Of a DNA stretch of 53,847 bases, positions 1 through 53,847 are shown piece after piece (the stretch's first letter is position 1; each line of letters opens with the position of its first letter). The notes under the pieces were generated by a model, which saw only the letters and a program-made list of their open reading frames with translations, searched no databases and was not told where the DNA came from. This DNA is from Hyphomicrobiales bacterium (GTDB lineage: Bacteria; Pseudomonadota; Alphaproteobacteria; Rhizobiales; Beijerinckiaceae). Where the stretch lies: NCBI GenBank assembly GCA_025356415.1, contig JANXTB010000066.1, forward strand, positions 1 to 53,847, in the 5' to 3' direction. The position numbers and the translations under genes were made by a program.

Positions 1-361
1 CTTCGCCGAGCGTCGCCGCGTCGAGCAGGATGCGATGCGCGGGCTCGCGCCAGTCGACAAGCCAGATCTCGACGCTCGCGCCGTCATAGACGCCATTGGC
101 GAGATCGGTCTCGCTGAGCGACGCCGAATTCAGCGCGCCCGCAACATCCATGGCGCCTGGCGCGAGGCCGAGTTGCGCATCCATTTTTGCAGCGTCGAGG
201 CCCGCGTCGGCGTCATAGCGCACGCCGTCGAACGTGAGGTCACAATCATGGTTGGTGAAACCCTGCGCGACGCCATCGCAGCGCACCAGTTTCCAGCAAT
301 GGCAGAAGGTCGCGGCCTCGTCATCGAGACGCGCCTGTGTAGCAGGAGGAATCGCGCGCAT
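1..361 (-). CDS. GTA tail protein, DUF2163 family (ORFG13-like), C-terminus cut by the window edge
   Basis: About 120 codons are visible from the ATG at 361, and the frame is still open at base 1. The translation contains the stretch LGLAPGAMDVAGAL and the motif VEIWLVDW, both in the style of the N-terminal DUF2163 domain of the GTA baseplate/tail protein ORFG13. In the Rhodobacter capsulatus GTA this protein sits at the tail tip next to the DUF2460 protein, and the same neighbour is found here. The start lies 6 bases after the stop of the DUF2460 gene, and a run AGCAGGAGGA lies just inside the coding start. It should be about 280-300 residues when complete. The length and the downstream tail genes cannot be judged from this window. 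Confidence 0.75.
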   Translation of the reverse strand, partial: MRAIPPATQARLDDEAATFCHCWKLVRCDGVAQGFTNHDCDLTFDGVRYDADAGLDAAKMDAQLGLAPGAMDVAGALNSASLSETDLANGVYDGASVEIWLVDWREPAHRILLDAATLGE

Positions 362-367
362 GGGGCC

Positions 368-1006
368 TCAGCTTGGTCGGATTTCAAGGAGTGGGATTTT
401 GGGGATTTGTCCGATGTCGAGGCCCGCGTAATCGATCTCGAGCGAATCCGTGTCGAAGCGCGCGGGCGTGTCGAAAAGAAACCCGGCGGTGATCACGGCG
501 CCTGCCGCGGGTGCGATGGTGAAGCGCACGATTCCTGTCGAAGGATCGACCGTGAAATCGACGCCAATCACTTTTTCCGCGCCGTTCAACGCCACCCGCA
601 CGCTGTCGGCGACCGGCTTGAAAATATCCCGGCGATACGGCGCAAACGCAGCGCCGTAAGTCTTGCCGAGCTGAAAGCCGCGCGTCGCGCCGTCGCCCTG
701 TCCAAGCGCCTGATCGGTCGCCGACGGCGTCAATCCCGGCGCGCAGCTTTTGTAATCGGCGCGGTCGCGCCAGCGAAATCCGTACAGCCGCCCGCGACGC
801 TCTTCGAAAAACGCGAGCACCAGCGCAATCGCCGCCGGCGACTTCACGCCATACCCCGCGTCATAGCGCCGTCGCGAATGAAGCCAGCGCGTGTTGCGCT
901 GTTCGCGCCCGGCGCCCGTGACGACAATGTCGGTGAGCCGCTCCGGGCCGCCGCGACTGTTCATCGAAATATCGATGGGGAAACGCACCTCATGAAACGC
1001 GGTCAT
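368..1006 (-). CDS. GTA/phage distal tail protein, DUF2460 family (ORFG12-like)
   Basis: This 212-residue protein begins with the typical FHEVRFP motif. It carries the GFRWRD segment and the basic RNTRWLHSRRRYD stretch of TIGR02217/DUF2460 proteins, and length matches the family. In GTA particles this protein forms the distal tail ring. Its ATG overlaps the stop of the head-closure gene in an ATGA arrangement, so the two genes are translationally coupled. That junction is unusual. In standard GTA clusters four to five tail genes (tail terminator, major tail protein, tail chaperones, tape measure) lie between head closure and DUF2460, and none is present here. The reading frame itself is intact. 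Confidence 0.85.
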   Translation of the reverse strand: MTAFHEVRFPIDISMNSRGGPERLTDIVVTGAGREQRNTRWLHSRRRYDAGYGVKSPAAIALVLAFFEERRGRLYGFRWRDRADYKSCAPGLTPSATDQALGQGDGATRGFQLGKTYGAAFAPYRRDIFKPVADSVRVALNGAEKVIGVDFTVDPSTGIVRFTIAPAAGAVITAGFLFDTPARFDTDSLEIDYAGLDIGQIPKIPLLEIRPS

Positions 1007-1281
1007 GTCGAAATCTCCTTGCAGGCGCAGGCGATGAAACCCGATGCGGTCTCGTCATCCTGCCGCGTGATGATCTCGAACACGCGCGTCCCCAACCGCA
1101 GCCGCCAGCCCGTTTCAAATCCGTCACGCGCGCGCACGCGGATCGTCACGCCATTTTGCGAAGTCTCGATTGCGCCCCAGGCGAGAAAGCGAATCTCGTA
1201 GTTGAGCATTCCATCCGCGCCCGCGACAGGCGCCTCGACGGCGAAATGGCGGCGCAGCGCGCCAATGGTCGGCACGCTCAT
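1003..1281 (-). CDS. GTA/phage head closure (head-tail adaptor) protein, ORFG7-like
   Basis: A 92-residue protein from the ATG at 1281, which overlaps the stop of the upstream connector gene in an ATGA arrangement. The C-terminal half (GWRLRLGTRVFEI followed by a short beta-rich tail) is typical of SPP1 gp16-like head closure proteins, and size agrees with the family. It would sit between the portal/connector and the tail. The upstream methionine at 1311 lies well inside the connector gene, and the coupled start was preferred. The gene is followed directly by DUF2460 rather than by the tail terminator gene. Confidence 0.75.
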   Translation of the reverse strand: MSVPTIGALRRHFAVEAPVAGADGMLNYEIRFLAWGAIETSQNGVTIRVRARDGFETGWRLRLGTRVFEIITRQDDETASGFIACACKEIST

Positions 1282-1850
1282 GCGAGCCTCGCCGAGCGCC
1301 AGGGCATGCAAGCGGCGGCGACGCCGGCGGGCAGATGCGTGATGCGATCTTCATGCAGCGCGTCGCCGCGATGCTCATACCAATGCGCCACCAGCAGGCG
1401 CATCGCCATGCGCAGCGGCTCGGGCACGCTTTGCGGCGTGGCGCCAAAGCCCGCCGTGACATCGATCTCGATGCCCTCCGCAATGCGCCCAGGCGGCGGG
1501 GGCGCGACATCGCAAATCAACTTGGCGCCCCGCGACTGGTCGATATGGAAGCCCGCGAGATCCGCAAGCGAGGGCGCGCCCGCCGCATCGAAAATCCGCA
1601 CGGCGTCGAGCGTCATGATTGGTGACAGCGGCAGCTTGACGCAACGATCAGCCGGCCAGCGATCAAGCCGCAGGCGCCACGTCTGCGAAATCAGCGCGCG
1701 CCGCGTCGCCTGTTCGACCGCCGATCGTGCGGCGCGAATGAGCGCCAGCACCAGCTGGTCTTCGTCGCTCGCATCGAGCCGCAGCCACAGGCGCGTCTCG
1801 TCGAGCGTCAACGGCTCCAGCGCCGGACCGGCGAGAAGAATCGGCGTCAT
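1278..1850 (-). CDS. GTA/phage head-tail connector protein, ORFG6-like (phiE125 gp8 family)
   Basis: A 190-residue protein. The N-terminus has the connector hallmark LEPLTLDETRLWLRLD followed by an acidic stretch and LIRAARSAVEQATRRALI. The C-terminal helix region PEPLRMAMRLLVAHWYEHR is also typical. I chose the ATG at 1850 because GGAG lies 7 bases upstream; an ATG at 1865 is possible. It forms the ring below the portal. The gene is separated from the capsid gene by a protease gene on the opposite strand, so it either depends on read-through from the capsid transcript or has its own promoter. Confidence 0.8.
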   Translation of the reverse strand: MTPILLAGPALEPLTLDETRLWLRLDASDEDQLVLALIRAARSAVEQATRRALISQTWRLRLDRWPADRCVKLPLSPIMTLDAVRIFDAAGAPSLADLAGFHIDQSRGAKLICDVAPPPPGRIAEGIEIDVTAGFGATPQSVPEPLRMAMRLLVAHWYEHRGDALHEDRITHLPAGVAAACMPWRSARLA

Positions 1851-1899
1851 TGGAAGTCTCCGCAAGTTTGCGTTAGGAACAGCGCCTCAGGAGGCCTGA

Positions 1900-2634
1900 A
1901 TGGCGAAAATCATTTTGTTGGGCGCCGCGCTCATGCTGGCTGCGGCGACAGGCGCGAGCGCGCTCGTCGGCCCGTCGCGCGAGGAAACGGCTGCGGCCAC
2001 GCATACGCTGATGTTGTTGAAGACCGACGCGCGCGGTTCGTCGTTCTGCACGGCGAATGTCATCGCGCGCGATGTGCTGCTCACGGCTGGCCATTGCGTG
2101 ACGTCGCCTGAAAACCTGCGCGCCTACTGGCCCGGCGGCGATCTCGAACAGAAGATCGCCGCCATCGCGGTGCATCCGCTCTATCGCGCGGACGCGACGC
2201 AAAAGCGCATCAAGAGCATCGACCTGGCGTTGGTGCGCCTAGCACGTCCCCTGCCCGCGAGTTTCCGACCGATCCCGATTGCATGGGATGCGCAAATCGT
2301 CCCCGGCGCACCGTTGCAAATTGCGGGCTTCGGCCTCACGCGCGAGGGCGATGGACGCAGCGCAGGCAAACTGCACAGCGGCGCCATGGTGGTGCGCGAA
2401 CCGATCTCACAAATCCTGGTGTGGGCGAAAGACCCAGCAAACAAGGGCCTTGGCGCCTGCACGGGCGATTCCGGTGGGCCTATGCTCAGCGAAGACAGCG
2501 GCTCGCTTGTCGCCGTCACCGTCTGGTCGGAAGGCGAAGGCAAGAAGAAATGCGGCCTGCTCACGCAAGCCGTGCGGCTTGGCCCGCAGCGCGCCTTTAT
2601 CGAAGACACGCTGCGGGCTTGGGGGATCAAATAA
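1900..2634 (+). CDS. Secreted trypsin-like serine protease (family S1)
   Basis: A 244-residue protein with a signal peptide (hydrophobic 4-18, ASA cleavage motif near 19-21). It carries a complete S1 triad: His65 in LLTAGHC, Asp108 in SIDLALV and Ser191 in TGDSGGPM. Cysteines at 50 and 66 can form the disulfide next to the catalytic His. It is therefore predicted to be an active exported endopeptidase. A strong ribosome site, AGGAGG, precedes the ATG by 5 bases. The gene lies in the opposite direction to the surrounding GTA genes, and its stop abuts the stop of the capsid gene with no spacer. It is not one of the canonical GTA genes, and its role (envelope, lysis, or an unrelated cargo gene) is unknown. 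Confidence 0.85.
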   Translation: MAKIILLGAALMLAAATGASALVGPSREETAAATHTLMLLKTDARGSSFCTANVIARDVLLTAGHCVTSPENLRAYWPGGDLEQKIAAIAVHPLYRADATQKRIKSIDLALVRLARPLPASFRPIPIAWDAQIVPGAPLQIAGFGLTREGDGRSAGKLHSGAMVVREPISQILVWAKDPANKGLGACTGDSGGPMLSEDSGSLVAVTVWSEGEGKKKCGLLTQAVRLGPQRAFIEDTLRAWGIK

Positions 2635-3864
2635 TCAGGCGACGCCGAACTTCAGCAGCTTGATCGCGTCGAAATCCTGGATGCCGCCGCCGACGCGCTT
2701 GGTGGTGTAGAACAGCACGTAAGGCTTGCTGGAATAAGGATCGCGCAGCACGCGAATGCCGACGCGATCGACGATCAGGTAACAGCGGCTGAAATCCGCG
2801 CAAGCGACCGAGAACGAGTCGACGCCGACATCAGGCATGTCTTCGGCTTCGACCACCGGAAAGTTCATCAGCGTCGCGGGCGCACCGAGAGTCGCGGGCG
2901 GCGCCCACAGATATTCGCCGGTGGACGCCTTGAACTTGCGGATCATCGCCTGCGTCTTGCGGTTCATCAGAAACTTCGCATTCTGCCGATAGGAAGAACG
3001 CAACGTGTAGACGAGATCGACAAGTACGTCGGACGGATTGGCCGCCGCAAAGCCGCCCGCCACACCTGTCGGAACATAGGCGGTCTTGCCCCAGCCCCAG
3101 CCCGCCACCGTGCTCTTCGTGTAACCGAGAAGGCCCGTCGGCTTGCCGACGCCATTGCCGTTGATGAAGGCCGCGCCCTCCTGTTCGGCGAAGACGACAT
3201 CGACTTCCTCGGCAATCCATTGCTCGATGTCGACCACCGCATCGTCGAGCAACGTCTGCGTCGCCGCAGGCATGGCGTAAAGCTCCATCGCCGGGAATGT
3301 CAGATCGGCGATCTGCTGCGAATTCGTCTGCGGACGCGCATCCGTCTCGGCCACCCAGCCCGACGCCGGACCCACCGGACAGAAGGCTTTCTTGAAGGTC
3401 GCGGTCGAGATTTCACGCACGCTCGCAATAGCGCGGATCGGCGAAATATTGGCCATGCGCTTCAGAATCTCGCGCTCGGCCGGCACCGGCACGAGATAGC
3501 CGCCATCCGGGCCAGAACCCGCCGACAGCGCCTTTTCTTCCATGCCCTTCAAGCCAGCAGCCTCGCCGGTGCGCATGTAGGAGCGGAACGCCGCCTTGTG
3601 CTCGCGTGACATCGGCTCTTCGCGCTGTTCGCCTGCAAGCGGAGGACGCGATTTCTCAACCAGCATGCGGTCCATGCGTTTGCGGGTGTCATCGAGCGCG
3701 GCGTCGATGCGCGTCAGTTTTTCTTCGGTGACGACGTCCGACGAAAGACGACGCTCGATCTGCGTCAGGCGCTCGTCATTGGTTTCGCGGAAGGCGCCGA
3801 ACACGCGGTGCATTTCGTCGATCACGGTGTCGCTGGCGACGGATTTGGTTTCGATCGCAGTCAT
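2635..3864 (-). CDS. HK97-family major capsid protein (ORFG5-like)
   Basis: A 409-residue protein from the ATG at 3864 (AGAAGGA ribosome site upstream). Residues up to about 100 are charged and helical, like the delta scaffold domain that is removed by the prohead protease. The mature part begins near SAGSGPDGGYLVP and contains AFINGNGVGKPTGLL and the C-terminal VLFYTTKRVGGG, typical of the HK97 fold in GTA capsids. It follows the protease gene by 14 bases. Length fits the family (about 400). Confidence 0.92.
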   Translation of the reverse strand: MTAIETKSVASDTVIDEMHRVFGAFRETNDERLTQIERRLSSDVVTEEKLTRIDAALDDTRKRMDRMLVEKSRPPLAGEQREEPMSREHKAAFRSYMRTGEAAGLKGMEEKALSAGSGPDGGYLVPVPAEREILKRMANISPIRAIASVREISTATFKKAFCPVGPASGWVAETDARPQTNSQQIADLTFPAMELYAMPAATQTLLDDAVVDIEQWIAEEVDVVFAEQEGAAFINGNGVGKPTGLLGYTKSTVAGWGWGKTAYVPTGVAGGFAAANPSDVLVDLVYTLRSSYRQNAKFLMNRKTQAMIRKFKASTGEYLWAPPATLGAPATLMNFPVVEAEDMPDVGVDSFSVACADFSRCYLIVDRVGIRVLRDPYSSKPYVLFYTTKRVGGGIQDFDAIKLLKFGVA

Positions 3865-3878
3865 GAAAAGTCCTTCTC

Positions 3879-4388
3879 TCAATGCATGTGGTTTTCAATG
3901 GCGCGCTTCACCGTAGTCACGCGCGCTTGGGGCAGCATGGGAAAGGTCACGATGGAAATTTCCCACAGGTCGAGTTCCAGCAGGCGGCGCACGCCGCCGC
4001 CCGACGTCTTGCGCGCGGTCTTCACGCGAAAGCCGATCGACAATCCATCGACCGCGCCTTCGCGCAGCAGCGCCAGCGCCTCGCGCGCGCGCGCCACCGC
4101 GAGATTGAGGCGGCCCTTTACTTTCAGGCCGCGCCAATCTTCCTCGATGGAGAGCCAGCTGCCGATCGGCGAGGCTGGATCATGCTGCCAGAGCATGCGC
4201 ACCTGCCGCGCGCCGCGCCGTGTCAGCGATTGCGCGAAGGCGCCGGGCGCCACCTGGTCGCCGCCAAGATCGACAAGGCCGAAGATGCTGGCGTAGCCCT
4301 CGAAGAGTCCATCTTCGCTGATCGACAGCGCGGACTTTGCGTCGCGCTGATGCAGGGCGCGCGGGCCCATGATCTTGCGCTCCAGCAT
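3879..4388 (-). CDS. HK97-family prohead protease (ORFG4-like, family U35)
   Basis: A 169-residue protein from the ATG at 4388. It contains the U35 signature elements: a His in LWQHDPASPIG and a Ser in VDGLSIGF, followed by LDLWEISIVTFPM, which is typical of phage prohead proteases. It matures the capsid by cutting off the delta domain. The start was chosen because GGAGAA lies 6 bases upstream and because its ATG overlaps the stop of a 35-codon ORF (TGATG), indicating coupled translation. A much longer open frame upstream overlaps two other small coupled ORFs and looks spurious. Confidence 0.88.
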   Translation of the reverse strand: MLERKIMGPRALHQRDAKSALSISEDGLFEGYASIFGLVDLGGDQVAPGAFAQSLTRRGARQVRMLWQHDPASPIGSWLSIEEDWRGLKVKGRLNLAVARAREALALLREGAVDGLSIGFRVKTARKTSGGGVRRLLELDLWEISIVTFPMLPQARVTTVKRAIENHMH

Positions 4389-4495
4389 CAGGCTTTCTCC
4401 ATGAGCACGAGGCGGCGCTCGAGCACTTTCAGAAAGCGCCGGAAAACGCGCGTGGACGCGGGTCGGCGGGAGACGAGAAACGGAAACAGCCTCAT
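4388..4495 (-). CDS. 35-residue basic micro-protein in the GTA operon
   Basis: A very short ORF that reads MRLFPFLVSRR and then a basic helical stretch ending in LVLMEKA. Three things support it as a gene. Its ATG overlaps the stop of the upstream 62-codon ORF (ATGA). Its TGA overlaps the ATG of the prohead protease (TGATG). A GGAGAA ribosome site lies 5 bases before its start. It is rich in Arg and large hydrophobic residues. I do not recognise a family. Some GTA clusters carry a small uncharacterised gene between portal and protease, and this may be a counterpart. It could equally be a translational relay with no functional product. Confidence 0.5.
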   Translation of the reverse strand: MRLFPFLVSRRPASTRVFRRFLKVLERRLVLMEKA

Positions 4496-4680
4496 TTGTT
4501 TTCTCCGAAGCGGCGGTTGAAGCGGGAAAGTTCGCGAACGAATTCATCGAACCGGCGATTTGCGGCGGCGCATTCGCGCAGCGCAAAGACAAGCAGCGAA
4601 GACGCGCCGCTCGCCCAAAGAAACAGCGTCAAATGCGCAAGATCGCCGCGCTCGATGACGCTCTGCGTGATGTCGGGCAT
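4492..4680 (-). CDS. 62-residue single-span membrane protein in the GTA operon
   Basis: Starting at the ATG at 4680, the product is MPDITQSVIERG, then a hydrophobic segment (about residues 14-34, LTLFLWASGASSLLVFALREC) and a charged amphipathic C-terminus rich in Arg, Asn and Phe. It lies between portal and prohead protease, where GTA clusters carry a small uncharacterised gene (orfg3.5 in Rhodobacter). Function is unknown; the single span suggests membrane association. Translation is coupled to the following 35-codon ORF through an ATGA overlap. A palindromic repeat separates it from the portal gene. Confidence 0.6.
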   Translation of the reverse strand: MPDITQSVIERGDLAHLTLFLWASGASSLLVFALRECAAANRRFDEFVRELSRFNRRFGENK

Positions 4681-4703
4681 GGGCCGTGGTCCATATTCTT
4701 GGT

Positions 4704-4797
4704 CGTCATTGCGAGGAGCGAAGCGACGAAGCAATCCATCTAGCGGCTGCCGCCCGAAGATGGATTGCCGCGTCGCCTTCGGCTCCTCGCAATGACG
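4704..4797. repeat. Palindromic REP-like element, full copy, inside the GTA operon
   Basis: It begins CGTCATTGCGAGGAGCGAAG and ends with the reverse complement CTCCTCGCAATGACG, with GCAATCCATC and GATGGATTGC near the centre, so the whole 94 bases can fold into one long hairpin. It sits between the portal stop and the start of the 62-codon ORF, within the cotranscribed head genes. Confidence 0.9.
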
Positions 4798-4800
4798 AGG

Positions 4801-5979
4801 CTAATGGGGAAGGACGCGGGGCGCATAACCCAAGGCCTCGCGCTTCTCGTCATCGGTGAGAAACGTCGCCGCGCCTATGCGCGCCCATTCCGCGCTGCGC
4901 TCTGCGGCGAGCGCATCGAGCGCATCGACATTGAGCCGCAGCTCGAACGGGCCGAAAGCGGCGAGCGCCCAGGTCGCGAATGAGCCCTGCAGTCTCTGCG
5001 CAAAGGGCAACACGGTCTGTCGCCAGAAGGCGCGGTTGGCCTCCTGATAATTAGCGTAAGTATTGTCGCCCGGCAGGCCGAGCACCATCGGCGGCACGCC
5101 GAGCGCCAGCGCGATCTCGCGCGCGGCGGCAGCTTTCGCCTCGATAAAATCCATGTCTTTGGGCGTCAGCGACAGCGGCTTCCAGTCGAGCCCGCCTTCG
5201 AGCAGCAGTGGGCGCCCGGCATTGCGCGGGCCCGAAAAACTTTCATCGAGTTCCGCTTTCAGGCGCTCGAATTGGTCTTCCGACAAAGTCGCGCCATCGG
5301 GTCCCGCATAGACAAGCGCGCCTGAGGGGCGTGCGGCGTTTTCGAGCAGTGCGCGGTTCCATTGTCCGGCGGCGTTGTGAATATCGATGGCGGTTTCGGC
5401 TGCGGCGAGCGGCGAGGCGCCGTAGTAATCATCGAGCGGCGCATGAAACTTGAAATGCAGGATTGCGCCCGGTCCCTCGCCTGCGGGAAACCGGACCAGC
5501 TCGGCGCCGACGCGATATTCATACGCCGCCGGCCATCCGTTCGCGCCCGGCACTACCGTCATGCGATCTGGTCGCAGCACATGCAATTCGTGCAGGACAT
5601 CGCCAAGGCTGACGCCTTCCACATAGGCGTTGCCGAACAGCATGAGATTCGACACCAGCGTCTCGACAAAGGCGCCATGCGTCTGCGCGGCATTGGGCGC
5701 TTTCATCAGCGTGAGCATGGGGTGTTCGGGCGCTTCCAAACCATCGACATAGGCGAGCCAGGGTACAGAGGCGACCGCCTCCGCCACCATGCGCACGGAG
5801 CGGAACACGATCGGATTCTGCTCATAGCCCTGCCGCACCAGTTCGGTGAGGCGGCGCGGCTGGGGACGCGTGAGGCCGGGGAGCCCGAGGGGAAAAACAG
5901 TTGCGGCGCGGGAGGATTTCACCTGCGCCACGCGCACGGGCGCCGTCGCGCCGATGAGGCGCGTGAGAAAAGATGCCAT
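4801..5979 (-). CDS. Phage portal protein, HK97 gp3 family (ORFG3-like)
   Basis: A 392-residue protein from the ATG at 5979, preceded by AAGGA. Family features include a run NPIVFRSVRMVAEAVASVPW near the N-terminus, YGASPLAAAETAIDIHNAA, and the C-terminal GLPGDNTYANYQEANRAFW segment that is nearly invariant in GTA and HK97-type portals. The portal forms the dodecameric DNA gate at one capsid vertex and binds the terminase. The start is 28 bases downstream of the terminase stop. A longer open frame extends upstream into the terminase gene, but its residues do not look like portal sequence. Confidence 0.92.
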   Translation of the reverse strand: MASFLTRLIGATAPVRVAQVKSSRAATVFPLGLPGLTRPQPRRLTELVRQGYEQNPIVFRSVRMVAEAVASVPWLAYVDGLEAPEHPMLTLMKAPNAAQTHGAFVETLVSNLMLFGNAYVEGVSLGDVLHELHVLRPDRMTVVPGANGWPAAYEYRVGAELVRFPAGEGPGAILHFKFHAPLDDYYGASPLAAAETAIDIHNAAGQWNRALLENAARPSGALVYAGPDGATLSEDQFERLKAELDESFSGPRNAGRPLLLEGGLDWKPLSLTPKDMDFIEAKAAAAREIALALGVPPMVLGLPGDNTYANYQEANRAFWRQTVLPFAQRLQGSFATWALAAFGPFELRLNVDALDALAAERSAEWARIGAATFLTDDEKREALGYAPRVLPH

Positions 5980-6007
5980 GTGTAATCCTTGTTTTCTAGC
6001 TCGGAAC

Positions 6008-7402
6008 TTAGATCCGCCGCACCTTCGGCTCGCCCGCCTCGCGGCCGAGCGCCAGCGCGGTGATCGCCCAGACCAGCGCGTCGAGCCTGTCGGGACTGCG
6101 GCCATTCTCCAGCCCGTTGGGACCGAAGGCGCACATTTCATCTTCGAGCGCCGGGAAGGCGCCGACGTGGTGCACGCGGCCCTGTTCGTAAAGTTGCGCC
6201 ACCGGCGCCGCGCGCAGGTATTTACCGCGTGTCGCGCGCACCTGCCGCACAGGCACTTGCGCATCCGCCTCGCCAATCACGGCGGCGACCATCTCGCCGC
6301 CCTGGTTGACTTCCGCAACCAGATCGTCGGCGTCTCGCGCATGATAAAGCGCCACGGCCGCGCGCGCCCATTTCGCCGGTCGCGCCGCGCTGAGCGAGGC
6401 GTCCTCCAGCACATGCACATGACCATCCGCGTCAATGCCGGCGGCGATGATGCCGCAAGCGTCGGCGCGCGCATGAGACGACGCGGGCGGATCAATCGCC
6501 ACTACGATGCGCCGCAACGGTGGGGCGCAATCGCGGCGGCACGCTTCGAGCATGTCGCGCGTCCACAAGGCGTCGGCGCGCTCTTCCACCATTTCCCCCA
6601 GCAATTCCTGCCGGCCGAGCCGTGTGCCCGCGTAGCGCGTGACGATGCGCTCCAGAAAATCAGCGGCGAGATTGCGCGCATTGGCCTGCGTCGGCGCCCG
6701 CGTCACCGCTGTTTTCGGGTCAGCGAGCAAGCGCTTCAGAATGGGCGTCGGGCGCGGCGTCGTGGTCACGACCTGACGGGGATGATCGCCGAGGCGAAGG
6801 CCAAATTGCAGCATGTCGAATGTCTCTTCGGGCTTCCGCCATTTCGCGAGTTCGTCGAGCCACGCGCAGGCGAATTGCGGTCCGCGCAGGCTTTGGGGAT
6901 CTTCGGCGGAAAACGCCTGCGCCATGGCCCCATTCGGCCAGGCGAGCCGCCGGCGCGAGGGCTCCCACAGAGGCCGCTCATCGCGCGCATGAATGGACAG
7001 CAGGCCCGACACGCCCTCGATCATCACATCGCGCACATCGGCCGCCGTTTCGCCCACAAGCGCGATGCGGCCGACCGGCGCGTTGGAAAATCCCGGCAGG
7101 CCGAGCGCCATGCCGCGCACCCATTCGGCGCCGCTGCGCGTCTTGCCGGCGCCGCGCCCGCCCATGATCAGCCACACGGTCCACGGCCCGCCGCCCTGCG
7201 CGCGAGGCGGCGGCCATTGATCGTCGCGCGCGCTGAAATCCCACGCGGCCAGCAGCGTTTCGAGATCGCGGGCGGAGAGCCCGTCGAGCGCCTCATTCAG
7301 CGTCCCGTTCGCCGCGCAGGCTTTCAAGTCGTTCAGCAAGCGCCTCTCGCAATGCGGCCAGCTCGCGGGGAGCGTCTTCTCTGGCGATGTCATCTGCATC
7401 AT
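6008..7402 (-). CDS. Terminase large subunit / GTA DNA-packaging ATPase (ORFG2-like)
   Basis: A 464-residue protein with Walker A GGRGAGKT at 81-88, Walker B-like ACAWLDEL at about 178-185, an ATPase coupling region with VVTTTPRPTP, and a C-terminal RNase H-like nuclease domain beginning near VVAIDPPAS. This is the motor that pumps DNA into the head and cuts it. In GTAs it packages host DNA by a headful mechanism. An AAAGGGG ribosome site lies before the ATG at 7402. The first 110 bases overlap the upstream small gene in another frame, which is larger than normal; no in-frame ATG start after that gene would keep the N-terminal helix. Confidence 0.92.
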   Translation of the reverse strand: MMQMTSPEKTLPASWPHCERRLLNDLKACAANGTLNEALDGLSARDLETLLAAWDFSARDDQWPPPRAQGGGPWTVWLIMGGRGAGKTRSGAEWVRGMALGLPGFSNAPVGRIALVGETAADVRDVMIEGVSGLLSIHARDERPLWEPSRRRLAWPNGAMAQAFSAEDPQSLRGPQFACAWLDELAKWRKPEETFDMLQFGLRLGDHPRQVVTTTPRPTPILKRLLADPKTAVTRAPTQANARNLAADFLERIVTRYAGTRLGRQELLGEMVEERADALWTRDMLEACRRDCAPPLRRIVVAIDPPASSHARADACGIIAAGIDADGHVHVLEDASLSAARPAKWARAAVALYHARDADDLVAEVNQGGEMVAAVIGEADAQVPVRQVRATRGKYLRAAPVAQLYEQGRVHHVGAFPALEDEMCAFGPNGLENGRSPDRLDALVWAITALALGREAGEPKVRRI

Positions 7403-7799
7403 TGGCGCCCCTTTGCGCTTGCGCCTTGTCGGCGGCGCCCAGGCGGCGCAAGTCGCCGAGCGTCTTCACGAGCAGGCCGAGAATGCGCGCCTTTCGCTCG
7501 GCGCCGGGATGGGCGGTGTTTTCAATCTCGCTTTCGGCGCGCGCGATTTCACGACGCAGCGCGCGCACGAGACGGCGCTCCAACGCCAATGTGTCGAGCG
7601 GCTCATCGCTCGCCTCCACCGGCTCGCGCGCGGGGGTCGCTGTCGTCGCGCCGCGCTCCGGCCAGCTCTCGCGCTTGCGCAAGCTGCGAAACGCGGCCGG
7701 CGTCAGGCCCAGTGTCGTGGCGATCTTGGCGAGCGGCGTCGCGTCATCAGCGTAAAGCGCGCGCGCACGGGTGAGCGCGGCCTTGCCGGGCTTTTTCAT
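7293..7799 (-). CDS. Putative small terminase subunit (ORFG1-like)
   Basis: A 168-residue protein, first gene of the cluster. The N-terminus (ARALYADDATPLAKIATTLG, then TPAAFRSLRKRE) looks like the helix-turn-helix of small terminases, which recognise DNA for packaging. The rest is charged and predicted helical, with many Arg, Glu and Ala. Small terminases are poorly conserved, and the call rests mainly on position directly before the large subunit and on the HTH-like start. The 3' end overlaps the large terminase gene by 110 bases. Confidence 0.65.
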   Translation of the reverse strand: MKKPGKAALTRARALYADDATPLAKIATTLGLTPAAFRSLRKRESWPERGATTATPAREPVEASDEPLDTLALERRLVRALRREIARAESEIENTAHPGAERKARILGLLVKTLGDLRRLGAADKAQAQRGANDADDIAREDAPRELAALREALAERLESLRGERDAE

Positions 7800-7881
7800 C
7801 GCTCGCTCCTGTCAGGGAAAGCAGCCGCCGTGGCCTCGCGGAGAGCGAGGCGCTGTCGGCGCATGTGTGGAGAATGACCAA

Positions 7882-7910
7882 ACCCTACACCCGAAGCGTC
7901 ACGCTGTCAA
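7882..7910 (-). promoter_or_regulatory. Sigma70-type promoter for the GTA head operon
   Basis: Read on the minus strand, the site is TTGACA (7910-7905), 17 bases, then TAGGGT (7887-7882). The -35 box is perfect and the -10 box keeps the T, A and final T. Transcription would start near 7875, about 75 bases before the small terminase ATG at 7799. It is the only clear promoter in the 142-base gap between the FMN reductase gene and the GTA cluster. Confidence 0.6.
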
Positions 7911-7941
7911 GAACAAATTCCTAACTAGGCTAAAAAGCCCA

Positions 7942-8532
7942 TCAGTACGGCGGCGGCCGCTTCGCCTTCTGCGCCTGCGTCGCTTCAGTCCACCAGGCGA
8001 GATCGTCGGCAAATCGCGGGAAGGATTTTTCCAGCGCCTGCCCTGCCGGTCCCGTCGGCTTGCCGTGTTCGTCGATCGCGTCCTTGATCGGCCCCACCGT
8101 CAGCGTGCTCGAAATAACCACCATGCCCATCTCCGACAAGGTGCCGTGCCACATGCTGTTGGACCGCGCGCCAGCGAGCCGCCCCGCTGAATAAGAGGCG
8201 ATGGCGGCCGGTCGCCAGAACCATTCCTCGAGAAAATGGTCGGTGAGGTTTTTCAGGCCCGGCTGCATGCCCCAATTATATTCGCCGGTCACGAAGACAA
8301 AGGCGTCCGCCTTGCGGATCTTCTGCGCGAGGCGCTCCATGTCTTCCGGCGCCTGCCCTTTCGGATGTTCCTTGTACATGCGATCGAGCATCGGCAGACC
8401 CACCGCCTTGGCGTCGATCAATTCTGCATCGGCGCCGCGCGCGCGAAATTGCGCGACGAGATAATCGGCGAGCCTGATGCCGAACCGGTCCGAGCGATAG
8501 GAACCGTAGAAGACAAGAATGTTCTGGGCCAT
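7942..8532 (-). CDS. NADPH-dependent FMN reductase family protein
   Basis: A 196-residue flavodoxin-like protein. The N-terminal FYGSYRSDRFGIRLADYL is the FMN phosphate-binding loop, and GEYNWGMQPGLKN is the family's PEYN-like loop next to the isoalloxazine ring. Members reduce FMN, quinones or azo compounds with NAD(P)H in the cytoplasm. The ATG at 8532 was chosen because GGAGG lies 6 bases upstream; the ATG at 8538 would be too close to that site. The gene follows the GH13 gene by 18 bases on the same strand and is probably cotranscribed. The true substrate cannot be read from sequence. Confidence 0.85.
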   Translation of the reverse strand: MAQNILVFYGSYRSDRFGIRLADYLVAQFRARGADAELIDAKAVGLPMLDRMYKEHPKGQAPEDMERLAQKIRKADAFVFVTGEYNWGMQPGLKNLTDHFLEEWFWRPAAIASYSAGRLAGARSNSMWHGTLSEMGMVVISSTLTVGPIKDAIDEHGKPTGPAGQALEKSFPRFADDLAWWTEATQAQKAKRPPPY

Positions 8533-8550
8533 GTGCATCCTCCACCGCGA

Positions 8551-10212
8551 TCAGATCGGGGCGCGTTTCAACAGATAATCAAGCCCGCCGATACGGAACC
8601 AGCGATAGCCGTAGCCTTCCATGACCACCCGGTGCTTGCCGTCTTCGCCCGCAAAAGAATTGTCGTCGGTGAGAAGATTGGCGAGCGTGTGGCCCTTTTC
8701 GTTGAGCCCGACGTCGAAAGTGATTTCGCGCGGCTTGGAATCAAGATTGTGAATCGCCAACACGGAATTGTTGCGCCAGTCGTAGCGAAGAGCGAGCACC
8801 GCGGGATCGGCGATGCGCAGGATGGTGAAATCGCCCCAGCCGATTTCCGGCACTTCCTTGCGCATGCGGATGATGCGCTCGGTCCAGTTCAACAGGGATT
8901 CGGGATGGCGCCGCTGGTCGGCGGCGTTGATATGCTCGAAACCGTACGGCCCACCTGAAATCACCGGCATGTTCGGCTTGTCGCCCTTGGTGAATCCACC
9001 ATGCGGCTCGGTCGACCATTGCATCGGCGTGCGGGCGCAATTGCGTTCCGGCAGTTTGAGATTATCGCCCATGCCGAGTTCGTCGCCATAGCGCAGCACC
9101 GGCGTGCCGGGCAGCGTGAACAAGAGCGAGTAAGCCAGCTCGAGCCGCCGCCGGTCGCCATCGAGCATCGGCGCGAGACGGCGCCGGATCCCGCGCTCGT
9201 AAAGCTGCATGTCGGGCTCGGGCGCGAAAGCGTCGAACACGAGCTGCTTTTGTTCGGGCTCAAGCCGTCCGAGATCAAGCTCGTCGTGATTGCGCAGGAA
9301 CGTGCCCCATTGTGCGGTCGCGGGGCGCGGCTTGGTCGCTTTCAACGCGTTTTTCAGCGGGCCGGTGTCGGCGCTGGCGAGCGCATAGAACAAATGCTGG
9401 TTGACCTGGAAGTTGAACATCATGTGCATGCGGTCGCCATCGTCGCCGAAGTAATCCATATCGGTTTCAGGCAGCACATTGGCTTCGGCGAGAATAATTG
9501 CGTCGCCCTTCCGCCATTGCAGGAATTCGCGAAAGGTGCGGAGCATGTCGAAATGTTCTTCGGGCTTCGTCACATTCGCGCCCTTGGCGGAAATGATGAA
9601 CGGCGCCGCATCCATGCGGAAACCGCTGACGCCCAGCTGAATCCAGAAACCCATGATCTTCAGGATTTCCGCCTGCACCTCCGGGTTGGCGGTATTGAGA
9701 TCGGGCTGGAAATCATAAAAGCGATGAAAGTAATAAGCCTTGGCGACGGAATCATAAGTCCATGTGGTTTTCTGCACGCCGGGAAACACCATGCCCTCGT
9801 TGGCGTTCGGCGGCTTCTTCTTCGACCAAACATACCAGTCGCGAAATTTGGACTCCGGATCCTTGCGCGCCTCCTTGAACCACGGGTGCTCGATCGATGT
9901 ATGATTGACCACGAGATCAATCAGCACGCGAATGCCGCGCTGCTTGGCCTCATGGGCGAACTCGACGAAATCGCCGAGCGTCCCGAAACGCGGATCGACG
10001 CTGTAATAATCGGCGACGTCATAACCGTCGTCGCGCCAGGGCGACGTCTGGAACGGCAGCAGCCAGATGGCCGTCACGCCAAGCCCGTGCAGGTAATCGA
10101 GACGGCGCACGAGACCCTGGAAATCTCCAAAGCCGTCGCCGTTGGAATCCATATAGGTGCCCACCGACAGGGAATAGACGATGGCGTTCTTGTACCAGAG
10201 GTCGCTGATCAT
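8551..10212 (-). CDS. GH13 alpha-amylase family enzyme, trehalose synthase-like
   Basis: A 553-residue enzyme with a TIM barrel and the GH13 catalytic set: nucleophile Asp201 in GFRMDAAP, acid/base Glu243 in ILAEAN, and Asp310 in FLRNHDEL. IGIRRRLAPML-like and GTPVLRYGDELGMGDN segments are characteristic of the trehalose synthase subfamily, which interconverts maltose and trehalose. Length matches TreS without a fused kinase domain. A related hydrolase activity cannot be excluded, because subfamily members also hydrolyse maltose or sucrose. The start at 10212 begins MISDLWYKNAIVYS, as usual in the family. The gene is divergent from the VOC gene at 10382. Confidence 0.85.
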   Translation of the reverse strand: MISDLWYKNAIVYSLSVGTYMDSNGDGFGDFQGLVRRLDYLHGLGVTAIWLLPFQTSPWRDDGYDVADYYSVDPRFGTLGDFVEFAHEAKQRGIRVLIDLVVNHTSIEHPWFKEARKDPESKFRDWYVWSKKKPPNANEGMVFPGVQKTTWTYDSVAKAYYFHRFYDFQPDLNTANPEVQAEILKIMGFWIQLGVSGFRMDAAPFIISAKGANVTKPEEHFDMLRTFREFLQWRKGDAIILAEANVLPETDMDYFGDDGDRMHMMFNFQVNQHLFYALASADTGPLKNALKATKPRPATAQWGTFLRNHDELDLGRLEPEQKQLVFDAFAPEPDMQLYERGIRRRLAPMLDGDRRRLELAYSLLFTLPGTPVLRYGDELGMGDNLKLPERNCARTPMQWSTEPHGGFTKGDKPNMPVISGGPYGFEHINAADQRRHPESLLNWTERIIRMRKEVPEIGWGDFTILRIADPAVLALRYDWRNNSVLAIHNLDSKPREITFDVGLNEKGHTLANLLTDDNSFAGEDGKHRVVMEGYGYRWFRIGGLDYLLKRAPI

Positions 10213-10381
10213 TGGCGCGCTGCCTCGTTCAAGCCACGGGCTCGGCGCCCTGCGCACAATCCAGCCAAGCCAGCCTGAGTTCCTTGGCCCGCGCCTCTCG
10301 CCTTTCGACGCGCCCCGATTTATCATGGCGCTGATCAAGCATGAAGACGGGCCGCGCGCCCGCTCGAAGGAGGGGAAATCC

Positions 10382-11326
10382 ATGAGCAACATTCGCGTCA
10401 ATGGCCTGCGGGGCGTCGAGCTCGCCGTTTTCGACCTCAAGGAAACGTCCGATTTCTACTCCAACGCCTGGGGCCTGAGCGCAGTCTCGGGCGACAATGG
10501 CTCGCTCTACATGCGCGCCGCCGGCAAGGAGCACCATGTGCTCGCCATTCATGAGCGACCGCGCGCTGGCCTCGTCGCCGTCAACTTCGCCGCAGCCGAT
10601 CGGGCCTGCGTCGATGGCCTGCACGCCAAGGCGAAGGCGATGGGCTGCGAAATCGTTTCCGCGCCCATGGACCTGCCGGCCATCGCGGGAGGCGGCTACG
10701 GATTTTCGGTGAAGGCGCCGGAAGGTCAGACGCTCAACATTTCCTGCGATGTCGTCACCCACGGCGACGGCGAATTCCGCGACCATTCGCAGCCGCAGAA
10801 GCTCTCGCATGTCGTTCTCAACGTCGCCGACCTTGACAAGCAGGAACGCTTCTTCACCGAAGTGCTCGGCTTCCGCCTCACCGATTCCACGGCGCGCATG
10901 GATTTCATCCGCTGCTCCAGCTACCACCACTCGATCGCGCTGGCGCGTTCGCAAGGCGCCGGCCTCAACCACATGGCCTATGAAGTCTCGAACTTCGATG
11001 GCCTTATGCGCGGCGCCGGCCGCATGAAGAAGCATGGCTACAAGATCGGCTGGGGCGTCGGCCGCCACGGGCCCGGCAACAACCTCTTCTCCTACTTCAT
11101 CGAGCCGAACGGTTTCGTCACCGAATATACCGCCGAGGTCGACACGATCGACGAGGCGACGCACATTGTCGGCACGCCCGATTATTGGGGAAAGGTGATG
11201 AACGGCCCCGATCGCTTTGGCCTTGCCGATCCCTCGCCAGAACTGCGCGAGGCGATGGCCGGAAAATTCCTCGACGAACGCAACAAGCGCTGCGAAGAAA
11301 TCATTTCGCAGAAACTGGCCAGCTGA
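10382..11326 (+). CDS. VOC-family protein, type I extradiol ring-cleavage dioxygenase-like
   Basis: A 314-residue protein with two tandem VOC modules (about 8-130 and 140-260), the layout of catechol 2,3-dioxygenases. The metal ligands are all in place in the second module: His143 (LSHVVLNV), His197 (GLNHMAYEV) and Glu248 (FVTEYTAE). This predicts an Fe(II)- or Mn(II)-dependent enzyme that opens a catecholic ring. The substrate is unknown and no catechol pathway genes are nearby. The start is set by GGAGGGGAAATCC before the ATG. A strong hairpin terminator follows the gene, so it appears to be transcribed alone. Confidence 0.85.
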   Translation: MSNIRVNGLRGVELAVFDLKETSDFYSNAWGLSAVSGDNGSLYMRAAGKEHHVLAIHERPRAGLVAVNFAAADRACVDGLHAKAKAMGCEIVSAPMDLPAIAGGGYGFSVKAPEGQTLNISCDVVTHGDGEFRDHSQPQKLSHVVLNVADLDKQERFFTEVLGFRLTDSTARMDFIRCSSYHHSIALARSQGAGLNHMAYEVSNFDGLMRGAGRMKKHGYKIGWGVGRHGPGNNLFSYFIEPNGFVTEYTAEVDTIDEATHIVGTPDYWGKVMNGPDRFGLADPSPELREAMAGKFLDERNKRCEEIISQKLAS

Positions 11327-11351
11327 AACGCAGCAACATAAATGGGATCCG

Positions 11352-11388
11352 GGCGCGGGCTTCAGACGAGGCTCGCGCCTTTTCTTTT
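11352..11388 (+). terminator. Rho-independent terminator of the VOC dioxygenase gene
   Basis: A 12-base stem (GGCGCGGGCTTC with GAGGCTCGCGCC, two G-U pairs) with a four-base AGAC loop is followed by TTTTCTTTT. It lies 25 bases after the stop codon. Confidence 0.85.
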
Positions 11389-11450
11389 GGATCAACGCAT
11401 CATTTCATGAGAGCATGTTTCCATGCTTCTGAATCCCGTCGGAGACGACC

Positions 11451-11759
11451 ATGCATATGGTGATCCGTAAATTTCCGCACCTTCATTCCGTGCGCGACGC
11501 GGCGCAACGCGCCGAGACCGGCCTGGTCGCAATCTTGAGAAAAGAGCCCGGTTTTGCAGGCTATTGCATCTTCGACGCGGGTGGCGGCGTCGGCGGCTCG
11601 GTGACATTCTTCAAGGATCGCCAAAGCGCCGTCGCAGCCAATGCGCGCGCCCTCGTCTGGATCGCAGAAAGCCTGCCCGATCTCTACGATGGCGAGCCCG
11701 AGATTCTCGTTGGTGAGATTCTTTACTCGGGCGGCGTTATCCCGCCGCTGGCGTCCTAG
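11451..11759 (+). CDS. Small ABM-like (dimeric alpha/beta barrel) protein of unknown function
   Basis: A 102-residue protein with the pattern of the antibiotic biosynthesis monooxygenase/EthD superfamily: strand MVIRKFP, a helix, LRKEPGFAGYCIFDAG, then VTFFKDRQSAVAANARALVWI. Such proteins are cytoplasmic dimers, either small oxygenases or simple stress proteins. Catalytic residues are not conserved in the superfamily, so no reaction is assigned. GGAG stands 6 bases before the ATG at 11451. Another ATG occurs two codons later. It stands alone between two terminators and a small ORF. Confidence 0.65.
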   Translation: MHMVIRKFPHLHSVRDAAQRAETGLVAILRKEPGFAGYCIFDAGGGVGGSVTFFKDRQSAVAANARALVWIAESLPDLYDGEPEILVGEILYSGGVIPPLAS

Positions 11760-11865
11760 CAGAGCTGACGCTACAAAAGGTGATCGCTTAAACGGCTGCT
11801 CGATATTGTACGCAACGTAAGTTCCTCGATAATGCGCGCGCGGCGCTCCTTATCGGAGAGCAAAG

Positions 11866-12048
11866 ATGACCCCGGCAATTGGATTTATTTTGACAGGCCT
11901 GTTTGCAGCAGCGCCCATGACGCAAAACGCCATGACGCGCACGCTGGTTAACGACGTTGTTTACGAATGCCCGCAGACCTACAAACTGGCGACCGCCCGC
12001 GGGGGTGAAATCATTTGCCTGCGCTACAAACGCGATCTCGTACACTGA
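11866..12048 (+). CDS. 60-residue small protein with signal-like N-terminus
   Basis: The N-terminus MTPAIGFILTGLFAAAP is hydrophobic and followed by a polar segment, so the product may be exported as a roughly 40-residue peptide containing two Cys (YECPQTYK and EIICLRYK) that could form a disulfide. CGGAGAGCAAAG lies before the ATG, and a strong terminator follows 18 bases after the stop, which supports it as a real transcription unit. I recognise no family. Confidence 0.5.
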   Translation: MTPAIGFILTGLFAAAPMTQNAMTRTLVNDVVYECPQTYKLATARGGEIICLRYKRDLVH

Positions 12049-12066
12049 ACCTTGCCAATGAACGAG

Positions 12067-12093
12067 AGGCCCGGACCAGCGCCGGGCCTTTTT
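12067..12093 (+). terminator. Rho-independent terminator after the 60-codon gene
   Basis: The stem AGGCCCGG/CCGGGCCT with a short loop is followed by TTTTT. It insulates the upstream gene from the sigma54-type promoter that begins 32 bases later. Confidence 0.85.
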
Positions 12094-12124
12094 CACGCCC
12101 ATGACACTCCCGCCACGCTGAAGA

Positions 12125-12139
12125 TGGCACACGACTTGC
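12125..12139 (+). promoter_or_regulatory. Sigma54 (RpoN) -24/-12 promoter for the amidohydrolase pair
   Basis: TGGCACACGACTTGC matches the RpoN consensus TGGCACG-N4-TTGC at every fixed base but one (A for G at position 7). The GG and GC doublets have the required spacing. Transcription would start near 12151, giving a leader of about 22 bases before the ATG at 12173. It lies in a true intergenic gap just after a terminator. Confidence 0.75.
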
Positions 12140-12172
12140 CTGATGTTTTGTTGAAAAACACGAGGCCAATTC

Positions 12173-13744
12173 ATGCATGCTCCCGCGCTCCTCATCCGCA
12201 ACACCACCTACGTCGCCGGCGCGGGCACACCGCATCAATCGGGCGTCGACATCTTCATCGCGGATGGGTTGATTGCCGCCATCGGTGAGAACCTGATGGA
12301 CACACCCGTCGTCGCAGCCGCCAACCCGCGCGTGATAGACGGCTCCAAGCGGCTCGCCCTGCCCGGCTTCATCAACGCGCATACGCATTCGAACGAGAGT
12401 TTCGCGCAGGGCTTCTGGGATGCCATGCCGCTCGAAGTCTGGCTGCTGCACATCTATCCGCCCTTCACGATGAAGCGCATGCCCGAGCGCTTTCACTATC
12501 TGCGCACCATGCTGCTCGCCGTTGAGAGCGTGCGGTCCGGCGTCACCACCGTGCAGGATGATCTCATCAACAAGATGGGTGATGTCGAAGCGTTTGACGG
12601 GCCCGCCGCGGCCTATCGCGACATCGGCCTGCGCGCAGCCATCACCACGTCGATGGGCGACCGCCAGTTGCTCGAACCCATCCCGTGGACTGATGAAATC
12701 ATGTCGTCGGGCATGAAAGCCGAACTCGCCACGCTCCCCTTCAGGAAAGCAGCCGAACTCATCCAGACCTTCCATCGCCATTCGGAAAAGTGGAACGGCG
12801 CCGGCGATGGCCGCATTCGCGTCATTCTCGGCCCCATCGGCCCGCAATGGTGCACGGACGAATTGCTGCAGGAGGCGACGCAGATCTCGCTGGCGCGCGG
12901 GTTGCCCGTCCACACGCATACGCTCGAATCCAAACTGCAGGCCGTACAGGCGCAATATCTTTACGGTTGTACGATGATCGAACATCTCGATCGCATCGGC
13001 GTGCTGACGCCGAACTTCACTTTGAATCATGCGATCTGGCTCACCGATTCCGACATTGAACTCATCGGCGCGCGCGGCTGCTCCATGTCGCACAATCCGC
13101 TCTCCAATCTGAAACTCGGCTCCGGCATCGCACGCATCCGCGCAATGAAAAATGCCGGCGTCAATGTCGCGCTCGGCACTGATGGCACATCGACGTCCGA
13201 TCGCGCCGACATGTATCGCTCGCTCGGCATGGCCTCGCTGCTGCAACGCGCCGGCGACATGGATTACGAGACCTGGGTCACGGCGGATGAGGCTTTCGAA
13301 ATGGCGACGATGGGCTCGGCGCGCTCCTGCGGTCTCGGTAAGGAAATCGGCCGGATCGAAGTCGGACGCAAGGCCGACATCCAGCTCATCGACAAGCAGG
13401 ATTACGGCCTCATCCCGTTCTACAATCCGATTTCGCAACTGGCCTATGCGGTCAATTCCGATGCGGTGCGCAGCGTCATCGTCAATGGCGTCTTGATCAT
13501 GGACGAACGCCGTCTGACGCAGATCGACGAAGACGCGATCAAGGACGAGATGATCGAAGTCGCGGAAGCCTATGTACGCGACAACATGCCCGAGAAGGAA
13601 AAGATGGCGGCGAAATACCTGCCCTTCTATCGCGCCCTGCATATGCGCGCCGCACGCACCGACATCCCCGCCTCGCATGCCCCCGTGCGGCTATCCTGCG
13701 GCTGCATGCCGGCGCCCTTGCGCCACACCTTGACCTGCGACTAG
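12173..13744 (+). CDS. Metal-dependent amidohydrolase, AtzA/TrzN (chlorohydrolase/deaminase) type
   Basis: A 523-residue cytoplasmic enzyme of the amidohydrolase superfamily, subtype III. The metal and catalytic set is complete: His70/His72 (NAHTHSNE), HTHTLE at 247-252 including Glu252, His286 (LNHAIW) and Asp337 (LGTDGT). Relatives deaminate or dechlorinate N-heterocycles (s-triazines, adenosine derivatives, guanine). The substrate is not defined by sequence. The last 30 residues form an unusual tail rich in Cys and Pro after the usual C-terminal end. It is the first gene behind a sigma54-type promoter and is followed after 31 bases by an 8-oxoguanine deaminase gene, so it probably works on a heterocycle in the same nitrogen-scavenging programme. 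Confidence 0.85.
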   Translation: MHAPALLIRNTTYVAGAGTPHQSGVDIFIADGLIAAIGENLMDTPVVAAANPRVIDGSKRLALPGFINAHTHSNESFAQGFWDAMPLEVWLLHIYPPFTMKRMPERFHYLRTMLLAVESVRSGVTTVQDDLINKMGDVEAFDGPAAAYRDIGLRAAITTSMGDRQLLEPIPWTDEIMSSGMKAELATLPFRKAAELIQTFHRHSEKWNGAGDGRIRVILGPIGPQWCTDELLQEATQISLARGLPVHTHTLESKLQAVQAQYLYGCTMIEHLDRIGVLTPNFTLNHAIWLTDSDIELIGARGCSMSHNPLSNLKLGSGIARIRAMKNAGVNVALGTDGTSTSDRADMYRSLGMASLLQRAGDMDYETWVTADEAFEMATMGSARSCGLGKEIGRIEVGRKADIQLIDKQDYGLIPFYNPISQLAYAVNSDAVRSVIVNGVLIMDERRLTQIDEDAIKDEMIEVAEAYVRDNMPEKEKMAAKYLPFYRALHMRAARTDIPASHAPVRLSCGCMPAPLRHTLTCD

Positions 13745-13775
13745 ACAGGACACGCGAATTATTCGGGAATTTAAC

Positions 13776-15116
13776 ATGCGCATCTGGATCAAGAACCCGC
13801 TCGCCATTCTCGCCGACAATGCGGGTGGCGGGCTCGTTGTCGAGAACGGCAAGATTGTCGAACTCATCGCCAGCGGCAGCGCGCCGTCCCGCGCAGTGGA
13901 TTCGACCTTTGACGCCTCGCGCCATGTCATCACGCCGGGCCTCGTCAACACGCATCACCACATGTTCCAGACGCTGACGCGCGCGCATCCAGCCGCGATC
14001 AACAAGGAGCTGTTCCCCTGGTTGATGGCGCTGTTCCCGATCTGGGCGCGCAGCGTGAACCCCGAAAATTTTCGGCTGGCGACTCGGCTTGCGCTGACGG
14101 AACTTCTGATGTCGGGCTGCACCACCGTGTCTGATCACCAGTATTTTTTTACGCCCGGGCTTGAGAACGCGATGGACATTCAGGCGGAGGAAGCAGCCAA
14201 GCTCGGCATCCGCATGACGCTGACGCGCGGCTCGCTCGACATGACGCAGGCGATGGGCGGCAATGCGCCCGATGGCGGCGTACAGGACAAGGATGTCATC
14301 CTCGCTGATTGCGAACGAGTTATCGGCCGCTATCACGATCTCTCCGACGGCGCGATGATGCAGGTGGCGCTGGCGCCCTGCGCGCCGTTCAACGTCACCA
14401 AGCAATTGATGATCGAGACCGCGCAGCTTGCGGAGAAACACAATTGCCGCCTGCATACGCATCTCGCAGAAACACGCGACGAGATCGACTATTGCAACGA
14501 ACGCTTCCAGTGCCGCCCCGTCGATTATCTCGAAGACGCAGGCTGGATGAGCGATCGCGTCTGGCTCGCGCATGGCATTCACTTCAACGACGATGAAGTG
14601 AAACGCCTGGGACGTGCTGGCGTCGGCGTCTGCCATTGTCCGACGTCGAACATGGTGCTCGCGTCAGGCCAATGCCGCACGCGCGAGTTGGAAAAGGCGG
14701 GATCTCCGGTCGGGTTGGGCGTCGATGGCTCGGCGTCGAATGACAATTCCAATCTCATCGAAGGCGTGCGCCATGCGCTGATGATGAACCGCCTCACCTA
14801 TGATGCGACCATCACGCATTTCGACGCTTTCCGCTGGGCGACAGAGGGATCAGCAAAGTGCCTCGGGCGCAGCGACATTGGCGCCATCGCAGTGGGCAAG
14901 CAGGCGGACCTTGCCTGCTACACGCTCGAAGAATTGCGCTTCTCGGGCGCCGGCGATCCGCTGGCCGCGCTCGTGCTCTGCGGCGCGCACAGCGCCGACC
15001 GCGTGATGGTGAAGGGCGAATGGCGCGTCATCGACGCCATGCCAGTCGGCATCGACATAGCGCGCCTGCGCCGCGAACACGGCGACGCGGCCAAGGCGTT
15101 CCTGCAGGCGTTTTAG
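13776..15116 (+). CDS. 8-oxoguanine deaminase
   Basis: A 446-residue amidohydrolase. The segment NTHHHMFQTLTRAHPAAIN followed by KELFPWL is the signature of 8-oxoguanine deaminases, which convert 8-oxoguanine to urate and ammonia; isocytosine and guanine analogues are side substrates in the family. Catalytic features are intact: His60/His62, HTHLAE at 227-232, His266 and Asp317. A structural difference from guanine deaminase is the long insert after the first HxH. It is cotranscribed with the preceding amidohydrolase and converges on the oxygenase/hydrolase operon, which carries a purine-type importer. The product urate needs urate-degrading enzymes that are not in this window. Confidence 0.85.
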   Translation: MRIWIKNPLAILADNAGGGLVVENGKIVELIASGSAPSRAVDSTFDASRHVITPGLVNTHHHMFQTLTRAHPAAINKELFPWLMALFPIWARSVNPENFRLATRLALTELLMSGCTTVSDHQYFFTPGLENAMDIQAEEAAKLGIRMTLTRGSLDMTQAMGGNAPDGGVQDKDVILADCERVIGRYHDLSDGAMMQVALAPCAPFNVTKQLMIETAQLAEKHNCRLHTHLAETRDEIDYCNERFQCRPVDYLEDAGWMSDRVWLAHGIHFNDDEVKRLGRAGVGVCHCPTSNMVLASGQCRTRELEKAGSPVGLGVDGSASNDNSNLIEGVRHALMMNRLTYDATITHFDAFRWATEGSAKCLGRSDIGAIAVGKQADLACYTLEELRFSGAGDPLAALVLCGAHSADRVMVKGEWRVIDAMPVGIDIARLRREHGDAAKAFLQAF

Positions 15117-15118
15117 CC

Positions 15119-15158
15119 CGTCATTGCGAGGAGCGAAGCGACGCGGCAATCCATCTTC
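15119..15158. repeat. REP-like element, half copy
   Basis: A single left arm, CGTCATTGCGAGGAGCGAAG continuing to GCAATCCATCTT, lies between the convergent 3' ends of the 8-oxoguanine deaminase and an oxygenase gene. The right arm is missing. Confidence 0.85.
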
Positions 15159-15180
15159 GGGCGCCTGCAGCACTCACGAG

Positions 15181-16128
15181 CTATTTCTTCTCGTAAGCGC
15201 CATAGGTCTCGGCGAAGCGCTGCGCCAGGTAAGCGCTCGCCGAGATCGGCGCATAGCATTTCGGATTGTCCGGCGTGACGCAGCTGTCGATGACATCGAC
15301 AATCGCATCCGGATTGGGATCGAGGAAGAAAGCGATCGAATAACGATCACCGCCTTCCGGCGTCACAACGCGATGCGGCGTCGAGGCATAGACGCCATTC
15401 GTCCAACGCATCAGGCAATCGCCGATATTGCAGATGAACGCGCCTTTCACCGGCGGCGCATCGATCCATCCGCCGCCCCGCCGGCGCACCTGCAAGCCGC
15501 CGATCTCGTCCACCGCCAGCAAGGTGAGATTGCCGTAATCGGTATGCGCGCCGGCGCCAAACTGATCGCTGCGCGGACCCGCCGGATAATGCAGCAGGCG
15601 CACCGTCGCCATCGGCTTGTCGAACACCGGCTCGAAATAATCGTCGTCGAGGCCAAGGTCGACCGCGACGGCGCGGTGAATGTCGCAGCCGAGCCTGTGC
15701 ATGCGGTCGAAATATTCGAGCATGGCGGGACGGAAACCCTCAAGGCGCGGCCACATGTTGAGCGCGCGCGAGGGTGCGCCCGCCAGAAGCTCCGGATCAT
15801 CGGCCTCAAGCTGAAGGCCGATGTTCATCGCTTCCTTGTTGTCGATGTTCTGTCCGGGATCGAGCGCCTCGGTCTTCATATGCACATAGCCGCGATTGCA
15901 GCTTGTCTTCGTGATCGCCAGCGGCGCTTTCTCTTCGAGCGGCAGCGCGAAGAACTTTCGCGACCAGGCGAAAGTGTCAGCCATGTCGGCGTCGGTAAAT
16001 CCGTGGTTCACGATGTAGAAAAATCCCGGGCCGCGCGACGCAGCGCCAATGTCACGCGCGATCTCGGCCAACCGCGCGCCGCTGGCGCCCTTGATGCCGG
16101 CGACATCGATGATCGGGAGTTCGTTCAC
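15181..16128 (-). CDS. 2-oxoglutarate/Fe(II)-dependent oxygenase, isopenicillin N synthase-like (copy 1)
   Basis: A 315-residue enzyme with the N-terminal DIOX_N domain (LPIIDVAGI and GFFYIVNHG) and the C-terminal jelly-roll. Iron ligands are His195, Asp197 and His252; the 2-oxoglutarate carboxylate is bound by Arg262-x-Ser264 (RYSIAFF). It should be an active dioxygenase that hydroxylates or demethylates a small molecule; fungal thymine 7-hydroxylase is a family member that acts on a nucleobase. It is the last gene of the minus-strand operon and overlaps the preceding hydrolase gene by 4 bases (ATGA). The substrate is unknown; context suggests a purine, pyrimidine or other N-heterocycle. Confidence 0.85.
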
Positions 16129-16790
16129 TTGCAGGCGTCCTTCAAAGTCCCAAGATCCGTCGCCCAGCCGACAATGCCGCCCTGTGCAATAACCATCGAC
16201 ACCACAGCGGCCTTGTACTCAGGAAAATAACTTTCGGTGCAATCCGTCACGAGCAGGCATTCAAACCCGCGATCGTTGGCCTCGCGCATCGACGTCTGCA
16301 CGCAGACTTCCGTCGTGACGCCTGCGAACACGAGATGCGTAATGCCGCGCGCGCGCAGCATGGCCTCGCAGTCCGTGTTGCAGAACATGCCTTTCCCCGG
16401 CTTGTCGATGACCATCTCGCCATCGATCGGCGCGCATTCGGGAATGATCGACGCGCCCGGCTCGCCACGCACCAGCAAGCGCCCCATCGGCCCGTCATCG
16501 CCGATGCGCAACCCGCCTCTGCCGCGCAGCCGCTTGGCGGGCGGACAGTCGGAGAGATCGGGCAAATGGCATTCGCGCGTGTGCAGGATCGGCCAGGCGT
16601 TCACGCGAAACAGTGCGATAAGATCGGCGACGGCGGGGATGATCGCCTGAAGCAGCGTGACATCATTGCCGAGCGCCGCGCCAAAGCCGCCGTGCTCGAC
16701 GAAGTCACGCTGCATGTCGATGACGACTAGCGCCGTGCGCTCCGGATCGAGCGCGAAGGAATAGGGCTGCGCGGGAACCTCAATCATCAA
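16125..16790 (-). CDS. Isochorismatase-like cysteine hydrolase, paralogue of biuret hydrolase
   Basis: A 221-residue amidase of the isochorismatase-like fold. The Asp-Lys-Cys triad is present: Asp25 (VVIDMQRDF), Lys130 (VIDKPGKG) and Cys163 (VTTEVCVQT). It shares with the biuret hydrolase gene of the same operon the patterns RGEPG, IDKPGKG, FCxTD and [14 protein letters not shown], so the two are paralogues. It lacks the [14 protein letters not shown] form ([14 protein letters not shown] here), which points to another substrate. Triuret, ureidoacrylate or N-carbamoyl compounds are known substrates in this superfamily; triuret hydrolase is a reasonable guess because its product leads to biuret. 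It overlaps the ATPase gene upstream and the oxygenase gene downstream by 4 bases each. Confidence 0.8.
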
Positions 16791-18307
16791 TCATGCCCCG
16801 CCATATGCATGCCGATGGTCGCGCGATCCGTCTCGCCGATCGGCGCGACATACGAGATTGTCCCCTCCGACATGACCGCGACGCGATCCGCCAATTCGAG
16901 AATTTCATCGAGATCTTCGGAGATCAGCAACACGGCGGCGCCGCGATTGCGCTGCTCCATAATCTGCGAGCGGATCTCGGCGACCGATGCGAAGTCGAGC
17001 CCGAAGCACGGGTTGGCGACGATCAGGACATCGACATCACCCGACAATTCGCGCGCCAGAACCGCGCGCTGCACATTGCCGCCCGAGAGATCGCCTATGG
17101 CGGAATCGGGCGATTGTGTTTTCACGCGATACGTCTCGATCAACTCGCGCGCCTTGGCGCGCATCGGACCGGGCGAGAGCCACCAGCCCCATTTGGCGTT
17201 CGGCGGACGATCGAACGAGCGAAACGCCATATTCTCGGAGACGCTCATGCGCGGCACTGTCGCGTTTTTCAGCGGCTCTTCAGGAAGCCCGAAAATCTTC
17301 AGGCGATAAAAAGAATCGCGCGTCGGCTCAAAAGGCTGGTCGCGCACGAAGATGCGGCCCTCATGAACCGGGCGCTGGCCAGACAGCACTTCCATCAATT
17401 GCGACTGGCCGTTGCCCGACACGCCGGCGACGCCGACGATCTCGCCGGACTTCACTTTCAGATTGACCCGATCGAGCACATTCTTGTCTGCCTCGTCGTG
17501 CGAGCTCAGGCCCGCCACTTCGAGCACGGCCGCGCCGGGCGCTTTTTCGATGCGGGTTGCGCGCGTGGTGATTTGCGTATCGCCGATCATCATGCGGGCC
17601 ATGGCGTCGGTCGAGAGTTCGGACACCTTGCCGCCGCCCACACGCTGCCCGCGCCGCAGCACGGTGAGCGAATCCGCAAAGGCTGTGACCTCGCGAAATT
17701 TATGCGTGATCATGACGACCGAGATTTCCTTGCGGTCGGTCATGCCGCGCAGCAGGCCCAGAATCTCGTCAGCCTCCTGCGGTGTGAGCACGGAGGTCGG
17801 CTCATCGAGAATGAGCAGGCGCTGGTCGAGATAGAGCAGCTTGAGGATTTCGAGCTTCTGCTTTTCGCCCGCCGCCAGTTGCGACACGGGAATGTTGAGC
17901 GGCGCGCGGAACGGCATGCGCTCGAGGAACGCCTCCAGCGCCTTCGTTTCCTTCGCCCAATCGATGATCGCCGGCGCATCGGCACGGCTGATGACGAGAT
18001 TCTCCGCGCCGGTGAGGCACGGCACGAGCGTGAAATGCTGGTAGACCATGCCAAGCCCAAGAGCGCGCGCGTCGCGCGGATTGCGCACGTTGACTTCCTG
18101 CCCGTTGAGCAGCAGCGAGCCCTTGTCGGCCTGATAGAAACCCATGATGCATTTGACGAGCGTCGATTTGCCGGCGCCGTTTTCGCCAAGAAGCGCGTGG
18201 AACGAGCCGGCTTCCACCTTGAGCGACACATCGCCGAGCGCGACGAGCGGCCCGAAGATCTTCGTCATGCCGATAGTTTCGAGCGAGAGCGCCTGCGGCT
18301 GGGTCAT
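16787..18307 (-). CDS. ABC transporter ATP-binding protein, nucleoside/BMP-type (two ABC domains)
   Basis: A 506-residue tandem ATPase. The first domain has Walker [10 protein letters not shown], a signature-like [13 protein letters not shown] and Walker [12 protein letters not shown]. The second has a degenerate Walker A ([10 protein letters not shown]), a good [15 protein letters not shown] and a degenerate Walker B ([11 protein letters not shown]). This asymmetric layout is that of the importers that work with BMP-family binding proteins and take up purine nucleosides or bases. It would power the two permeases at 20009-22050. It is separated from them by the formamidase and biuret hydrolase genes, which places the hydrolases within the transporter operon. 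Confidence 0.9.
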
Positions 18308-18317
18308 GACTCGTTCC

Positions 18318-18995
18318 TTACGGCAGATGATCGAGAAAAGTCGACGATGTCGCGACGGCGCCGAAAACGCCGCCCTGCATTTTCACCATGTTCAGCGCGG
18401 CAAGATGATTGCCATGATCGGTCGCTCCGCAGCAATCTTCCAGCAGCAAACATTCGAAGCCGCGATCATTGGCCTCGCGCATCGTGGTGTGCACGCAGAC
18501 ATCGGTGGTGATGCCGGCCAGCACGATGTTGCGAATGCCGCGCGTGTGCAGCATCAGTTCGAGATCGGTGGCGCAGAACGAGCCCTTGCCGGGCTTGTCG
18601 ATGATCGGCTCGCCGGGAAGCGGCGCCAACTCCTCGATAATGTCCCAGCCGGGTTCGCCGCGCACGAGAATGCGCCCGCAGGGGCCGGCATCGCCAATGC
18701 CTGCACCGATCTGTTGCGAGCGCCAGCGCTTGTTCGCAGGGAGATCCGAGAGGTCGGGCCGGTGCCCCTCGCGCGTGTGGATGATGTGATAACGCCTGTC
18801 GCGCAGCGCTTTCAGCACGCGCTTGATCGGCTCAATCGGCGCGCGCGTGAGCGAAATGTCGTAGCCCATCTTGTCGACGTAGCCGCCGACACCGCAGAAA
18901 TCCGTCTGCATGTCGATGATGATGAACGCCGTGTTCTCGGCAGTAAGCTTTCCGTCGAAGGGCCAGGCGTAGGGATCGGAGGGAATGGTCGCCAT
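18318..18995 (-). CDS. biuH: Biuret amidohydrolase (isochorismatase-like)
   Basis: A 225-residue hydrolase with triad Asp28 ([10 protein letters not shown]), Lys134 (IIDKPGKG) and Cys167 ([10 protein letters not shown]). From memory, the spacing of these residues (28/134/167) is the same as in Rhizobium leguminosarum biuret hydrolase (36/142/175). The stretches [27 protein letters not shown] and [14 protein letters not shown] look like that enzyme rather than other isochorismatase relatives. It converts biuret to allophanate and ammonia in the cytoplasm. Allophanate hydrolase and cyanuric acid hydrolase, the usual partners, are not in the window. It starts 3 bases after the formamidase stop. 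No alignment could be run. Confidence 0.75.
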
Positions 18996-18998
18996 GTC

Positions 18999-20000
18999 TC
19001 AGGCCTTCTCGCCGAAGCTGCGCGTCGGCGCCGGAAAGCCGCAGGATGTTCCATCCGTGTGGATGATCTCGTTCTCCCACGGCAGTCTGTATTCGCCCGC
19101 GACCAGATCTTTCATGTAAGTATAAGGACAATCCTGCGCGCCGCCTTTTACAGCCGTGTAGCCGCGATGGCCGAACTGGTAGATGTTGTTTTCAACCGAC
19201 CAATGTTTTCGCGCCTCACGCACGAGATCGGGCCGCACTTCGGCGGTGATGATTTCATCCGCGCGGCCTGTTTGTCCGTGTGCGATGATCGTGCCGTCGA
19301 AGTTGACAATCATGCCCTCGCCCATGGAATCGAACGAGCCATCCGTGCCGCACATGCAAACGTTGGCGGTTACCATGAGATTGCAGAATGCGTTCGACTG
19401 GTTGGTGAAGCGCCATGATTGACGGATCGGCGGGGTGTAGCCCGCCGTGCGTATCATGATTTCCGCGCCCTTGTAGGCGCATTCGCGCGCCATTTCCGGG
19501 AACATGCCGTCATGGCAGATGATCAGCGCGAGCTTGCAGCCGTTAGGCCCGTCGATCACCGGAATGCCTTGATCGCCGGGCTCCCATGGCTCGACCGGAA
19601 CCCACGGATGCATCTTGCGATAGTAGAGTTTGATGTCGCCGTGATCGTCGATCACGAGGCCGGAATTATACGGCATGCCGTGCGGGTTGAACTCCATGAT
19701 GGAGAAGCAGCCCCAGATCTTGTTGTCGATGCACGCCTGCTTGAAGGCGCGCACTTCGGGCCCATCGACCGAGCACATGATCTCGGGATTGATGTCCATC
19801 GAGAGGCCATGCAGCGCGTATTCCGGGAAGACGACGATATCCATGGTGGCGAGATTACGCCGCGCCTTGCCGACGAGCTCGACAATGCGGCGCGTTTGCG
19901 ACGCGAGTTGCGCGGGCGTTTCAACCACCGGCAATTGCAATTGCACGAGGCCGATGACGACGCCGTTCGGACTCTTGTTCAAGCCGCCAAGACCGCTCAT
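18999..20000 (-). CDS. Formamidase (nitrilase superfamily, AmiF type)
   Basis: A 333-residue enzyme with the nitrilase-type Glu-Lys-Cys triad: Glu60 (VVFPEYALHG), Lys129 (YYRKMHPW) and Cys162 (ALIICHDGMFPE). The segments PWEPGDQGIPV, NQSNAFCNLM, WSVENNIYQFGHRGY and the C-terminal KDLVAGEYRLPWE match the AmiF/AmiE aliphatic amidase group. Length and the MSGLGGLN start resemble AmiF formamidase, which yields formate and ammonia from formamide. A short-chain aliphatic amidase role remains possible. AGAGG precedes the ATG at 20000. It lies between the permeases and the biuret hydrolase, so transport and amide hydrolysis are coexpressed. Confidence 0.8.
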   Translation of the reverse strand: MSGLGGLNKSPNGVVIGLVQLQLPVVETPAQLASQTRRIVELVGKARRNLATMDIVVFPEYALHGLSMDINPEIMCSVDGPEVRAFKQACIDNKIWGCFSIMEFNPHGMPYNSGLVIDDHGDIKLYYRKMHPWVPVEPWEPGDQGIPVIDGPNGCKLALIICHDGMFPEMARECAYKGAEIMIRTAGYTPPIRQSWRFTNQSNAFCNLMVTANVCMCGTDGSFDSMGEGMIVNFDGTIIAHGQTGRADEIITAEVRPDLVREARKHWSVENNIYQFGHRGYTAVKGGAQDCPYTYMKDLVAGEYRLPWENEIIHTDGTSCGFPAPTRSFGEKA

Positions 20001-20008
20001 TCCAACCT

Positions 20009-20929
20009 CTATTTGGTGATCGACAATTCGCCCGGCGCATCGCGCGACGCATTCTTCGAGCCGGCGGAACCGACCATGATGAGCAGCGTCAGGATGTAGG
20101 GAGCGGCGTTGAAGAAATAATAGCCCTGCGTCACGCCGACAGATTGCAGCGCCGGGCCGATGGCGCCGGTGGCGCCGAACAGGAACGCCGCCGCCACGCA
20201 GCGCAAGGGATTCCAGCGCGCGAAAATCACCAGCGCAACCGCCATGAGTCCCTGCCCCGATGACAGGCCCTGGTTCCACGAGCCCGGATAATAGAGCGAC
20301 AGAAACGCGCCGCCGACGCCGGCCAGAAACCCGCCTGCTGCGGTCGCGAGAAAGCGCACGAGATCGACCGACACGCCCATGGCGCGCGCGGAGGCCGCGC
20401 TGTCGCCGCTCATGCGCACCAGCAGGCCCCAGCGCGTGTTGGCGAAGGCCCAGTACATGATGATCGCGACGACAATGCCGATCAGCAGCAGCGGATGAAT
20501 CTGCAGCGCAGAGGTGAGTTTCGCATTGCCCGTCCAGGCGCCAAGCGAAATGGAATCGAGGCGCGGCGCGGTCGGCTGGATGTAGGCCTTGCCGAAGAAG
20601 AAGGCGAGACCGGTGCCCAGCAACATCATGGCGATGCCGAAGGCGATATCGTTCACGCGCGGCAGCTTGCAGACGAAGCCGTGGATAGACCCGAGCGCGG
20701 CGCCCGCGCAACCCGCCGCCAGCACGCCGAGCCACGGCGAGCCCGAATGATAGGACACGGCGTAAGCCGACATGGCGCCCATCACCAGCGTGCCCTCGAG
20801 GCCGAGATTCACGCGGCCCGATTTTTCGGTGAGGCATTCGCCAAGCGCGACGAACATGAAAGGTGTGGAGACGCGCAGCGCGCCGCCGAGGATTGCGACG
20901 AAGACTGTGGCGAGAAGGCTGTCGCTCAT
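20009..20929 (-). CDS. ABC transporter permease, nucleoside/BMP-type (second permease)
   Basis: A 306-residue integral membrane protein with about eight or nine hydrophobic spans. Typical family elements are GECLTEKSGRVNLGLEGTLV near the N-terminus and GAALGSIHGFVCKLPRVND, followed by FGIAMMLLGTGLAFFFGKAY. These belong to the YufQ-like permease of BMP-type importers. Its ATG overlaps the stop of the first permease gene (ATGA). It is followed after 8 bases by formamidase. Confidence 0.9.
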   Translation of the reverse strand: MSDSLLATVFVAILGGALRVSTPFMFVALGECLTEKSGRVNLGLEGTLVMGAMSAYAVSYHSGSPWLGVLAAGCAGAALGSIHGFVCKLPRVNDIAFGIAMMLLGTGLAFFFGKAYIQPTAPRLDSISLGAWTGNAKLTSALQIHPLLLIGIVVAIIMYWAFANTRWGLLVRMSGDSAASARAMGVSVDLVRFLATAAGGFLAGVGGAFLSLYYPGSWNQGLSSGQGLMAVALVIFARWNPLRCVAAAFLFGATGAIGPALQSVGVTQGYYFFNAAPYILTLLIMVGSAGSKNASRDAPGELSITK

Positions 20930-22050
20930 GTGCGGTCCCCTGCCGATTTGCCTTTGAAAATAGCGAAGCGCCCATAAAGCGTCTCCGATGTCAGCAGGAC
21001 GAGAAAGATCAGCCCCTGCAGGACGAGCACGGTGGCGTCTGGCAGATCCATGCGGCGCTGGATGAGCCCGCCTGATGCGACTAGGCCGCCGAACAGTATC
21101 GCGACGAAGATGACCGCGATCGGATTATGCCGCGCAAGAAACGCGACCAGGATTCCGGTGAAGCCATAGCCTGCCGCAAGCGACGCATTGGCGCGACCCT
21201 GAATAGCGGCGACTTCGTAAAAACCCGCGAGCCCCGCGCAGGCGCCGGCGATGGCCGTGCAGGCGAGAATGAGTTTTCCGACAGGAAGTCCCTGCGCGAG
21301 AGCCGCGCGTGGATTTCCGCCCGTTATGCGCGCGGCGAAGCCGAAGGTGGTGCGCGTCATCAGGATATGCAGCGCGATGGCGATGATGATGCCTGCCGCC
21401 AATCCCCAATGCACATCGGTGCCGGGAATTTTGCCGACCATATAGGCGTCGCCGATCGGTTTGGTGGAGGGCTTGTTCGGGTTCGTCAGGTCGCGCAGCG
21501 CGCCTTCGACAAAGAAGTTCATGATGGCGATGCCGATGTAGGTCATCAGCAGCGTGGAGATGGTTTCGTTGACGCCGCGCGAATAACGCAGGAAGCCGGC
21601 GAAGCCGACCCAGACGGCGCCGGCGAGCATGCCCATGATCGCCATGATGATGAGCGCCAGCATGGGGGGGACGCGTTCCAGCATGGGTATCGCGACCGCG
21701 GCCGAAACGAAACCACCGATCACCAGCGCGCCTTCGCCGCCGATCATCACCATGCCGATGCGCGCGGGGATGGCGACTGCGAGTGCTGTGAGAATGAGAG
21801 GCGCAGAACGCTGCAGCGTGTTCTGCAACGAGAAGGCCGTGCCAAAGCCGCCGCGGTAAACCAGTTCGAAGAAGGTGATCGGGTTCTTGCCGATGGCGAG
21901 CAGGAAGAGGGAGAACAGAAAAGCCGCGCCGCAGAGCGCGATCAACGGAATGGCGATGAACTCGCTGTCCTTGCGCAGGCGGAGCCAGAATTCTTCGGCG
22001 CCTTCCTTCGCGACTGGCGCGGGGACGATGGCCTGAGCAGCCTCCTGCAT
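20926..22050 (-). CDS. ABC transporter permease, nucleoside/BMP-type (first permease)
   Basis: A 374-residue integral membrane protein, YufP-like. It starts with a cytoplasmic stretch of about 30 residues, then shows multiple spans with the family motifs LILTALAVAIPARIGMVMIG, GEGALVIGG and VNETISTLLMTYIGI. It pairs with the permease at 20009-20929 to form the channel for the BMP-type binding protein at 22236. A palindromic repeat and a stable hairpin separate it from that binding protein gene, so its expression is probably lower. Confidence 0.9.
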   Translation of the reverse strand: MQEAAQAIVPAPVAKEGAEEFWLRLRKDSEFIAIPLIALCGAAFLFSLFLLAIGKNPITFFELVYRGGFGTAFSLQNTLQRSAPLILTALAVAIPARIGMVMIGGEGALVIGGFVSAAVAIPMLERVPPMLALIIMAIMGMLAGAVWVGFAGFLRYSRGVNETISTLLMTYIGIAIMNFFVEGALRDLTNPNKPSTKPIGDAYMVGKIPGTDVHWGLAAGIIIAIALHILMTRTTFGFAARITGGNPRAALAQGLPVGKLILACTAIAGACAGLAGFYEVAAIQGRANASLAAGYGFTGILVAFLARHNPIAVIFVAILFGGLVASGGLIQRRMDLPDATVLVLQGLIFLVLLTSETLYGRFAIFKGKSAGDRT

Positions 22051-22078
22051 GCTTTTGTCTCCCGATCCGGCATCAGCC

Positions 22079-22170
22079 CGTCATTGCGAGGAGCGAAGCG
22101 ACGAAGCAATCCATCTAGCGGCGGCTATTTAGATGGATTGCCGCGTCGCCTACGGCTCCTCGCAATGACG
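22079..22170. repeat. REP-like element, full copy, between binding-protein and permease genes
   Basis: It runs from CGTCATTGCGAGGAGCGAAG to CTCCTCGCAATGACG and can fold as a long hairpin. A further partial copy (CGTCATTGCGAGGCGACGG) follows at 22184-22203. Confidence 0.9.
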
Positions 22171-22200
22171 AGGCTTATTTTTTCGTCATTGCGAGGCGAC

Positions 22201-22222
22201 GGGGCGGCGCAAGCGCCGCCCC
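22201..22222 (-). promoter_or_regulatory. Intercistronic hairpin downstream of the BMP binding-protein gene
   Basis: GGGGCGGCG and CGCCGCCCC form a perfect 9-base stem with a CAAG loop. It lies 13 bases after the binding-protein stop codon on the minus strand. It has no adjoining T run, so it looks like an mRNA-protecting or attenuating structure rather than a full terminator. Confidence 0.6.
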
Positions 22223-22235
22223 TGCACACGATGGA

Positions 22236-23345
22236 TCAGGTGATCGATCCGACGACGCCTTCGAGCAGATAGTTCATCTGGTCGAGATAGGGGTCGTAAT
22301 TGTCGTAAGATTTGTCGATCACGAGCTTGCCCTTGTTGTCCTTGAGCATGCCCGTGTAGATCGGCTTCTTCGCCTTGAGATCGGCGATCGCCGCAGCGCC
22401 TGCCTTGCGGGCTTCTTCCGTCGCGCCAGCGCCGAAGGGCGTGTTCATGACCATGTCGGTGTCGTAACCGCCGGCCAGCATGTTGGGGAGCGGTTCGCCC
22501 TTGGCGAGCTTGTCCGCATAGATCTTGTAGATCGTCTCCCACTTGTATTCGGCGCCGGTGATGAAGCCCTTGGGCGCGAGCGGCGCCTGCGAGGCGTTGT
22601 GACCGCAGGTCTTCACGCCACGCTTTTCAGCGGTCTCGATGACGACCTTCGGGCCATCGACATGGCACGTGATGACGTCGCAACCCGCGTCGACCAGCGC
22701 GTTGGTGGCTTCCGCTTCGCGCACGGGCAACGACCAGTCGCCGGTGAAGATCACCTGCACGGTCGCGTTCGGGTTCACCTTGCGGGCGCCGAGCAGGAAG
22801 GAGTTGATGTTCGACAGCACCGAAGAGATAGGCTTGGCGGCGACGAAGCCGAGCTTGTTCGATTTGGTCGAGAGGCCAGCGGCGACGCCGTCCACGTAAT
22901 GCGCCTGATTCAAATAGCCGAAGTAGGAACCGAGGTTCTTGGGGTGCTTCGAGGCGTCCCAGAGCGGCGCGGCGTGGCGGAATTCGACCTTCGGGTATTT
23001 CTTGGCGAGATCGACCATGAAGGGCGTGAAATAGCCGAACGACGTGCCGAGCACGATGTTGGCGCCATCGAGGTTCACCATCGATTCCATCGCCTTTGCG
23101 CAGGCGTCGGTTTCGGCGACATTCTCTTCTTCGACGGCTTTGATGCCCGGCAGCGCCTTCAGCGCCTTGATGGCCATGGAATGCGCCTGGTTCCAGCCGA
23201 AGTCGTCGCGCGGACCGACATAGACGATGCCGATGGTGACGCCGGCGGCGAGCGCCCGGTTGCTGGTCGAACCGAGAAGCCCGGCGGCGCCCAACGCGCT
23301 TGCCCCATGCACGAACCCACGGCGGGAGATGCGGAAATCACTCAT
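22236..23345 (-). CDS. BMP-family ABC transporter substrate-binding protein (Tat-exported)
   Basis: A 369-residue periplasmic binding protein. The N-terminus carries a twin-arginine motif (SRRGFV at 7-12), a hydrophobic stretch and an Ala-rich cleavage region near 35. The mature part begins VTIGIVYVGPRDDFGWNQAH, a PBP1/BMP-type start, and contains GTSFGYFTPFMVDLA. BMP proteins bind purine nucleosides, and some relatives in proteobacteria bind purine bases or other nitrogen compounds. The ATG at 23345 has GGAGG 8 bases upstream, and a sigma54-type promoter lies 65 bases further up. It should give the importer its specificity. Confidence 0.88.
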   Translation of the reverse strand: MSDFRISRRGFVHGASALGAAGLLGSTSNRALAAGVTIGIVYVGPRDDFGWNQAHSMAIKALKALPGIKAVEEENVAETDACAKAMESMVNLDGANIVLGTSFGYFTPFMVDLAKKYPKVEFRHAAPLWDASKHPKNLGSYFGYLNQAHYVDGVAAGLSTKSNKLGFVAAKPISSVLSNINSFLLGARKVNPNATVQVIFTGDWSLPVREAEATNALVDAGCDVITCHVDGPKVVIETAEKRGVKTCGHNASQAPLAPKGFITGAEYKWETIYKIYADKLAKGEPLPNMLAGGYDTDMVMNTPFGAGATEEARKAGAAAIADLKAKKPIYTGMLKDNKGKLVIDKSYDNYDPYLDQMNYLLEGVVGSIT

Positions 23346-23980
23346 CGCGTAAACCTCCAAACGTTCCGTCGTGTCGCCCCCCGGCGCACCCGGACCCTTG
23401 ACAAGAAAAGCAAGGAGCGTGCCGCAGCTTGACCGGCCAAGCGGAGCTTTAGCGCTGAAATAACAGCCGGAGTTTGAACGGGGCGCCCACGCAAGAGGCG
23501 AGGCGCCGTATCGGAATCCAGAAAGGCCTTTAAGGGCGCTATTTTCCATGGCGGGTTTTCGACCTGATCCGCAGGGACGCGCGGGCCCTTGCGGCAATTC
23601 AGGCGGAAGACGTTTCCTTCCGGGTCTTCGAGCACGGCCTGCCGCGCATTATAATAAGTGTCGTAGGGATCTTTCACGATGCGCCCGCCAGCCGCGATGC
23701 AGGCCTGCGCCAGCGCGCCTACCTCATCGGGGCTCTCCACCTCGAACGTGAGATAGACCTGCACGGCGCCACGGCCCTTCGGGCGACGCTCAGAGATCTG
23801 CAGGAGATCGTAGGCCTGATCGGCATTGAAGCCGAGCTCCATGCCGCGCGCATCGAGGCAGCGGTAGATGGGCGAGCGATGCGTTTCGATCTCGCTGAAA
23901 CCCAGCAGCCGCGCGTAGAAGCCCGACAGCTTTTCGATGTCGCGCGCAAGGATGTTCACATAGGCCAGACGCGCGCTCAT
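23342..23980 (-). CDS. VOC (glyoxalase-like) protein with an odd basic C-terminal tail
   Basis: Residues 1-130 form one VOC module (LAYVNILARDIEKLSGFYARLLGF to VLEDPEGNVFRLNCR). The conserved strand and helix pattern is clear, though only part of the metal set is obvious. The remaining 80 residues (from about WKIAPLKAFL on) are rich in Arg, Leu and Ala, do not resemble VOC sequence, and are encoded by DNA that also holds the sigma54-type promoter and ribosome site of the next gene. The natural stop may have been lost by a small indel, or the extension may be genuine. The start overlaps the upstream oxygenase stop (ATGA) and the stop overlaps the binding-protein ATG. Confidence 0.7.
   Translation of the reverse strand: MSARLAYVNILARDIEKLSGFYARLLGFSEIETHRSPIYRCLDARGMELGFNADQAYDLLQISERRPKGRGAVQVYLTFEVESPDEVGALAQACIAAGGRIVKDPYDTYYNARQAVLEDPEGNVFRLNCRKGPRVPADQVENPPWKIAPLKAFLDSDTAPRLLRGRPVQTPAVISALKLRLAGQAAARSLLFLSRVRVRRGATRRNVWRFTR
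23410..23424 (-). promoter_or_regulatory. Sigma54 (RpoN) -24/-12 promoter for the BMP transporter/hydrolase operon
   Basis: On the minus strand the sequence is CGGCACGCTCCTTGC, which differs from TGGCACG-N4-TTGC only at the first base. Transcription would start near 23398, about 53 bases before the ATG at 23345. It lies inside the 3' extension of the VOC reading frame. Confidence 0.6.
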
Positions 23981-24972
23981 GCGGAAGCTTGCGCTGGCGC
24001 GTAGCCATAAGAGCGGCGAAACATTTCCGCCATGTGGTCTGCCGCCGTGCAGGGTGGATATTTCGGCGGGCTCTCGCCCGTGACGCAGCTCGGGATTGCG
24101 ACGACCTTCGCGTTTGGGCTTGGCGACATGAAGAACGGGATGGAATAACGCGTGCCGCCGCTGCGGTTGTTCTTCACGCGATGCATGTTCGAGGAATAGA
24201 CATCATTGGTCCAGCGCGCCATCAGGTCGCCGAGATTGACAATATAGGCGCCGGGAATGGGCGGCGCGACGATCCACTCGCCTGCGAGATTGCGCACTTC
24301 GAGGCCACCCGAGAAATCCTGCGCCAGCAGCGTGATGCCGCCCCAATCAGTATGCGCGCCGGCGCCGATCTGGTTTTCGTCGGCGTTTTCGGGATGCGGC
24401 GGATATTTGATAAGCCGCAGGGTCGCGGACGGCGGATCGAAATATGGCGCGAAGAATTGTGCGTCCAGCTCAAGCGAGCGCGCGATGTGCTCCAGCACGC
24501 GATCGCCGAGCATGATCATCGCGGCGTAATAGGCATTGAGCGTCTGGCGCATGGCGGGCTGCGTGGCGGGCCATTGATTGTGCCCGTAGCCGCGCATTTT
24601 CTTGATGGCGAGTGGGTGATCGTCGGGCAGTTCGAGCCCGCAGTAGAAGGCTTCCTTCAGGTCTGGCGGCGCGGCGGGCGCATTGGCGTCCTGGCTGTCG
24701 AGCTTCTGCGCGCCCATCTGTTCGTAGCCGGAATTCGCCGGCGAATTCTTCATGTCGAGCGCGGCCTTCTGCGCGAGCGGCAGGTCGAAGAAATCCTTCG
24801 AGACGCGAAACGCCGCGTCGATGAGCGCGGGATCGACGCCGTGGTTCTTCACGGTGAAGAAGCCGATGGTGCGGCAGGCGATGTGGATCTCGCGCGCGAT
24901 GTGTTCGTCGGTCGCCGCGAGGTCGATGACAGGAACGCTGCGGGCGGGCGATGGCGGCGTGTAGAGGATCAT
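23977..24972 (-). CDS. 2-oxoglutarate/Fe(II)-dependent oxygenase, isopenicillin N synthase-like (copy 2)
   Basis: A 331-residue enzyme with an N-terminal DIOX_N domain (VPVIDLAA and IGFFTVKNHGVD) and the C-terminal catalytic domain. Iron ligands are His207, Asp209 (GAHTDWGG) and His264; 2-oxoglutarate is bound by Arg275-x-Ser277. It is the first gene of the long minus-strand run 24972 to 15181, with GGAG 9 bases before the ATG. It is clearly divergent from copies 1 and 3 outside the motifs, so the three are not recent duplicates and probably act on different intermediates. The substrate is unknown. Confidence 0.85.
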   Translation of the reverse strand: MILYTPPSPARSVPVIDLAATDEHIAREIHIACRTIGFFTVKNHGVDPALIDAAFRVSKDFFDLPLAQKAALDMKNSPANSGYEQMGAQKLDSQDANAPAAPPDLKEAFYCGLELPDDHPLAIKKMRGYGHNQWPATQPAMRQTLNAYYAAMIMLGDRVLEHIARSLELDAQFFAPYFDPPSATLRLIKYPPHPENADENQIGAGAHTDWGGITLLAQDFSGGLEVRNLAGEWIVAPPIPGAYIVNLGDLMARWTNDVYSSNMHRVKNNRSGGTRYSIPFFMSPSPNAKVVAIPSCVTGESPPKYPPCTAADHMAEMFRRSYGYAPAQASA

Positions 24973-24989
24973 CTCAAAGAACTCCAGGT

Positions 24990-25028
24990 CGTCATTGCGA
25001 GGAGCGAAGCGACGCGGCAATCCATCTT
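24990..25028. repeat. REP-like element, half copy
   Basis: The left arm only, CGTCATTGCGAGGAGCGAAG to GCAATCCATCTT, just upstream of oxygenase copy 2. Confidence 0.85.
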
Positions 25029-25072
25029 CGTCGCCGCGGTGATTGAGGCCTCACGAACCCCGCCCCTAGCCC

Positions 25073-25158
25073 CTCCCCACAAGGGGGAGGGGAACACCAT
25101 GCGACGCTCGCAAGCTTTTTGCTCATGCTGGGCGTCTTCCCCTCCCCCTTGTGGGGAG
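25073..25158. repeat. GC-rich inverted repeat (second repeat family)
   Basis: A perfect 22-base inverted repeat: CTCCCCACAAGGGGGAGGGG at the left arm (25073-25094) and its reverse complement at 25137-25158, 42 bases apart. It is followed by a small CTCGCCGAAGGCGAG hairpin. It fills most of the gap between oxygenase copies 3 and 2, so these two genes may be separate transcription units. Confidence 0.85.
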
Positions 25159-25242
25159 GGCGACTCGCCGAAGGCGAGCGGGGTGGGGGTCGTGTGATGT
25201 TGAACCATTACGTGCGCGGCTGCGCTCGCAATGACAAGGCCT

Positions 25243-26259
25243 CTACTTCTTCTCCAGCTTCGCAAAGTTCGCCGCGATGCGTTGCAGCAGATAATCCATC
25301 GCGGTGATCGGCTCATATTTCTTTTTTGGTCCCTGCACGATCGCGTCGCGGTTGGCCTGGGCGAAGAAGGCGATGGAATAGCGCGGGCCCTGGTACTCGT
25401 CGGGCTTGGGCATGCGCACGCGGTGCAGCGTCGACTGCAGTTCGTCATCGCTCCAGCGCATCAGCATGTCGCCGATGTTGCAGGTGATGGCGCCCGCCGT
25501 CGGGGGAACCGGAGTCCATTCCTGCGACGAAGATTCCTTGCCGGGGCAAACTTGCAGACCGCCCTGCCCCGCGCGCTGATGCAGCAACGTCAGGCAATCG
25601 TAATCGGTATGCGCGCCGGCGCGCCACAGGTCGAAGTCCGCGGGCTTGGCGTCTTCCATCGGCAAGTAATGCAACAGCCGCAGCGTGCTTTGATATTCCG
25701 GCGACGTGGGATCGTGACGCTCGGTGAAGAACGCGTCGTCGAAGCCCATCTTCAGCGCGAAGCAGGACAACACCTGCATGGCGACCGCCCAGTTCTTGCT
25801 TTCGAACTCTCCCATGAGGCGCACGAAATCCGCGCATTCCTCTTCTGTGGGATAAAGGCCCGCCATGCGCGGCTTGGTGATCTGGTAGCTTTCCTTGCGG
25901 TCTGCCGTTCCCGTCGAGGGACGCACCTGCGCCATGAATTCCCAACCGGAATTCGTGCCCTTGAGCATAGGGTACTTGGCCTTGATCTCGTTGGGCATGG
26001 CGAAAAATTTCGCGGCCATTTCGAAAGCCGCGTCGACCTCCGCCTGCGGAATGCCGTGGTTGATCAGCTGGAAGAAACCGGAATCGGTGGAAGCTTCCCA
26101 GAGCTGGTCGGCGATCTCCTGCTTGCGCGCAGCGAAATTCGTGAGGTCGATCTGCTTGATCGTGCGCACGACTTCATGCCCTGCGCCCCCGAACGTGGTT
26201 TCTTTCTTCAGCTCCGCCAGTGCGAAATCGTCGGCGGTCCTCGTCTGTGTCGTATTCAT
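25243..26259 (-). CDS. 2-oxoglutarate/Fe(II)-dependent oxygenase, isopenicillin N synthase-like (copy 3)
   Basis: A 338-residue enzyme. After about 30 extra N-terminal residues the DIOX_N domain starts (IKQIDLTNF, SGFFQLINHGIP). Iron ligands are His217, Asp219 (GAHTDYDC) and His279, and Arg293-x-Ser295 binds 2-oxoglutarate. GGAG lies 6 bases before the ATG at 26259. It is flanked by palindromic repeats on both sides, and no other gene shares its transcript with certainty. It probably belongs to the same catabolic programme because it lies between the two transporter operons. The substrate is unknown. Confidence 0.85.
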   Translation of the reverse strand: MNTTQTRTADDFALAELKKETTFGGAGHEVVRTIKQIDLTNFAARKQEIADQLWEASTDSGFFQLINHGIPQAEVDAAFEMAAKFFAMPNEIKAKYPMLKGTNSGWEFMAQVRPSTGTADRKESYQITKPRMAGLYPTEEECADFVRLMGEFESKNWAVAMQVLSCFALKMGFDDAFFTERHDPTSPEYQSTLRLLHYLPMEDAKPADFDLWRAGAHTDYDCLTLLHQRAGQGGLQVCPGKESSSQEWTPVPPTAGAITCNIGDMLMRWSDDELQSTLHRVRMPKPDEYQGPRYSIAFFAQANRDAIVQGPKKKYEPITAMDYLLQRIAANFAKLEKK

Positions 26260-26290
26260 GTTGGTCTCCGTTTCAGGGTCAAACGTGTTT

Positions 26291-26373
26291 CGTCATTGCG
26301 AGCGAAGCGAAGCAATCCATCTAAATGTCTGCCGAAGATGGATTGCCGCGTCGCTGCGCTCCTCGCAATGACG
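26291..26373. repeat. REP-like element, full copy
   Basis: It runs from CGTCATTGCGAGCGAAGCG to GCTCCTCGCAATGACG, palindromic overall, upstream of oxygenase copy 3. The left arm is a shorter variant. Confidence 0.9.
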
Positions 26374-26483
26374 GTGCATGATTTGAAAGGAGCAATGACC
26401 GACGCGCGCGGCGTTGACTGCTTCTACTCCTGATGCATGGTCGCCTTCTTGGGCGGGCCGCCCTGTTTTGCCCTGCTCTCTCC

Positions 26484-27857
26484 TTAAGCCGATGCAATGC
26501 GCGCGATGCGCGCTGTCACGCGCGCGGCGTCGGCCGCGAGCTGTTCCATGTCGAGCCACGGCAGCTTGCCGTCCCGCACGATCTCGCGGCCCTTCACGAA
26601 GGAATGACGCACGTTCGCGTCGCCCGCCGAAATGATGGGCCCCACCAGCGGATCGAGCTGGCCGAGATAACGCGGCGCGCTGAGATCGTAGAGAACGATG
26701 TCAGCCGACTTGCCGACTTCAATCGTGCCCACCGTGTCGAGCCCGAGAATTTTGGCGCCGCCCGCCGTCGCCCATTCGAGCGCGGTTTCGGGCTTTAGCG
26801 CACCGACGCCCTTCGAGGCGCGATGCACGGAGATAGCCGTGTACAGCGCCGAGATCATGTCGGCGGCTTCATTGGCCGCCGCGCCATCGACCGCGAGCGA
26901 AACATTGCCGCCGAGTTTTGAGAGCATGTCGGCGGGCGCAATGCCCGAGCCCAGCCGCGCATTGGCCTGGGGGCAATGCGCCATGCCGGCGCCTGTTTCG
27001 TACAAGACGCGCACTTCGCTCTCGTCGCAGGTGACGAGATGCGCGAACCAGACGTCTGGCCCGAGCCATTCATATTGCGAGATCCAGTGGATCGGCCGCA
27101 TGCCGTATTTCGACATGGTGTAATCGTCGTAATCGGTCGATTCCGACAGATGCGAATGCAGCCGCAGGCCCAGCGCGCGCGACGCACGAGCCAGATCGCG
27201 CAACTCTTCGGGCTCGAGCGAGAAGGTCGGCGTCGTCGGCGCAACCACAACGCGGCGCATCGAGTCTGCTGACGGATCATGAAAGCGCTTCGCCGTCGCC
27301 GTCACCGAGTCGATCATCTCGTCGAGAGTCTCGGTCGGCAGCGGGATCGTGTTGTCCTCGTCGAAGTTGCGGCCCTTGGTGGCGCCGCCGCGGCAGAGCG
27401 CGAAACGCACGCCGAATTTGTCCGCCGTGTCGAACAGCACTTCCGCCGGATCGAAATCATAGGATTTCGAAAAGATGTAATGATGATCGGCGATGGTGGT
27501 GGCGCCCGACAGCGCGAGTTCCGCCATGCCGATGGTCGCCGACACGCGCAGCGCCTCTTCGTCGAGCTTGTCCCAATAGGTATAGGGCACGAGCCGCAAC
27601 CACTTTGCGAGACTCTCGTTGAGTCCCGCGGGCACGGCTTTCAGCACGCTCTGGAACAAATGATGATGCGTGTTGACGAGGCCCGGCGTGACGACGCAGC
27701 CCTTGGCGTCGACGATCTTTTCACCCGACAGCGGCGTCAATGCGCCGATCTCGGTGATCATGCCATTCACGACACGAACATCGCCCTGCGCGCGCGCGGC
27801 ATCGCCTTTGCGGCCCGTCAGAATGCCCTTGGCGCCCGTGATGAGGAAGCTCGTCAT
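26484..27857 (-). CDS. Amidohydrolase, 8-oxoguanine deaminase/AtzA-like
   Basis: A 457-residue enzyme of amidohydrolase subtype III. Metal and catalytic residues are complete: His64/His66 (NTHHHLFQ), HSHLSE at 234-239, His273 (FAHLV) and Asp324 (AVDGAA). It resembles the 8-oxoguanine deaminase at 13776 in the first metal loop and in the long insert after it, but the RAHPAAIN stretch of true 8-oxoguanine deaminases is replaced (KAVPAGLNESL), so a different ring compound (for example an oxidised pterin, isoguanine or hydroxypyrimidine) is likely. Its ATG overlaps the stop of the permease gene, tying it to the NMT1/THI5-type importer, whose cargo it probably deaminates. Confidence 0.82.
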   Translation of the reverse strand: MTSFLITGAKGILTGRKGDAARAQGDVRVVNGMITEIGALTPLSGEKIVDAKGCVVTPGLVNTHHHLFQSVLKAVPAGLNESLAKWLRLVPYTYWDKLDEEALRVSATIGMAELALSGATTIADHHYIFSKSYDFDPAEVLFDTADKFGVRFALCRGGATKGRNFDEDNTIPLPTETLDEMIDSVTATAKRFHDPSADSMRRVVVAPTTPTFSLEPEELRDLARASRALGLRLHSHLSESTDYDDYTMSKYGMRPIHWISQYEWLGPDVWFAHLVTCDESEVRVLYETGAGMAHCPQANARLGSGIAPADMLSKLGGNVSLAVDGAAANEAADMISALYTAISVHRASKGVGALKPETALEWATAGGAKILGLDTVGTIEVGKSADIVLYDLSAPRYLGQLDPLVGPIISAGDANVRHSFVKGREIVRDGKLPWLDMEQLAADAARVTARIARIASA

Positions 27858-28687
27858 TTCGGCAGGCTCCAGGGAAAGAAGATTTTTTGCGTCAAAGCGA
27901 CAAGTTGGAACAGCCCGAGGGACATGACCATGAGGATGCCAAGACCAGCCCAGGCTTCCGGCAATTTGAAGAGCGATGTCGAGAACTGGATGTAATAACC
28001 AATGCCCTTTTCCGCCGCGACGAATTCAGCGACGACCGCGCCGATGACCGAGAGAGTGATGGAAATTTTCAGCGCGGAGAAAATGTAGGGGATCGCATAG
28101 GGAATGCGGATCTGCGTGAATTCGCGATGAATCGGCGCGCGAAGCGAGCGTGAAAGCTCGACGAGTTCGGGCGGCGTCGCCATCAGGCCCGTTGTCGTAG
28201 ATACGACCAGCGGGAAAAAGGCGATGAGGCACGTGATCACGACACGCGGCGCGTCTTCGGCGCCGAGCACGACGATGATGATCGGCGCGATGGCGACGAC
28301 CGGCGTCGACTGGATGACGACCAGCAGCGGATAAAGACAGGCCGACAGGGTTTCGGATTTCGTCAGGCCGATGGCGATGGGCAGCGCGATGGCGATGGAA
28401 ATTGCATAGCCCATCAGCGCGACGCGCAACGTCGCCCACACATGCTCCACCCAGCGGCCGAAGGGGATCGAGTCGAAACCACCGGCGATGCGGCTCGGCG
28501 CCGGCAGCACGTAGGAGGGAATGTGGAACACGCGCGTCGCCAGCTCCCACACCACGAGGATGGCGAGGAAAGTCAAGGCAGGCAGAAGCACGAGCCGGAG
28601 ACGTCCGGCCGGCAAACGCGCCATCAATGCGCGCATCTTAGGCCGCGCGCTTGAGAAGGAGGCTGCGAAGCTGTCCAGAGAAGTCAT
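27854..28687 (-). CDS. ABC transporter permease, SsuC/TauC-type
   Basis: A 277-residue membrane protein with about six spans and the binding-protein-dependent transport domain. The EAA-like loop reads ELSRSLRAPIHREFTQIRIPYAIPYIFSALKIS (in pieces: ELSRSLRAP, REFTQIRIPYAIPYIF). The family serves sulfonate, pyrimidine and thiamine-precursor uptake. Two starts are possible: 28687, with AAGG 6 bases upstream and a 50-base overlap with the ATPase gene, or 28636, one base after the ATPase stop. I used the longer form because it has the better ribosome site. The gene partners the ATPase at 28638 and binding protein at 29416. Confidence 0.88.
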   Translation of the reverse strand: MTSLDSFAASFSSARPKMRALMARLPAGRLRLVLLPALTFLAILVVWELATRVFHIPSYVLPAPSRIAGGFDSIPFGRWVEHVWATLRVALMGYAISIAIALPIAIGLTKSETLSACLYPLLVVIQSTPVVAIAPIIIVVLGAEDAPRVVITCLIAFFPLVVSTTTGLMATPPELVELSRSLRAPIHREFTQIRIPYAIPYIFSALKISITLSVIGAVVAEFVAAEKGIGYYIQFSTSLFKLPEAWAGLGILMVMSLGLFQLVALTQKIFFPWSLPK

Positions 28688-29414
28688 GCATCACCTTGGA
28701 GCTTGTCGTTTCAATGCTGCGCGGGCGTTCGATCGGCACCTGCAAATCGCAGAGCACCGAGCCGGGGCGCCCGGTCATCACCAGCACACGGTCGGCGAGC
28801 AGAACGGCCTCGTTGATCGAATGCGTAATGAACAGCACGGTTTTCGGAGACGCCTGCCAAATGCGCAGAAGTTCGAAGCCCATCTCCTCGCGCGTCAATG
28901 CGTCGAGCGCCGAGAAAGGCTCGTCCATCAGCAATATGTCGGGATTGAGCAGCAGCGCGCGGGCGATGCCAACGCGTTGCTGCATGCCGCCCGACAATTC
29001 AGCCGGCATGCGTTTTTCAAAACCCTCGAGGCCAACCATCTTGAGCATTTCGCGCGCGGACGCGCGATGCTCGTGGTTCACCTTTCCGGTCTTGTGCTTG
29101 ATCGGGAAGACGACATTGTCCTCGACATTCGCCCAGGGCAGCAGCGTCGGTTTTTGAAACACAATGCCGATATCGTCACGCGGTTCGGTGACGGGGAGGC
29201 CGAATACATCGACGCTCCCCGAGGTCGGCGCCAGTAGCCCCGCGATGCAGCGCAGCAATGTGGATTTGCCGCAGCCCGAAGGCCCCAGCACCGCCACGAA
29301 CTCGTGCCGCTTCACCGCGAAATTCACATCGCGCAAGGCTTCGACGGACCCCGAGTCAGTTTTGAAAATCTGCCCGAGTCCCTTGAAGGCGATCGCGTCT
29401 GGCGCCTCTCTCAT
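28638..29414 (-). CDS. ABC transporter ATP-binding protein, SsuB/TauB-type
   Basis: A 258-residue ATPase with Walker A GPSGCGKST, signature LSGGMQQRVGIARALL, Walker B ILLMDEPFSALD and the switch His in FITHSINEA. It powers the importer formed by the neighbouring permease and NMT1-like binding protein. The ATG follows the binding-protein stop with a single base between, so the two are cotranslated. Confidence 0.92.
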   Translation of the reverse strand: MREAPDAIAFKGLGQIFKTDSGSVEALRDVNFAVKRHEFVAVLGPSGCGKSTLLRCIAGLLAPTSGSVDVFGLPVTEPRDDIGIVFQKPTLLPWANVEDNVVFPIKHKTGKVNHEHRASAREMLKMVGLEGFEKRMPAELSGGMQQRVGIARALLLNPDILLMDEPFSALDALTREEMGFELLRIWQASPKTVLFITHSINEAVLLADRVLVMTGRPGSVLCDLQVPIERPRSIETTSSKVMHDFSGQLRSLLLKRAA

Positions 29415-29415
29415 G

Positions 29416-30420
29416 TTACTTCACCGGCACGAAGCGGCGATCCACAACGCTCTCAGGGTCCAGCGAGGCCGGATCGAGCTTCAGGGACTGCGCGGTCCGC
29501 TTCCACGATTCAGCCAGACGGCCCTTTTCGAACACGCCCAGACCATCCTTGGCGGTGACCTCGTTGACCGCGAGCAACATGGCGTCGTTGATCGAACCCT
29601 CGACGTCTTCCGCCTTCAGTTCCGGCACGACCGAGCGCACGGCCTCGACCGAATCCTTGCGGTTGGCGTTGGTGTATTCGATCGACTTCTTGAACGCGCC
29701 GATGAAGCGCTTGGCGACATCGGGACGCTCCTTCAGGAATTTTTCCGACGCGACGAGCGTCGCCGAATACATGTCGAGACCGGCGGCTTCCCACGGCAGG
29801 ACGATGATGTCCTTGCCCGCGGCCTTCGCCTGGTTGGTGTAGCGGGTGACGTCGGTCATCCACGCGATGATGACGTCGCTGTTGCCGGTCATCAGCATGG
29901 GGCCGAGCGCGCCGGGATCGGCCTTTGTCAGCTTGATGTCTTCTTCGGTCAGGCCGATATCGCTGAGCATCAGCGGCAGGAAGACGTTGGACGAGGTGAA
30001 CGGCGACGTCGCGACGCGCTTGCCTTTCACATCCTTGATGGCCGTCATGCCGTTGCCCTTCAGCGTGAAGAAGGCATGCGGACCCTTGTTGAAGATCGAC
30101 ATGACGGCGACGACCGGCACTTTCTCCTTGGCGCGCGCGGCGAGCAGCGCCTCGATGCCGGCGGAGCCGATGTCGGACGAGCCGGTGGCGATGCGGGTGA
30201 TCGCCTCCGTCGAGCCGCGACCCGACGCGATGGAGACGTCAAGCCCGGCGTCCTTGCAGAAGCCCTTGGCGACGCAGACGTAAATCGGCGCCTTGTCGCC
30301 GCCGGGCAACCAATCGAGCTGGTAAATCACCTTGTCGGCGGCGAGTGCGGGCGCGCTTGCCGCAAGAAGCGCAATGGCCGCGCCGCGCAGGGAACGAAGA
30401 AAAGACGATGAATTTGTCAT
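29416..30420 (-). CDS. ABC transporter substrate-binding protein, NMT1/THI5-like
   Basis: A 334-residue periplasmic protein. From the ATG at 30420 (AGGAG 10 bases upstream) it has a signal peptide (hydrophobic 11-24, cleavage after APALA). The mature start VIYQLDWLPGGDKAPIYVCVAKGFCKD is typical of NMT1/THI5-type binding proteins, which carry pyrimidine-like compounds (thiamine pyrimidine precursors, uracil degradation substrates), riboflavin or sulfonates. It is the first gene of the operon binding protein-ATPase-permease-amidohydrolase and lies behind a sigma54-type promoter. The ligand is likely an N-heterocycle, given the cotranscribed deaminase. Confidence 0.88.
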   Translation of the reverse strand: MTNSSSFLRSLRGAAIALLAASAPALAADKVIYQLDWLPGGDKAPIYVCVAKGFCKDAGLDVSIASGRGSTEAITRIATGSSDIGSAGIEALLAARAKEKVPVVAVMSIFNKGPHAFFTLKGNGMTAIKDVKGKRVATSPFTSSNVFLPLMLSDIGLTEEDIKLTKADPGALGPMLMTGNSDVIIAWMTDVTRYTNQAKAAGKDIIVLPWEAAGLDMYSATLVASEKFLKERPDVAKRFIGAFKKSIEYTNANRKDSVEAVRSVVPELKAEDVEGSINDAMLLAVNEVTAKDGLGVFEKGRLAESWKRTAQSLKLDPASLDPESVVDRRFVPVK

Positions 30421-30611
30421 GAATGGAACACTCCTCGGCGCATCGCATAGCGAAGCGACGACCGTGCGCAGAAGACGCACGGCCGTGTTGGGGCTGGACT
30501 TGGTCTGAAGGCGTGACGAAGCGGACACGAACACGCTCCCTTTAAGGACCGGTTGGGACGAGCAATGCCCCGGGCTGAACCCTGGCCGCTTCTACTCGCG
30601 TAATGTTGGAA

Positions 30612-30626
30612 GCAATGGGCGTGCCA
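30612..30626 (-). promoter_or_regulatory. Sigma54 (RpoN) -24/-12 promoter for the NMT1-type importer operon
   Basis: On the minus strand the sequence is TGGCACGCCCATTGC, an exact match to TGGCACG-N4-TTGC. Transcription would start near 30600 and leave a leader of about 180 bases before the ATG at 30420. It is in a non-coding gap and is not part of the neighbouring REP-like element. Confidence 0.75.
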
Positions 30627-30654
30627 AACGGGGTGGTGGCGAAACTCGCCCCCT

Positions 30655-30736
30655 CGTCATTGCGAGGTGCGAAGCGACGCGGCAATCCATCTGACGGTTG
30701 CCAAAGATGGATTGCTTCGCTGCGCTCGCAATGACG
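30655..30736. repeat. REP-like element, full copy
   Basis: It runs from CGTCATTGCGAGGTGCGAAG to CGCTCGCAATGACG, palindromic, between the sigma54-type promoter and the PHB depolymerase 3' end. Confidence 0.9.
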
Positions 30737-30784
30737 ATGCTGAAAGATGGCGCCAATGAAAGCGGCGCCCTGCGCGCGAAAACG

Positions 30785-31999
30785 TCAGATGCTGGAAATG
30801 ATGTGGTTGCGGACCACCGGATAGATCTGCCCATCCCACTTGCGGCCATTGAACACGCCGTAATGGCCGACTCCGGGCTGCATGTGGTGGGATTTCATAT
30901 ATGGGCGCAGGTTTGCGCAGAGGTCCTGCGCGACGAGCGTCTGGCCGACGGCGCAGATATCGTCCTTTTCGCCCTCGACGGTCAGCAGGAAGGTCCTGCG
31001 GATCGCCGCCGGGTCCACGAGCTCGCCCTTGAACATCATCTCACCTTGCGGCAGCTTTGCCGACTGGAAGACATCGCGGATCGTCTCCAGGTAGAAATCC
31101 CCCGGCAGATCCATGATGGCGAAATATTCCTCATAGAAGGTGCGGATGGCGTTCGCCTTGTCGTGCTCGCCCTTGACGCGATGGTTGAACATGTCGCGGA
31201 AGGACTTCGCGTGGCGCTGCGCGTTCATGCTCAGGAAGGCGGCCAGCTGGATGAAGCCCGGGTAGACGCGCCGGCCCTCGCCGCGCTTTCCGGGCGGCAC
31301 CTTGGCGATCATCTTTTTCTCAAACCAGTCGAAGGGCTTGTCGTTGGCGAGATCGTTCACCTTGGTGGGCGATATGCGCACGTCGATCGGCCCCGCCATC
31401 AACGTGAGGCTCGCGGGCTGGTCAGGATCCTTGCGCGCGGCCATGATCGAAACCGCGGCGAGCGCCGACACTGTCGGCTGACACACGGCGACGATATGTG
31501 ACTGCGGCCCAAGCGCATGTGCGAAGTCGATGATGTATTGCGTGAAGTCCTCGAGCCCGAAGACGCCGGCGTCCACCGGAATGTCGCGCGCGTTCTTCCA
31601 GTCCGTTACGTAGACATCGAAATCGCGCAGCATGGTGATGATGGTGCCACGCAGCAGCGTCGCGAAATGGCCCGACATCGGCGCGATAACCAGCACTTTC
31701 GGCTCGATCTTGGCGCCCGCCTTGCGGAATCGGGTGAGCGAGCCGAACGGCATGTCGAGCACGACTTCCTCATGCACGGGCGTCTCGATGCCGTTGATGG
31801 CGACGTGGGTGATGTCGAAATCGGGCCGGATGTGGGTGAAGCCGGCGAGCGCCGAGACCTCGTAGAACGCCGCCATGTTTTGCAAGGGCGAGGCGAAATC
31901 GCCCAATTTCCAGTCACAGAGAACCCGCCGCATCTCGGTGGCGAGGTCGCGGAGCGGATCGTGAACGTCCGCGAATGCCTGATAAGTTGAGTAAATCAT
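30785..31999 (-). CDS. phaZ: Intracellular polyhydroxybutyrate depolymerase
   Basis: A 404-residue enzyme of the intracellular PHB depolymerase family (TIGR01849 type). The nucleophile is Cys173 in VAVCQPTVSAL rather than a Ser, as usual for these enzymes. The acid (EGEKDDICAVGQT) and the His (PGVGHYGVFNGRKW) complete an alpha/beta-hydrolase triad. The start at 31999 gives the typical MIYSTYQAFAD N-terminus. It mobilises stored PHB granules in the cytoplasm. It stands alone, divergent from the GST gene, with a REP-like element beyond its 3' end. Confidence 0.92.
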   Translation of the reverse strand: MIYSTYQAFADVHDPLRDLATEMRRVLCDWKLGDFASPLQNMAAFYEVSALAGFTHIRPDFDITHVAINGIETPVHEEVVLDMPFGSLTRFRKAGAKIEPKVLVIAPMSGHFATLLRGTIITMLRDFDVYVTDWKNARDIPVDAGVFGLEDFTQYIIDFAHALGPQSHIVAVCQPTVSALAAVSIMAARKDPDQPASLTLMAGPIDVRISPTKVNDLANDKPFDWFEKKMIAKVPPGKRGEGRRVYPGFIQLAAFLSMNAQRHAKSFRDMFNHRVKGEHDKANAIRTFYEEYFAIMDLPGDFYLETIRDVFQSAKLPQGEMMFKGELVDPAAIRRTFLLTVEGEKDDICAVGQTLVAQDLCANLRPYMKSHHMQPGVGHYGVFNGRKWDGQIYPVVRNHIISSI

Positions 32000-32103
32000 T
32001 CCCACCGGCCAAATCCCTGCACCGCAAAACAATAAAGCAACGCCTGTGCCACTGGCACGACGGTTGCTATTACCATGGGAGGAATCCAACCAGCAGGCCC
32101 GAT

Positions 32104-32757
32104 ATGGCGACCGCGACCCTGTCTTTGAGCAGCAAGAACTACTCCTCGTGGTCATTCCGGGCCTGGCTGATCGCCCGCATGTCGGGGGTCAAATTCAAGG
32201 AAGTCATTGTTCCGCCTGACGATACGGCGGCGCGCGCGGAAATCCTGCTGCTCTCGCCTTCCGTTCTCGTCCCCTGCCTCACCTATGATGGCATCCGCGT
32301 GTGGGACACGATGGCTATCGGAGAATTCCTCAACGAGATCGCACCGAAAGCGGGCCTATTGCCTAAGGGTCGGGCAGAACGGGCGCATTGCCGCTCGATT
32401 TGCGGCGAAATGCATTCGGGATTCGTCTCGCTGCGCGCGGCGCTGCCGATGAATATCAAGGGTGAATTCAAGGATTTCAAAATCTGGTCGAAGGCGCAGT
32501 CCGACATCGACCGCATCACCACGATCTGGCGCGAATGCCTCGGCGCCTATGGCGGCCCCTGGCTTTTTGGCAAATTCTCGATCGCAGACGCCATGTATGC
32601 GCCCGTGGCCACCCGCTTTCTGACCTATGACGTGAAGCTCGATCCGGTTTGCGCGGCCTACGCCACGCGCATTCTGGCGCACCCGTTCGTGCTGGAATGG
32701 ATCGAGGCCGCCAAGCTCGAGAAGGAAGAAATCGAGGAACTCGAGGTCGAATTTTAG
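32104..32757 (+). CDS. Glutathione S-transferase family protein
   Basis: A 217-residue protein with an N-terminal thioredoxin-like domain (SSKNYSSWSFRAWLIARMSG, where Ser in the SxxS turn replaces Cys/Tyr as possible thiol-activating residue; VPCL is the cis-Pro motif) and a C-terminal helical domain with FSIADAMYAPVATRF, the N-capping box. It probably conjugates or reduces small electrophiles with glutathione; the substrate is unknown. The ATG at 32104 follows only a weak ribosome site. A cupin gene follows after 17 bases, so the two are likely cotranscribed. Confidence 0.85.
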   Translation: MATATLSLSSKNYSSWSFRAWLIARMSGVKFKEVIVPPDDTAARAEILLLSPSVLVPCLTYDGIRVWDTMAIGEFLNEIAPKAGLLPKGRAERAHCRSICGEMHSGFVSLRAALPMNIKGEFKDFKIWSKAQSDIDRITTIWRECLGAYGGPWLFGKFSIADAMYAPVATRFLTYDVKLDPVCAAYATRILAHPFVLEWIEAAKLEKEEIEELEVEF

Positions 32758-32774
32758 CCGATGGGGATTGCGAC

Positions 32775-33200
32775 ATGCTGGACAAAGCCGCGACCAAATT
32801 CACCCATGTAAAACCCGGCGATACCGAATGGCGCGGCGAAGGCCTGCGCGATTTCTTTGTCTACAAGGACCTCGGCATCAAGGATGCGACGCACGGCAAG
32901 GTCATCGCACATCTGGTGAAGGCCAATCTGCCGCCCGAGAAAGGCACCGGCTGGCATATTCATGTCGCCGATTTCCAGATCGTCTATATGACCAAGGGCT
33001 GGGCGAAATTCATCTACGACGGCGAGCAGGTTCTGGTCGAGGCCGGTGACTGCGTGCACCAGCGGCCGGGCATCGTGCATTACCTCTATGATTACTCGCC
33101 CGACATGGAATATCTCGAGATCGTCTCTCCCGCCGATTTCGGCACGGAGGATGTCTCAGGCCCGGGCTTCGACCCGCCCACGCCTGCCGCCTGGGCCTGA
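32775..33200 (+). CDS. Cupin-domain protein
   Basis: A 141-residue single-domain cupin. Motif 1 is GWHIHVADFQIVYMTKGWAK (two His and a Gln in place of Glu), motif 2 is GDCVHQRPGIVHYLYDYS with a His that can bind metal. A small metal-binding enzyme or sensor is likely; relatives include dioxygenase-like and anti-sigma ChrR-like cupins. GGGGAT lies upstream. It follows the GST gene by 17 bases, which suggests a joint role in detoxification. Confidence 0.8.
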   Translation: MLDKAATKFTHVKPGDTEWRGEGLRDFFVYKDLGIKDATHGKVIAHLVKANLPPEKGTGWHIHVADFQIVYMTKGWAKFIYDGEQVLVEAGDCVHQRPGIVHYLYDYSPDMEYLEIVSPADFGTEDVSGPGFDPPTPAAWA

Positions 33201-33256
33201 GGCTCGTCGTTGTGAGGAGCGCAGCTAGGGGTGCGAGTCGTGAGACCTTTCAGCAT

Positions 33257-33338
33257 CGTCATTGCGAGGAGCGCAGCGACGCGGCAATCCATCTGCCGGT
33301 TGCCTTAGATGGATTGCTTCGCTTCGCTCGCAATGACG
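33257..33338. repeat. REP-like element, full copy
   Basis: It runs from CGTCATTGCGAGGAGCGCAG to CGCTCGCAATGACG. A degenerate left arm (CGTCGTTGTGAGGAGCGCAG) lies just before it at 33206. Confidence 0.9.
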
Positions 33339-33393
33339 GTTGAAACGTTTCGCGTGCGTCCGCATCATTACGCGAGACGAATCGGAGGCTCCC

Positions 33394-33594
33394 ATGCGCT
33401 GCAATTTCTGTGACGGAAGCGGGATGCGTCCGCAGGGCGCTGCCCTTCTCCCCTGCCCGGAATGCGGCGGCTGCGGCGTTGCCCATTGCTGCGATGGCAT
33501 TCAGGCCTGTTGCGAAGTCGAGGGCGATACGCGGCTCGAGTCGCGCAGCGAAAGCGCCAGCATGGCGCCGGCGCCCGCCAAGCTGGAAAATTGA
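33394..33594 (+). CDS. 66-residue Cys-rich protein with DnaJ-like zinc motifs
   Basis: The N-terminal 45 residues contain CNFCDGSG, CPECGGCG and CCDGIQACC, which resemble the CxxCxGxG repeats of the DnaJ zinc finger; nine Cys in all could bind one or two zinc ions. The C-terminal 20 residues are acidic and Ser/Ala-rich. The ATG at 33394 is chosen because GGAGG is 6 bases upstream. It is a single gene between a REP-like element and a transport protein gene. No function is known to me; an RNA/protein-binding or chaperone-like adaptor role is only a guess. Confidence 0.65.
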   Translation: MRCNFCDGSGMRPQGAALLPCPECGGCGVAHCCDGIQACCEVEGDTRLESRSESASMAPAPAKLEN

Positions 33595-33749
33595 TTTTTA
33601 CAAAGCGCCTTTCCCGCAATGCAAACTGAATCGCCGAATCCCCCGCGCGTAGAAGCATCTGCTTAATTTCATGGTGGCGCTTGCAGCGCCGCGCGCTTGC
33701 CATAGCTTTCCTTCCGCAGCTCATCAGAAGCTCAGGGGAGGAAAGATCC

Positions 33750-34592
33750 ATGACCCAAGTCATCCGTCTTCAGGGCGACAGCAACGCCCATGATCGTCCG
33801 TGGCGCGTCGCCGTCGAACAGGGCTTCTTCGAAGCCGAAGGTTTGAAGGTTGAATATAACGAAGACAATCCGCAGGGCGTCGCCGGACGCGCGAAGGATT
33901 ACGCCGACCGCTGGAAGGAATCGCAGCTGCAAAAGGGCGCGCTTGAAGTTTACCCGGTGTGCGAATGGGGCGCGATCGAACGCGTGCAATCGCTCGGCAA
34001 AGGCAAGATCATCGCGCTCGACACCACCGCCCGCACCGGCGAAATCATGGTCATGCCAGGCTCGAACATAAAGAGCGTGAAGGATCTCGCCAACGTGCCG
34101 ATCGCGGTCACATGGCACGCGGGCACGTTCTACGCGACGATCGAAGTGTTGGAGGCCGCCGGCGTTCCCTTCGACCAGATCAAGCTCGTGCACGCCAACG
34201 ACCGGCTCGACGCGCTGCTCTCTGGAAAAACGCAAGCCGCCGCCTTGATGGAGCCGCTGGTCAGTCGCGCGATCGAAAAAGGCGCGCGCAAGATCGCCGA
34301 TTTGAAATGGCGCGGTGGCATTGTCGCGGCTGATGATGTCGATGCCGAAACGGCGGGCAAGATCCGCCGCGCACTCAACCGCGCTGTTGAATATCTGCGC
34401 GAGAACGAAGACCGTTCGCGCGAGGAATTGCTGCGCGACCTGAAACCCGAACAGCGCAAGACCGGCCTGATGCCAGAGCTTCTCGGCGTGCAGGATTACA
34501 AGATCTCCGAATTCCAGGAGAAGGTCGACTGGATGGCCGATCGCGGCTTCCTCGAGAACAAGCCGAGCTACGACGAGATCGTTCGCAAGTAG
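33750..34592 (+). CDS. NMT1-like binding protein without a signal peptide
   Basis: A 280-residue protein with the type II periplasmic binding fold (WRVAVEQGFFEAEGLKVEY, then GSNIKSVKDLANVPIAV, AAALMEPLVSRAI). The start at 33750 has a very good ribosome site (GGGGAGGAAAGATCC) and the protein begins MTQVIRLQGDSN with no hydrophobic leader, so it is predicted to stay in the cytoplasm. It lacks the CCCFC motif of true THI5 pyrimidine synthases. No ATPase or permease is adjacent. It may be a ligand-binding or enzymatic derivative of the binding-protein fold; 4,5-dihydroxyphthalate decarboxylase is a known example of such recruitment. Function is unknown. Confidence 0.75.
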   Translation: MTQVIRLQGDSNAHDRPWRVAVEQGFFEAEGLKVEYNEDNPQGVAGRAKDYADRWKESQLQKGALEVYPVCEWGAIERVQSLGKGKIIALDTTARTGEIMVMPGSNIKSVKDLANVPIAVTWHAGTFYATIEVLEAAGVPFDQIKLVHANDRLDALLSGKTQAAALMEPLVSRAIEKGARKIADLKWRGGIVAADDVDAETAGKIRRALNRAVEYLRENEDRSREELLRDLKPEQRKTGLMPELLGVQDYKISEFQEKVDWMADRGFLENKPSYDEIVRK

Positions 34593-34650
34593 CGGTCCCA
34601 TTGCGCGGCGCGGAATGGTCCGCGTCGCGCCCGTTCGAGGCTGCTTCATC

Positions 34651-35670
34651 ATGATCATCCGCATCACCGTCGCGCTTGTCGCGGGGTTGGCGTTTGTGCC
34701 TGCCGCGCAGGCGCAAACGCCAGACCCCGCGAGGTCGAAAGACATTCGCCTGCTCATCTCGCATCCGCCGGGCGGCGGCTACGACACCTATGCGCGACTG
34801 CTGGCGCGCCATATCGGCAAGCAGATTCCCGGCGGCGCCAATATCATCTCGCAGAACATGCCGGGCGCGGCTGGCGTCGTGATGACGAATTACATTGCGA
34901 GCCAGGCGCCGAAGGATGGCAGCGTCATCGGGCTCGGGCCGGGATCGCTCGCCACCGCGGCGCTCTTCAATTCGACGGGCGCGCGCTACGATGCGCGCAG
35001 CTTCACATGGGTCGGCAGCATGAACAGCGAAGTCGGCGTCGCCGTGTCATGGAAGACATCGCCGGTGAAAACCGCGCAGGATCTTTTCACGCACGAGCTG
35101 ATCGTCGCGGGCGCCGGCAAGACCGACAACAGCGTCGTGTTTCCAAGCGCCCTCAACCGCATTCTCGGCACGCGTTTTAAAGTGATCCCCGGCTATGGCG
35201 GATCGAGCGAGACGGCGCTCGCGCTGGAACGTGGAGAGGTGGCTGGCATCGGCGGCTGGAATTACTCATCCATCGTCGCGACGCGGCCCGACTGGCTGAA
35301 GAACGGATCGATCAATCTGCTGGTGCAATTCGCGCTGGCGCGTCACCCCGACCTGCCCAACACACCAACCGCAATCGAGCTCGGACGCAACGAACAGGAA
35401 CGCGAAGTGCTGCGGCTGGTGTTCGCGCAATCGTCGATGGGCCGCGTGGTGTTCGGCCCGCCGGGCGTGCCGGCCGATACTGCGAAAGGTTTGAAAGACG
35501 CGTTCCGCGCGACGATAAGCGATGCGGAATTCCTGGCGGATGCGCGCAATGCGCGGATCGAGATCAACCAGCCGATGGATGGAGATGCGGTTTCGCGGCT
35601 GGTGAATGATCTGCACGGCGCGGATGCGGCGCAGATCCGCCGCGCGGCTGAGGCGAGTGGGGCTGGGTAA
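34651..35670 (+). CDS. Tripartite tricarboxylate transporter (TctC-type) substrate-binding protein
   Basis: A 339-residue periplasmic protein with a signal peptide (hydrophobic 3-18, cleavage after PAAQA). TctC features are ISHPPGGGYDTYARLLARHI, PGAAGVVMTNYIAS and GSVIGLGPG. It binds a carboxylate, often an aromatic or dicarboxylic acid. The partner membrane genes tctA and tctB are not in the window, as is common for the many orphan TctC proteins of proteobacteria. The start at 34651 gives the best signal peptide. It converges on the UbiD-type decarboxylase gene, with a shared terminator. Confidence 0.88.
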   Translation: MIIRITVALVAGLAFVPAAQAQTPDPARSKDIRLLISHPPGGGYDTYARLLARHIGKQIPGGANIISQNMPGAAGVVMTNYIASQAPKDGSVIGLGPGSLATAALFNSTGARYDARSFTWVGSMNSEVGVAVSWKTSPVKTAQDLFTHELIVAGAGKTDNSVVFPSALNRILGTRFKVIPGYGGSSETALALERGEVAGIGGWNYSSIVATRPDWLKNGSINLLVQFALARHPDLPNTPTAIELGRNEQEREVLRLVFAQSSMGRVVFGPPGVPADTAKGLKDAFRATISDAEFLADARNARIEINQPMDGDAVSRLVNDLHGADAAQIRRAAEASGAG

Positions 35671-35677
35671 GTATCCT

Positions 35678-35759
35678 CGTCATTGCGAGGAGCGAAGCGA
35701 CGCGGCAATCCATCTTGCGGGCGCCAAAGATGGATTGCTTCGCTTCGCTCGCAATGACG
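35678..35759. repeat. REP-like element, full copy
   Basis: It runs from CGTCATTGCGAGGAGCGAAG to TCGCTCGCAATGACG, between the convergent TctC and UbiD genes. Confidence 0.9.
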
Positions 35760-35763
35760 AAAC

Positions 35764-35791
35764 AAAAGGGCGGCGCATCGCGCCGCCTTTT
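35764..35791. terminator. Bidirectional terminator between tctC-like and ubiD-like genes
   Basis: AAAAGGGCGGCG and CGCCGCCTTTT form a 7-base GC stem extended by A-T pairs, with a CATCG loop. A and T runs flank both sides, so it can end transcripts from either direction. Confidence 0.8.
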
Positions 35792-35801
35792 CTCCGACCC
35801 C

Positions 35802-37358
35802 TTACTTGTTCATCTGGCCTTCTTCGCGATAGACGAACTTGTCTTCCGTTTCAAAGGCGCGCACCTGCGGGATGACGCCCGGAAGGCCGAGATCCGCCCA
35901 ATTCGCAGCGACCTTTTCATACGTCGACTGACGCAGCGTCGTGCGGGTCGAGAACACCGGAATGTAACGGTGATCCTTGCACGCGTTGATCAGCGCCTTG
36001 GAACCGTAGGGGCGCTTTTCGGGCGGGTTCTGCGACGGGTCGAGCGGCGTCGACCATGTGTTGCGCAGGATGTCGATGTCGTCGATCGGGTTGCAGCGCG
36101 AGGCCATCGCCCAGATCACCTGGTCCATGTCGGTCGGATCGACGTCGTGATCCACCGCAACGATCCACTTGGTGTAATAGGCGCCGCCCGGCACCTGCGC
36201 GGTGAGCGCCAGAACCTGCGCGGCGTGCCCGGCATATTTCTGCTCCATCGCAACCACCACCATGCCGAAACCGCCGGCGGCTGCGGGATGCGAATAAACG
36301 CCGTGAATGCCGGGGATGCCGAGCTTATCGAGATCGTCCCAGATTTTCGCCGAGCGAATGATCGAGAAGAAGCCCGACTGTTCGCACGACGGATAATCGG
36401 CCATCAGCGCGTTGGTGAGGATCGGGTTGTTGCGATAGTGCACGGCGGTGATGTTGACCAGCGGGCACGCGGCTTCGGGCTTGCCGTAATAGCCGGTGAA
36501 TTCGCCGAACGGGCCTTCCGGCGCCATCCCGCCGGGACGGATTTCGCCCTCGACAACGAGCTCCGCATGCGCGGGGATCAGCAGGTCGGTCGTCTTGCCT
36601 TTCACCACCGGCACCGGGCCCCCCTTGATGCCGCCGGCATATTCATATTCCGACACATTCTTCGGAAAACTTTGCGAGCCGACGAGCATGTAGAGCGGAT
36701 CGATGCCCCACGCGGCGGCGACTTGCAGCGACTTGCCCTGCTCCCAGGCGCGCGCAATGTGCAGGCGCGCATCCTTGCCGGGCGAGAGATACAGGCCGGT
36801 CGAATCCTTGCCCTGCAACATCATGCGATAGGTGCCGACGTTGAGGTAGCCGCTGTCGGGATCGCGCGTGATCACCGCATCCGCTGTGCCGGCGTAGCGG
36901 CCGCCATCGCGCGGCCAGTGGCGCGGAATCGGCAGCTGCATCAGATCGATGTCGTCGCCGGTGATCGTGTTTTCAAACACGCTGGCTTCGGACGCGGCGA
37001 TTTCCTTGGGAGGAATGCGCGAGCGCAGCTTGTCCTTGGTGCGGCGGATGAGTTCGACGGTCGGCGTGTTGGGATCTTCACCCAGCGTCAGCGCGATGCG
37101 GCGCACCGACGGCCCGAGCACGTTCCACAAAGAGCGCGCGCCGAATTTTGAACTTTCGAAACCCGATATCGTGTTGAACAGAATGGCGGGCGAGGGTTTC
37201 TGCTTGGCGACGAGATAGCCGATGGCGCTCATCTCTTCGTCGCGCTCGACGGGCTTGTCGACGGTGCAAAGCTCGCCGATGGCCTCGACCTCGCGCAACC
37301 AGTCGCGCAGATCGTTGATGGGGGCGCGCGTGGTCTTCGGCTCGGCGCTGGATGTCAT
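35802..37358 (-). CDS. UbiD-family decarboxylase
   Basis: A 518-residue enzyme of the prenylated-FMN-dependent UbiD family. Features include the N-terminal DLRDWLREVEAIGEL, the prFMN-binding core around EGPFGEFTGYYG with its catalytic Glu, and a C-terminal half with YYTKWIVAVDHDVDPTDMDQ. Family members reversibly (de)carboxylate aromatic or alpha,beta-unsaturated acids. The physiological substrate is open; it need not be the ubiquinone precursor, as the sequence looks like the larger catabolic subgroup. GGAGGG lies 6 bases before the ATG at 37358. No UbiX (flavin prenyltransferase) gene is nearby. The gene stands near an orphan carboxylate-binding protein, which may deliver its substrate. Confidence 0.85.
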   Translation of the reverse strand: MTSSAEPKTTRAPINDLRDWLREVEAIGELCTVDKPVERDEEMSAIGYLVAKQKPSPAILFNTISGFESSKFGARSLWNVLGPSVRRIALTLGEDPNTPTVELIRRTKDKLRSRIPPKEIAASEASVFENTITGDDIDLMQLPIPRHWPRDGGRYAGTADAVITRDPDSGYLNVGTYRMMLQGKDSTGLYLSPGKDARLHIARAWEQGKSLQVAAAWGIDPLYMLVGSQSFPKNVSEYEYAGGIKGGPVPVVKGKTTDLLIPAHAELVVEGEIRPGGMAPEGPFGEFTGYYGKPEAACPLVNITAVHYRNNPILTNALMADYPSCEQSGFFSIIRSAKIWDDLDKLGIPGIHGVYSHPAAAGGFGMVVVAMEQKYAGHAAQVLALTAQVPGGAYYTKWIVAVDHDVDPTDMDQVIWAMASRCNPIDDIDILRNTWSTPLDPSQNPPEKRPYGSKALINACKDHRYIPVFSTRTTLRQSTYEKVAANWADLGLPGVIPQVRAFETEDKFVYREEGQMNK

Positions 37359-37480
37359 GTGTAACCCTCCCTGACGGCTTCGCCGCTTCGTGCTTTTGTA
37401 CCGCACACCTCGTCTCCGCACATGCGCGATTTTGCGCGAAATCGCAAGGCGTGGGAAAAGGGGCGGATAAGGAAACCACC

Positions 37481-38278
37481 ATGCCGCTCGTCTCGCTTGC
37501 CGCTCTCACCATTCTCGACGCCGGCCCGGCCGGCCAGATCCGCGCGGCCCATGCGGGCGGGTTCAAAGCCGTGGGCTTGCGGCTCAATCCGCTCCTGCCG
37601 AGCGATCCCGCTGTCGCGGGGACGCCCATGGAGGCGGAAGTGACCGCGCTGATGCGCGAGACCGGATTGAGCTTGCTGGAGGTCGGCGTGTTTCCGATCA
37701 AGCCGGACATGGATGTCGCCGCCCTCGCCCCGGTGCTTCGGCTCTCCGCTGCGCTCGGCGCGCAATTCATCGTCTGCGCGGTGGAGGATGCCGACGAGGC
37801 GCGCCGGCTGGCGACGTTCCGGGCGCTTTGCGATCTGGCGGGGACATTCGGGCTTGTTGCGCTGATCGAGTTCAATCCCTACAGCGCCTGCCGCTCGCTG
37901 GCCGCCGCGCGCGAGATGGTTTTAGCCGCAAAGCGCGACAACGCGGCGCTGGTGATCGATCTTCTGCATCTGTCGCGCTCGGGCGGGACTGCGGCGGACT
38001 TGCGCGCGGTGGAACCGGAGCTGCTGCGGCTCGTCCATTATTGCGACGCCGCGCCGATGCCGCAGGGCAAGAGGACGTTCGACGAGCTGCGCGCAGAGTC
38101 GCGCACCGCCCGCCGCCTGCCGGGCGAAGGCGTGCTGCCGCTGCGCGAGCTGCTGGCTGCGTTTCCGCCGGACACGCCAGTGAGCGTGGAGGCGCCGTCG
38201 CAGTCGCTAATGGGGTTGAGCGCGGAGGACCGGGCGCGGAAGGTTTTCGAGGCGACGGTGGCGACGCTGGCAGGTTAG
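37481..38278 (+). CDS. Sugar phosphate isomerase/epimerase family (xylose isomerase-like TIM barrel)
   Basis: A 265-residue AP-endonuclease 2-type TIM barrel. Conserved positions include AALIEFNPY-like (VALIEFNPYSACRS, metal-ligand Glu), LVIDLLHLSRSG (Asp and His ligands), LVHYCDAAP and a final VSVEAPS. This pattern predicts a divalent-metal enzyme that isomerises or dehydrates a small sugar or keto acid. It diverges from the UbiD gene, with which it may share regulation. AAGGA precedes the ATG at 37481. The substrate is not known. Confidence 0.82.
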   Translation: MPLVSLAALTILDAGPAGQIRAAHAGGFKAVGLRLNPLLPSDPAVAGTPMEAEVTALMRETGLSLLEVGVFPIKPDMDVAALAPVLRLSAALGAQFIVCAVEDADEARRLATFRALCDLAGTFGLVALIEFNPYSACRSLAAAREMVLAAKRDNAALVIDLLHLSRSGGTAADLRAVEPELLRLVHYCDAAPMPQGKRTFDELRAESRTARRLPGEGVLPLRELLAAFPPDTPVSVEAPSQSLMGLSAEDRARKVFEATVATLAG

Positions 38279-38281
38279 CGC

Positions 38282-38432
38282 CCCTCTCCCGCGATGGCGG
38301 GAGAGGGTGGCTGGCGAAGCCAGACGGGTGAGGGCGCCGGGGGCCTCACCCATCCTGAAAGAAGGTCGCCGTGGCGCCGCCCTCATCCGACCCGCTTCGC
38401 GGGCCACCTTCTCCCGCCAGCGCGGGAGAAGG
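38282..38432. repeat. Pair of GC-rich hairpins (second repeat family)
   Basis: Hairpin one is CCCTCTCCCGC-GATG-GCGGGAGAGGG (38282-38307). Hairpin two is CCTTCTCCCGC-CAGC-GCGGGAGAAGG (38407-38432). The DNA between has GGGTGAGGGCGCC and its approximate inverse. The whole element lies between the convergent isomerase and YcgN genes and may act as a bidirectional 3' end. Confidence 0.8.
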
Positions 38433-38441
38433 ACAACACAC

Positions 38442-38927
38442 CTACTTCTTCGCGACCCGCGGCACTTTATTCGGCCAGCTCACGATGAACTCCGGCAGCG
38501 CTTCCACCGGCACGTCCACCTCGCTGGCGGCCACCTTGTTCTTCACCGAGATACCTGCCTCGTGCACGGTGTCAGGCGAGCCGGACACCAGCGGGTGCCA
38601 CCATTTCAGGTCCTTGCCCTCGGCGATCAGCCGGTAGCCACAGGTCGGCGGCAGCCATTTGATGCTGCGCACGGCCTCCGGCGTCAGCTTGACGCAGTCG
38701 CGCACGCGGCGGCGGCGTTGCTTGTAATCGGCGCAGCGGCACGTGCGGCCGTCCAGCAATTTGCAACCGACGCTGGTGAAATGGATGTCGCCCGTGTCCT
38801 CGTCCTCGAGCTTGACGAGGCAGCAACGGCCGCAGCCATCGCACAGGCTCTCCCACTCCTCTTTCGAGAAGTCCTCAAGAGCCCGCCCCTTCCAGAACGG
38901 CTGCGCTTCGGCTTTATTGCGTGTCAT
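38442..38927 (-). CDS. YcgN family (UPF0260) cysteine cluster protein
   Basis: A 161-residue protein with eight conserved-looking Cys, including LCDGCGRCC near residue 30, [16 protein letters not shown] and PTCGYRL. The [22 protein letters not shown] opening (in pieces: [19 protein letters not shown]) is diagnostic for UPF0260, a zinc/iron-chelating domain family of unknown function that is nearly universal in proteobacteria. The family length is about 150, as here. It is divergent from the penicillin-binding protein gene. Confidence 0.92.
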
Positions 38928-39101
38928 AATTCCGCTCGATCGCGAAGAGAAAGACCTGATCGAAACCGAACCCCTTTCGGAACTGGCTGCACAGGATTAA
39001 CTTTCATCGTGTAAGTCATTTTCAAAATCACTTGGCCCGGGGACCCTCCGCGCGTCAAGACAGTTGGATGCTACCTATTCGCCGTCAGGGAGCGCGGGCG
39101 A

Positions 39102-41321
39102 TTGTTTGAGGATTTCGCCAGATCTCGTCTCGGCCGGCGCCTTTCGCGCGCGCTTCTGGCTGCCGATTCATGGGTCGACTCATCGCTTTACGCAGCCGGC
39201 GAGAAGGCGCGCTCGGCTTACGATTCCTTCTCCGCGCGCATGGACAGGCTGCATGTCGGCGGCTTTTCGCGCGTCGGCGTCGAACTTGCCTGCGAGGGCC
39301 TGACGCTTGGCCTTGCGGGCGCCATCCTCGCGCTGGCGCTGGCGATTCCCGCCTTTCGCGAAACGTCCGACGAGGACTGGCTGAAAAAGCAGGACCTCGC
39401 GGTCACATTCCTGGACCGTTACGGCGAGCAGGTCGGCCAGCGCGGCATCCGGCACGACGATTCCGTGCCGCTCGAGCAATTTCCCGATTACGTCATCCAG
39501 GCCGTGCTTGCGACCGAGGACCGCCGCTTCTTCGAACATTGGGGCATCGACCCCATCGGCACGATGCGCGCGCTGACCGTGAACGCGCGCGGCGGCGGCG
39601 TCGTGCAGGGCGGCTCCACGCTCACGCAGCAATTGGCGAAAAATCTCTTCCTCACCAACGAGCGTTCCATCGAGCGCAAGATCAAGGAAGCGTTTCTCGC
39701 GCTCTGGCTCGAACAGCATCTCGCCAAGCGCCAGATTCTGAAACTCTACCTCGACCGCGCCTATATGGGCGGCGGCACGTTCGGCATTCAGGCGGCGGCG
39801 GAATTCTACTTCAACAAGAACGTGCGCGATCTCACGCTCGCCGAATCCGCCATGTTGGCGGGCCTGTTCAAGGCGCCGACGAAATACGCGCCGCACATCA
39901 ACCTGCCAGCCGCACGCGCACGCGCGAACGACGTGCTGCAGAACATGGTCAATGCCGGCGTGCTGACTGAAGGCCAGATCTACGCGGCGCGGCGAAACCC
40001 CGCCCGGCCCGTTGACCGCAAGCGCGATGTCTCGCCCGACTGGTATCTCGACTGGGCTTACGATGAAATCGCCAAGCTCTCCGCCGCCGGAAAACTCGGC
40101 AACGATCGCGTGCTGACGGTGCGCACGGGGCTCGATCTCGGCATTCAGAAAAAAGCCGACACGGCCATCGAGGATTCGCTGCGGCTTTACGGCAAGCAGT
40201 TTCGCGCCAAGCAAGGCGCCGCTGTCGTGATGGAGCCCACGGGTCTCGTGCGCGCCATCGTGGGCGGTCGCGATTACGGCGCGAGCCAGTTCAACCGCGC
40301 GACCGACGCCGTGCGCCAGCCGGGCTCGTCATTCAAGCCGATCGTCTATCTCACCGCGCTGATGACTGGCCGCGTGAAAGCGACGAGCATTGTCGATGGC
40401 TCGGGCATTTGTCTGGGCAATTGGTGCCCTCATAATTACGGCGGCGCATCGGCTGGCCAATTGCCGCTGCTGACGGCGCTGCAGAAATCGCTCAACACGG
40501 TCGCGGTGCGTCTCTCCGTCATCATCGGCCAGGCCTATTGGAAGGGCAAAGACGCGAACCAGTGGAATTTCGCGAAACTCGGCCGCACGAAAATTCTCGA
40601 AACCGCGCACAAGATGGGCATCACGACGCCGCTCACCGACACGGTGTCGCTGCCACTTGGCGCGGGCGACGTGAAGATGATCGACATGGTCGCCGTCTAC
40701 GCCACCTTCGCCAATGGCGGGCGCCGCGCTCAGCCTTACGCCAGCGCCGAAATTCGCAATTCGAAAGGCGAGCTCATCTATCGCCGCGATCGCGACGGAC
40801 CGCCGCTCGAGCAGGTGATCCCCGCCGAAAAGATCGCCGAGATGAACAACATGCTGAAGGAAGTGGTGTCGGGCGGCACGGCGCGCGCGGCGATTCTCGA
40901 AGGCGTGACGGCTGCGGGCAAGACCGGCACCACCAACGCCTACAGGGATGCGTGGTTTGACGGCTTCACGGGCAATTACGTTTGCACCGTGTGGTTCGGC
41001 AACGATGATTCCACATCGATGAACAACATGACCGGCGGCTCGCTCCCGGCGCGCACGTGGCACGAGATCATGGCCTATGCGCATCAGGGAATCGAGTTGA
41101 AGAATCCCTATGGCGTTGCGGGCCCGGCGCCGTCGGTCGCCAGCACGCAGGCGCCCGCGCATGAGCCCTCGCCTTCCGAGCGGCCGACGACCTTGTCGCG
41201 CCGCTCGCTCGACGTGCTGATGACAATCGAGGATATGTTCGACGCCGCCGAGCGCAACAAGACGCCGCGGCCCGGGACATCGGCGGAGAATGTGTCCGTC
41301 CGCGCGGCGGCGGTGGAATAG
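39102..41321 (+). CDS. Class A penicillin-binding protein 1A-type (transglycosylase/transpeptidase)
   Basis: A 739-residue inner-membrane enzyme that polymerises and cross-links peptidoglycan. A single span at about 61-84 is preceded by an unusually long cytoplasmic N-terminus. The GT51 domain has Glu139 in ATEDRRFFEHWG and QGGSTLTQQLAKNLFL. The transpeptidase domain has the SxxK nucleophile Ser409 (GSSFK), SLN at 463-465 and KTGTT from 607. The C-terminal 60 residues are Pro/Ser-rich. The frame has no good ATG upstream of residue 47. A TTG at 39102, with AGGGAG 9 bases before it, is the best start; it is weaker evidence than an ATG. Confidence 0.9.
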   Translation: MFEDFARSRLGRRLSRALLAADSWVDSSLYAAGEKARSAYDSFSARMDRLHVGGFSRVGVELACEGLTLGLAGAILALALAIPAFRETSDEDWLKKQDLAVTFLDRYGEQVGQRGIRHDDSVPLEQFPDYVIQAVLATEDRRFFEHWGIDPIGTMRALTVNARGGGVVQGGSTLTQQLAKNLFLTNERSIERKIKEAFLALWLEQHLAKRQILKLYLDRAYMGGGTFGIQAAAEFYFNKNVRDLTLAESAMLAGLFKAPTKYAPHINLPAARARANDVLQNMVNAGVLTEGQIYAARRNPARPVDRKRDVSPDWYLDWAYDEIAKLSAAGKLGNDRVLTVRTGLDLGIQKKADTAIEDSLRLYGKQFRAKQGAAVVMEPTGLVRAIVGGRDYGASQFNRATDAVRQPGSSFKPIVYLTALMTGRVKATSIVDGSGICLGNWCPHNYGGASAGQLPLLTALQKSLNTVAVRLSVIIGQAYWKGKDANQWNFAKLGRTKILETAHKMGITTPLTDTVSLPLGAGDVKMIDMVAVYATFANGGRRAQPYASAEIRNSKGELIYRRDRDGPPLEQVIPAEKIAEMNNMLKEVVSGGTARAAILEGVTAAGKTGTTNAYRDAWFDGFTGNYVCTVWFGNDDSTSMNNMTGGSLPARTWHEIMAYAHQGIELKNPYGVAGPAPSVASTQAPAHEPSPSERPTTLSRRSLDVLMTIEDMFDAAERNKTPRPGTSAENVSVRAAAVE

Positions 41322-41400
41322 GAAGCGACGTGCAATTTTCCGGCCTCATCCTGTGCGCGCGTCCTGCTTGTGAAACGGCAGGACTGATGAGCGTTCGCGC

Positions 41401-41985
41401 ATGAACCTCTTCTGGAAAGTCGCCGCCACCGCGCTGGTCGGCGCGGCGCTCGGCCTTGGCGCCACGGCTCTCACGGTCGCGCGCGGCTTCGGCTTTGACA
41501 TCGTGCAAGCCGGCCCGTGGCGCGCCATGCCGCAGGTTCCGGCGACCGGCGGCGACCCTTACGCGCGCGCTGCTGTCGCGCGCAGCGGACGCGCGCCGCT
41601 CGGCTCGGCTGAAGGGCTGGGTTTCACGGCCGTCGTCGACAGCGCCGGCACCAAGCTGAATGCGAGTTGCGACTACCGCATCGCCGGCGCCATGCCGAGC
41701 GCGCGGTTCTGGACGTTGACCGTCACCGACACGAAAGGCCATCTGGTCGTCAGCGAAGGCCCTGCCCGGCGCGCCGGATTCACATCCAGCGAAATTGTGC
41801 GCGACGCCAAGGGCGATTTCGAAATCCGTCTGGCGCGCGAGGCGCGGCCCGGAAACTGGCTGCCGCTCGCGCCGGGCGTCTTCACGCTGGCGCTGCGCCT
41901 TTACGATTCGCCCCACAGCCTCAGCGCCGGCGTGCTCGACGCATCGGAGATGCCCGTAATTTCGCGGGAGCGCTGCGCGTCATGA
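41401..41985 (+). CDS. DUF1214 domain protein (envelope-anchored)
   Basis: A 194-residue protein with an N-terminal signal anchor (WKVAATALVGAALGLGATALTV) and a DUF1214 domain (RFWTLTVTDTKGHLV, ARPGNWLPLAPGVFTLALRLYD). The fold is an all-beta periplasmic domain of unknown role, usually found with DUF1254. Its stop overlaps the ATG of the DUF1254-type gene (ATGA), so the two form a coupled pair downstream of the penicillin-binding protein. Confidence 0.88.
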   Translation: MNLFWKVAATALVGAALGLGATALTVARGFGFDIVQAGPWRAMPQVPATGGDPYARAAVARSGRAPLGSAEGLGFTAVVDSAGTKLNASCDYRIAGAMPSARFWTLTVTDTKGHLVVSEGPARRAGFTSSEIVRDAKGDFEIRLAREARPGNWLPLAPGVFTLALRLYDSPHSLSAGVLDASEMPVISRERCAS

Positions 41986-42554
41986 AGCACAAGCGCTTTC
42001 TCTCGCGTCCGCTCGAAGCGCTGACCTGGCTCGCGGCGATCCTGTGCGTCGCCGGCCTCGTGCATCTGTCGACCATTCTCGTGATGCCTCGCATTGCGCC
42101 CAACACATCCTTTGCGCGGATCGCGGCGCTGGGGCCGCCCAACAAACTCGTGTTACTGCCCGCACTCGAACCGGGGCGCGAAATTCTCCCCTTCGAGGAT
42201 CCCGCGACCGCGATCGCCGCCTGCCCCTACGATCTCGCGCGCGGGCCGGTGCGGCTGCGCGGGCAATTGACGACGGATGCGCTGGTGCTGCTGTCTTTCC
42301 ACGGACGTTACGGCCAGACGTTTTACGCCATGACAGATCGCAGCGCGTTGCGTGGACGCGTCGACGTTGTCGTCGCAACGCGCGACCAGCTCGATGACAT
42401 CGAGGCGAATGATGCGGAAGATGAATTGCCGCAGGAATTGCGGCTTGAATCCCCGGCCCGGCAAGGTTTCATCCTGCTGCGGGCGCTGGCGGAACGGCCC
42501 TCGCTCATGGGCGAGGCGCGCGACAGATTATCCTCGCTGACATGCGAGGGTTAG
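41982..42554 (+). CDS. DUF1254-type membrane-anchored protein
   Basis: A 190-residue protein with an N-terminal anchor (LTWLAAILCVAGLVHLSTILVMP). The body contains PFEDPATAIAACPYDLARGPVR and LLSFHGRYGQTFYAMTDR, a short DUF1254-like module. It is translationally coupled to the DUF1214 gene. In larger homologues the two domains are one polypeptide; here they are separate small subunits that probably associate at the membrane. Function is unknown. Confidence 0.8.
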   Translation: MKHKRFLSRPLEALTWLAAILCVAGLVHLSTILVMPRIAPNTSFARIAALGPPNKLVLLPALEPGREILPFEDPATAIAACPYDLARGPVRLRGQLTTDALVLLSFHGRYGQTFYAMTDRSALRGRVDVVVATRDQLDDIEANDAEDELPQELRLESPARQGFILLRALAERPSLMGEARDRLSSLTCEG

Positions 42555-42566
42555 GCGCTTCTTCGA

Positions 42567-42746
42567 TCAAGCCGTGCGCTTGTCGGCATCCTTCAGGCGC
42601 ATAGGGCGGCGGCGCTTGCGCGCAGTCGCGACGGGCTCGGCGCGCTCGTAGCGCACGCCGGTAAAGAACAGCAATTGGAAAGGCCCTAGCTGCGGGGCGC
42701 CGGGTCGCTGCCCCGGTTTTTTAGCGAACGCGACGATATTAGACAT
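42567..42746 (-). CDS. Small conserved-looking basic protein (59 residues)
   Basis: It starts MSNIVAFAKKPGQRPG, has a central FQLLFFTGVRYERAEP segment and ends in a very basic KRRRPMRLKDADKR tail. GGGAG lies 8 bases before the ATG at 42746. Small proteins of this layout occur in Hyphomicrobiales without assigned function. It converges on the DUF1254-type gene. A nucleic-acid-associated role would fit the charge but is not shown. Confidence 0.5.
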   Translation of the reverse strand: MSNIVAFAKKPGQRPGAPQLGPFQLLFFTGVRYERAEPVATARKRRRPMRLKDADKRTA

Positions 42747-42893
42747 TCTCCTGTCTCCCAAACCGGTTGGACGCTGCCGACACAACCTGCGCATGCAAAA
42801 AAGAAATGCTGCTCATGCATTAGGAGATTTGGAAGGTTAACACAGTGTCAATATTCGGGCGCTAAACTGAGTGAAGTCCCGAGTGTGTCCGCG

Positions 42894-44036
42894 ATGCGTC
42901 TGTTCGCCAAAGATCTGCCCTCCCATGCTTTGACTTCCGACGCCCTGCATCACCTTGCCGCCCGCGGCCTGAGTGATTCCGGCGGTCCGAAGCCGTTGCT
43001 CTTGCGCGTGCTGACCGACCTGTTCGTCATGCGCGCGACCCACACGAGCGAAGAAACCCGCCAATTCGCCGAAATCGCCCGCCGCCTGATCGCCGACGCG
43101 ACGCCAGACGAATGCGATCACGTGGCTCGTGTGCTGTGCAATCACGAAGCCGCCCCGCCTGACGTGCTCGATCGTCTCGCCCAGCGTGGTGGCGTGGGCG
43201 CGCTGAAACTCATCGCGGAATGCCGCGCGCTCTCGACGTCGATCCTGCAGGACGCCGCTGCGACAGGTGACGCCACCGTCGCCATCGCGCTCGCGCAACG
43301 ACCCGATCTCGATTCCAACATGATCGCCGAACTCGCCGCGCGCGACGACATCGACGTTTTGCGCACGCTCGCCCACAATGAGGCGGCGCCGCTCTCCGCC
43401 GCGATCTTGTCGGGCTTTGTCGCACGCGCGCGTAACGATGCCGAACTAGCGCAGGCGCTGGTCGCGCGCTTGCCGCACAGGCCCGAAACATTGGCGCTTT
43501 TCATGACGGCGGATGCGCGCCAGCGCGCGCTGATGATCGCCCGTACGCGCGAAAGCGCCGGCGAAAACGAGCCGCCATCCTACGCGCTGGAACATGGCGC
43601 CGAGACGGCGCTGCGCCGCATCGAAGCGATTGCGCTCGAAAGCGCGCAGGATGATTTCGCAACCGCGCTCGCCGACGCCTGCCATTGCGACGTCGAGCTG
43701 GCCCGCGCCATCGTCGCCGACACCGGCGGCGAACCGCTGGCGGTGGCGTTGCGCGCGCTCGGGCTGCGGCCGGAAATCGTGACCCGCATTTTCCTGTTCG
43801 TCGATCCGCAGATCTCGCATTCCTACGGACGCGTGTCGGCCCTGGCGCGTCTGGCCACCGCCCTCTCGCAGGATGTGGCGAAGCGCATTCTCGATGCGAT
43901 GACGGGCCGCGTGATCACAACCGCGCGCCACACGACGCTGCACGACCAGACCGCGCGGCTGTCATCCGCGCGCGCGGGGCTCACGCAAACACGCGCGCCG
44001 CGAAGCGTGTCGGATTTGCTGAAGCGGCCCGCATAA
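42894..44036 (+). CDS. DUF2336 domain-containing protein
   Basis: A roughly 380-residue, almost entirely alpha-helical protein rich in Ala, Arg, Leu and Asp, with HEAT-like repeats (for example EIARRLIADATPDECDHVARVLCNHEAAPPDVLDRLA in pieces: RRLIADATPDE, VLCNHEAAPPDVLD). This is the DUF2336 pattern of alphaproteobacteria, cytoplasmic proteins of unknown function and probable protein-binding scaffolds. The start is ATG at 42894 or a GTG at 42885 in the same frame; the ribosome site does not decide. Confidence 0.85.
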   Translation: MRLFAKDLPSHALTSDALHHLAARGLSDSGGPKPLLLRVLTDLFVMRATHTSEETRQFAEIARRLIADATPDECDHVARVLCNHEAAPPDVLDRLAQRGGVGALKLIAECRALSTSILQDAAATGDATVAIALAQRPDLDSNMIAELAARDDIDVLRTLAHNEAAPLSAAILSGFVARARNDAELAQALVARLPHRPETLALFMTADARQRALMIARTRESAGENEPPSYALEHGAETALRRIEAIALESAQDDFATALADACHCDVELARAIVADTGGEPLAVALRALGLRPEIVTRIFLFVDPQISHSYGRVSALARLATALSQDVAKRILDAMTGRVITTARHTTLHDQTARLSSARAGLTQTRAPRSVSDLLKRPA

Positions 44037-44040
44037 GCGC

Positions 44041-44108
44041 CGTCATTGCGAGCGGAGCGAAGCAATCCAGAACGCAACGTCAGCTCTTTAGCTGGTGTTG
44101 CGCGATGA
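44041..44108. repeat. REP-like element, diverged copy
   Basis: The left arm CGTCATTGCGAGCGGAGCGA with GCAATCCAG is clear; the right half (TGTTGCGCGATGAC) has lost most of its pairing. Confidence 0.7.
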
Positions 44109-44111
44109 CAA

Positions 44112-44459
44112 CTACCGTTCTGCGAGATCCAGAAAACAGCGGCCCTTGCGATCCTCGACTTCGATCAACCAAAGATCGGGATCGAACTTCATCTCGCGTG
44201 CGATTTTTTCTTCGACGCTGGCGGGATCGCTCCACTCTTCCTTATGCAGGCGCATCCACAAACGATCGATGCCCTCGCGGTCCGCGAGTTCCGATTGCGG
44301 CGCCGGGCCATACAGCGCGGCATGGCCATCGAGACGATCGACCTTGACGAATATGGCGCCCGCTTCCGCCGCGCCGCGACGGCGCAACATGGCGACGGCG
44401 CCCTCCACTCCCACTCTACGCAAATAGGCCGCGACCCAAATGTCGGCGCGCAGATGCAT
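44112..44459 (-). CDS. DUF1491 family protein
   Basis: A 115-residue protein with the DUF1491 pattern: RADIWVAAYLRR, GAIFVKVDRLDGHAALYGPAP and DPDLWLIEVEDRKGRCFLD. The family is restricted largely to alphaproteobacteria and has no known function. Its ATG overlaps the stop of the peptidoglycan-binding gene (TGATG), making it the last gene of a three-gene minus-strand operon. Confidence 0.9.
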   Translation of the reverse strand: MHLRADIWVAAYLRRVGVEGAVAMLRRRGAAEAGAIFVKVDRLDGHAALYGPAPQSELADREGIDRLWMRLHKEEWSDPASVEEKIAREMKFDPDLWLIEVEDRKGRCFLDLAER

Positions 44460-45097
44460 CAGGGAACCGAAACGCCCGACAGGGCCGACAATTCGCGCAT
44501 CACGCGCGGCGACAATTCACCCGTGACTGGCAACTTGCGCGACTGCTCGAACATTTCAATCGCCTTGCGGGTGCCCGCGCCCATCAGGCCGTCGGACTTG
44601 ACGACATAGCCGAGCTTCATAAGCGCCTTCTGCGCAGCGGCGACGCGCGGCGTTGCGTCTGCGCCAGCGCTTTGAGACGGGCCACCCGACAGCAGCGCGC
44701 CGATCTGATCCTTTGTGGACTCGCGCTGCCCAACCGATGCAGGCGCAGTGGAAGTTCCATTTTGCAGCTGCGGCGCAATAGCCTTTTCGAGCGGGCGCTG
44801 CGGCGGCATGGGAACGGCTGCGGGCATGGGCGGCGTCGCCGGATGCGCGGGGCGCGCGACGACGGGGCCGTGGAAGATCGGCGCGGGATGGCGCGCGGTC
44901 TGGAAGAAAAGCGCATTGGCGACAATGCCGCACAAGGCGCCGGCAAAGACGACGACGGCCAGCATGCGCCCGGGCTTGCGCAACACCGCGGCGCCAGCCA
45001 GCGCCAGGGCGCCGCCGGATTTCTTGCCCGGCTGGCGCGAACGCGCGGGCGCGCTCAGGACGAAATCATGGTCGGAACGGGCGAGAGCTTCACGCAA
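44459..45097 (-). CDS. Membrane-anchored peptidoglycan-binding domain protein
   Basis: A 212-residue protein: a basic cytoplasmic N-terminus of about 45 residues, one span (MLAVVVFAGALCGIVANALFF), a Pro/Ala-rich linker, and a C-terminal PG_binding_1 domain from about residue 148 (RVAAAQKALMKLGY, VKSDGLMGAGTRKAIEMFEQSRKLPVTG in pieces). The binding domain faces the periplasm. The gene overlaps the histidine kinase gene by 8 bases and DUF1491 by 3, so this envelope protein is expressed with a sensor kinase. Confidence 0.85.
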   Translation of the reverse strand: MREALARSDHDFVLSAPARSRQPGKKSGGALALAGAAVLRKPGRMLAVVVFAGALCGIVANALFFQTARHPAPIFHGPVVARPAHPATPPMPAAVPMPPQRPLEKAIAPQLQNGTSTAPASVGQRESTKDQIGALLSGGPSQSAGADATPRVAAAQKALMKLGYVVKSDGLMGAGTRKAIEMFEQSRKLPVTGELSPRVMRELSALSGVSVP

Positions 45098-46937
45098 TTT
45101 TCTTCACCATCGTCACGTGGGAAACAGTCGCGGCGGCGCGCCGCGGGATGATTTCGATCGTCGCGCTTTCGCGCGCCAATGTTTCAGTCGCGCGGCCATC
45201 GCGCGGCAGGCGGATCGTCACGCAAGTCCCCTGCCCCGGCGCGCTCTCCACAGAGATGGCGCCGCCATGCAGGCCGACAAGACCCTTCACGACAGAAAGC
45301 CCAAGGCCCGTGCCCTTGTTCTGGCTATCCGCCGAACCTTTCGCCTGGAAGAACGGATCGCCTAGCCGCGGCAGGTCGGCCAGGCTCACGCCAATGCCGG
45401 TGTCGCTGACAGACAACACGAGATGATCGCCATCGTTGCGTGCGTGAAGCGTCACACGGCCGCCTTTCGGCGTGAACTTGATGGCGTTCGACAGGAGGTT
45501 CAGCATGATCTGGCGGCAGGCGCGCTCGTCGGCGACGACGACGCCGAGATCGGGCGCAACATCTTGCGCAATTTCGACCTGCGCCTTCTGGGCTTTTAGG
45601 CGCAGGATGTCGCAGCAGATTTGCACCAGCGGCGGCAGTTGCAGCGGCTCGGCCTCGATCTGGAAACGTCCCGCCTCAATCTTCGACATGTCGAGCAGCG
45701 CGTTGACGATGGACAGCAGGTGCTGGCCCGATGCGTTGATGATCTCGGCATATTCGACAGCTTGGGTGGGCGACGGCACAGCACCGCGAGTCCCGCCCAG
45801 CATTTCAGAGAATCCGATGATGGCGTTGAGCGGCGTGCGCAATTCGTGGCTGACATTGGCGAGCAGCCGGTTCTTCCAGTCGGAATCATCAACAGCGCCC
45901 GCCTGCCGCATGGCGACGACACGCTCGGCTTCGACAAGATCCGTCACATCGCGCATCAGCGCGATGATGACAGCCGCATCGCCTTCGCCTTCAAGGTGAC
46001 GCGCGCGAATATCGACATGCCGAAAGGCCGGCTCGGCAAAGGCGCCGCGCGCGCTGCCGATATCCTGGCCCCGCAGACGCAGGCGCACGACGGCCACGCC
46101 TTTCAGGCGCGCCGCATCCGACAAGGCTTTCAGGAACACCGGACGATCGGCGACTTGCACGCGCTCGAAGAAGCCGCGGCCCGAGAGATCGCGTGCGCGC
46201 AGACCCAGAACCTGGGTGCAATCGCCAGAGGCCGAAAGTACGGCGCCCGCGCGGTTGAAGTGGAGGCTGACATCGCTGACCAGCACGCGCAGCACATCAT
46301 GCTCCGCGCGTTCGCGCTCATGCAGCGCCGCGCGCAATTGCAGCTCCGCGCGCCAGCCTTGCACGAGGCAAAGTCCATAGCCAAAAGCGCAAAGGCTGAA
46401 AGCCGCATCGGCCAAAGGCGCGGAACCCGCGGGGGGAATGAAACCGACGGCGCTGGCGACGATCAGCAACAGGCCAAGCGCCGCAGCGCCAAAGCGCGCC
46501 AGCCGCACGCGCGGGGCTTCCGCAAGCGCGGCCTCCAGCGCCAGCAACAGAAGAAACAGACCGGCGCCGAGGCCGGGACCGCAGGCGAGCGCGGCGATGC
46601 ACGCGAGCCCGGCAAGCGAGGCCAGGCCAATCGCCTGGGCTTCCGCCAGAGCGCCACGCCGCGAGACGAGGGCAACGCCGGCCAGCGGCAGCATGGCGAG
46701 CCCGAAGGCGCCCGCTTGCCAGGGCGCGGGCGCGCCCGAAATGGCGAGGACGATCGGCGCGGCGACACCGGCGCAGAGCGGCTTCAGCAAATGCAGCCGA
46801 ATGAAATGGGCGTGGCGCGCGTGCGTCAGCGGAGATCCGCAGGCGCTCTCGTGAACCAGCGTATCAAGACTTTCTGAAAGACCCGGCAATTGACTCAATT
46901 CCGTCACCAGAGGCGAGACGCCATATCGATGACGCAC
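45090..46937 (-). CDS. Membrane PAS-domain sensor histidine kinase
   Basis: A 615-residue protein: about six hydrophobic spans between 50 and 195, a PAS-like region (about 215-340), then the HisKA domain with phospho-acceptor His364 (NVSHELRTPLNAIIGFSEM). The HATPase domain has the N box (NLLSNAIKFTPKGG), G1 (SDTGIGV), F (DPFFQ) and G2 (GTGLGLSVVKG) boxes, all intact. It should autophosphorylate in response to an unknown signal. No response regulator gene is in the window, and it has no receiver domain. The start appears to be GTG at 46937. It leads an operon with a peptidoglycan-binding protein and DUF1491. Confidence 0.9.
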   Translation of the reverse strand: MRHRYGVSPLVTELSQLPGLSESLDTLVHESACGSPLTHARHAHFIRLHLLKPLCAGVAAPIVLAISGAPAPWQAGAFGLAMLPLAGVALVSRRGALAEAQAIGLASLAGLACIAALACGPGLGAGLFLLLLALEAALAEAPRVRLARFGAAALGLLLIVASAVGFIPPAGSAPLADAAFSLCAFGYGLCLVQGWRAELQLRAALHERERAEHDVLRVLVSDVSLHFNRAGAVLSASGDCTQVLGLRARDLSGRGFFERVQVADRPVFLKALSDAARLKGVAVVRLRLRGQDIGSARGAFAEPAFRHVDIRARHLEGEGDAAVIIALMRDVTDLVEAERVVAMRQAGAVDDSDWKNRLLANVSHELRTPLNAIIGFSEMLGGTRGAVPSPTQAVEYAEIINASGQHLLSIVNALLDMSKIEAGRFQIEAEPLQLPPLVQICCDILRLKAQKAQVEIAQDVAPDLGVVVADERACRQIMLNLLSNAIKFTPKGGRVTLHARNDGDHLVLSVSDTGIGVSLADLPRLGDPFFQAKGSADSQNKGTGLGLSVVKGLVGLHGGAISVESAPGQGTCVTIRLPRDGRATETLARESATIEIIPRRAAATVSHVTMVKKIA

Positions 46938-47254
46938 CTTCGCAGGCCCGCCTTAAGTGAGTGCTAAACGCGGCGCCGCAAAAACGCTAACCATGTTGAA
47001 AACCGCCCGTCCGGCGCGGCTTTCGGCGTGTTTCGAGCAATATGGTTTACACTTCCTCAATGCGCGGGAAGGCCTGCGACTACGGCTTTATTGCCGTTTC
47101 GGCGCTCGGGTGGTGAATCAAAGTATAATGGGCGCCACGCGAAGCGAAGCACGTGTTTGACTCGTGTTTTAATTACGCCGATCACAATGAGGCCGATGAA
47201 AATTGGCGTCACGATTAGGTTGGGCGCAAGTGTGCGCGCCCAAGGAATTGCGTC
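46938..47254. other. Divergent intergenic region without a clear gene
   Basis: These 317 bases separate the histidine kinase from the DUF5330 gene. They are richer in A and T than the surroundings. A TATAAT box at 47124-47129 on the plus strand lacks a good -35 partner. A GGGCGC/GCGCCC hairpin lies at 47222-47241, ahead of the DUF5330 ribosome site. Short open frames here have no ribosome sites. Confidence 0.4.
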
Positions 47255-47536
47255 ATGTTCTTTCTGGTCCGATGCGTATTCTGGCTTGGCCTCGTTTTCA
47301 TGGCGCTCCCATGGGACGGCGTGAGCCTGCGCTCGGACATTTCCGGACAGGCCGAACAGGCCGCGCGCGCGCTTGCGTCTCAAGCCCAGGCGATTTGTGT
47401 GAAGGACCCGATCGCCTGCGCGGCGCAGGCGCTCTCGCTCGGCAGAAGCGACGGCTCGCATTCGCAGCACAATCTGCAGCCCGGCGATTTCACGCCCGCC
47501 TGGCGCGGCCCCGCGACCGTGACCGCTCGCCGCTAG
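47255..47536 (+). CDS. DUF5330 domain-containing protein
   Basis: A 93-residue protein starting MFFLVRCVFWLGLVFMALPWDG, a hydrophobic signal anchor, followed by QAEQAARALASQAQAICVKDPIACAAQA and an Arg-rich tail. This matches small DUF5330 proteins of Hyphomicrobiales, exported and of unknown function. AAGGA lies before the ATG. SufE follows after 68 bases. Confidence 0.82.
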   Translation: MFFLVRCVFWLGLVFMALPWDGVSLRSDISGQAEQAARALASQAQAICVKDPIACAAQALSLGRSDGSHSQHNLQPGDFTPAWRGPATVTARR

Positions 47537-47604
47537 GCCGCGTTAAGGCTGGCGCTCAGCCCCCAGCACGCCATATAAGGCGCACGGCAACAGGCGCGGG
47601 TGAG

Positions 47605-48033
47605 ATGGCAACGACGATCGACGACATCATCGAGAATTTCGACCTGCTCGACGAGTGGGACGACCGCTATCGATATCTGATCGAGCTCGGCCGCGAGCTG
47701 GAGCCACTGCCAGAGGCCGCCCATAACGATGACAATAAAGTGCGCGGCTGCGCCAGCCAGGTCTGGGTGGAGACCAATGTCGCGAAGGCCGACGGCGCGC
47801 CGGTCCTCACGTTTCGTGGGGACAGCGACGCGCATATCGTGCGCGGGCTCGTGTTCCTGACGCTGACGCTCTATTCCGGCCACACCGCGCAGGAAATCCT
47901 CAAGATCGACGCGCAGGAACTGTTCCAGAAGCTCGGCCTCGACGCCCACCTCACGCCGCAACGCTCGAACGGCGTCCGCTCGATGGTGGAGCGGATCAAG
48001 ACCGACGCGCGCGCGGCGCTCGCCACCGTTTAA
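47605..48033 (+). CDS. sufE: SufE family cysteine desulfuration protein
   Basis: A 142-residue cytoplasmic protein. Cys49 in VRGCASQVW is the sulfur-accepting residue that takes persulfide from the cysteine desulfurase SufS for Fe-S cluster assembly. IIENFDLLDEWDDRYRYLIELG (in pieces: DLLDEWDDRY, YLIELG) is the family's opening. Length is normal. The rest of the suf operon is not here. The 3' end overlaps the convergent DUF6456 gene by 4 bases. Confidence 0.92.
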   Translation: MATTIDDIIENFDLLDEWDDRYRYLIELGRELEPLPEAAHNDDNKVRGCASQVWVETNVAKADGAPVLTFRGDSDAHIVRGLVFLTLTLYSGHTAQEILKIDAQELFQKLGLDAHLTPQRSNGVRSMVERIKTDARAALATV

Positions 48034-48845
48034 GGCAGACTGGGCCGGTAATCCTGCGCGCCCCAATGGCGCATGGGCGCGTGGGCGGGCGCTGGCCTGC
48101 CGCCGATCCCGTAATGGCGGGCAAGCCGCCCGAGCGCCAGATCGAGCACGATGCGCCCCGACCGGCGCGGCCATTGGCGCTCGGATTCGACCGTCTCGAG
48201 CCCCTTCAGGAAGCCGCAGACATCCATCAGCAGGCCGGAGAACTCAGGGCCAACCGCCTGCATGGCTGCGTCGACCCGTTGGCGCGCGGCGAGCGAAAGG
48301 TCGGTCATCGGCCCGGCCTGCGGGCTGGCGGCGCCGGCGCCCGGCATGCCGTCCCAGCGCGAGGTGACGCGCGGCAGCGTGCGGGCCAGATCGAAATCGC
48401 GGCGAAGGCGCTCGCCCGCCTGCAGATTTTCCGGCGACAGCAACGGCGCGCCATCCTTGCCGCGCCGCCGGGCCAGCCAGACCAGCGGGCTCTCCGCCTC
48501 GTCGATCAGCGTGGCGCCGGTCGATGAGTGATGCCGGACGATGTCGCCCTGCAGGGCCCGGGCCGGCTCGACGCCCGCCTCGCCCTGCGTCAGCCCCGCA
48601 CGCGCACGGCCCTCGGGCGTCAGCACCAGCCGCTCGCGGCGCGAGGCGCCCGGCGCCTGCCATTCGGCCAGACCTGTTTCCAGCAGCGCCGCCCCGGCGT
48701 CGCCCGGAAAACGGCCCGTCTCAACGGAAACATTGCGCCGCCTCGCAACGACGCGGAGTTCGCTCGATTCGGCGTCTGGGCGCCACGCATAGGAAGTGTC
48801 GGCATGAAGCGCCACGAGCAGGCGCTGGGACGATGGAAAACTCAT
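48030..48845 (-). CDS. DUF6456 domain-containing protein
   Basis: A 271-residue protein. The C-terminal half (RVDAAMQAVGPEFSGLLMDVCGFLKGLETVE to VLDLALGRLARHYG) is the DUF6456 region common in Hyphomicrobiales; the N-terminal half contains a winged-helix-like ETGLAEWQA to LVLTPEGRARAG segment, so a DNA-binding role is plausible. It is preceded by a promoter and an inverted repeat that overlaps the probable transcription start and holds the ribosome site. It converges with sufE. Confidence 0.82.
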   Translation of the reverse strand: MSFPSSQRLLVALHADTSYAWRPDAESSELRVVARRRNVSVETGRFPGDAGAALLETGLAEWQAPGASRRERLVLTPEGRARAGLTQGEAGVEPARALQGDIVRHHSSTGATLIDEAESPLVWLARRRGKDGAPLLSPENLQAGERLRRDFDLARTLPRVTSRWDGMPGAGAASPQAGPMTDLSLAARQRVDAAMQAVGPEFSGLLMDVCGFLKGLETVESERQWPRRSGRIVLDLALGRLARHYGIGGRPAPAHAPMRHWGAQDYRPSLP

Positions 48846-48856
48846 GACCTGAAATG

Positions 48857-48878
48857 CTCCTTCTGAAACCAGAAGGAG
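48857..48878 (-). promoter_or_regulatory. Inverted repeat/hairpin over the start of the DUF6456 transcript
   Basis: CTCCTTCTG-AAAC-CAGAAGGAG is a perfect 9-base inverted repeat. On the minus-strand transcript the second arm contains AAGGAG, 11 bases before the ATG at 48845, so the hairpin would hide the ribosome site. As DNA it covers the predicted +1 and could be an operator. Confidence 0.6.
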
Positions 48879-48906
48879 TATAAAGAAGGATTATTTTCTT
48901 AGGCAA
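48877..48906 (-). promoter_or_regulatory. Sigma70-type promoter for the DUF6456 gene
   Basis: On the minus strand TTGCCT (48906-48901), 18 bases, TATACT (48882-48877). Transcription would start near 48870, inside the inverted repeat. The region is AT-rich relative to the rest of the window. Confidence 0.55.
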
Positions 48907-48938
48907 GTCATTTTATCTTAGCCGCCACCACAAAAAAC

Positions 48939-49358
48939 CTATTTGCGCCGGCGGCGCTGCTGGCCGAGGCCCATCTGCTTGGCAAGCTGAGAACGGGCCT
49001 TCGCATACGCAGGCGCCACCATCGGGTAATCCCCAGGCAGCCCCCACTTTTCGCGATATTCCTCGGGCGTCATATTGTACTGGGTCCGGAGATGGCGCTT
49101 CAGGGATTTGAATTTTTTCCCATCCTCGAGGCAGATGAGATGGTCGTCCGTGACCGACTTTCTGACCGACACGGCAGGGCGCTGCGCGTCGAAAACGGCG
49201 ACGACAGGCGCGGTCTTACCCAGGCTCACCAAAGCGGTGTTGACCTCGGCGAGGAGGGCAGGAACTTCCGTAGCCGGGATAGTGTTGTTGCTAACATAGG
49301 CGGAGACAATATCCGCAGCCAACCTTATGTAACTGGTCAGATCTCTGTGCTCCGACAT
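48939..49358 (-). CDS. MucR/Ros family transcriptional regulator
   Basis: A 139-residue DNA-binding protein. The N-terminal part mediates oligomerisation ([32 protein letters not shown]). The C-terminal Ros domain reads [29 protein letters not shown] and [18 protein letters not shown]. The zinc set C-x2-C-x9-H-x4-H is reduced: Cys76, Asp79, His89 and Tyr94. Such zinc-poor members are known in rhizobial relatives and still fold. MucR proteins act as H-NS-like silencers on AT-rich promoters and regulate exopolysaccharide and symbiosis or virulence genes. The ATG at 49358 gives the usual [18 protein letters not shown] start. Confidence 0.9.
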
Positions 49359-49589
49359 TTTAGAGGCCTTTTGTCGCTCGCTGAGCGGCGTGAGGGAATA
49401 CGACGATGCTTGTTTGATTTGGTTTATACTACAAACTGTGGAGCATCGCGCAAAATCTTTAACTGAGCAGGCATACCCGGATTTGAGGATTGCCAAACCC
49501 GATATGGGTTATGACAGCTCAGACAAAGCTTGCCAAGCCCGCCCGCGGCGGCCATCTGATGGCGACGCACCGCCGCGAAAGACAGTTCC

Positions 49590-51698
49590 ATGACGCACCC
49601 CGCCGACCACATCGAGACCGCCCAGCCGCCGCGCGCCGAAAAAAGGCCGCATGTTTTCGAGGTGCATGGCGTCACGATTCACGATGATTATACGTGGCTG
49701 AAAGCAGAAAACTGGCAGGACGTTCTGCGCGATCCGGCCGCCCTGCCCGGCGACATCCGCGCGCTGCTCGAGGCAGAAAACGCCTATGCCGAAAAAATGC
49801 TCGCGCCCGGCGCGGACCTGCGCGCGCATCTGTTCACCGAGATGCGCGCACGCATCAAGGAAGATGACGTCGATGTGCCAGCGCCCGACGGCGCCTTCGT
49901 TTACTACCGCAAGCACCGTCAGGGCGGGCAGCACCCGCTGTTCTGCCGGCGCTCGCGCGAGACTGCGGGCGATGAAGAGATCATGCTCGACGGCGATGCG
50001 CTGGGTGAAGGAAAGGCTTTCTTTCAATTCGGCGGCGTGAAGGCCTCGCCCGATCACACGCGGCTCGCGTGGTGCGCCGATGAGAAAGGCTCCGAGCTTT
50101 TCACCATGCGCGTGCGCGACCTCGCGACTGGCGTAGATCTGCCCGACGAAGTCACCGAAACATCGGGCGGCGCCGTATGGAGCGCGGATGGGCGTGCGTT
50201 CTTTTATGTCAAACTCGACGACAACCATCGCCCGCACCGCGTGATGCTGCATATTCTCGGAACGCCGGCCGACAGCGACGCGCTCATCTATGAAGAGCAG
50301 GATCCGGGCTGGTTTGTCGGCATCCGCCGCACGCAATCGCGTCGCTTCTGCGTGATCGATCTGCACGATCATGATTCGGGCGAAGAGCGGCTGATCGATC
50401 TCGAAGATGTGAACGCGCCGCCGCGCCTCGTCGCAGCGCGCAAGCCGGGCGTGCGCTACGATTCAGAGCATCATGGCGATCGTCTGATCATCAACACGAA
50501 TGCCGACGGCGCCGAGGATTTTAAACTCGTCGAGGCGGATCTTGCGACGCCGGGCCAGTGGCGCGATTTCATTCCGCACCGGCGCGGTCGCATGATCATG
50601 TCGCATCTTCCCCTCGCACATCATCTGGTGCGGCTAGAACGCGAGGATGGCCTGCCGCGCATCCGGATTCGCGATCTGCGCGATGGTGAGGAACACGAGA
50701 TCGCATTCGACGAAGAGGCCTATTCGCTCGGCCTCGAGAACATTCTGGAATTCGACACGCACACGCTGCGGTTTTCCTATTCGTCGATGACGACGCCGCG
50801 CGAAGTGTTCGACTACGACATGCTCACGCGCGAGCGCACCTTGCGCAAGCGACAGGAAATTCCATCAGGCCATGACGCGAGCCAATATGTGACGCGGCGC
50901 ATTTTCGCGCCCGCTCATGATGGCGAGAGCGTTCCGGTGTCCCTGCTCTATCGGCGCGACACCGCGCTCGATGGTTCGGCGCCGCTGCTGCTGCAGGGCT
51001 ATGGCGCCTATGGGCATGCGAGCCCGGCGTCGTTCAGCGCCGCGCGCTTTTCGCTGGTCGACCGTGGTTTTGTCTACGCCATCGCGCATATTCGTGGCGG
51101 CACCGATAAAGGCTGGCATTGGTACGAGGACGGCAAGCTGTCGCGCAAGCCCAACACATTCGCGGACTTCATCTCGGCGGCGCGTCATCTCTGCACGAAA
51201 AACTATACGCGCCAGGGCCGCATCGTGGCGCTGGGCGGCAGCGCGGGCGGCATGCTGATGGGCGCCGTCGCCAACATGGCGCCGGAGCTGTTTGCGGGAA
51301 TCATCGCAGACGTGCCGTTCGTCGATGTGTTGAACACCATGCTTGACGCCGAACTGCCGCTCACTCCGCCCGAATGGGTGGAATGGGGCAATCCGGGCAA
51401 GGACGAAGACGCGTTCAAGACGATTCTCTCCTATTCGCCCTACGACAATGTGCGTGCGCAACGCTATCCGGCGATGCTCGTCGAGGCCGGCCTCACCGAT
51501 CCGCGCGTGACCTATTGGGAGCCCGCGAAATGGGTGGCGCGGCTGCGCGAGCGCATGACTGGCGGCGGGCCGATCATCCTGCACACCAATATGGAGGCGG
51601 GCCATGGCGGCGCGGCGGGACGCTTCGACGCGTTGAAGGACGTCGCGCGCGAATATGCGTTTGCGATCGATTGCGTGCTGGGCGAGCGCGGCTTCTAG
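49590..51698 (+). CDS. ptrB: Oligopeptidase B (prolyl oligopeptidase family S9)
   Basis: A 702-residue cytoplasmic serine peptidase with an N-terminal seven-bladed propeller (about 70-410) and a C-terminal alpha/beta-hydrolase domain. The nucleophile is the Ser near residue 551 in LGGSAGGMLMG; the Asp is near 637 (EAGLTDPRV) and the His near 672 (AGHGGAAGRF). The opening KRPHVFEVHGVTIHDDYTWLK is typical of PtrB, which cuts peptides after Lys or Arg. AHIRGGTDKGWHWYEDGKL is likewise a PtrB block (GGxxxGxxWYxxGK). It stands alone, divergent from mucR. Confidence 0.92.
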   Translation: MTHPADHIETAQPPRAEKRPHVFEVHGVTIHDDYTWLKAENWQDVLRDPAALPGDIRALLEAENAYAEKMLAPGADLRAHLFTEMRARIKEDDVDVPAPDGAFVYYRKHRQGGQHPLFCRRSRETAGDEEIMLDGDALGEGKAFFQFGGVKASPDHTRLAWCADEKGSELFTMRVRDLATGVDLPDEVTETSGGAVWSADGRAFFYVKLDDNHRPHRVMLHILGTPADSDALIYEEQDPGWFVGIRRTQSRRFCVIDLHDHDSGEERLIDLEDVNAPPRLVAARKPGVRYDSEHHGDRLIINTNADGAEDFKLVEADLATPGQWRDFIPHRRGRMIMSHLPLAHHLVRLEREDGLPRIRIRDLRDGEEHEIAFDEEAYSLGLENILEFDTHTLRFSYSSMTTPREVFDYDMLTRERTLRKRQEIPSGHDASQYVTRRIFAPAHDGESVPVSLLYRRDTALDGSAPLLLQGYGAYGHASPASFSAARFSLVDRGFVYAIAHIRGGTDKGWHWYEDGKLSRKPNTFADFISAARHLCTKNYTRQGRIVALGGSAGGMLMGAVANMAPELFAGIIADVPFVDVLNTMLDAELPLTPPEWVEWGNPGKDEDAFKTILSYSPYDNVRAQRYPAMLVEAGLTDPRVTYWEPAKWVARLRERMTGGGPIILHTNMEAGHGGAAGRFDALKDVAREYAFAIDCVLGERGF

Positions 51699-51705
51699 GC
51701 CGCGC

Positions 51706-52935
51706 TCATACGTTGCCGCGTTCGATAAAGGCGCGCAGTTCCGGCAACGAATTGAAACGATACGAGGCGCCCGCCGGCGTTTCGGCGGTGATCGAACCAT
51801 CCGAGAACATGACATAGGCGACATCGTTGGCGCGATAGCGCCCGATCTCGACAGGCGCCGGCTTGTCGGACGGCGCATCCGTCGCTGTCTCCGGCTCGTC
51901 CACGGGCTGAACGATCTTGGGCGCGGGCTCTTCGGCCTGAACCGAATCGTTCTGCGCGAGCGCGGCGCGACGGCCGAGGCGAATTGTCGGCTCTTCCGCC
52001 TCGTCGGCGCCAGCCAGGGCGCGCTCCAGCCAATCGCTCCCGAACGGATCGAGCGTCGACACAGGCGGCTGAGGACCGGGCTCATCCGCCGCGAGCGCTT
52101 GCTCCACCGGCTCATGCTCGACGGATGCCTCTTCCGCGACAGGCTCGGGCTCCGCCTGCGGTTCGGCCTGCGCCTCGACAATGCTCACGGCCTCCGCCGC
52201 TTCGGCAATCGGCTCGGAATGCGCGACGGGTTTGTCCTCGGTCTCGACGATATGAGGTGCTTCTTCGATGACAGGCTCAGGCTCGGGCGCCGGCGCCGCA
52301 GTCCTTCCGCGACGCAGCCACTCCATTCGGGAGGGCCGTCCATAAGCCGGCTTTTCCGACGACCGGACGGGCTCTGGCGCCTCCTCCGCATCAGGTTCAA
52401 TGGGCGCAGCCGCTTCAGCAGCCGCGGGCGCTTCAAAAGCCGCAGGCGCTTGGACAACCGCAGGCGGTTCGGGCGTCACGTCAGCGGGCGGGAAAACGAA
52501 TTGAAAATCGCGCAAGGCCGCGGGGCGTTCTTGGCGGACCGGCTCGCGCTGCGGCGGCGGCGGCGCCTGGAATACCGGGGACGCAGGTTGCTGCGCCCGC
52601 AGGCTTTCGATCGTCGGTAGCGGATCGACCGCCACTTCGCGCGGCGGTGGCGGCACGTCGTGGAAATCCGGCTGCTGCGGCTCGGAAGCCTCGGACTCGG
52701 GGACCCAGGACGCTTCATTGGGCGTCATGGCCCGATGCATAAGGTTTGTGAGGCGATCGATCCGCGCCATCAGGGCCGCGATGCCGATCACGATGACGCC
52801 TGCCCCGAGCAGGACAGCGCCCGCAATGAACGTCGCCCAGCCGCGCTCCACCTGGATGATGCTGCTGCCGTTGATGAGGGCGTAAACGCCCGCGGCGCAC
52901 AGGAGCGCCCCCGCCCCGGCAACAGTCCACTTCAT
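51706..52935 (-). CDS. Membrane-anchored Pro/Ala/Glu-rich protein of unknown function
   Basis: A 409-residue protein from the ATG at 52935. Two spans occur at about 3-23 and 33-58 (WTVAGAGALLCAAGVYALI and ATFIAGAVLLGAGVIVIGIA). Then comes a disordered linker of about 290 residues rich in Pro, Ala, Glu and Val, and a compact C-terminal segment of about 50 residues (IGRYRANDVAYVMFSDGSI to RFNSLPELRAFIERG). The C-terminal segment looks conserved and folded, like a short beta-rich module. The layout suggests a cytoplasmic or periplasmic tethered binding module. I do not recognise a family. It is convergent with ptrB, 7 bases apart. Confidence 0.75.
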   Translation of the reverse strand: MKWTVAGAGALLCAAGVYALINGSSIIQVERGWATFIAGAVLLGAGVIVIGIAALMARIDRLTNLMHRAMTPNEASWVPESEASEPQQPDFHDVPPPPREVAVDPLPTIESLRAQQPASPVFQAPPPPQREPVRQERPAALRDFQFVFPPADVTPEPPAVVQAPAAFEAPAAAEAAAPIEPDAEEAPEPVRSSEKPAYGRPSRMEWLRRGRTAAPAPEPEPVIEEAPHIVETEDKPVAHSEPIAEAAEAVSIVEAQAEPQAEPEPVAEEASVEHEPVEQALAADEPGPQPPVSTLDPFGSDWLERALAGADEAEEPTIRLGRRAALAQNDSVQAEEPAPKIVQPVDEPETATDAPSDKPAPVEIGRYRANDVAYVMFSDGSITAETPAGASYRFNSLPELRAFIERGNV

Positions 52936-53210
52936 TTCGTCAAATTCCCGCTTCTTTTTCGCAGTTTTGCGTCGCAGCCGTCTTGGACCGTTTGGTAAAT
53001 GTAACCTGAACGATGCGTGTTTGGCAAAAACGCCAAGGTCTAGCGTGCGCATGGCCGTGATCTAGCGCGCGGCTCACGCGTCTGGCGGCAAATGTCCCGG
53101 CTTTCACGGCAAGTGTTGCCCTCGGCCCCTTGCCTCCTTAAGTATGACCGCGAGCCCGCGCGGGATCTTCCGCACCAAGGGCCCGAACCATTTTCGAGGA
53201 GCGCGTCCCG

Positions 53211-53810
53211 ATGTCCTTCAGCCTTCCCGACCTCCCTTATGCTCATGACGCCCTGCAGCCCTTCATGTCGAAGGAGACGCTCGAGTATCACCACGACAAG
53301 CATCACATGGCCTATGTGACCAACGGCAACAATTTGCTGAAGGGCACCGAATGGGAAGGCAAATCGCTCGAGGAGATCGTGAAAGGCTCCTTCGGCAAGA
53401 ATGCCGGCCTCTTCAACAACGCGGGCCAGCACTACAACCACCTGCATTTCTGGAAGTGGATGAAGCCGAATGGCGGCGGCGCGATTCCCGGCAAGCTTGA
53501 AAAGGCGATCGTCGATGGAATCGGCTCGGTCGACAAGATGAAGGAAGACTTCATCCAGGCCGGCGTCACGCAATTCGGTTCGGGCTGGTCATGGCTCGCC
53601 GTCAAGGATGGCAAGATCGTCGTCATGAAGACCGCGAACGGCGAAAGCCCGCTGGTGCACGGCGCATCGCCAATTCTCGGCTGCGACGTGTGGGAGCATT
53701 CCTACTACATCGACTACCGCAATCGCCGCCCCGACTATCTCAAGGCCTTCATCGACCAGCTCGTGAACTGGGACTATGTCGCCGAAATGTACGACGCAGC
53801 TGCGAAGTAA
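53211..53810 (+). CDS. sodB: Superoxide dismutase, Fe/Mn family
   Basis: A 199-residue enzyme with all four metal ligands: His27 (EYHHDKHH), His74 (AGQHYNHLHFW), Asp159 and His163 (GCDVWEHSYY). The N-terminal FSLPDLPYAHDALQPFMS and the residues AGQHYNHLHFWKWM are of the iron-type alphaproteobacterial SodB, although metal use (Fe or Mn) cannot be fixed from sequence. It converts superoxide to peroxide and oxygen in the cytoplasm. GAGGAG stands 9 bases before the ATG. The 275 bases upstream hold a TTGGC-N6-GCCAA inverted repeat at 53021-53036 of unknown relevance. Confidence 0.95.
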   Translation: MSFSLPDLPYAHDALQPFMSKETLEYHHDKHHMAYVTNGNNLLKGTEWEGKSLEEIVKGSFGKNAGLFNNAGQHYNHLHFWKWMKPNGGGAIPGKLEKAIVDGIGSVDKMKEDFIQAGVTQFGSGWSWLAVKDGKIVVMKTANGESPLVHGASPILGCDVWEHSYYIDYRNRRPDYLKAFIDQLVNWDYVAEMYDAAAK

Positions 53811-53847
53811 GCATCCGTCGTTGGAGAACAAGAAAACCGGCGCTCGC

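Follow-up and report, generated by a model that had tools for sequence, protein, structure and literature searches.

A predicted nitrogen- and purine-controlled island with oxygenases and triuret hydrolase in a Hyphomicrobiales bacterium

Contig JANXTB010000066.1 of a Hyphomicrobiales bacterium of the Beijerinckiaceae (assembly GCA_025356415.1) encodes two importers, three oxygenases and a series of hydrolases side by side, raising the question of which nitrogen compounds they serve and whether they act as one pathway. A stretch of 53,847 nt of this contig, hereafter the window, was examined. A preliminary description had proposed a sigma54-controlled system in which oxidised or methylated N-heterocycles are taken up, attacked by oxygenases, deaminated and finally hydrolysed as small amides. 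The answer we favour, with moderate confidence, is a nitrogen-limited, purine-gated island of two modules that would deaminate and oxidise purines and hydrolyse small ureides to ammonia. Its novelty is that of known parts in a new combination.

Gene content of the island

Family assignments were obtained from Pfam, NCBIfam and PDB searches in which 40 of the 196 ORFs listed for the window were scanned (Table 1). The gene families previously named are present as stated, comprising a complete BMP-type importer (substrate-binding protein, two permeases and ATPase), a complete NMT1/THI5-type importer (substrate-binding protein, ATPase and permease), three amidohydrolases including an 8-oxoguanine deaminase that passes its curated cut-off, a formamidase and a biuret hydrolase that likewise exceed theirs, a VOC protein, and three 2OG-Fe(II) oxygenases of the isopenicillin N synthase type, all with DIOX_N and 2OG-FeII_Oxy over cut-off. 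Overlooked were the riboswitches and the identity of TrtA, and the stated 4-base overlap of most minus-strand genes is not borne out, as ORF starts and ends allow this at no more than six of 14 junctions (permease/deaminase, OX2/VOC, VOC/BMP, the BMP permease pair, TrtA/OX1 and, given a TTG start for TrtA, ATPase/TrtA). Some minus-strand genes are separated by gaps (224, about 270 and 185 bases), and a 27-bp inverted repeat lies at 25071-25160, between OX3 and OX2; together these place the single-transcript status of the run in doubt.

Table 1 Features of the island, with positions in the window
Feature	Position	Strand	Basis or remark
Possible sigma54 site before plus-strand gene pair	12125..12140	+	one mismatch
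Amidohydrolase without equivalog	12173..13744	+	Glu replaces Gln of guanine-deaminase type
8-oxoguanine deaminase (predicted product urate)	13776..15116	+	PRK08203 622.8, cut-off 532
OX1, 2OG-Fe(II) oxygenase, triuret-operon clade	15181..16128	-	DIOX_N/2OG-FeII; start overlaps TrtA stop by 4 bases
Triuret hydrolase TrtA	16125..16790	-	PDB 6xix (TrtA) 299.4 bits; best BiuH chain 217.6
BMP importer double-domain ATPase	16787..18307	-	PF00005, two stretches
Biuret hydrolase BiuH	18318..18995	-	NF050097 414.6, cut-off 370; PDB 6azo 406 bits
Formamidase	18999..20000	-	PRK13287 568.8 bits, cut-off 406; start chosen
BMP importer permease 2	20009..20929	-	PF02653
BMP importer permease 1	20926..22050	-	PF02653
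BMP/PnrA-type substrate-binding protein	22236..23345	-	PF02608; start chosen
VOC (glyoxalase/dioxygenase) protein	23342..23980	-	PF00903
OX2, 2OG-Fe(II) oxygenase	23977..24972	-	DIOX_N/2OG-FeII; frame open to 25020
OX3, 2OG-Fe(II) oxygenase, riboswitch-linked clade	25243..26259	-	PF14226 + PF03171
Xanthine (NMT1) riboswitch 2, upstream of OX3	26385..26434	-	RF03054, 45.6 bits, gathering 36
Amidohydrolase PRK12393, guanine/8-oxoguanine deaminase-like	26484..27857	-	NF009059 635.3 bits, cut-off 543
NMT1-type importer permease	27854..28636	-	PF00528; start chosen, frame open to 28687
NMT1-type importer ABC ATPase	28638..29414	-	Pfam/NCBIfam
NMT1/THI5-type substrate-binding protein	29416..30420	-	PF09084, 135.7 bits; start chosen, frame open to 30534
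Xanthine (NMT1) riboswitch 1	30555..30602	-	RF03054, 47.0 bits, gathering 36
Predicted sigma54 -24/-12 promoter	30611..30626	-	exact consensus

The gene earlier described as a second isochorismatase-like amidase is, on sequence grounds, that of TrtA, matching the 6xix chain best and being identical at 12 of the 13 published positions (D24, F29, F35, N41, E72, K129, K132, A134, E160, C162, Y187, Q202 and I205; PMC7948467), with Met at A134. TrtA is a very specific hydrolase of triuret, which is suggested to arise from urate mostly or most likely by non-enzymatic oxidation (PMC7948467). With TrtA, BiuH and formamidase assigned, the proposed terminal hydrolysis of small amides appears sound, and each hydrolase would, going by its family name, release ammonia. 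With the AtzF of locus L215, which carries an AH_C domain, as query, the genome yielded no close allophanate hydrolase, its best match being 34% identical; at 93% completeness, loss by assembly is possible. The window run shares TrtA, BiuH and a BMP-type importer with the trtA-biuH-atzF operon of Tassoulas et al. (PMC7948467) and bmpA-nupABC in nitrifiers (PMC12625717); it differs in adding formamidase and OX1, in the adjoining 8-oxoguanine deaminase and xanthine-riboswitch genes, and in that no atzF was found near it.

XDH, PuuD and URAD are present elsewhere in the genome, in which the cofactor-free uricase PF01014 was not found. Because of these three genes the island is an extra route that is not needed for urate, and its role as the sole purine route is ruled out. 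The classical XDH-urate oxidase-allantoin route also handles xanthine and urate, but none of its genes is among the island genes scanned. The nearest solved structures are 2paj for the PRK12393 amidohydrolase and 3hpa for the 8-oxoguanine deaminase, an enzyme reportedly studied by Hall et al. in 2010.

Predicted promoters and riboswitches

Both riboswitch copies exceed the gathering score of the RF03054 covariance model, and riboswitch 1 adjoins the exact sigma54 site, from which transcription would, by the spacing rule, presumably start at about 30601, the start of the riboswitch. Zero-mismatch TGGCACN5TTGCW sites occur in the window at 30611-30626(-), 32036-32051(-) and 32053-32068(+), and window-wide matches with up to two mismatches are at chance level (20 seen, 26 expected). 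Among relatives, 22 of 44 first riboswitches have a site of at most two mismatches 29-31 nt upstream of their core, compared with 30 of 2180 random positions, a control that accepted a site anywhere in the same 45-nt search range as the test, the 29-31 nt spacing having been noticed afterwards. Sites also precede 36 of 79 triuret operons compared with 45 of 1580 (L142 left out, L135 and L215 from the same genome counted separately, close relatives all kept). Operons starting with OX1 or the 8-oxoguanine deaminase have a site in only 2 of 22 cases, which counts against such control. Overall, sites predicted from the consensus are far above chance in both modules, and their conserved position or enrichment supports the nitrogen control originally proposed.

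Other RF03054 members bind xanthine and urate and act as OFF switches, and a tested member of the class bound neither N-methylated xanthine nor N-methylated urate (PMC7373994). The two window copies are predicted by class membership to be xanthine/urate OFF switches. Together with the deaminases, they support a purine-type substrate, and the ligand preference narrows the original 'oxidised or methylated N-heterocycles' to oxidised purines. A thiamin-related role of the NMT1 gene is ruled out, as the riboswitch class and the neighbouring genes are purine-related. Riboswitches in relatives were found by regular expression and their counts are low estimates, since cmscan on seven loci confirmed 11 of 11 and added two.

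The arrangement resembles the regulon of Yu and Breaker 2020 (PMC7373994), in which the aptamer precedes NMT1/THI5-type, isopenicillin-N-synthase-type (pcbC) and PRK12393 genes. It differs in having two aptamer copies in a single run, a sigma54 site placed such that the transcript should begin at the aptamer and, downstream, genes for the degradation of triuret and biuret. According to that paper, oxidised-purine degradation genes were not observed with the riboswitch class and the functions of the dioxygenases under its control are not established; RpoN, triuret and biuret are unmentioned in its main text.

Conservation of the modules and oxygenase clades

Comparison with relatives indicates that the island consists of two modules, each widely conserved separately and joined in a few lineages. 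Module A comprises the sigma54 site, riboswitch, NMT1-type importer, guanine/8-oxoguanine-type deaminase, second riboswitch and OX3 (sometimes OX2), while module B comprises the BMP-type importer, formamidase, and biuret and triuret hydrolases, with OX1 in part of the loci. The conserved neighbourhood that the preliminary description had set as its own check was therefore found for both modules, but not as a single fixed gene set. The best 80 of 433 confirmed OX3 relatives were inspected for module A, of which 71 have a riboswitch (in 60, no more than 700 nt ahead of OX3), 56 the importer ATPase and 41 PRK12393 (≥45% identity), and one, L133, a VOC gene beside OX2. Within the stretches examined, BMP, BiuH or TrtA genes were found in only two of these 80 loci (L135 and L142), counting against a joint system; the neighbourhood queries for BMP and formamidase had estimated starts and lacked the first few residues.

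For module B, 53 loci were taken from the order (ranks 1-40 and 61-73 of the 73 TrtA-bearing genomes besides that of the window). An OX1 relative lies beside the triuret operon, on the same strand and within 1.0 kb, in 16 of them from seven families, where the density of OX1 in the class would, as a rough estimate, predict about 0.03; it was not found in the other 37, which counts against a general association. An 8-oxoguanine deaminase (≥50% identity) is joined to the triuret operon at L213, L215, L222, L225, L249 and L272. Across the class, 38 TrtA/BiuH stretches showed no oxygenase match and no riboswitch, again counting against the association, in a sample whose listed rows are 'same family' or 'same class' kin only and which says little about the order itself. 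A triuret run was absent at 45% identity from all 20 class stretches with OX1 relatives, of which only L112, chosen for its riboswitches, showed module A genes.

The two modules stand side by side in Zhengella mangrovi (L213/L214), in genome G350 (L249) and in a Beijerinckiaceae MAG (L215), the contig of which begins at OX3 and leaves the importer side outside. Genome-wide, TrtA (E≤1e-75) occurs in 21 of 50 OX3-bearing genomes drawn from the best 80 loci (the 47 top-scoring ones, together with L181, L208 and L212, selected for their neighbours). Within the order it occurs in 16 of 33 OX3-bearing genomes (assigned by name, with L161 (= G040, 'same class') left out) compared with 74 of 397 overall, in counts that ignore phylogeny and include all close relatives.

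The HTD, HRV and RYS motifs present in OX1, OX2 and OX3 correspond to the HxD...H iron ligands and the R-x-S 2OG site. By sequence, the three oxygenases fall into three clades that largely match module membership, in a tree built without identical rows, without L213/L214 (their genome is that of L142) and with about one in ten OX3 rows. The OX1 clade (31 rows) includes 20 of 22 triuret-linked rows, the OX2 clade (22 rows) includes 15 of 16 riboswitch-linked rows, and OX3 is separate with clade support of 100/100. Counting against a strict match, the OX2 clade also takes two of the 22 triuret-linked rows, and the window OX1, 55% identical to its nearest row, forms a long branch whose place within the clade is weak (80/55). 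Among characterised folds, thymine-7-hydroxylase (PDB 5c3p-5c3s) is nearest to OX3, for which its chains are the 11 best Foldseek hits, and is one of the nearest to OX1. It acts on a nucleobase, as these oxygenases are predicted to, but is about 30-34% identical to OX3/OX1, originates from Neurospora and uses a pyrimidine.

Interpretation of the joined modules

In the reading we favour, module A (NMT1-type importer, PRK12393 deaminase, OX3, OX2 and VOC) would be transcribed from the sigma54 start at the xanthine riboswitch, with the second riboswitch guarding OX3; it would import purines, convert them to xanthine or urate and be shut off when these accumulate. Module B (BMP-type importer, formamidase, BiuH, TrtA and OX1, with the 8-oxoguanine deaminase on the opposite strand) would degrade oxidised purines, or fragments of them, to triuret, biuret, allophanate and ammonia. 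This retains the sigma54 control, purine-type substrate, terminal amide hydrolysis and conservation of the original interpretation, and gives up its one fixed gene set. The modules may represent consecutive steps. OX3 may act at or before xanthine/urate, given the riboswitch shortly ahead of it in most of the best 80 loci, and OX1 may act after them, given that the triuret-linked copies examined have no same-strand riboswitch within 3 kb ahead. OX1 may also help make triuret, which by atom count is urate minus C5 and C6. These oxygenase steps are what we infer. Several points count against the reading. TrtA need not receive the OX1 product, as at L152 OX1 is accompanied by guanine and adenosine deaminases and the genome has no TrtA match. 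An OFF riboswitch would be an odd way to regulate the breakdown of urate. XDH, PuuD and URAD are present, and a close AtzF match was not found.

A less probable, still sizeable alternative is that two independent operons, both responsive to nitrogen starvation, lie side by side without a common intermediate, A salvaging purines and B taking up environmental triuret and biuret. Each module is mostly found alone and carries its own sigma54 sites in relatives, the classical urate-route genes are present in the genome, and triuret contaminates fertiliser and also forms when urate is oxidised chemically (PMC7948467). In a good share of the genomes of the order, however, OX1 and 8-oxoguanine deaminase are located within the triuret operon or next to it, and they would not be needed by a system that only scavenges triuret and biuret; in the window, OX1 and TrtA overlap.

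It is improbable that the oxygenases are N-demethylases of modified (e.g. tRNA-derived methylated) purines, yielding xanthine and formaldehyde, with the amidohydrolases removing substituted amines. Demethylation is common among 2OG oxygenases, and thymine-7-hydroxylase, structurally the nearest characterised enzyme to OX3, acts oxidatively on the methyl group of a nucleobase. The N2,N2-dimethylguanine hydrolases (NdmH), moreover, share a deaminase cluster with 8-oxoguanine deaminase and yield xanthine, the riboswitch ligand (PMC13054789). The NdmH second-shell motif CQxxN is, however, missing from all three window amidohydrolases, ruling out that identity, and TrtA, BiuH and OX1 in the triuret operon are left unexplained. 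An s-triazine/cyanuric acid island acquired in response to herbicides is rejected as very unlikely: the characterisation of BiuH came from work on cyanuric acid catabolism (PMC5806882) and amidohydrolases of the window type include Atz/Trz enzymes (PMC12828455), but no cyanuric acid hydrolase (AtzD/TrzD) was found among the 40 scanned window ORFs, no TRZ/ATZ or triazine model reached its cut-off among the best 25 NCBIfam models per amidohydrolase, and the xanthine riboswitches would have no explanation.

Returning to the favoured two-module reading, the joining of the modules suggests that purines and triuret may be linked enzymatically in a way not yet described. A specific and rather doubtful form of this link is that OX1 (with OX2/VOC) uses O2 and 2-oxoglutarate to convert urate, derived from xanthine or from 8-oxoguanine via its deaminase, into either triuret or a fragment resembling formyl-biuret; allantoin would be bypassed, and TrtA, BiuH and formamidase would complete the route. 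In open-licence PMC literature, nothing was found on triuret with an oxygenase in bacterial purine catabolism (titles and abstract starts), no gene cluster was found joining purine, 8-oxoguanine deaminase and a 2-oxoglutarate oxygenase, and isopenicillin N synthase was tied to bacterial uric acid or xanthine only in PMC7373994.

A sigma54 start at the first base of the riboswitch would constitute two-input control, with nitrogen shortage turning the genes on and an abundance of oxidised purine turning them off. One locus thereby unites the problems of the triuret source and of the riboswitch-controlled dioxygenases, each testable with a few purified enzymes. If the OX1 route is true, triuret would be a regular intermediate of bacterial purine catabolism rather than a mere chemical by-product or fertiliser impurity.

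Gene content of the island

The genome holding the window comprises 4.6 Mb in 429 contigs and is rated 93% complete, and the GC content of the island is ~62%. Fifteen minus-strand genes, all running in the same direction, occupy the region between 30.6 and 15.2 kb; among them are three 2OG-Fe(II) oxygenases (OX1, OX2 and OX3). We distinguish module A, comprising a sigma54 site, riboswitch, NMT1-type importer, PRK12393 deaminase, second riboswitch and OX3 (sometimes OX2), from module B, comprising a BMP-type importer, formamidase, biuret hydrolase (BiuH), triuret hydrolase (TrtA) and, in part, OX1. Two xanthine (NMT1) riboswitches, identified using Rfam, had been overlooked in the preliminary description made from sequence alone, and the 4-base overlaps it ascribed to most minus-strand genes occur at no more than six of 14 junctions. 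Its 8-oxoguanine deaminase and biuret hydrolase were both borne out: one plus-strand amidohydrolase exceeds the curated cut-off for the former, and one isochorismatase exceeds the BiuH cut-off, with BiuH as its nearest solved structure. The protein described as a second isochorismatase-like amidase is of that type and more exactly TrtA by sequence match, scoring 299.4 bits against the solved triuret hydrolase versus 217.6 against biuret hydrolase, and carrying 12 of the 13 TrtA residues named in the available text of PMC7948467.

Features of the island and its flanks, ordered by position
Feature	Position	Strand	Remark
Phage-type capsid, prohead protease and portal genes	2635-6276	-	Phage_capsid, Peptidase_S78, Phage_portal; ~6 kb from island
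Extradiol-dioxygenase-like protein	10181-11326	+	Below its cut-off
Two amidohydrolases	12.2-15.1 kb	+	Opposite direction to 15-gene run
TrtA, then OX1	to 15.2 kb (OX1, 15181-16128)	-	End of 15-gene run
BMP-type importer SBP and two permeases, then formamidase, BiuH, importer ATPase		-	After VOC protein
PRK12393 amidohydrolase, then OX3, OX2, VOC protein	OX3, 25243-26259; OX2, 23977-24972	-	After NMT1-type importer
Dispersed repeats, 33-41 nt	24989-25030, 26290-26373, 30654-30737		95-98%, inverted or direct
27-bp inverted repeat	25071-25160		36 nt between arms; OX3/OX2 gap
Xanthine (NMT1) riboswitch 2	26434-26385	-	Rfam; upstream of OX3
NMT1-type importer (three genes)	27854-30420	-	Start of 15-gene run
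Xanthine (NMT1) riboswitch 1	30602-30555	-	Rfam; upstream of NMT1 importer
Exact sigma54 site	30626-30611	-	8 bases upstream of riboswitch 1
Two exact sigma54-like sites	32036-32068	both	Opposite directions, one base between; inside glutathione S-transferase-like ORF (31975-32757)
UbiD-type decarboxylase	35802-37421	-	Flank of island

The 27-bp repeat could attenuate read-through from OX3 into the OX2 region; the dispersed repeats sit in leaders around the island, one pair lying between riboswitch 2 and OX3. The dioxygenase-like and UbiD-type genes suggest aromatic catabolism around the island, and the phage-type genes may be what is left of a prophage, or may belong to a gene transfer agent.

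In the oxygenase tree, the three oxygenases of the window fall into separate clades. The OX1 clade (31 entries, support 97/98) includes 20 of 22 triuret-linked entries, the OX2 clade (22 entries, support 99/93) includes 15 of 16 riboswitch-linked entries, and the OX3 clade is set apart with support of 100/100. Exceptions are two triuret-linked entries in the OX2 clade and the riboswitch-linked entry of locus L152 in the OX1 clade, in which OX1 of the window forms a long branch.

Distribution of the two modules

OX3 is rare, being found in three of 289 alphaproteobacterial genomes (E<=1e-40), with its best relatives among the matches listed belonging to Beijerinckiaceae and other Hyphomicrobiales. 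Among the best 80 OX3 loci of named genomes, a riboswitch was present in 71 and lay within 700 nt upstream of OX3 in 60, while importer ATPase and PRK12393 genes were present in 56 and 41, respectively. TrtA-like genes occur in 38 of the 289 genomes (E<=1e-40, a threshold that also admits BiuH). Of 38 stretches around TrtA or BiuH across the class, 17 hold the whole BMP-permeases-BiuH-ATPase-TrtA run; neither a riboswitch nor an oxygenase match was found in any of the 38. Across Hyphomicrobiales, TrtA was found in 74 of 397 genomes (E<=1e-75), with the whole run in 45 of 53 loci examined. In 16 of the 53 loci, representing seven families, the run has an OX1 relative as its neighbour, no more than 1.0 kb away and encoded on its strand, against a rough chance expectation of 0.03 loci from OX1 density in the class. 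TrtA-like genes (E<=1e-50, possibly including BiuH) are also present on 264 of 72,556 plasmid records (77 Escherichia, 13 Klebsiella); judged by these matches, plasmids carry the triuret/biuret module far beyond Alphaproteobacteria.

Besides the window, both modules are adjacent in three genomes. Zhengella mangrovi has 8-oxoguanine deaminase-OX1-BMP-permeases-formamidase-BiuH-ATPase-TrtA divergent from riboswitch-NMT1-importer-deaminase-OX3 (L213/L214); in genome G350 the NMT1 side is visible up to the stretch edge (L249); and a Beijerinckiaceae MAG (L215), its contig beginning at OX3, encodes 8-oxoguanine deaminase, another amidohydrolase, the BMP run, TrtA, an amidase, allophanate hydrolase and OX1. 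OX1 lies upstream of the triuret operon in Stappia (L224), as it does, together with 8-oxoguanine deaminase, in Ahrensia (L225). TrtA (E<=1e-75) was found in 21 of 50 OX3-bearing genomes, a raw count uncorrected for phylogeny, and in 16 of the 33 assigned to the order by name versus 74 of 397 across it, likewise uncorrected. The conserved gene order proposed as a check in the preliminary description is upheld for each module in relatives and not for a single fixed set; most copies lie apart.

In locus L208, the genes after OX3 encode another NMT1-type importer, an enzyme of the cytosine deaminase family, proteins of FAD and flavodoxin type, an OX1-type oxygenase and creatininase; together with OX3 they possibly form a different heterocycle pathway. 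An OX1-type gene also lies 8 kb downstream of OX3 in L203, L210 and L212 (full gene content was scanned in L208 only).

Predicted sigma54 and riboswitch control

The spacing rule linking sigma54 sites to transcription starts, applied to the site ahead of riboswitch 1, predicts a start at the beginning of the aptamer, near base 30601. Of 44 first riboswitches, 22 have a sigma54 site (<=2 mismatches) 29-31 bases upstream of their core (19 of 40 NMT1-proximal, two of three deaminase-proximal and that of the window), versus 30 of 2180 random positions. OX3-proximal riboswitches have such a site in two of 64 cases, at other distances. Of 79 triuret operons, 36 have a site with <=1 mismatch no more than 450 bases ahead, versus 45 of 1580 random positions; among operons starting with OX1 or 8-oxoguanine deaminase, two of 22 have one. 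Because sites in relatives exceed random positions, the nitrogen control suggested earlier is a well-supported prediction for both modules, except in operons starting with those two genes. Tandem xanthine riboswitch cores, ~260 nt or less apart, occur upstream of OX3 in L155, L156, L159 and L212.

Relation to known systems and proposed pathway

Each part of the island is already known. The available text of Yu and Breaker (PMC7373994) places pcbC, NMT1 and PRK12393 genes under the xanthine riboswitch and states that oxidised-purine degradation genes were not observed with this class; the window likewise has NMT1, PRK12393 and oxygenase genes with riboswitches, but adds an adjacent triuret/biuret operon. 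TrtA-BiuH operons and BMP importers are described in the available text of PMC7948467 and PMC12625717; these share the BMP importer, BiuH and TrtA with the window, whereas OX1 is an operon member in the window and in some of its relatives. As far as the open-licence PMC literature shows, three things are new: modules A and B are joined, OX1 belongs to the triuret operon, and the sigma54 site stands at a fixed distance from the riboswitch.

In the most probable reading, module A would import purines under nitrogen limitation, deaminate and oxidise them, and its translation would be switched off when xanthine or urate is high. The product of OX3 is probably at or before xanthine/urate, since OX3 has its own riboswitch in most loci. 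OX1 probably acts after xanthine/urate, because no riboswitch was found on its strand within 3 kb upstream in the triuret-linked copies examined (21 entries, one gene twice) and because it accompanies TrtA and, in some of these copies, 8-oxoguanine deaminase, whose product is urate. Urate minus C5 and C6 is triuret by atom count, and it is thus possible that OX1 would initiate a breakdown of urate yielding triuret, with a one-carbon fragment passing to formamidase. In structural comparison, the eleven top-ranked matches to OX3 are all chains of thymine-7-hydroxylase, which is also among the closest to OX1; this likeness would fit a nucleobase substrate for either without fixing its identity.

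A modest alternative, which we consider rather unlikely, is that the modules are two co-regulated yet independent scavenging operons. It remains live because the genome encodes XDH, PuuD and URAD, so that urate could be handled without the island; because no close AtzF was found in this 93% complete genome; because in Mesorhizobium xinjiangense (L152) OX1 lies beside guanine and adenosine deaminases in a genome with no TrtA match; because module copies are mostly separate; and because an OFF switch is better suited to making xanthine or urate than to degrading either.
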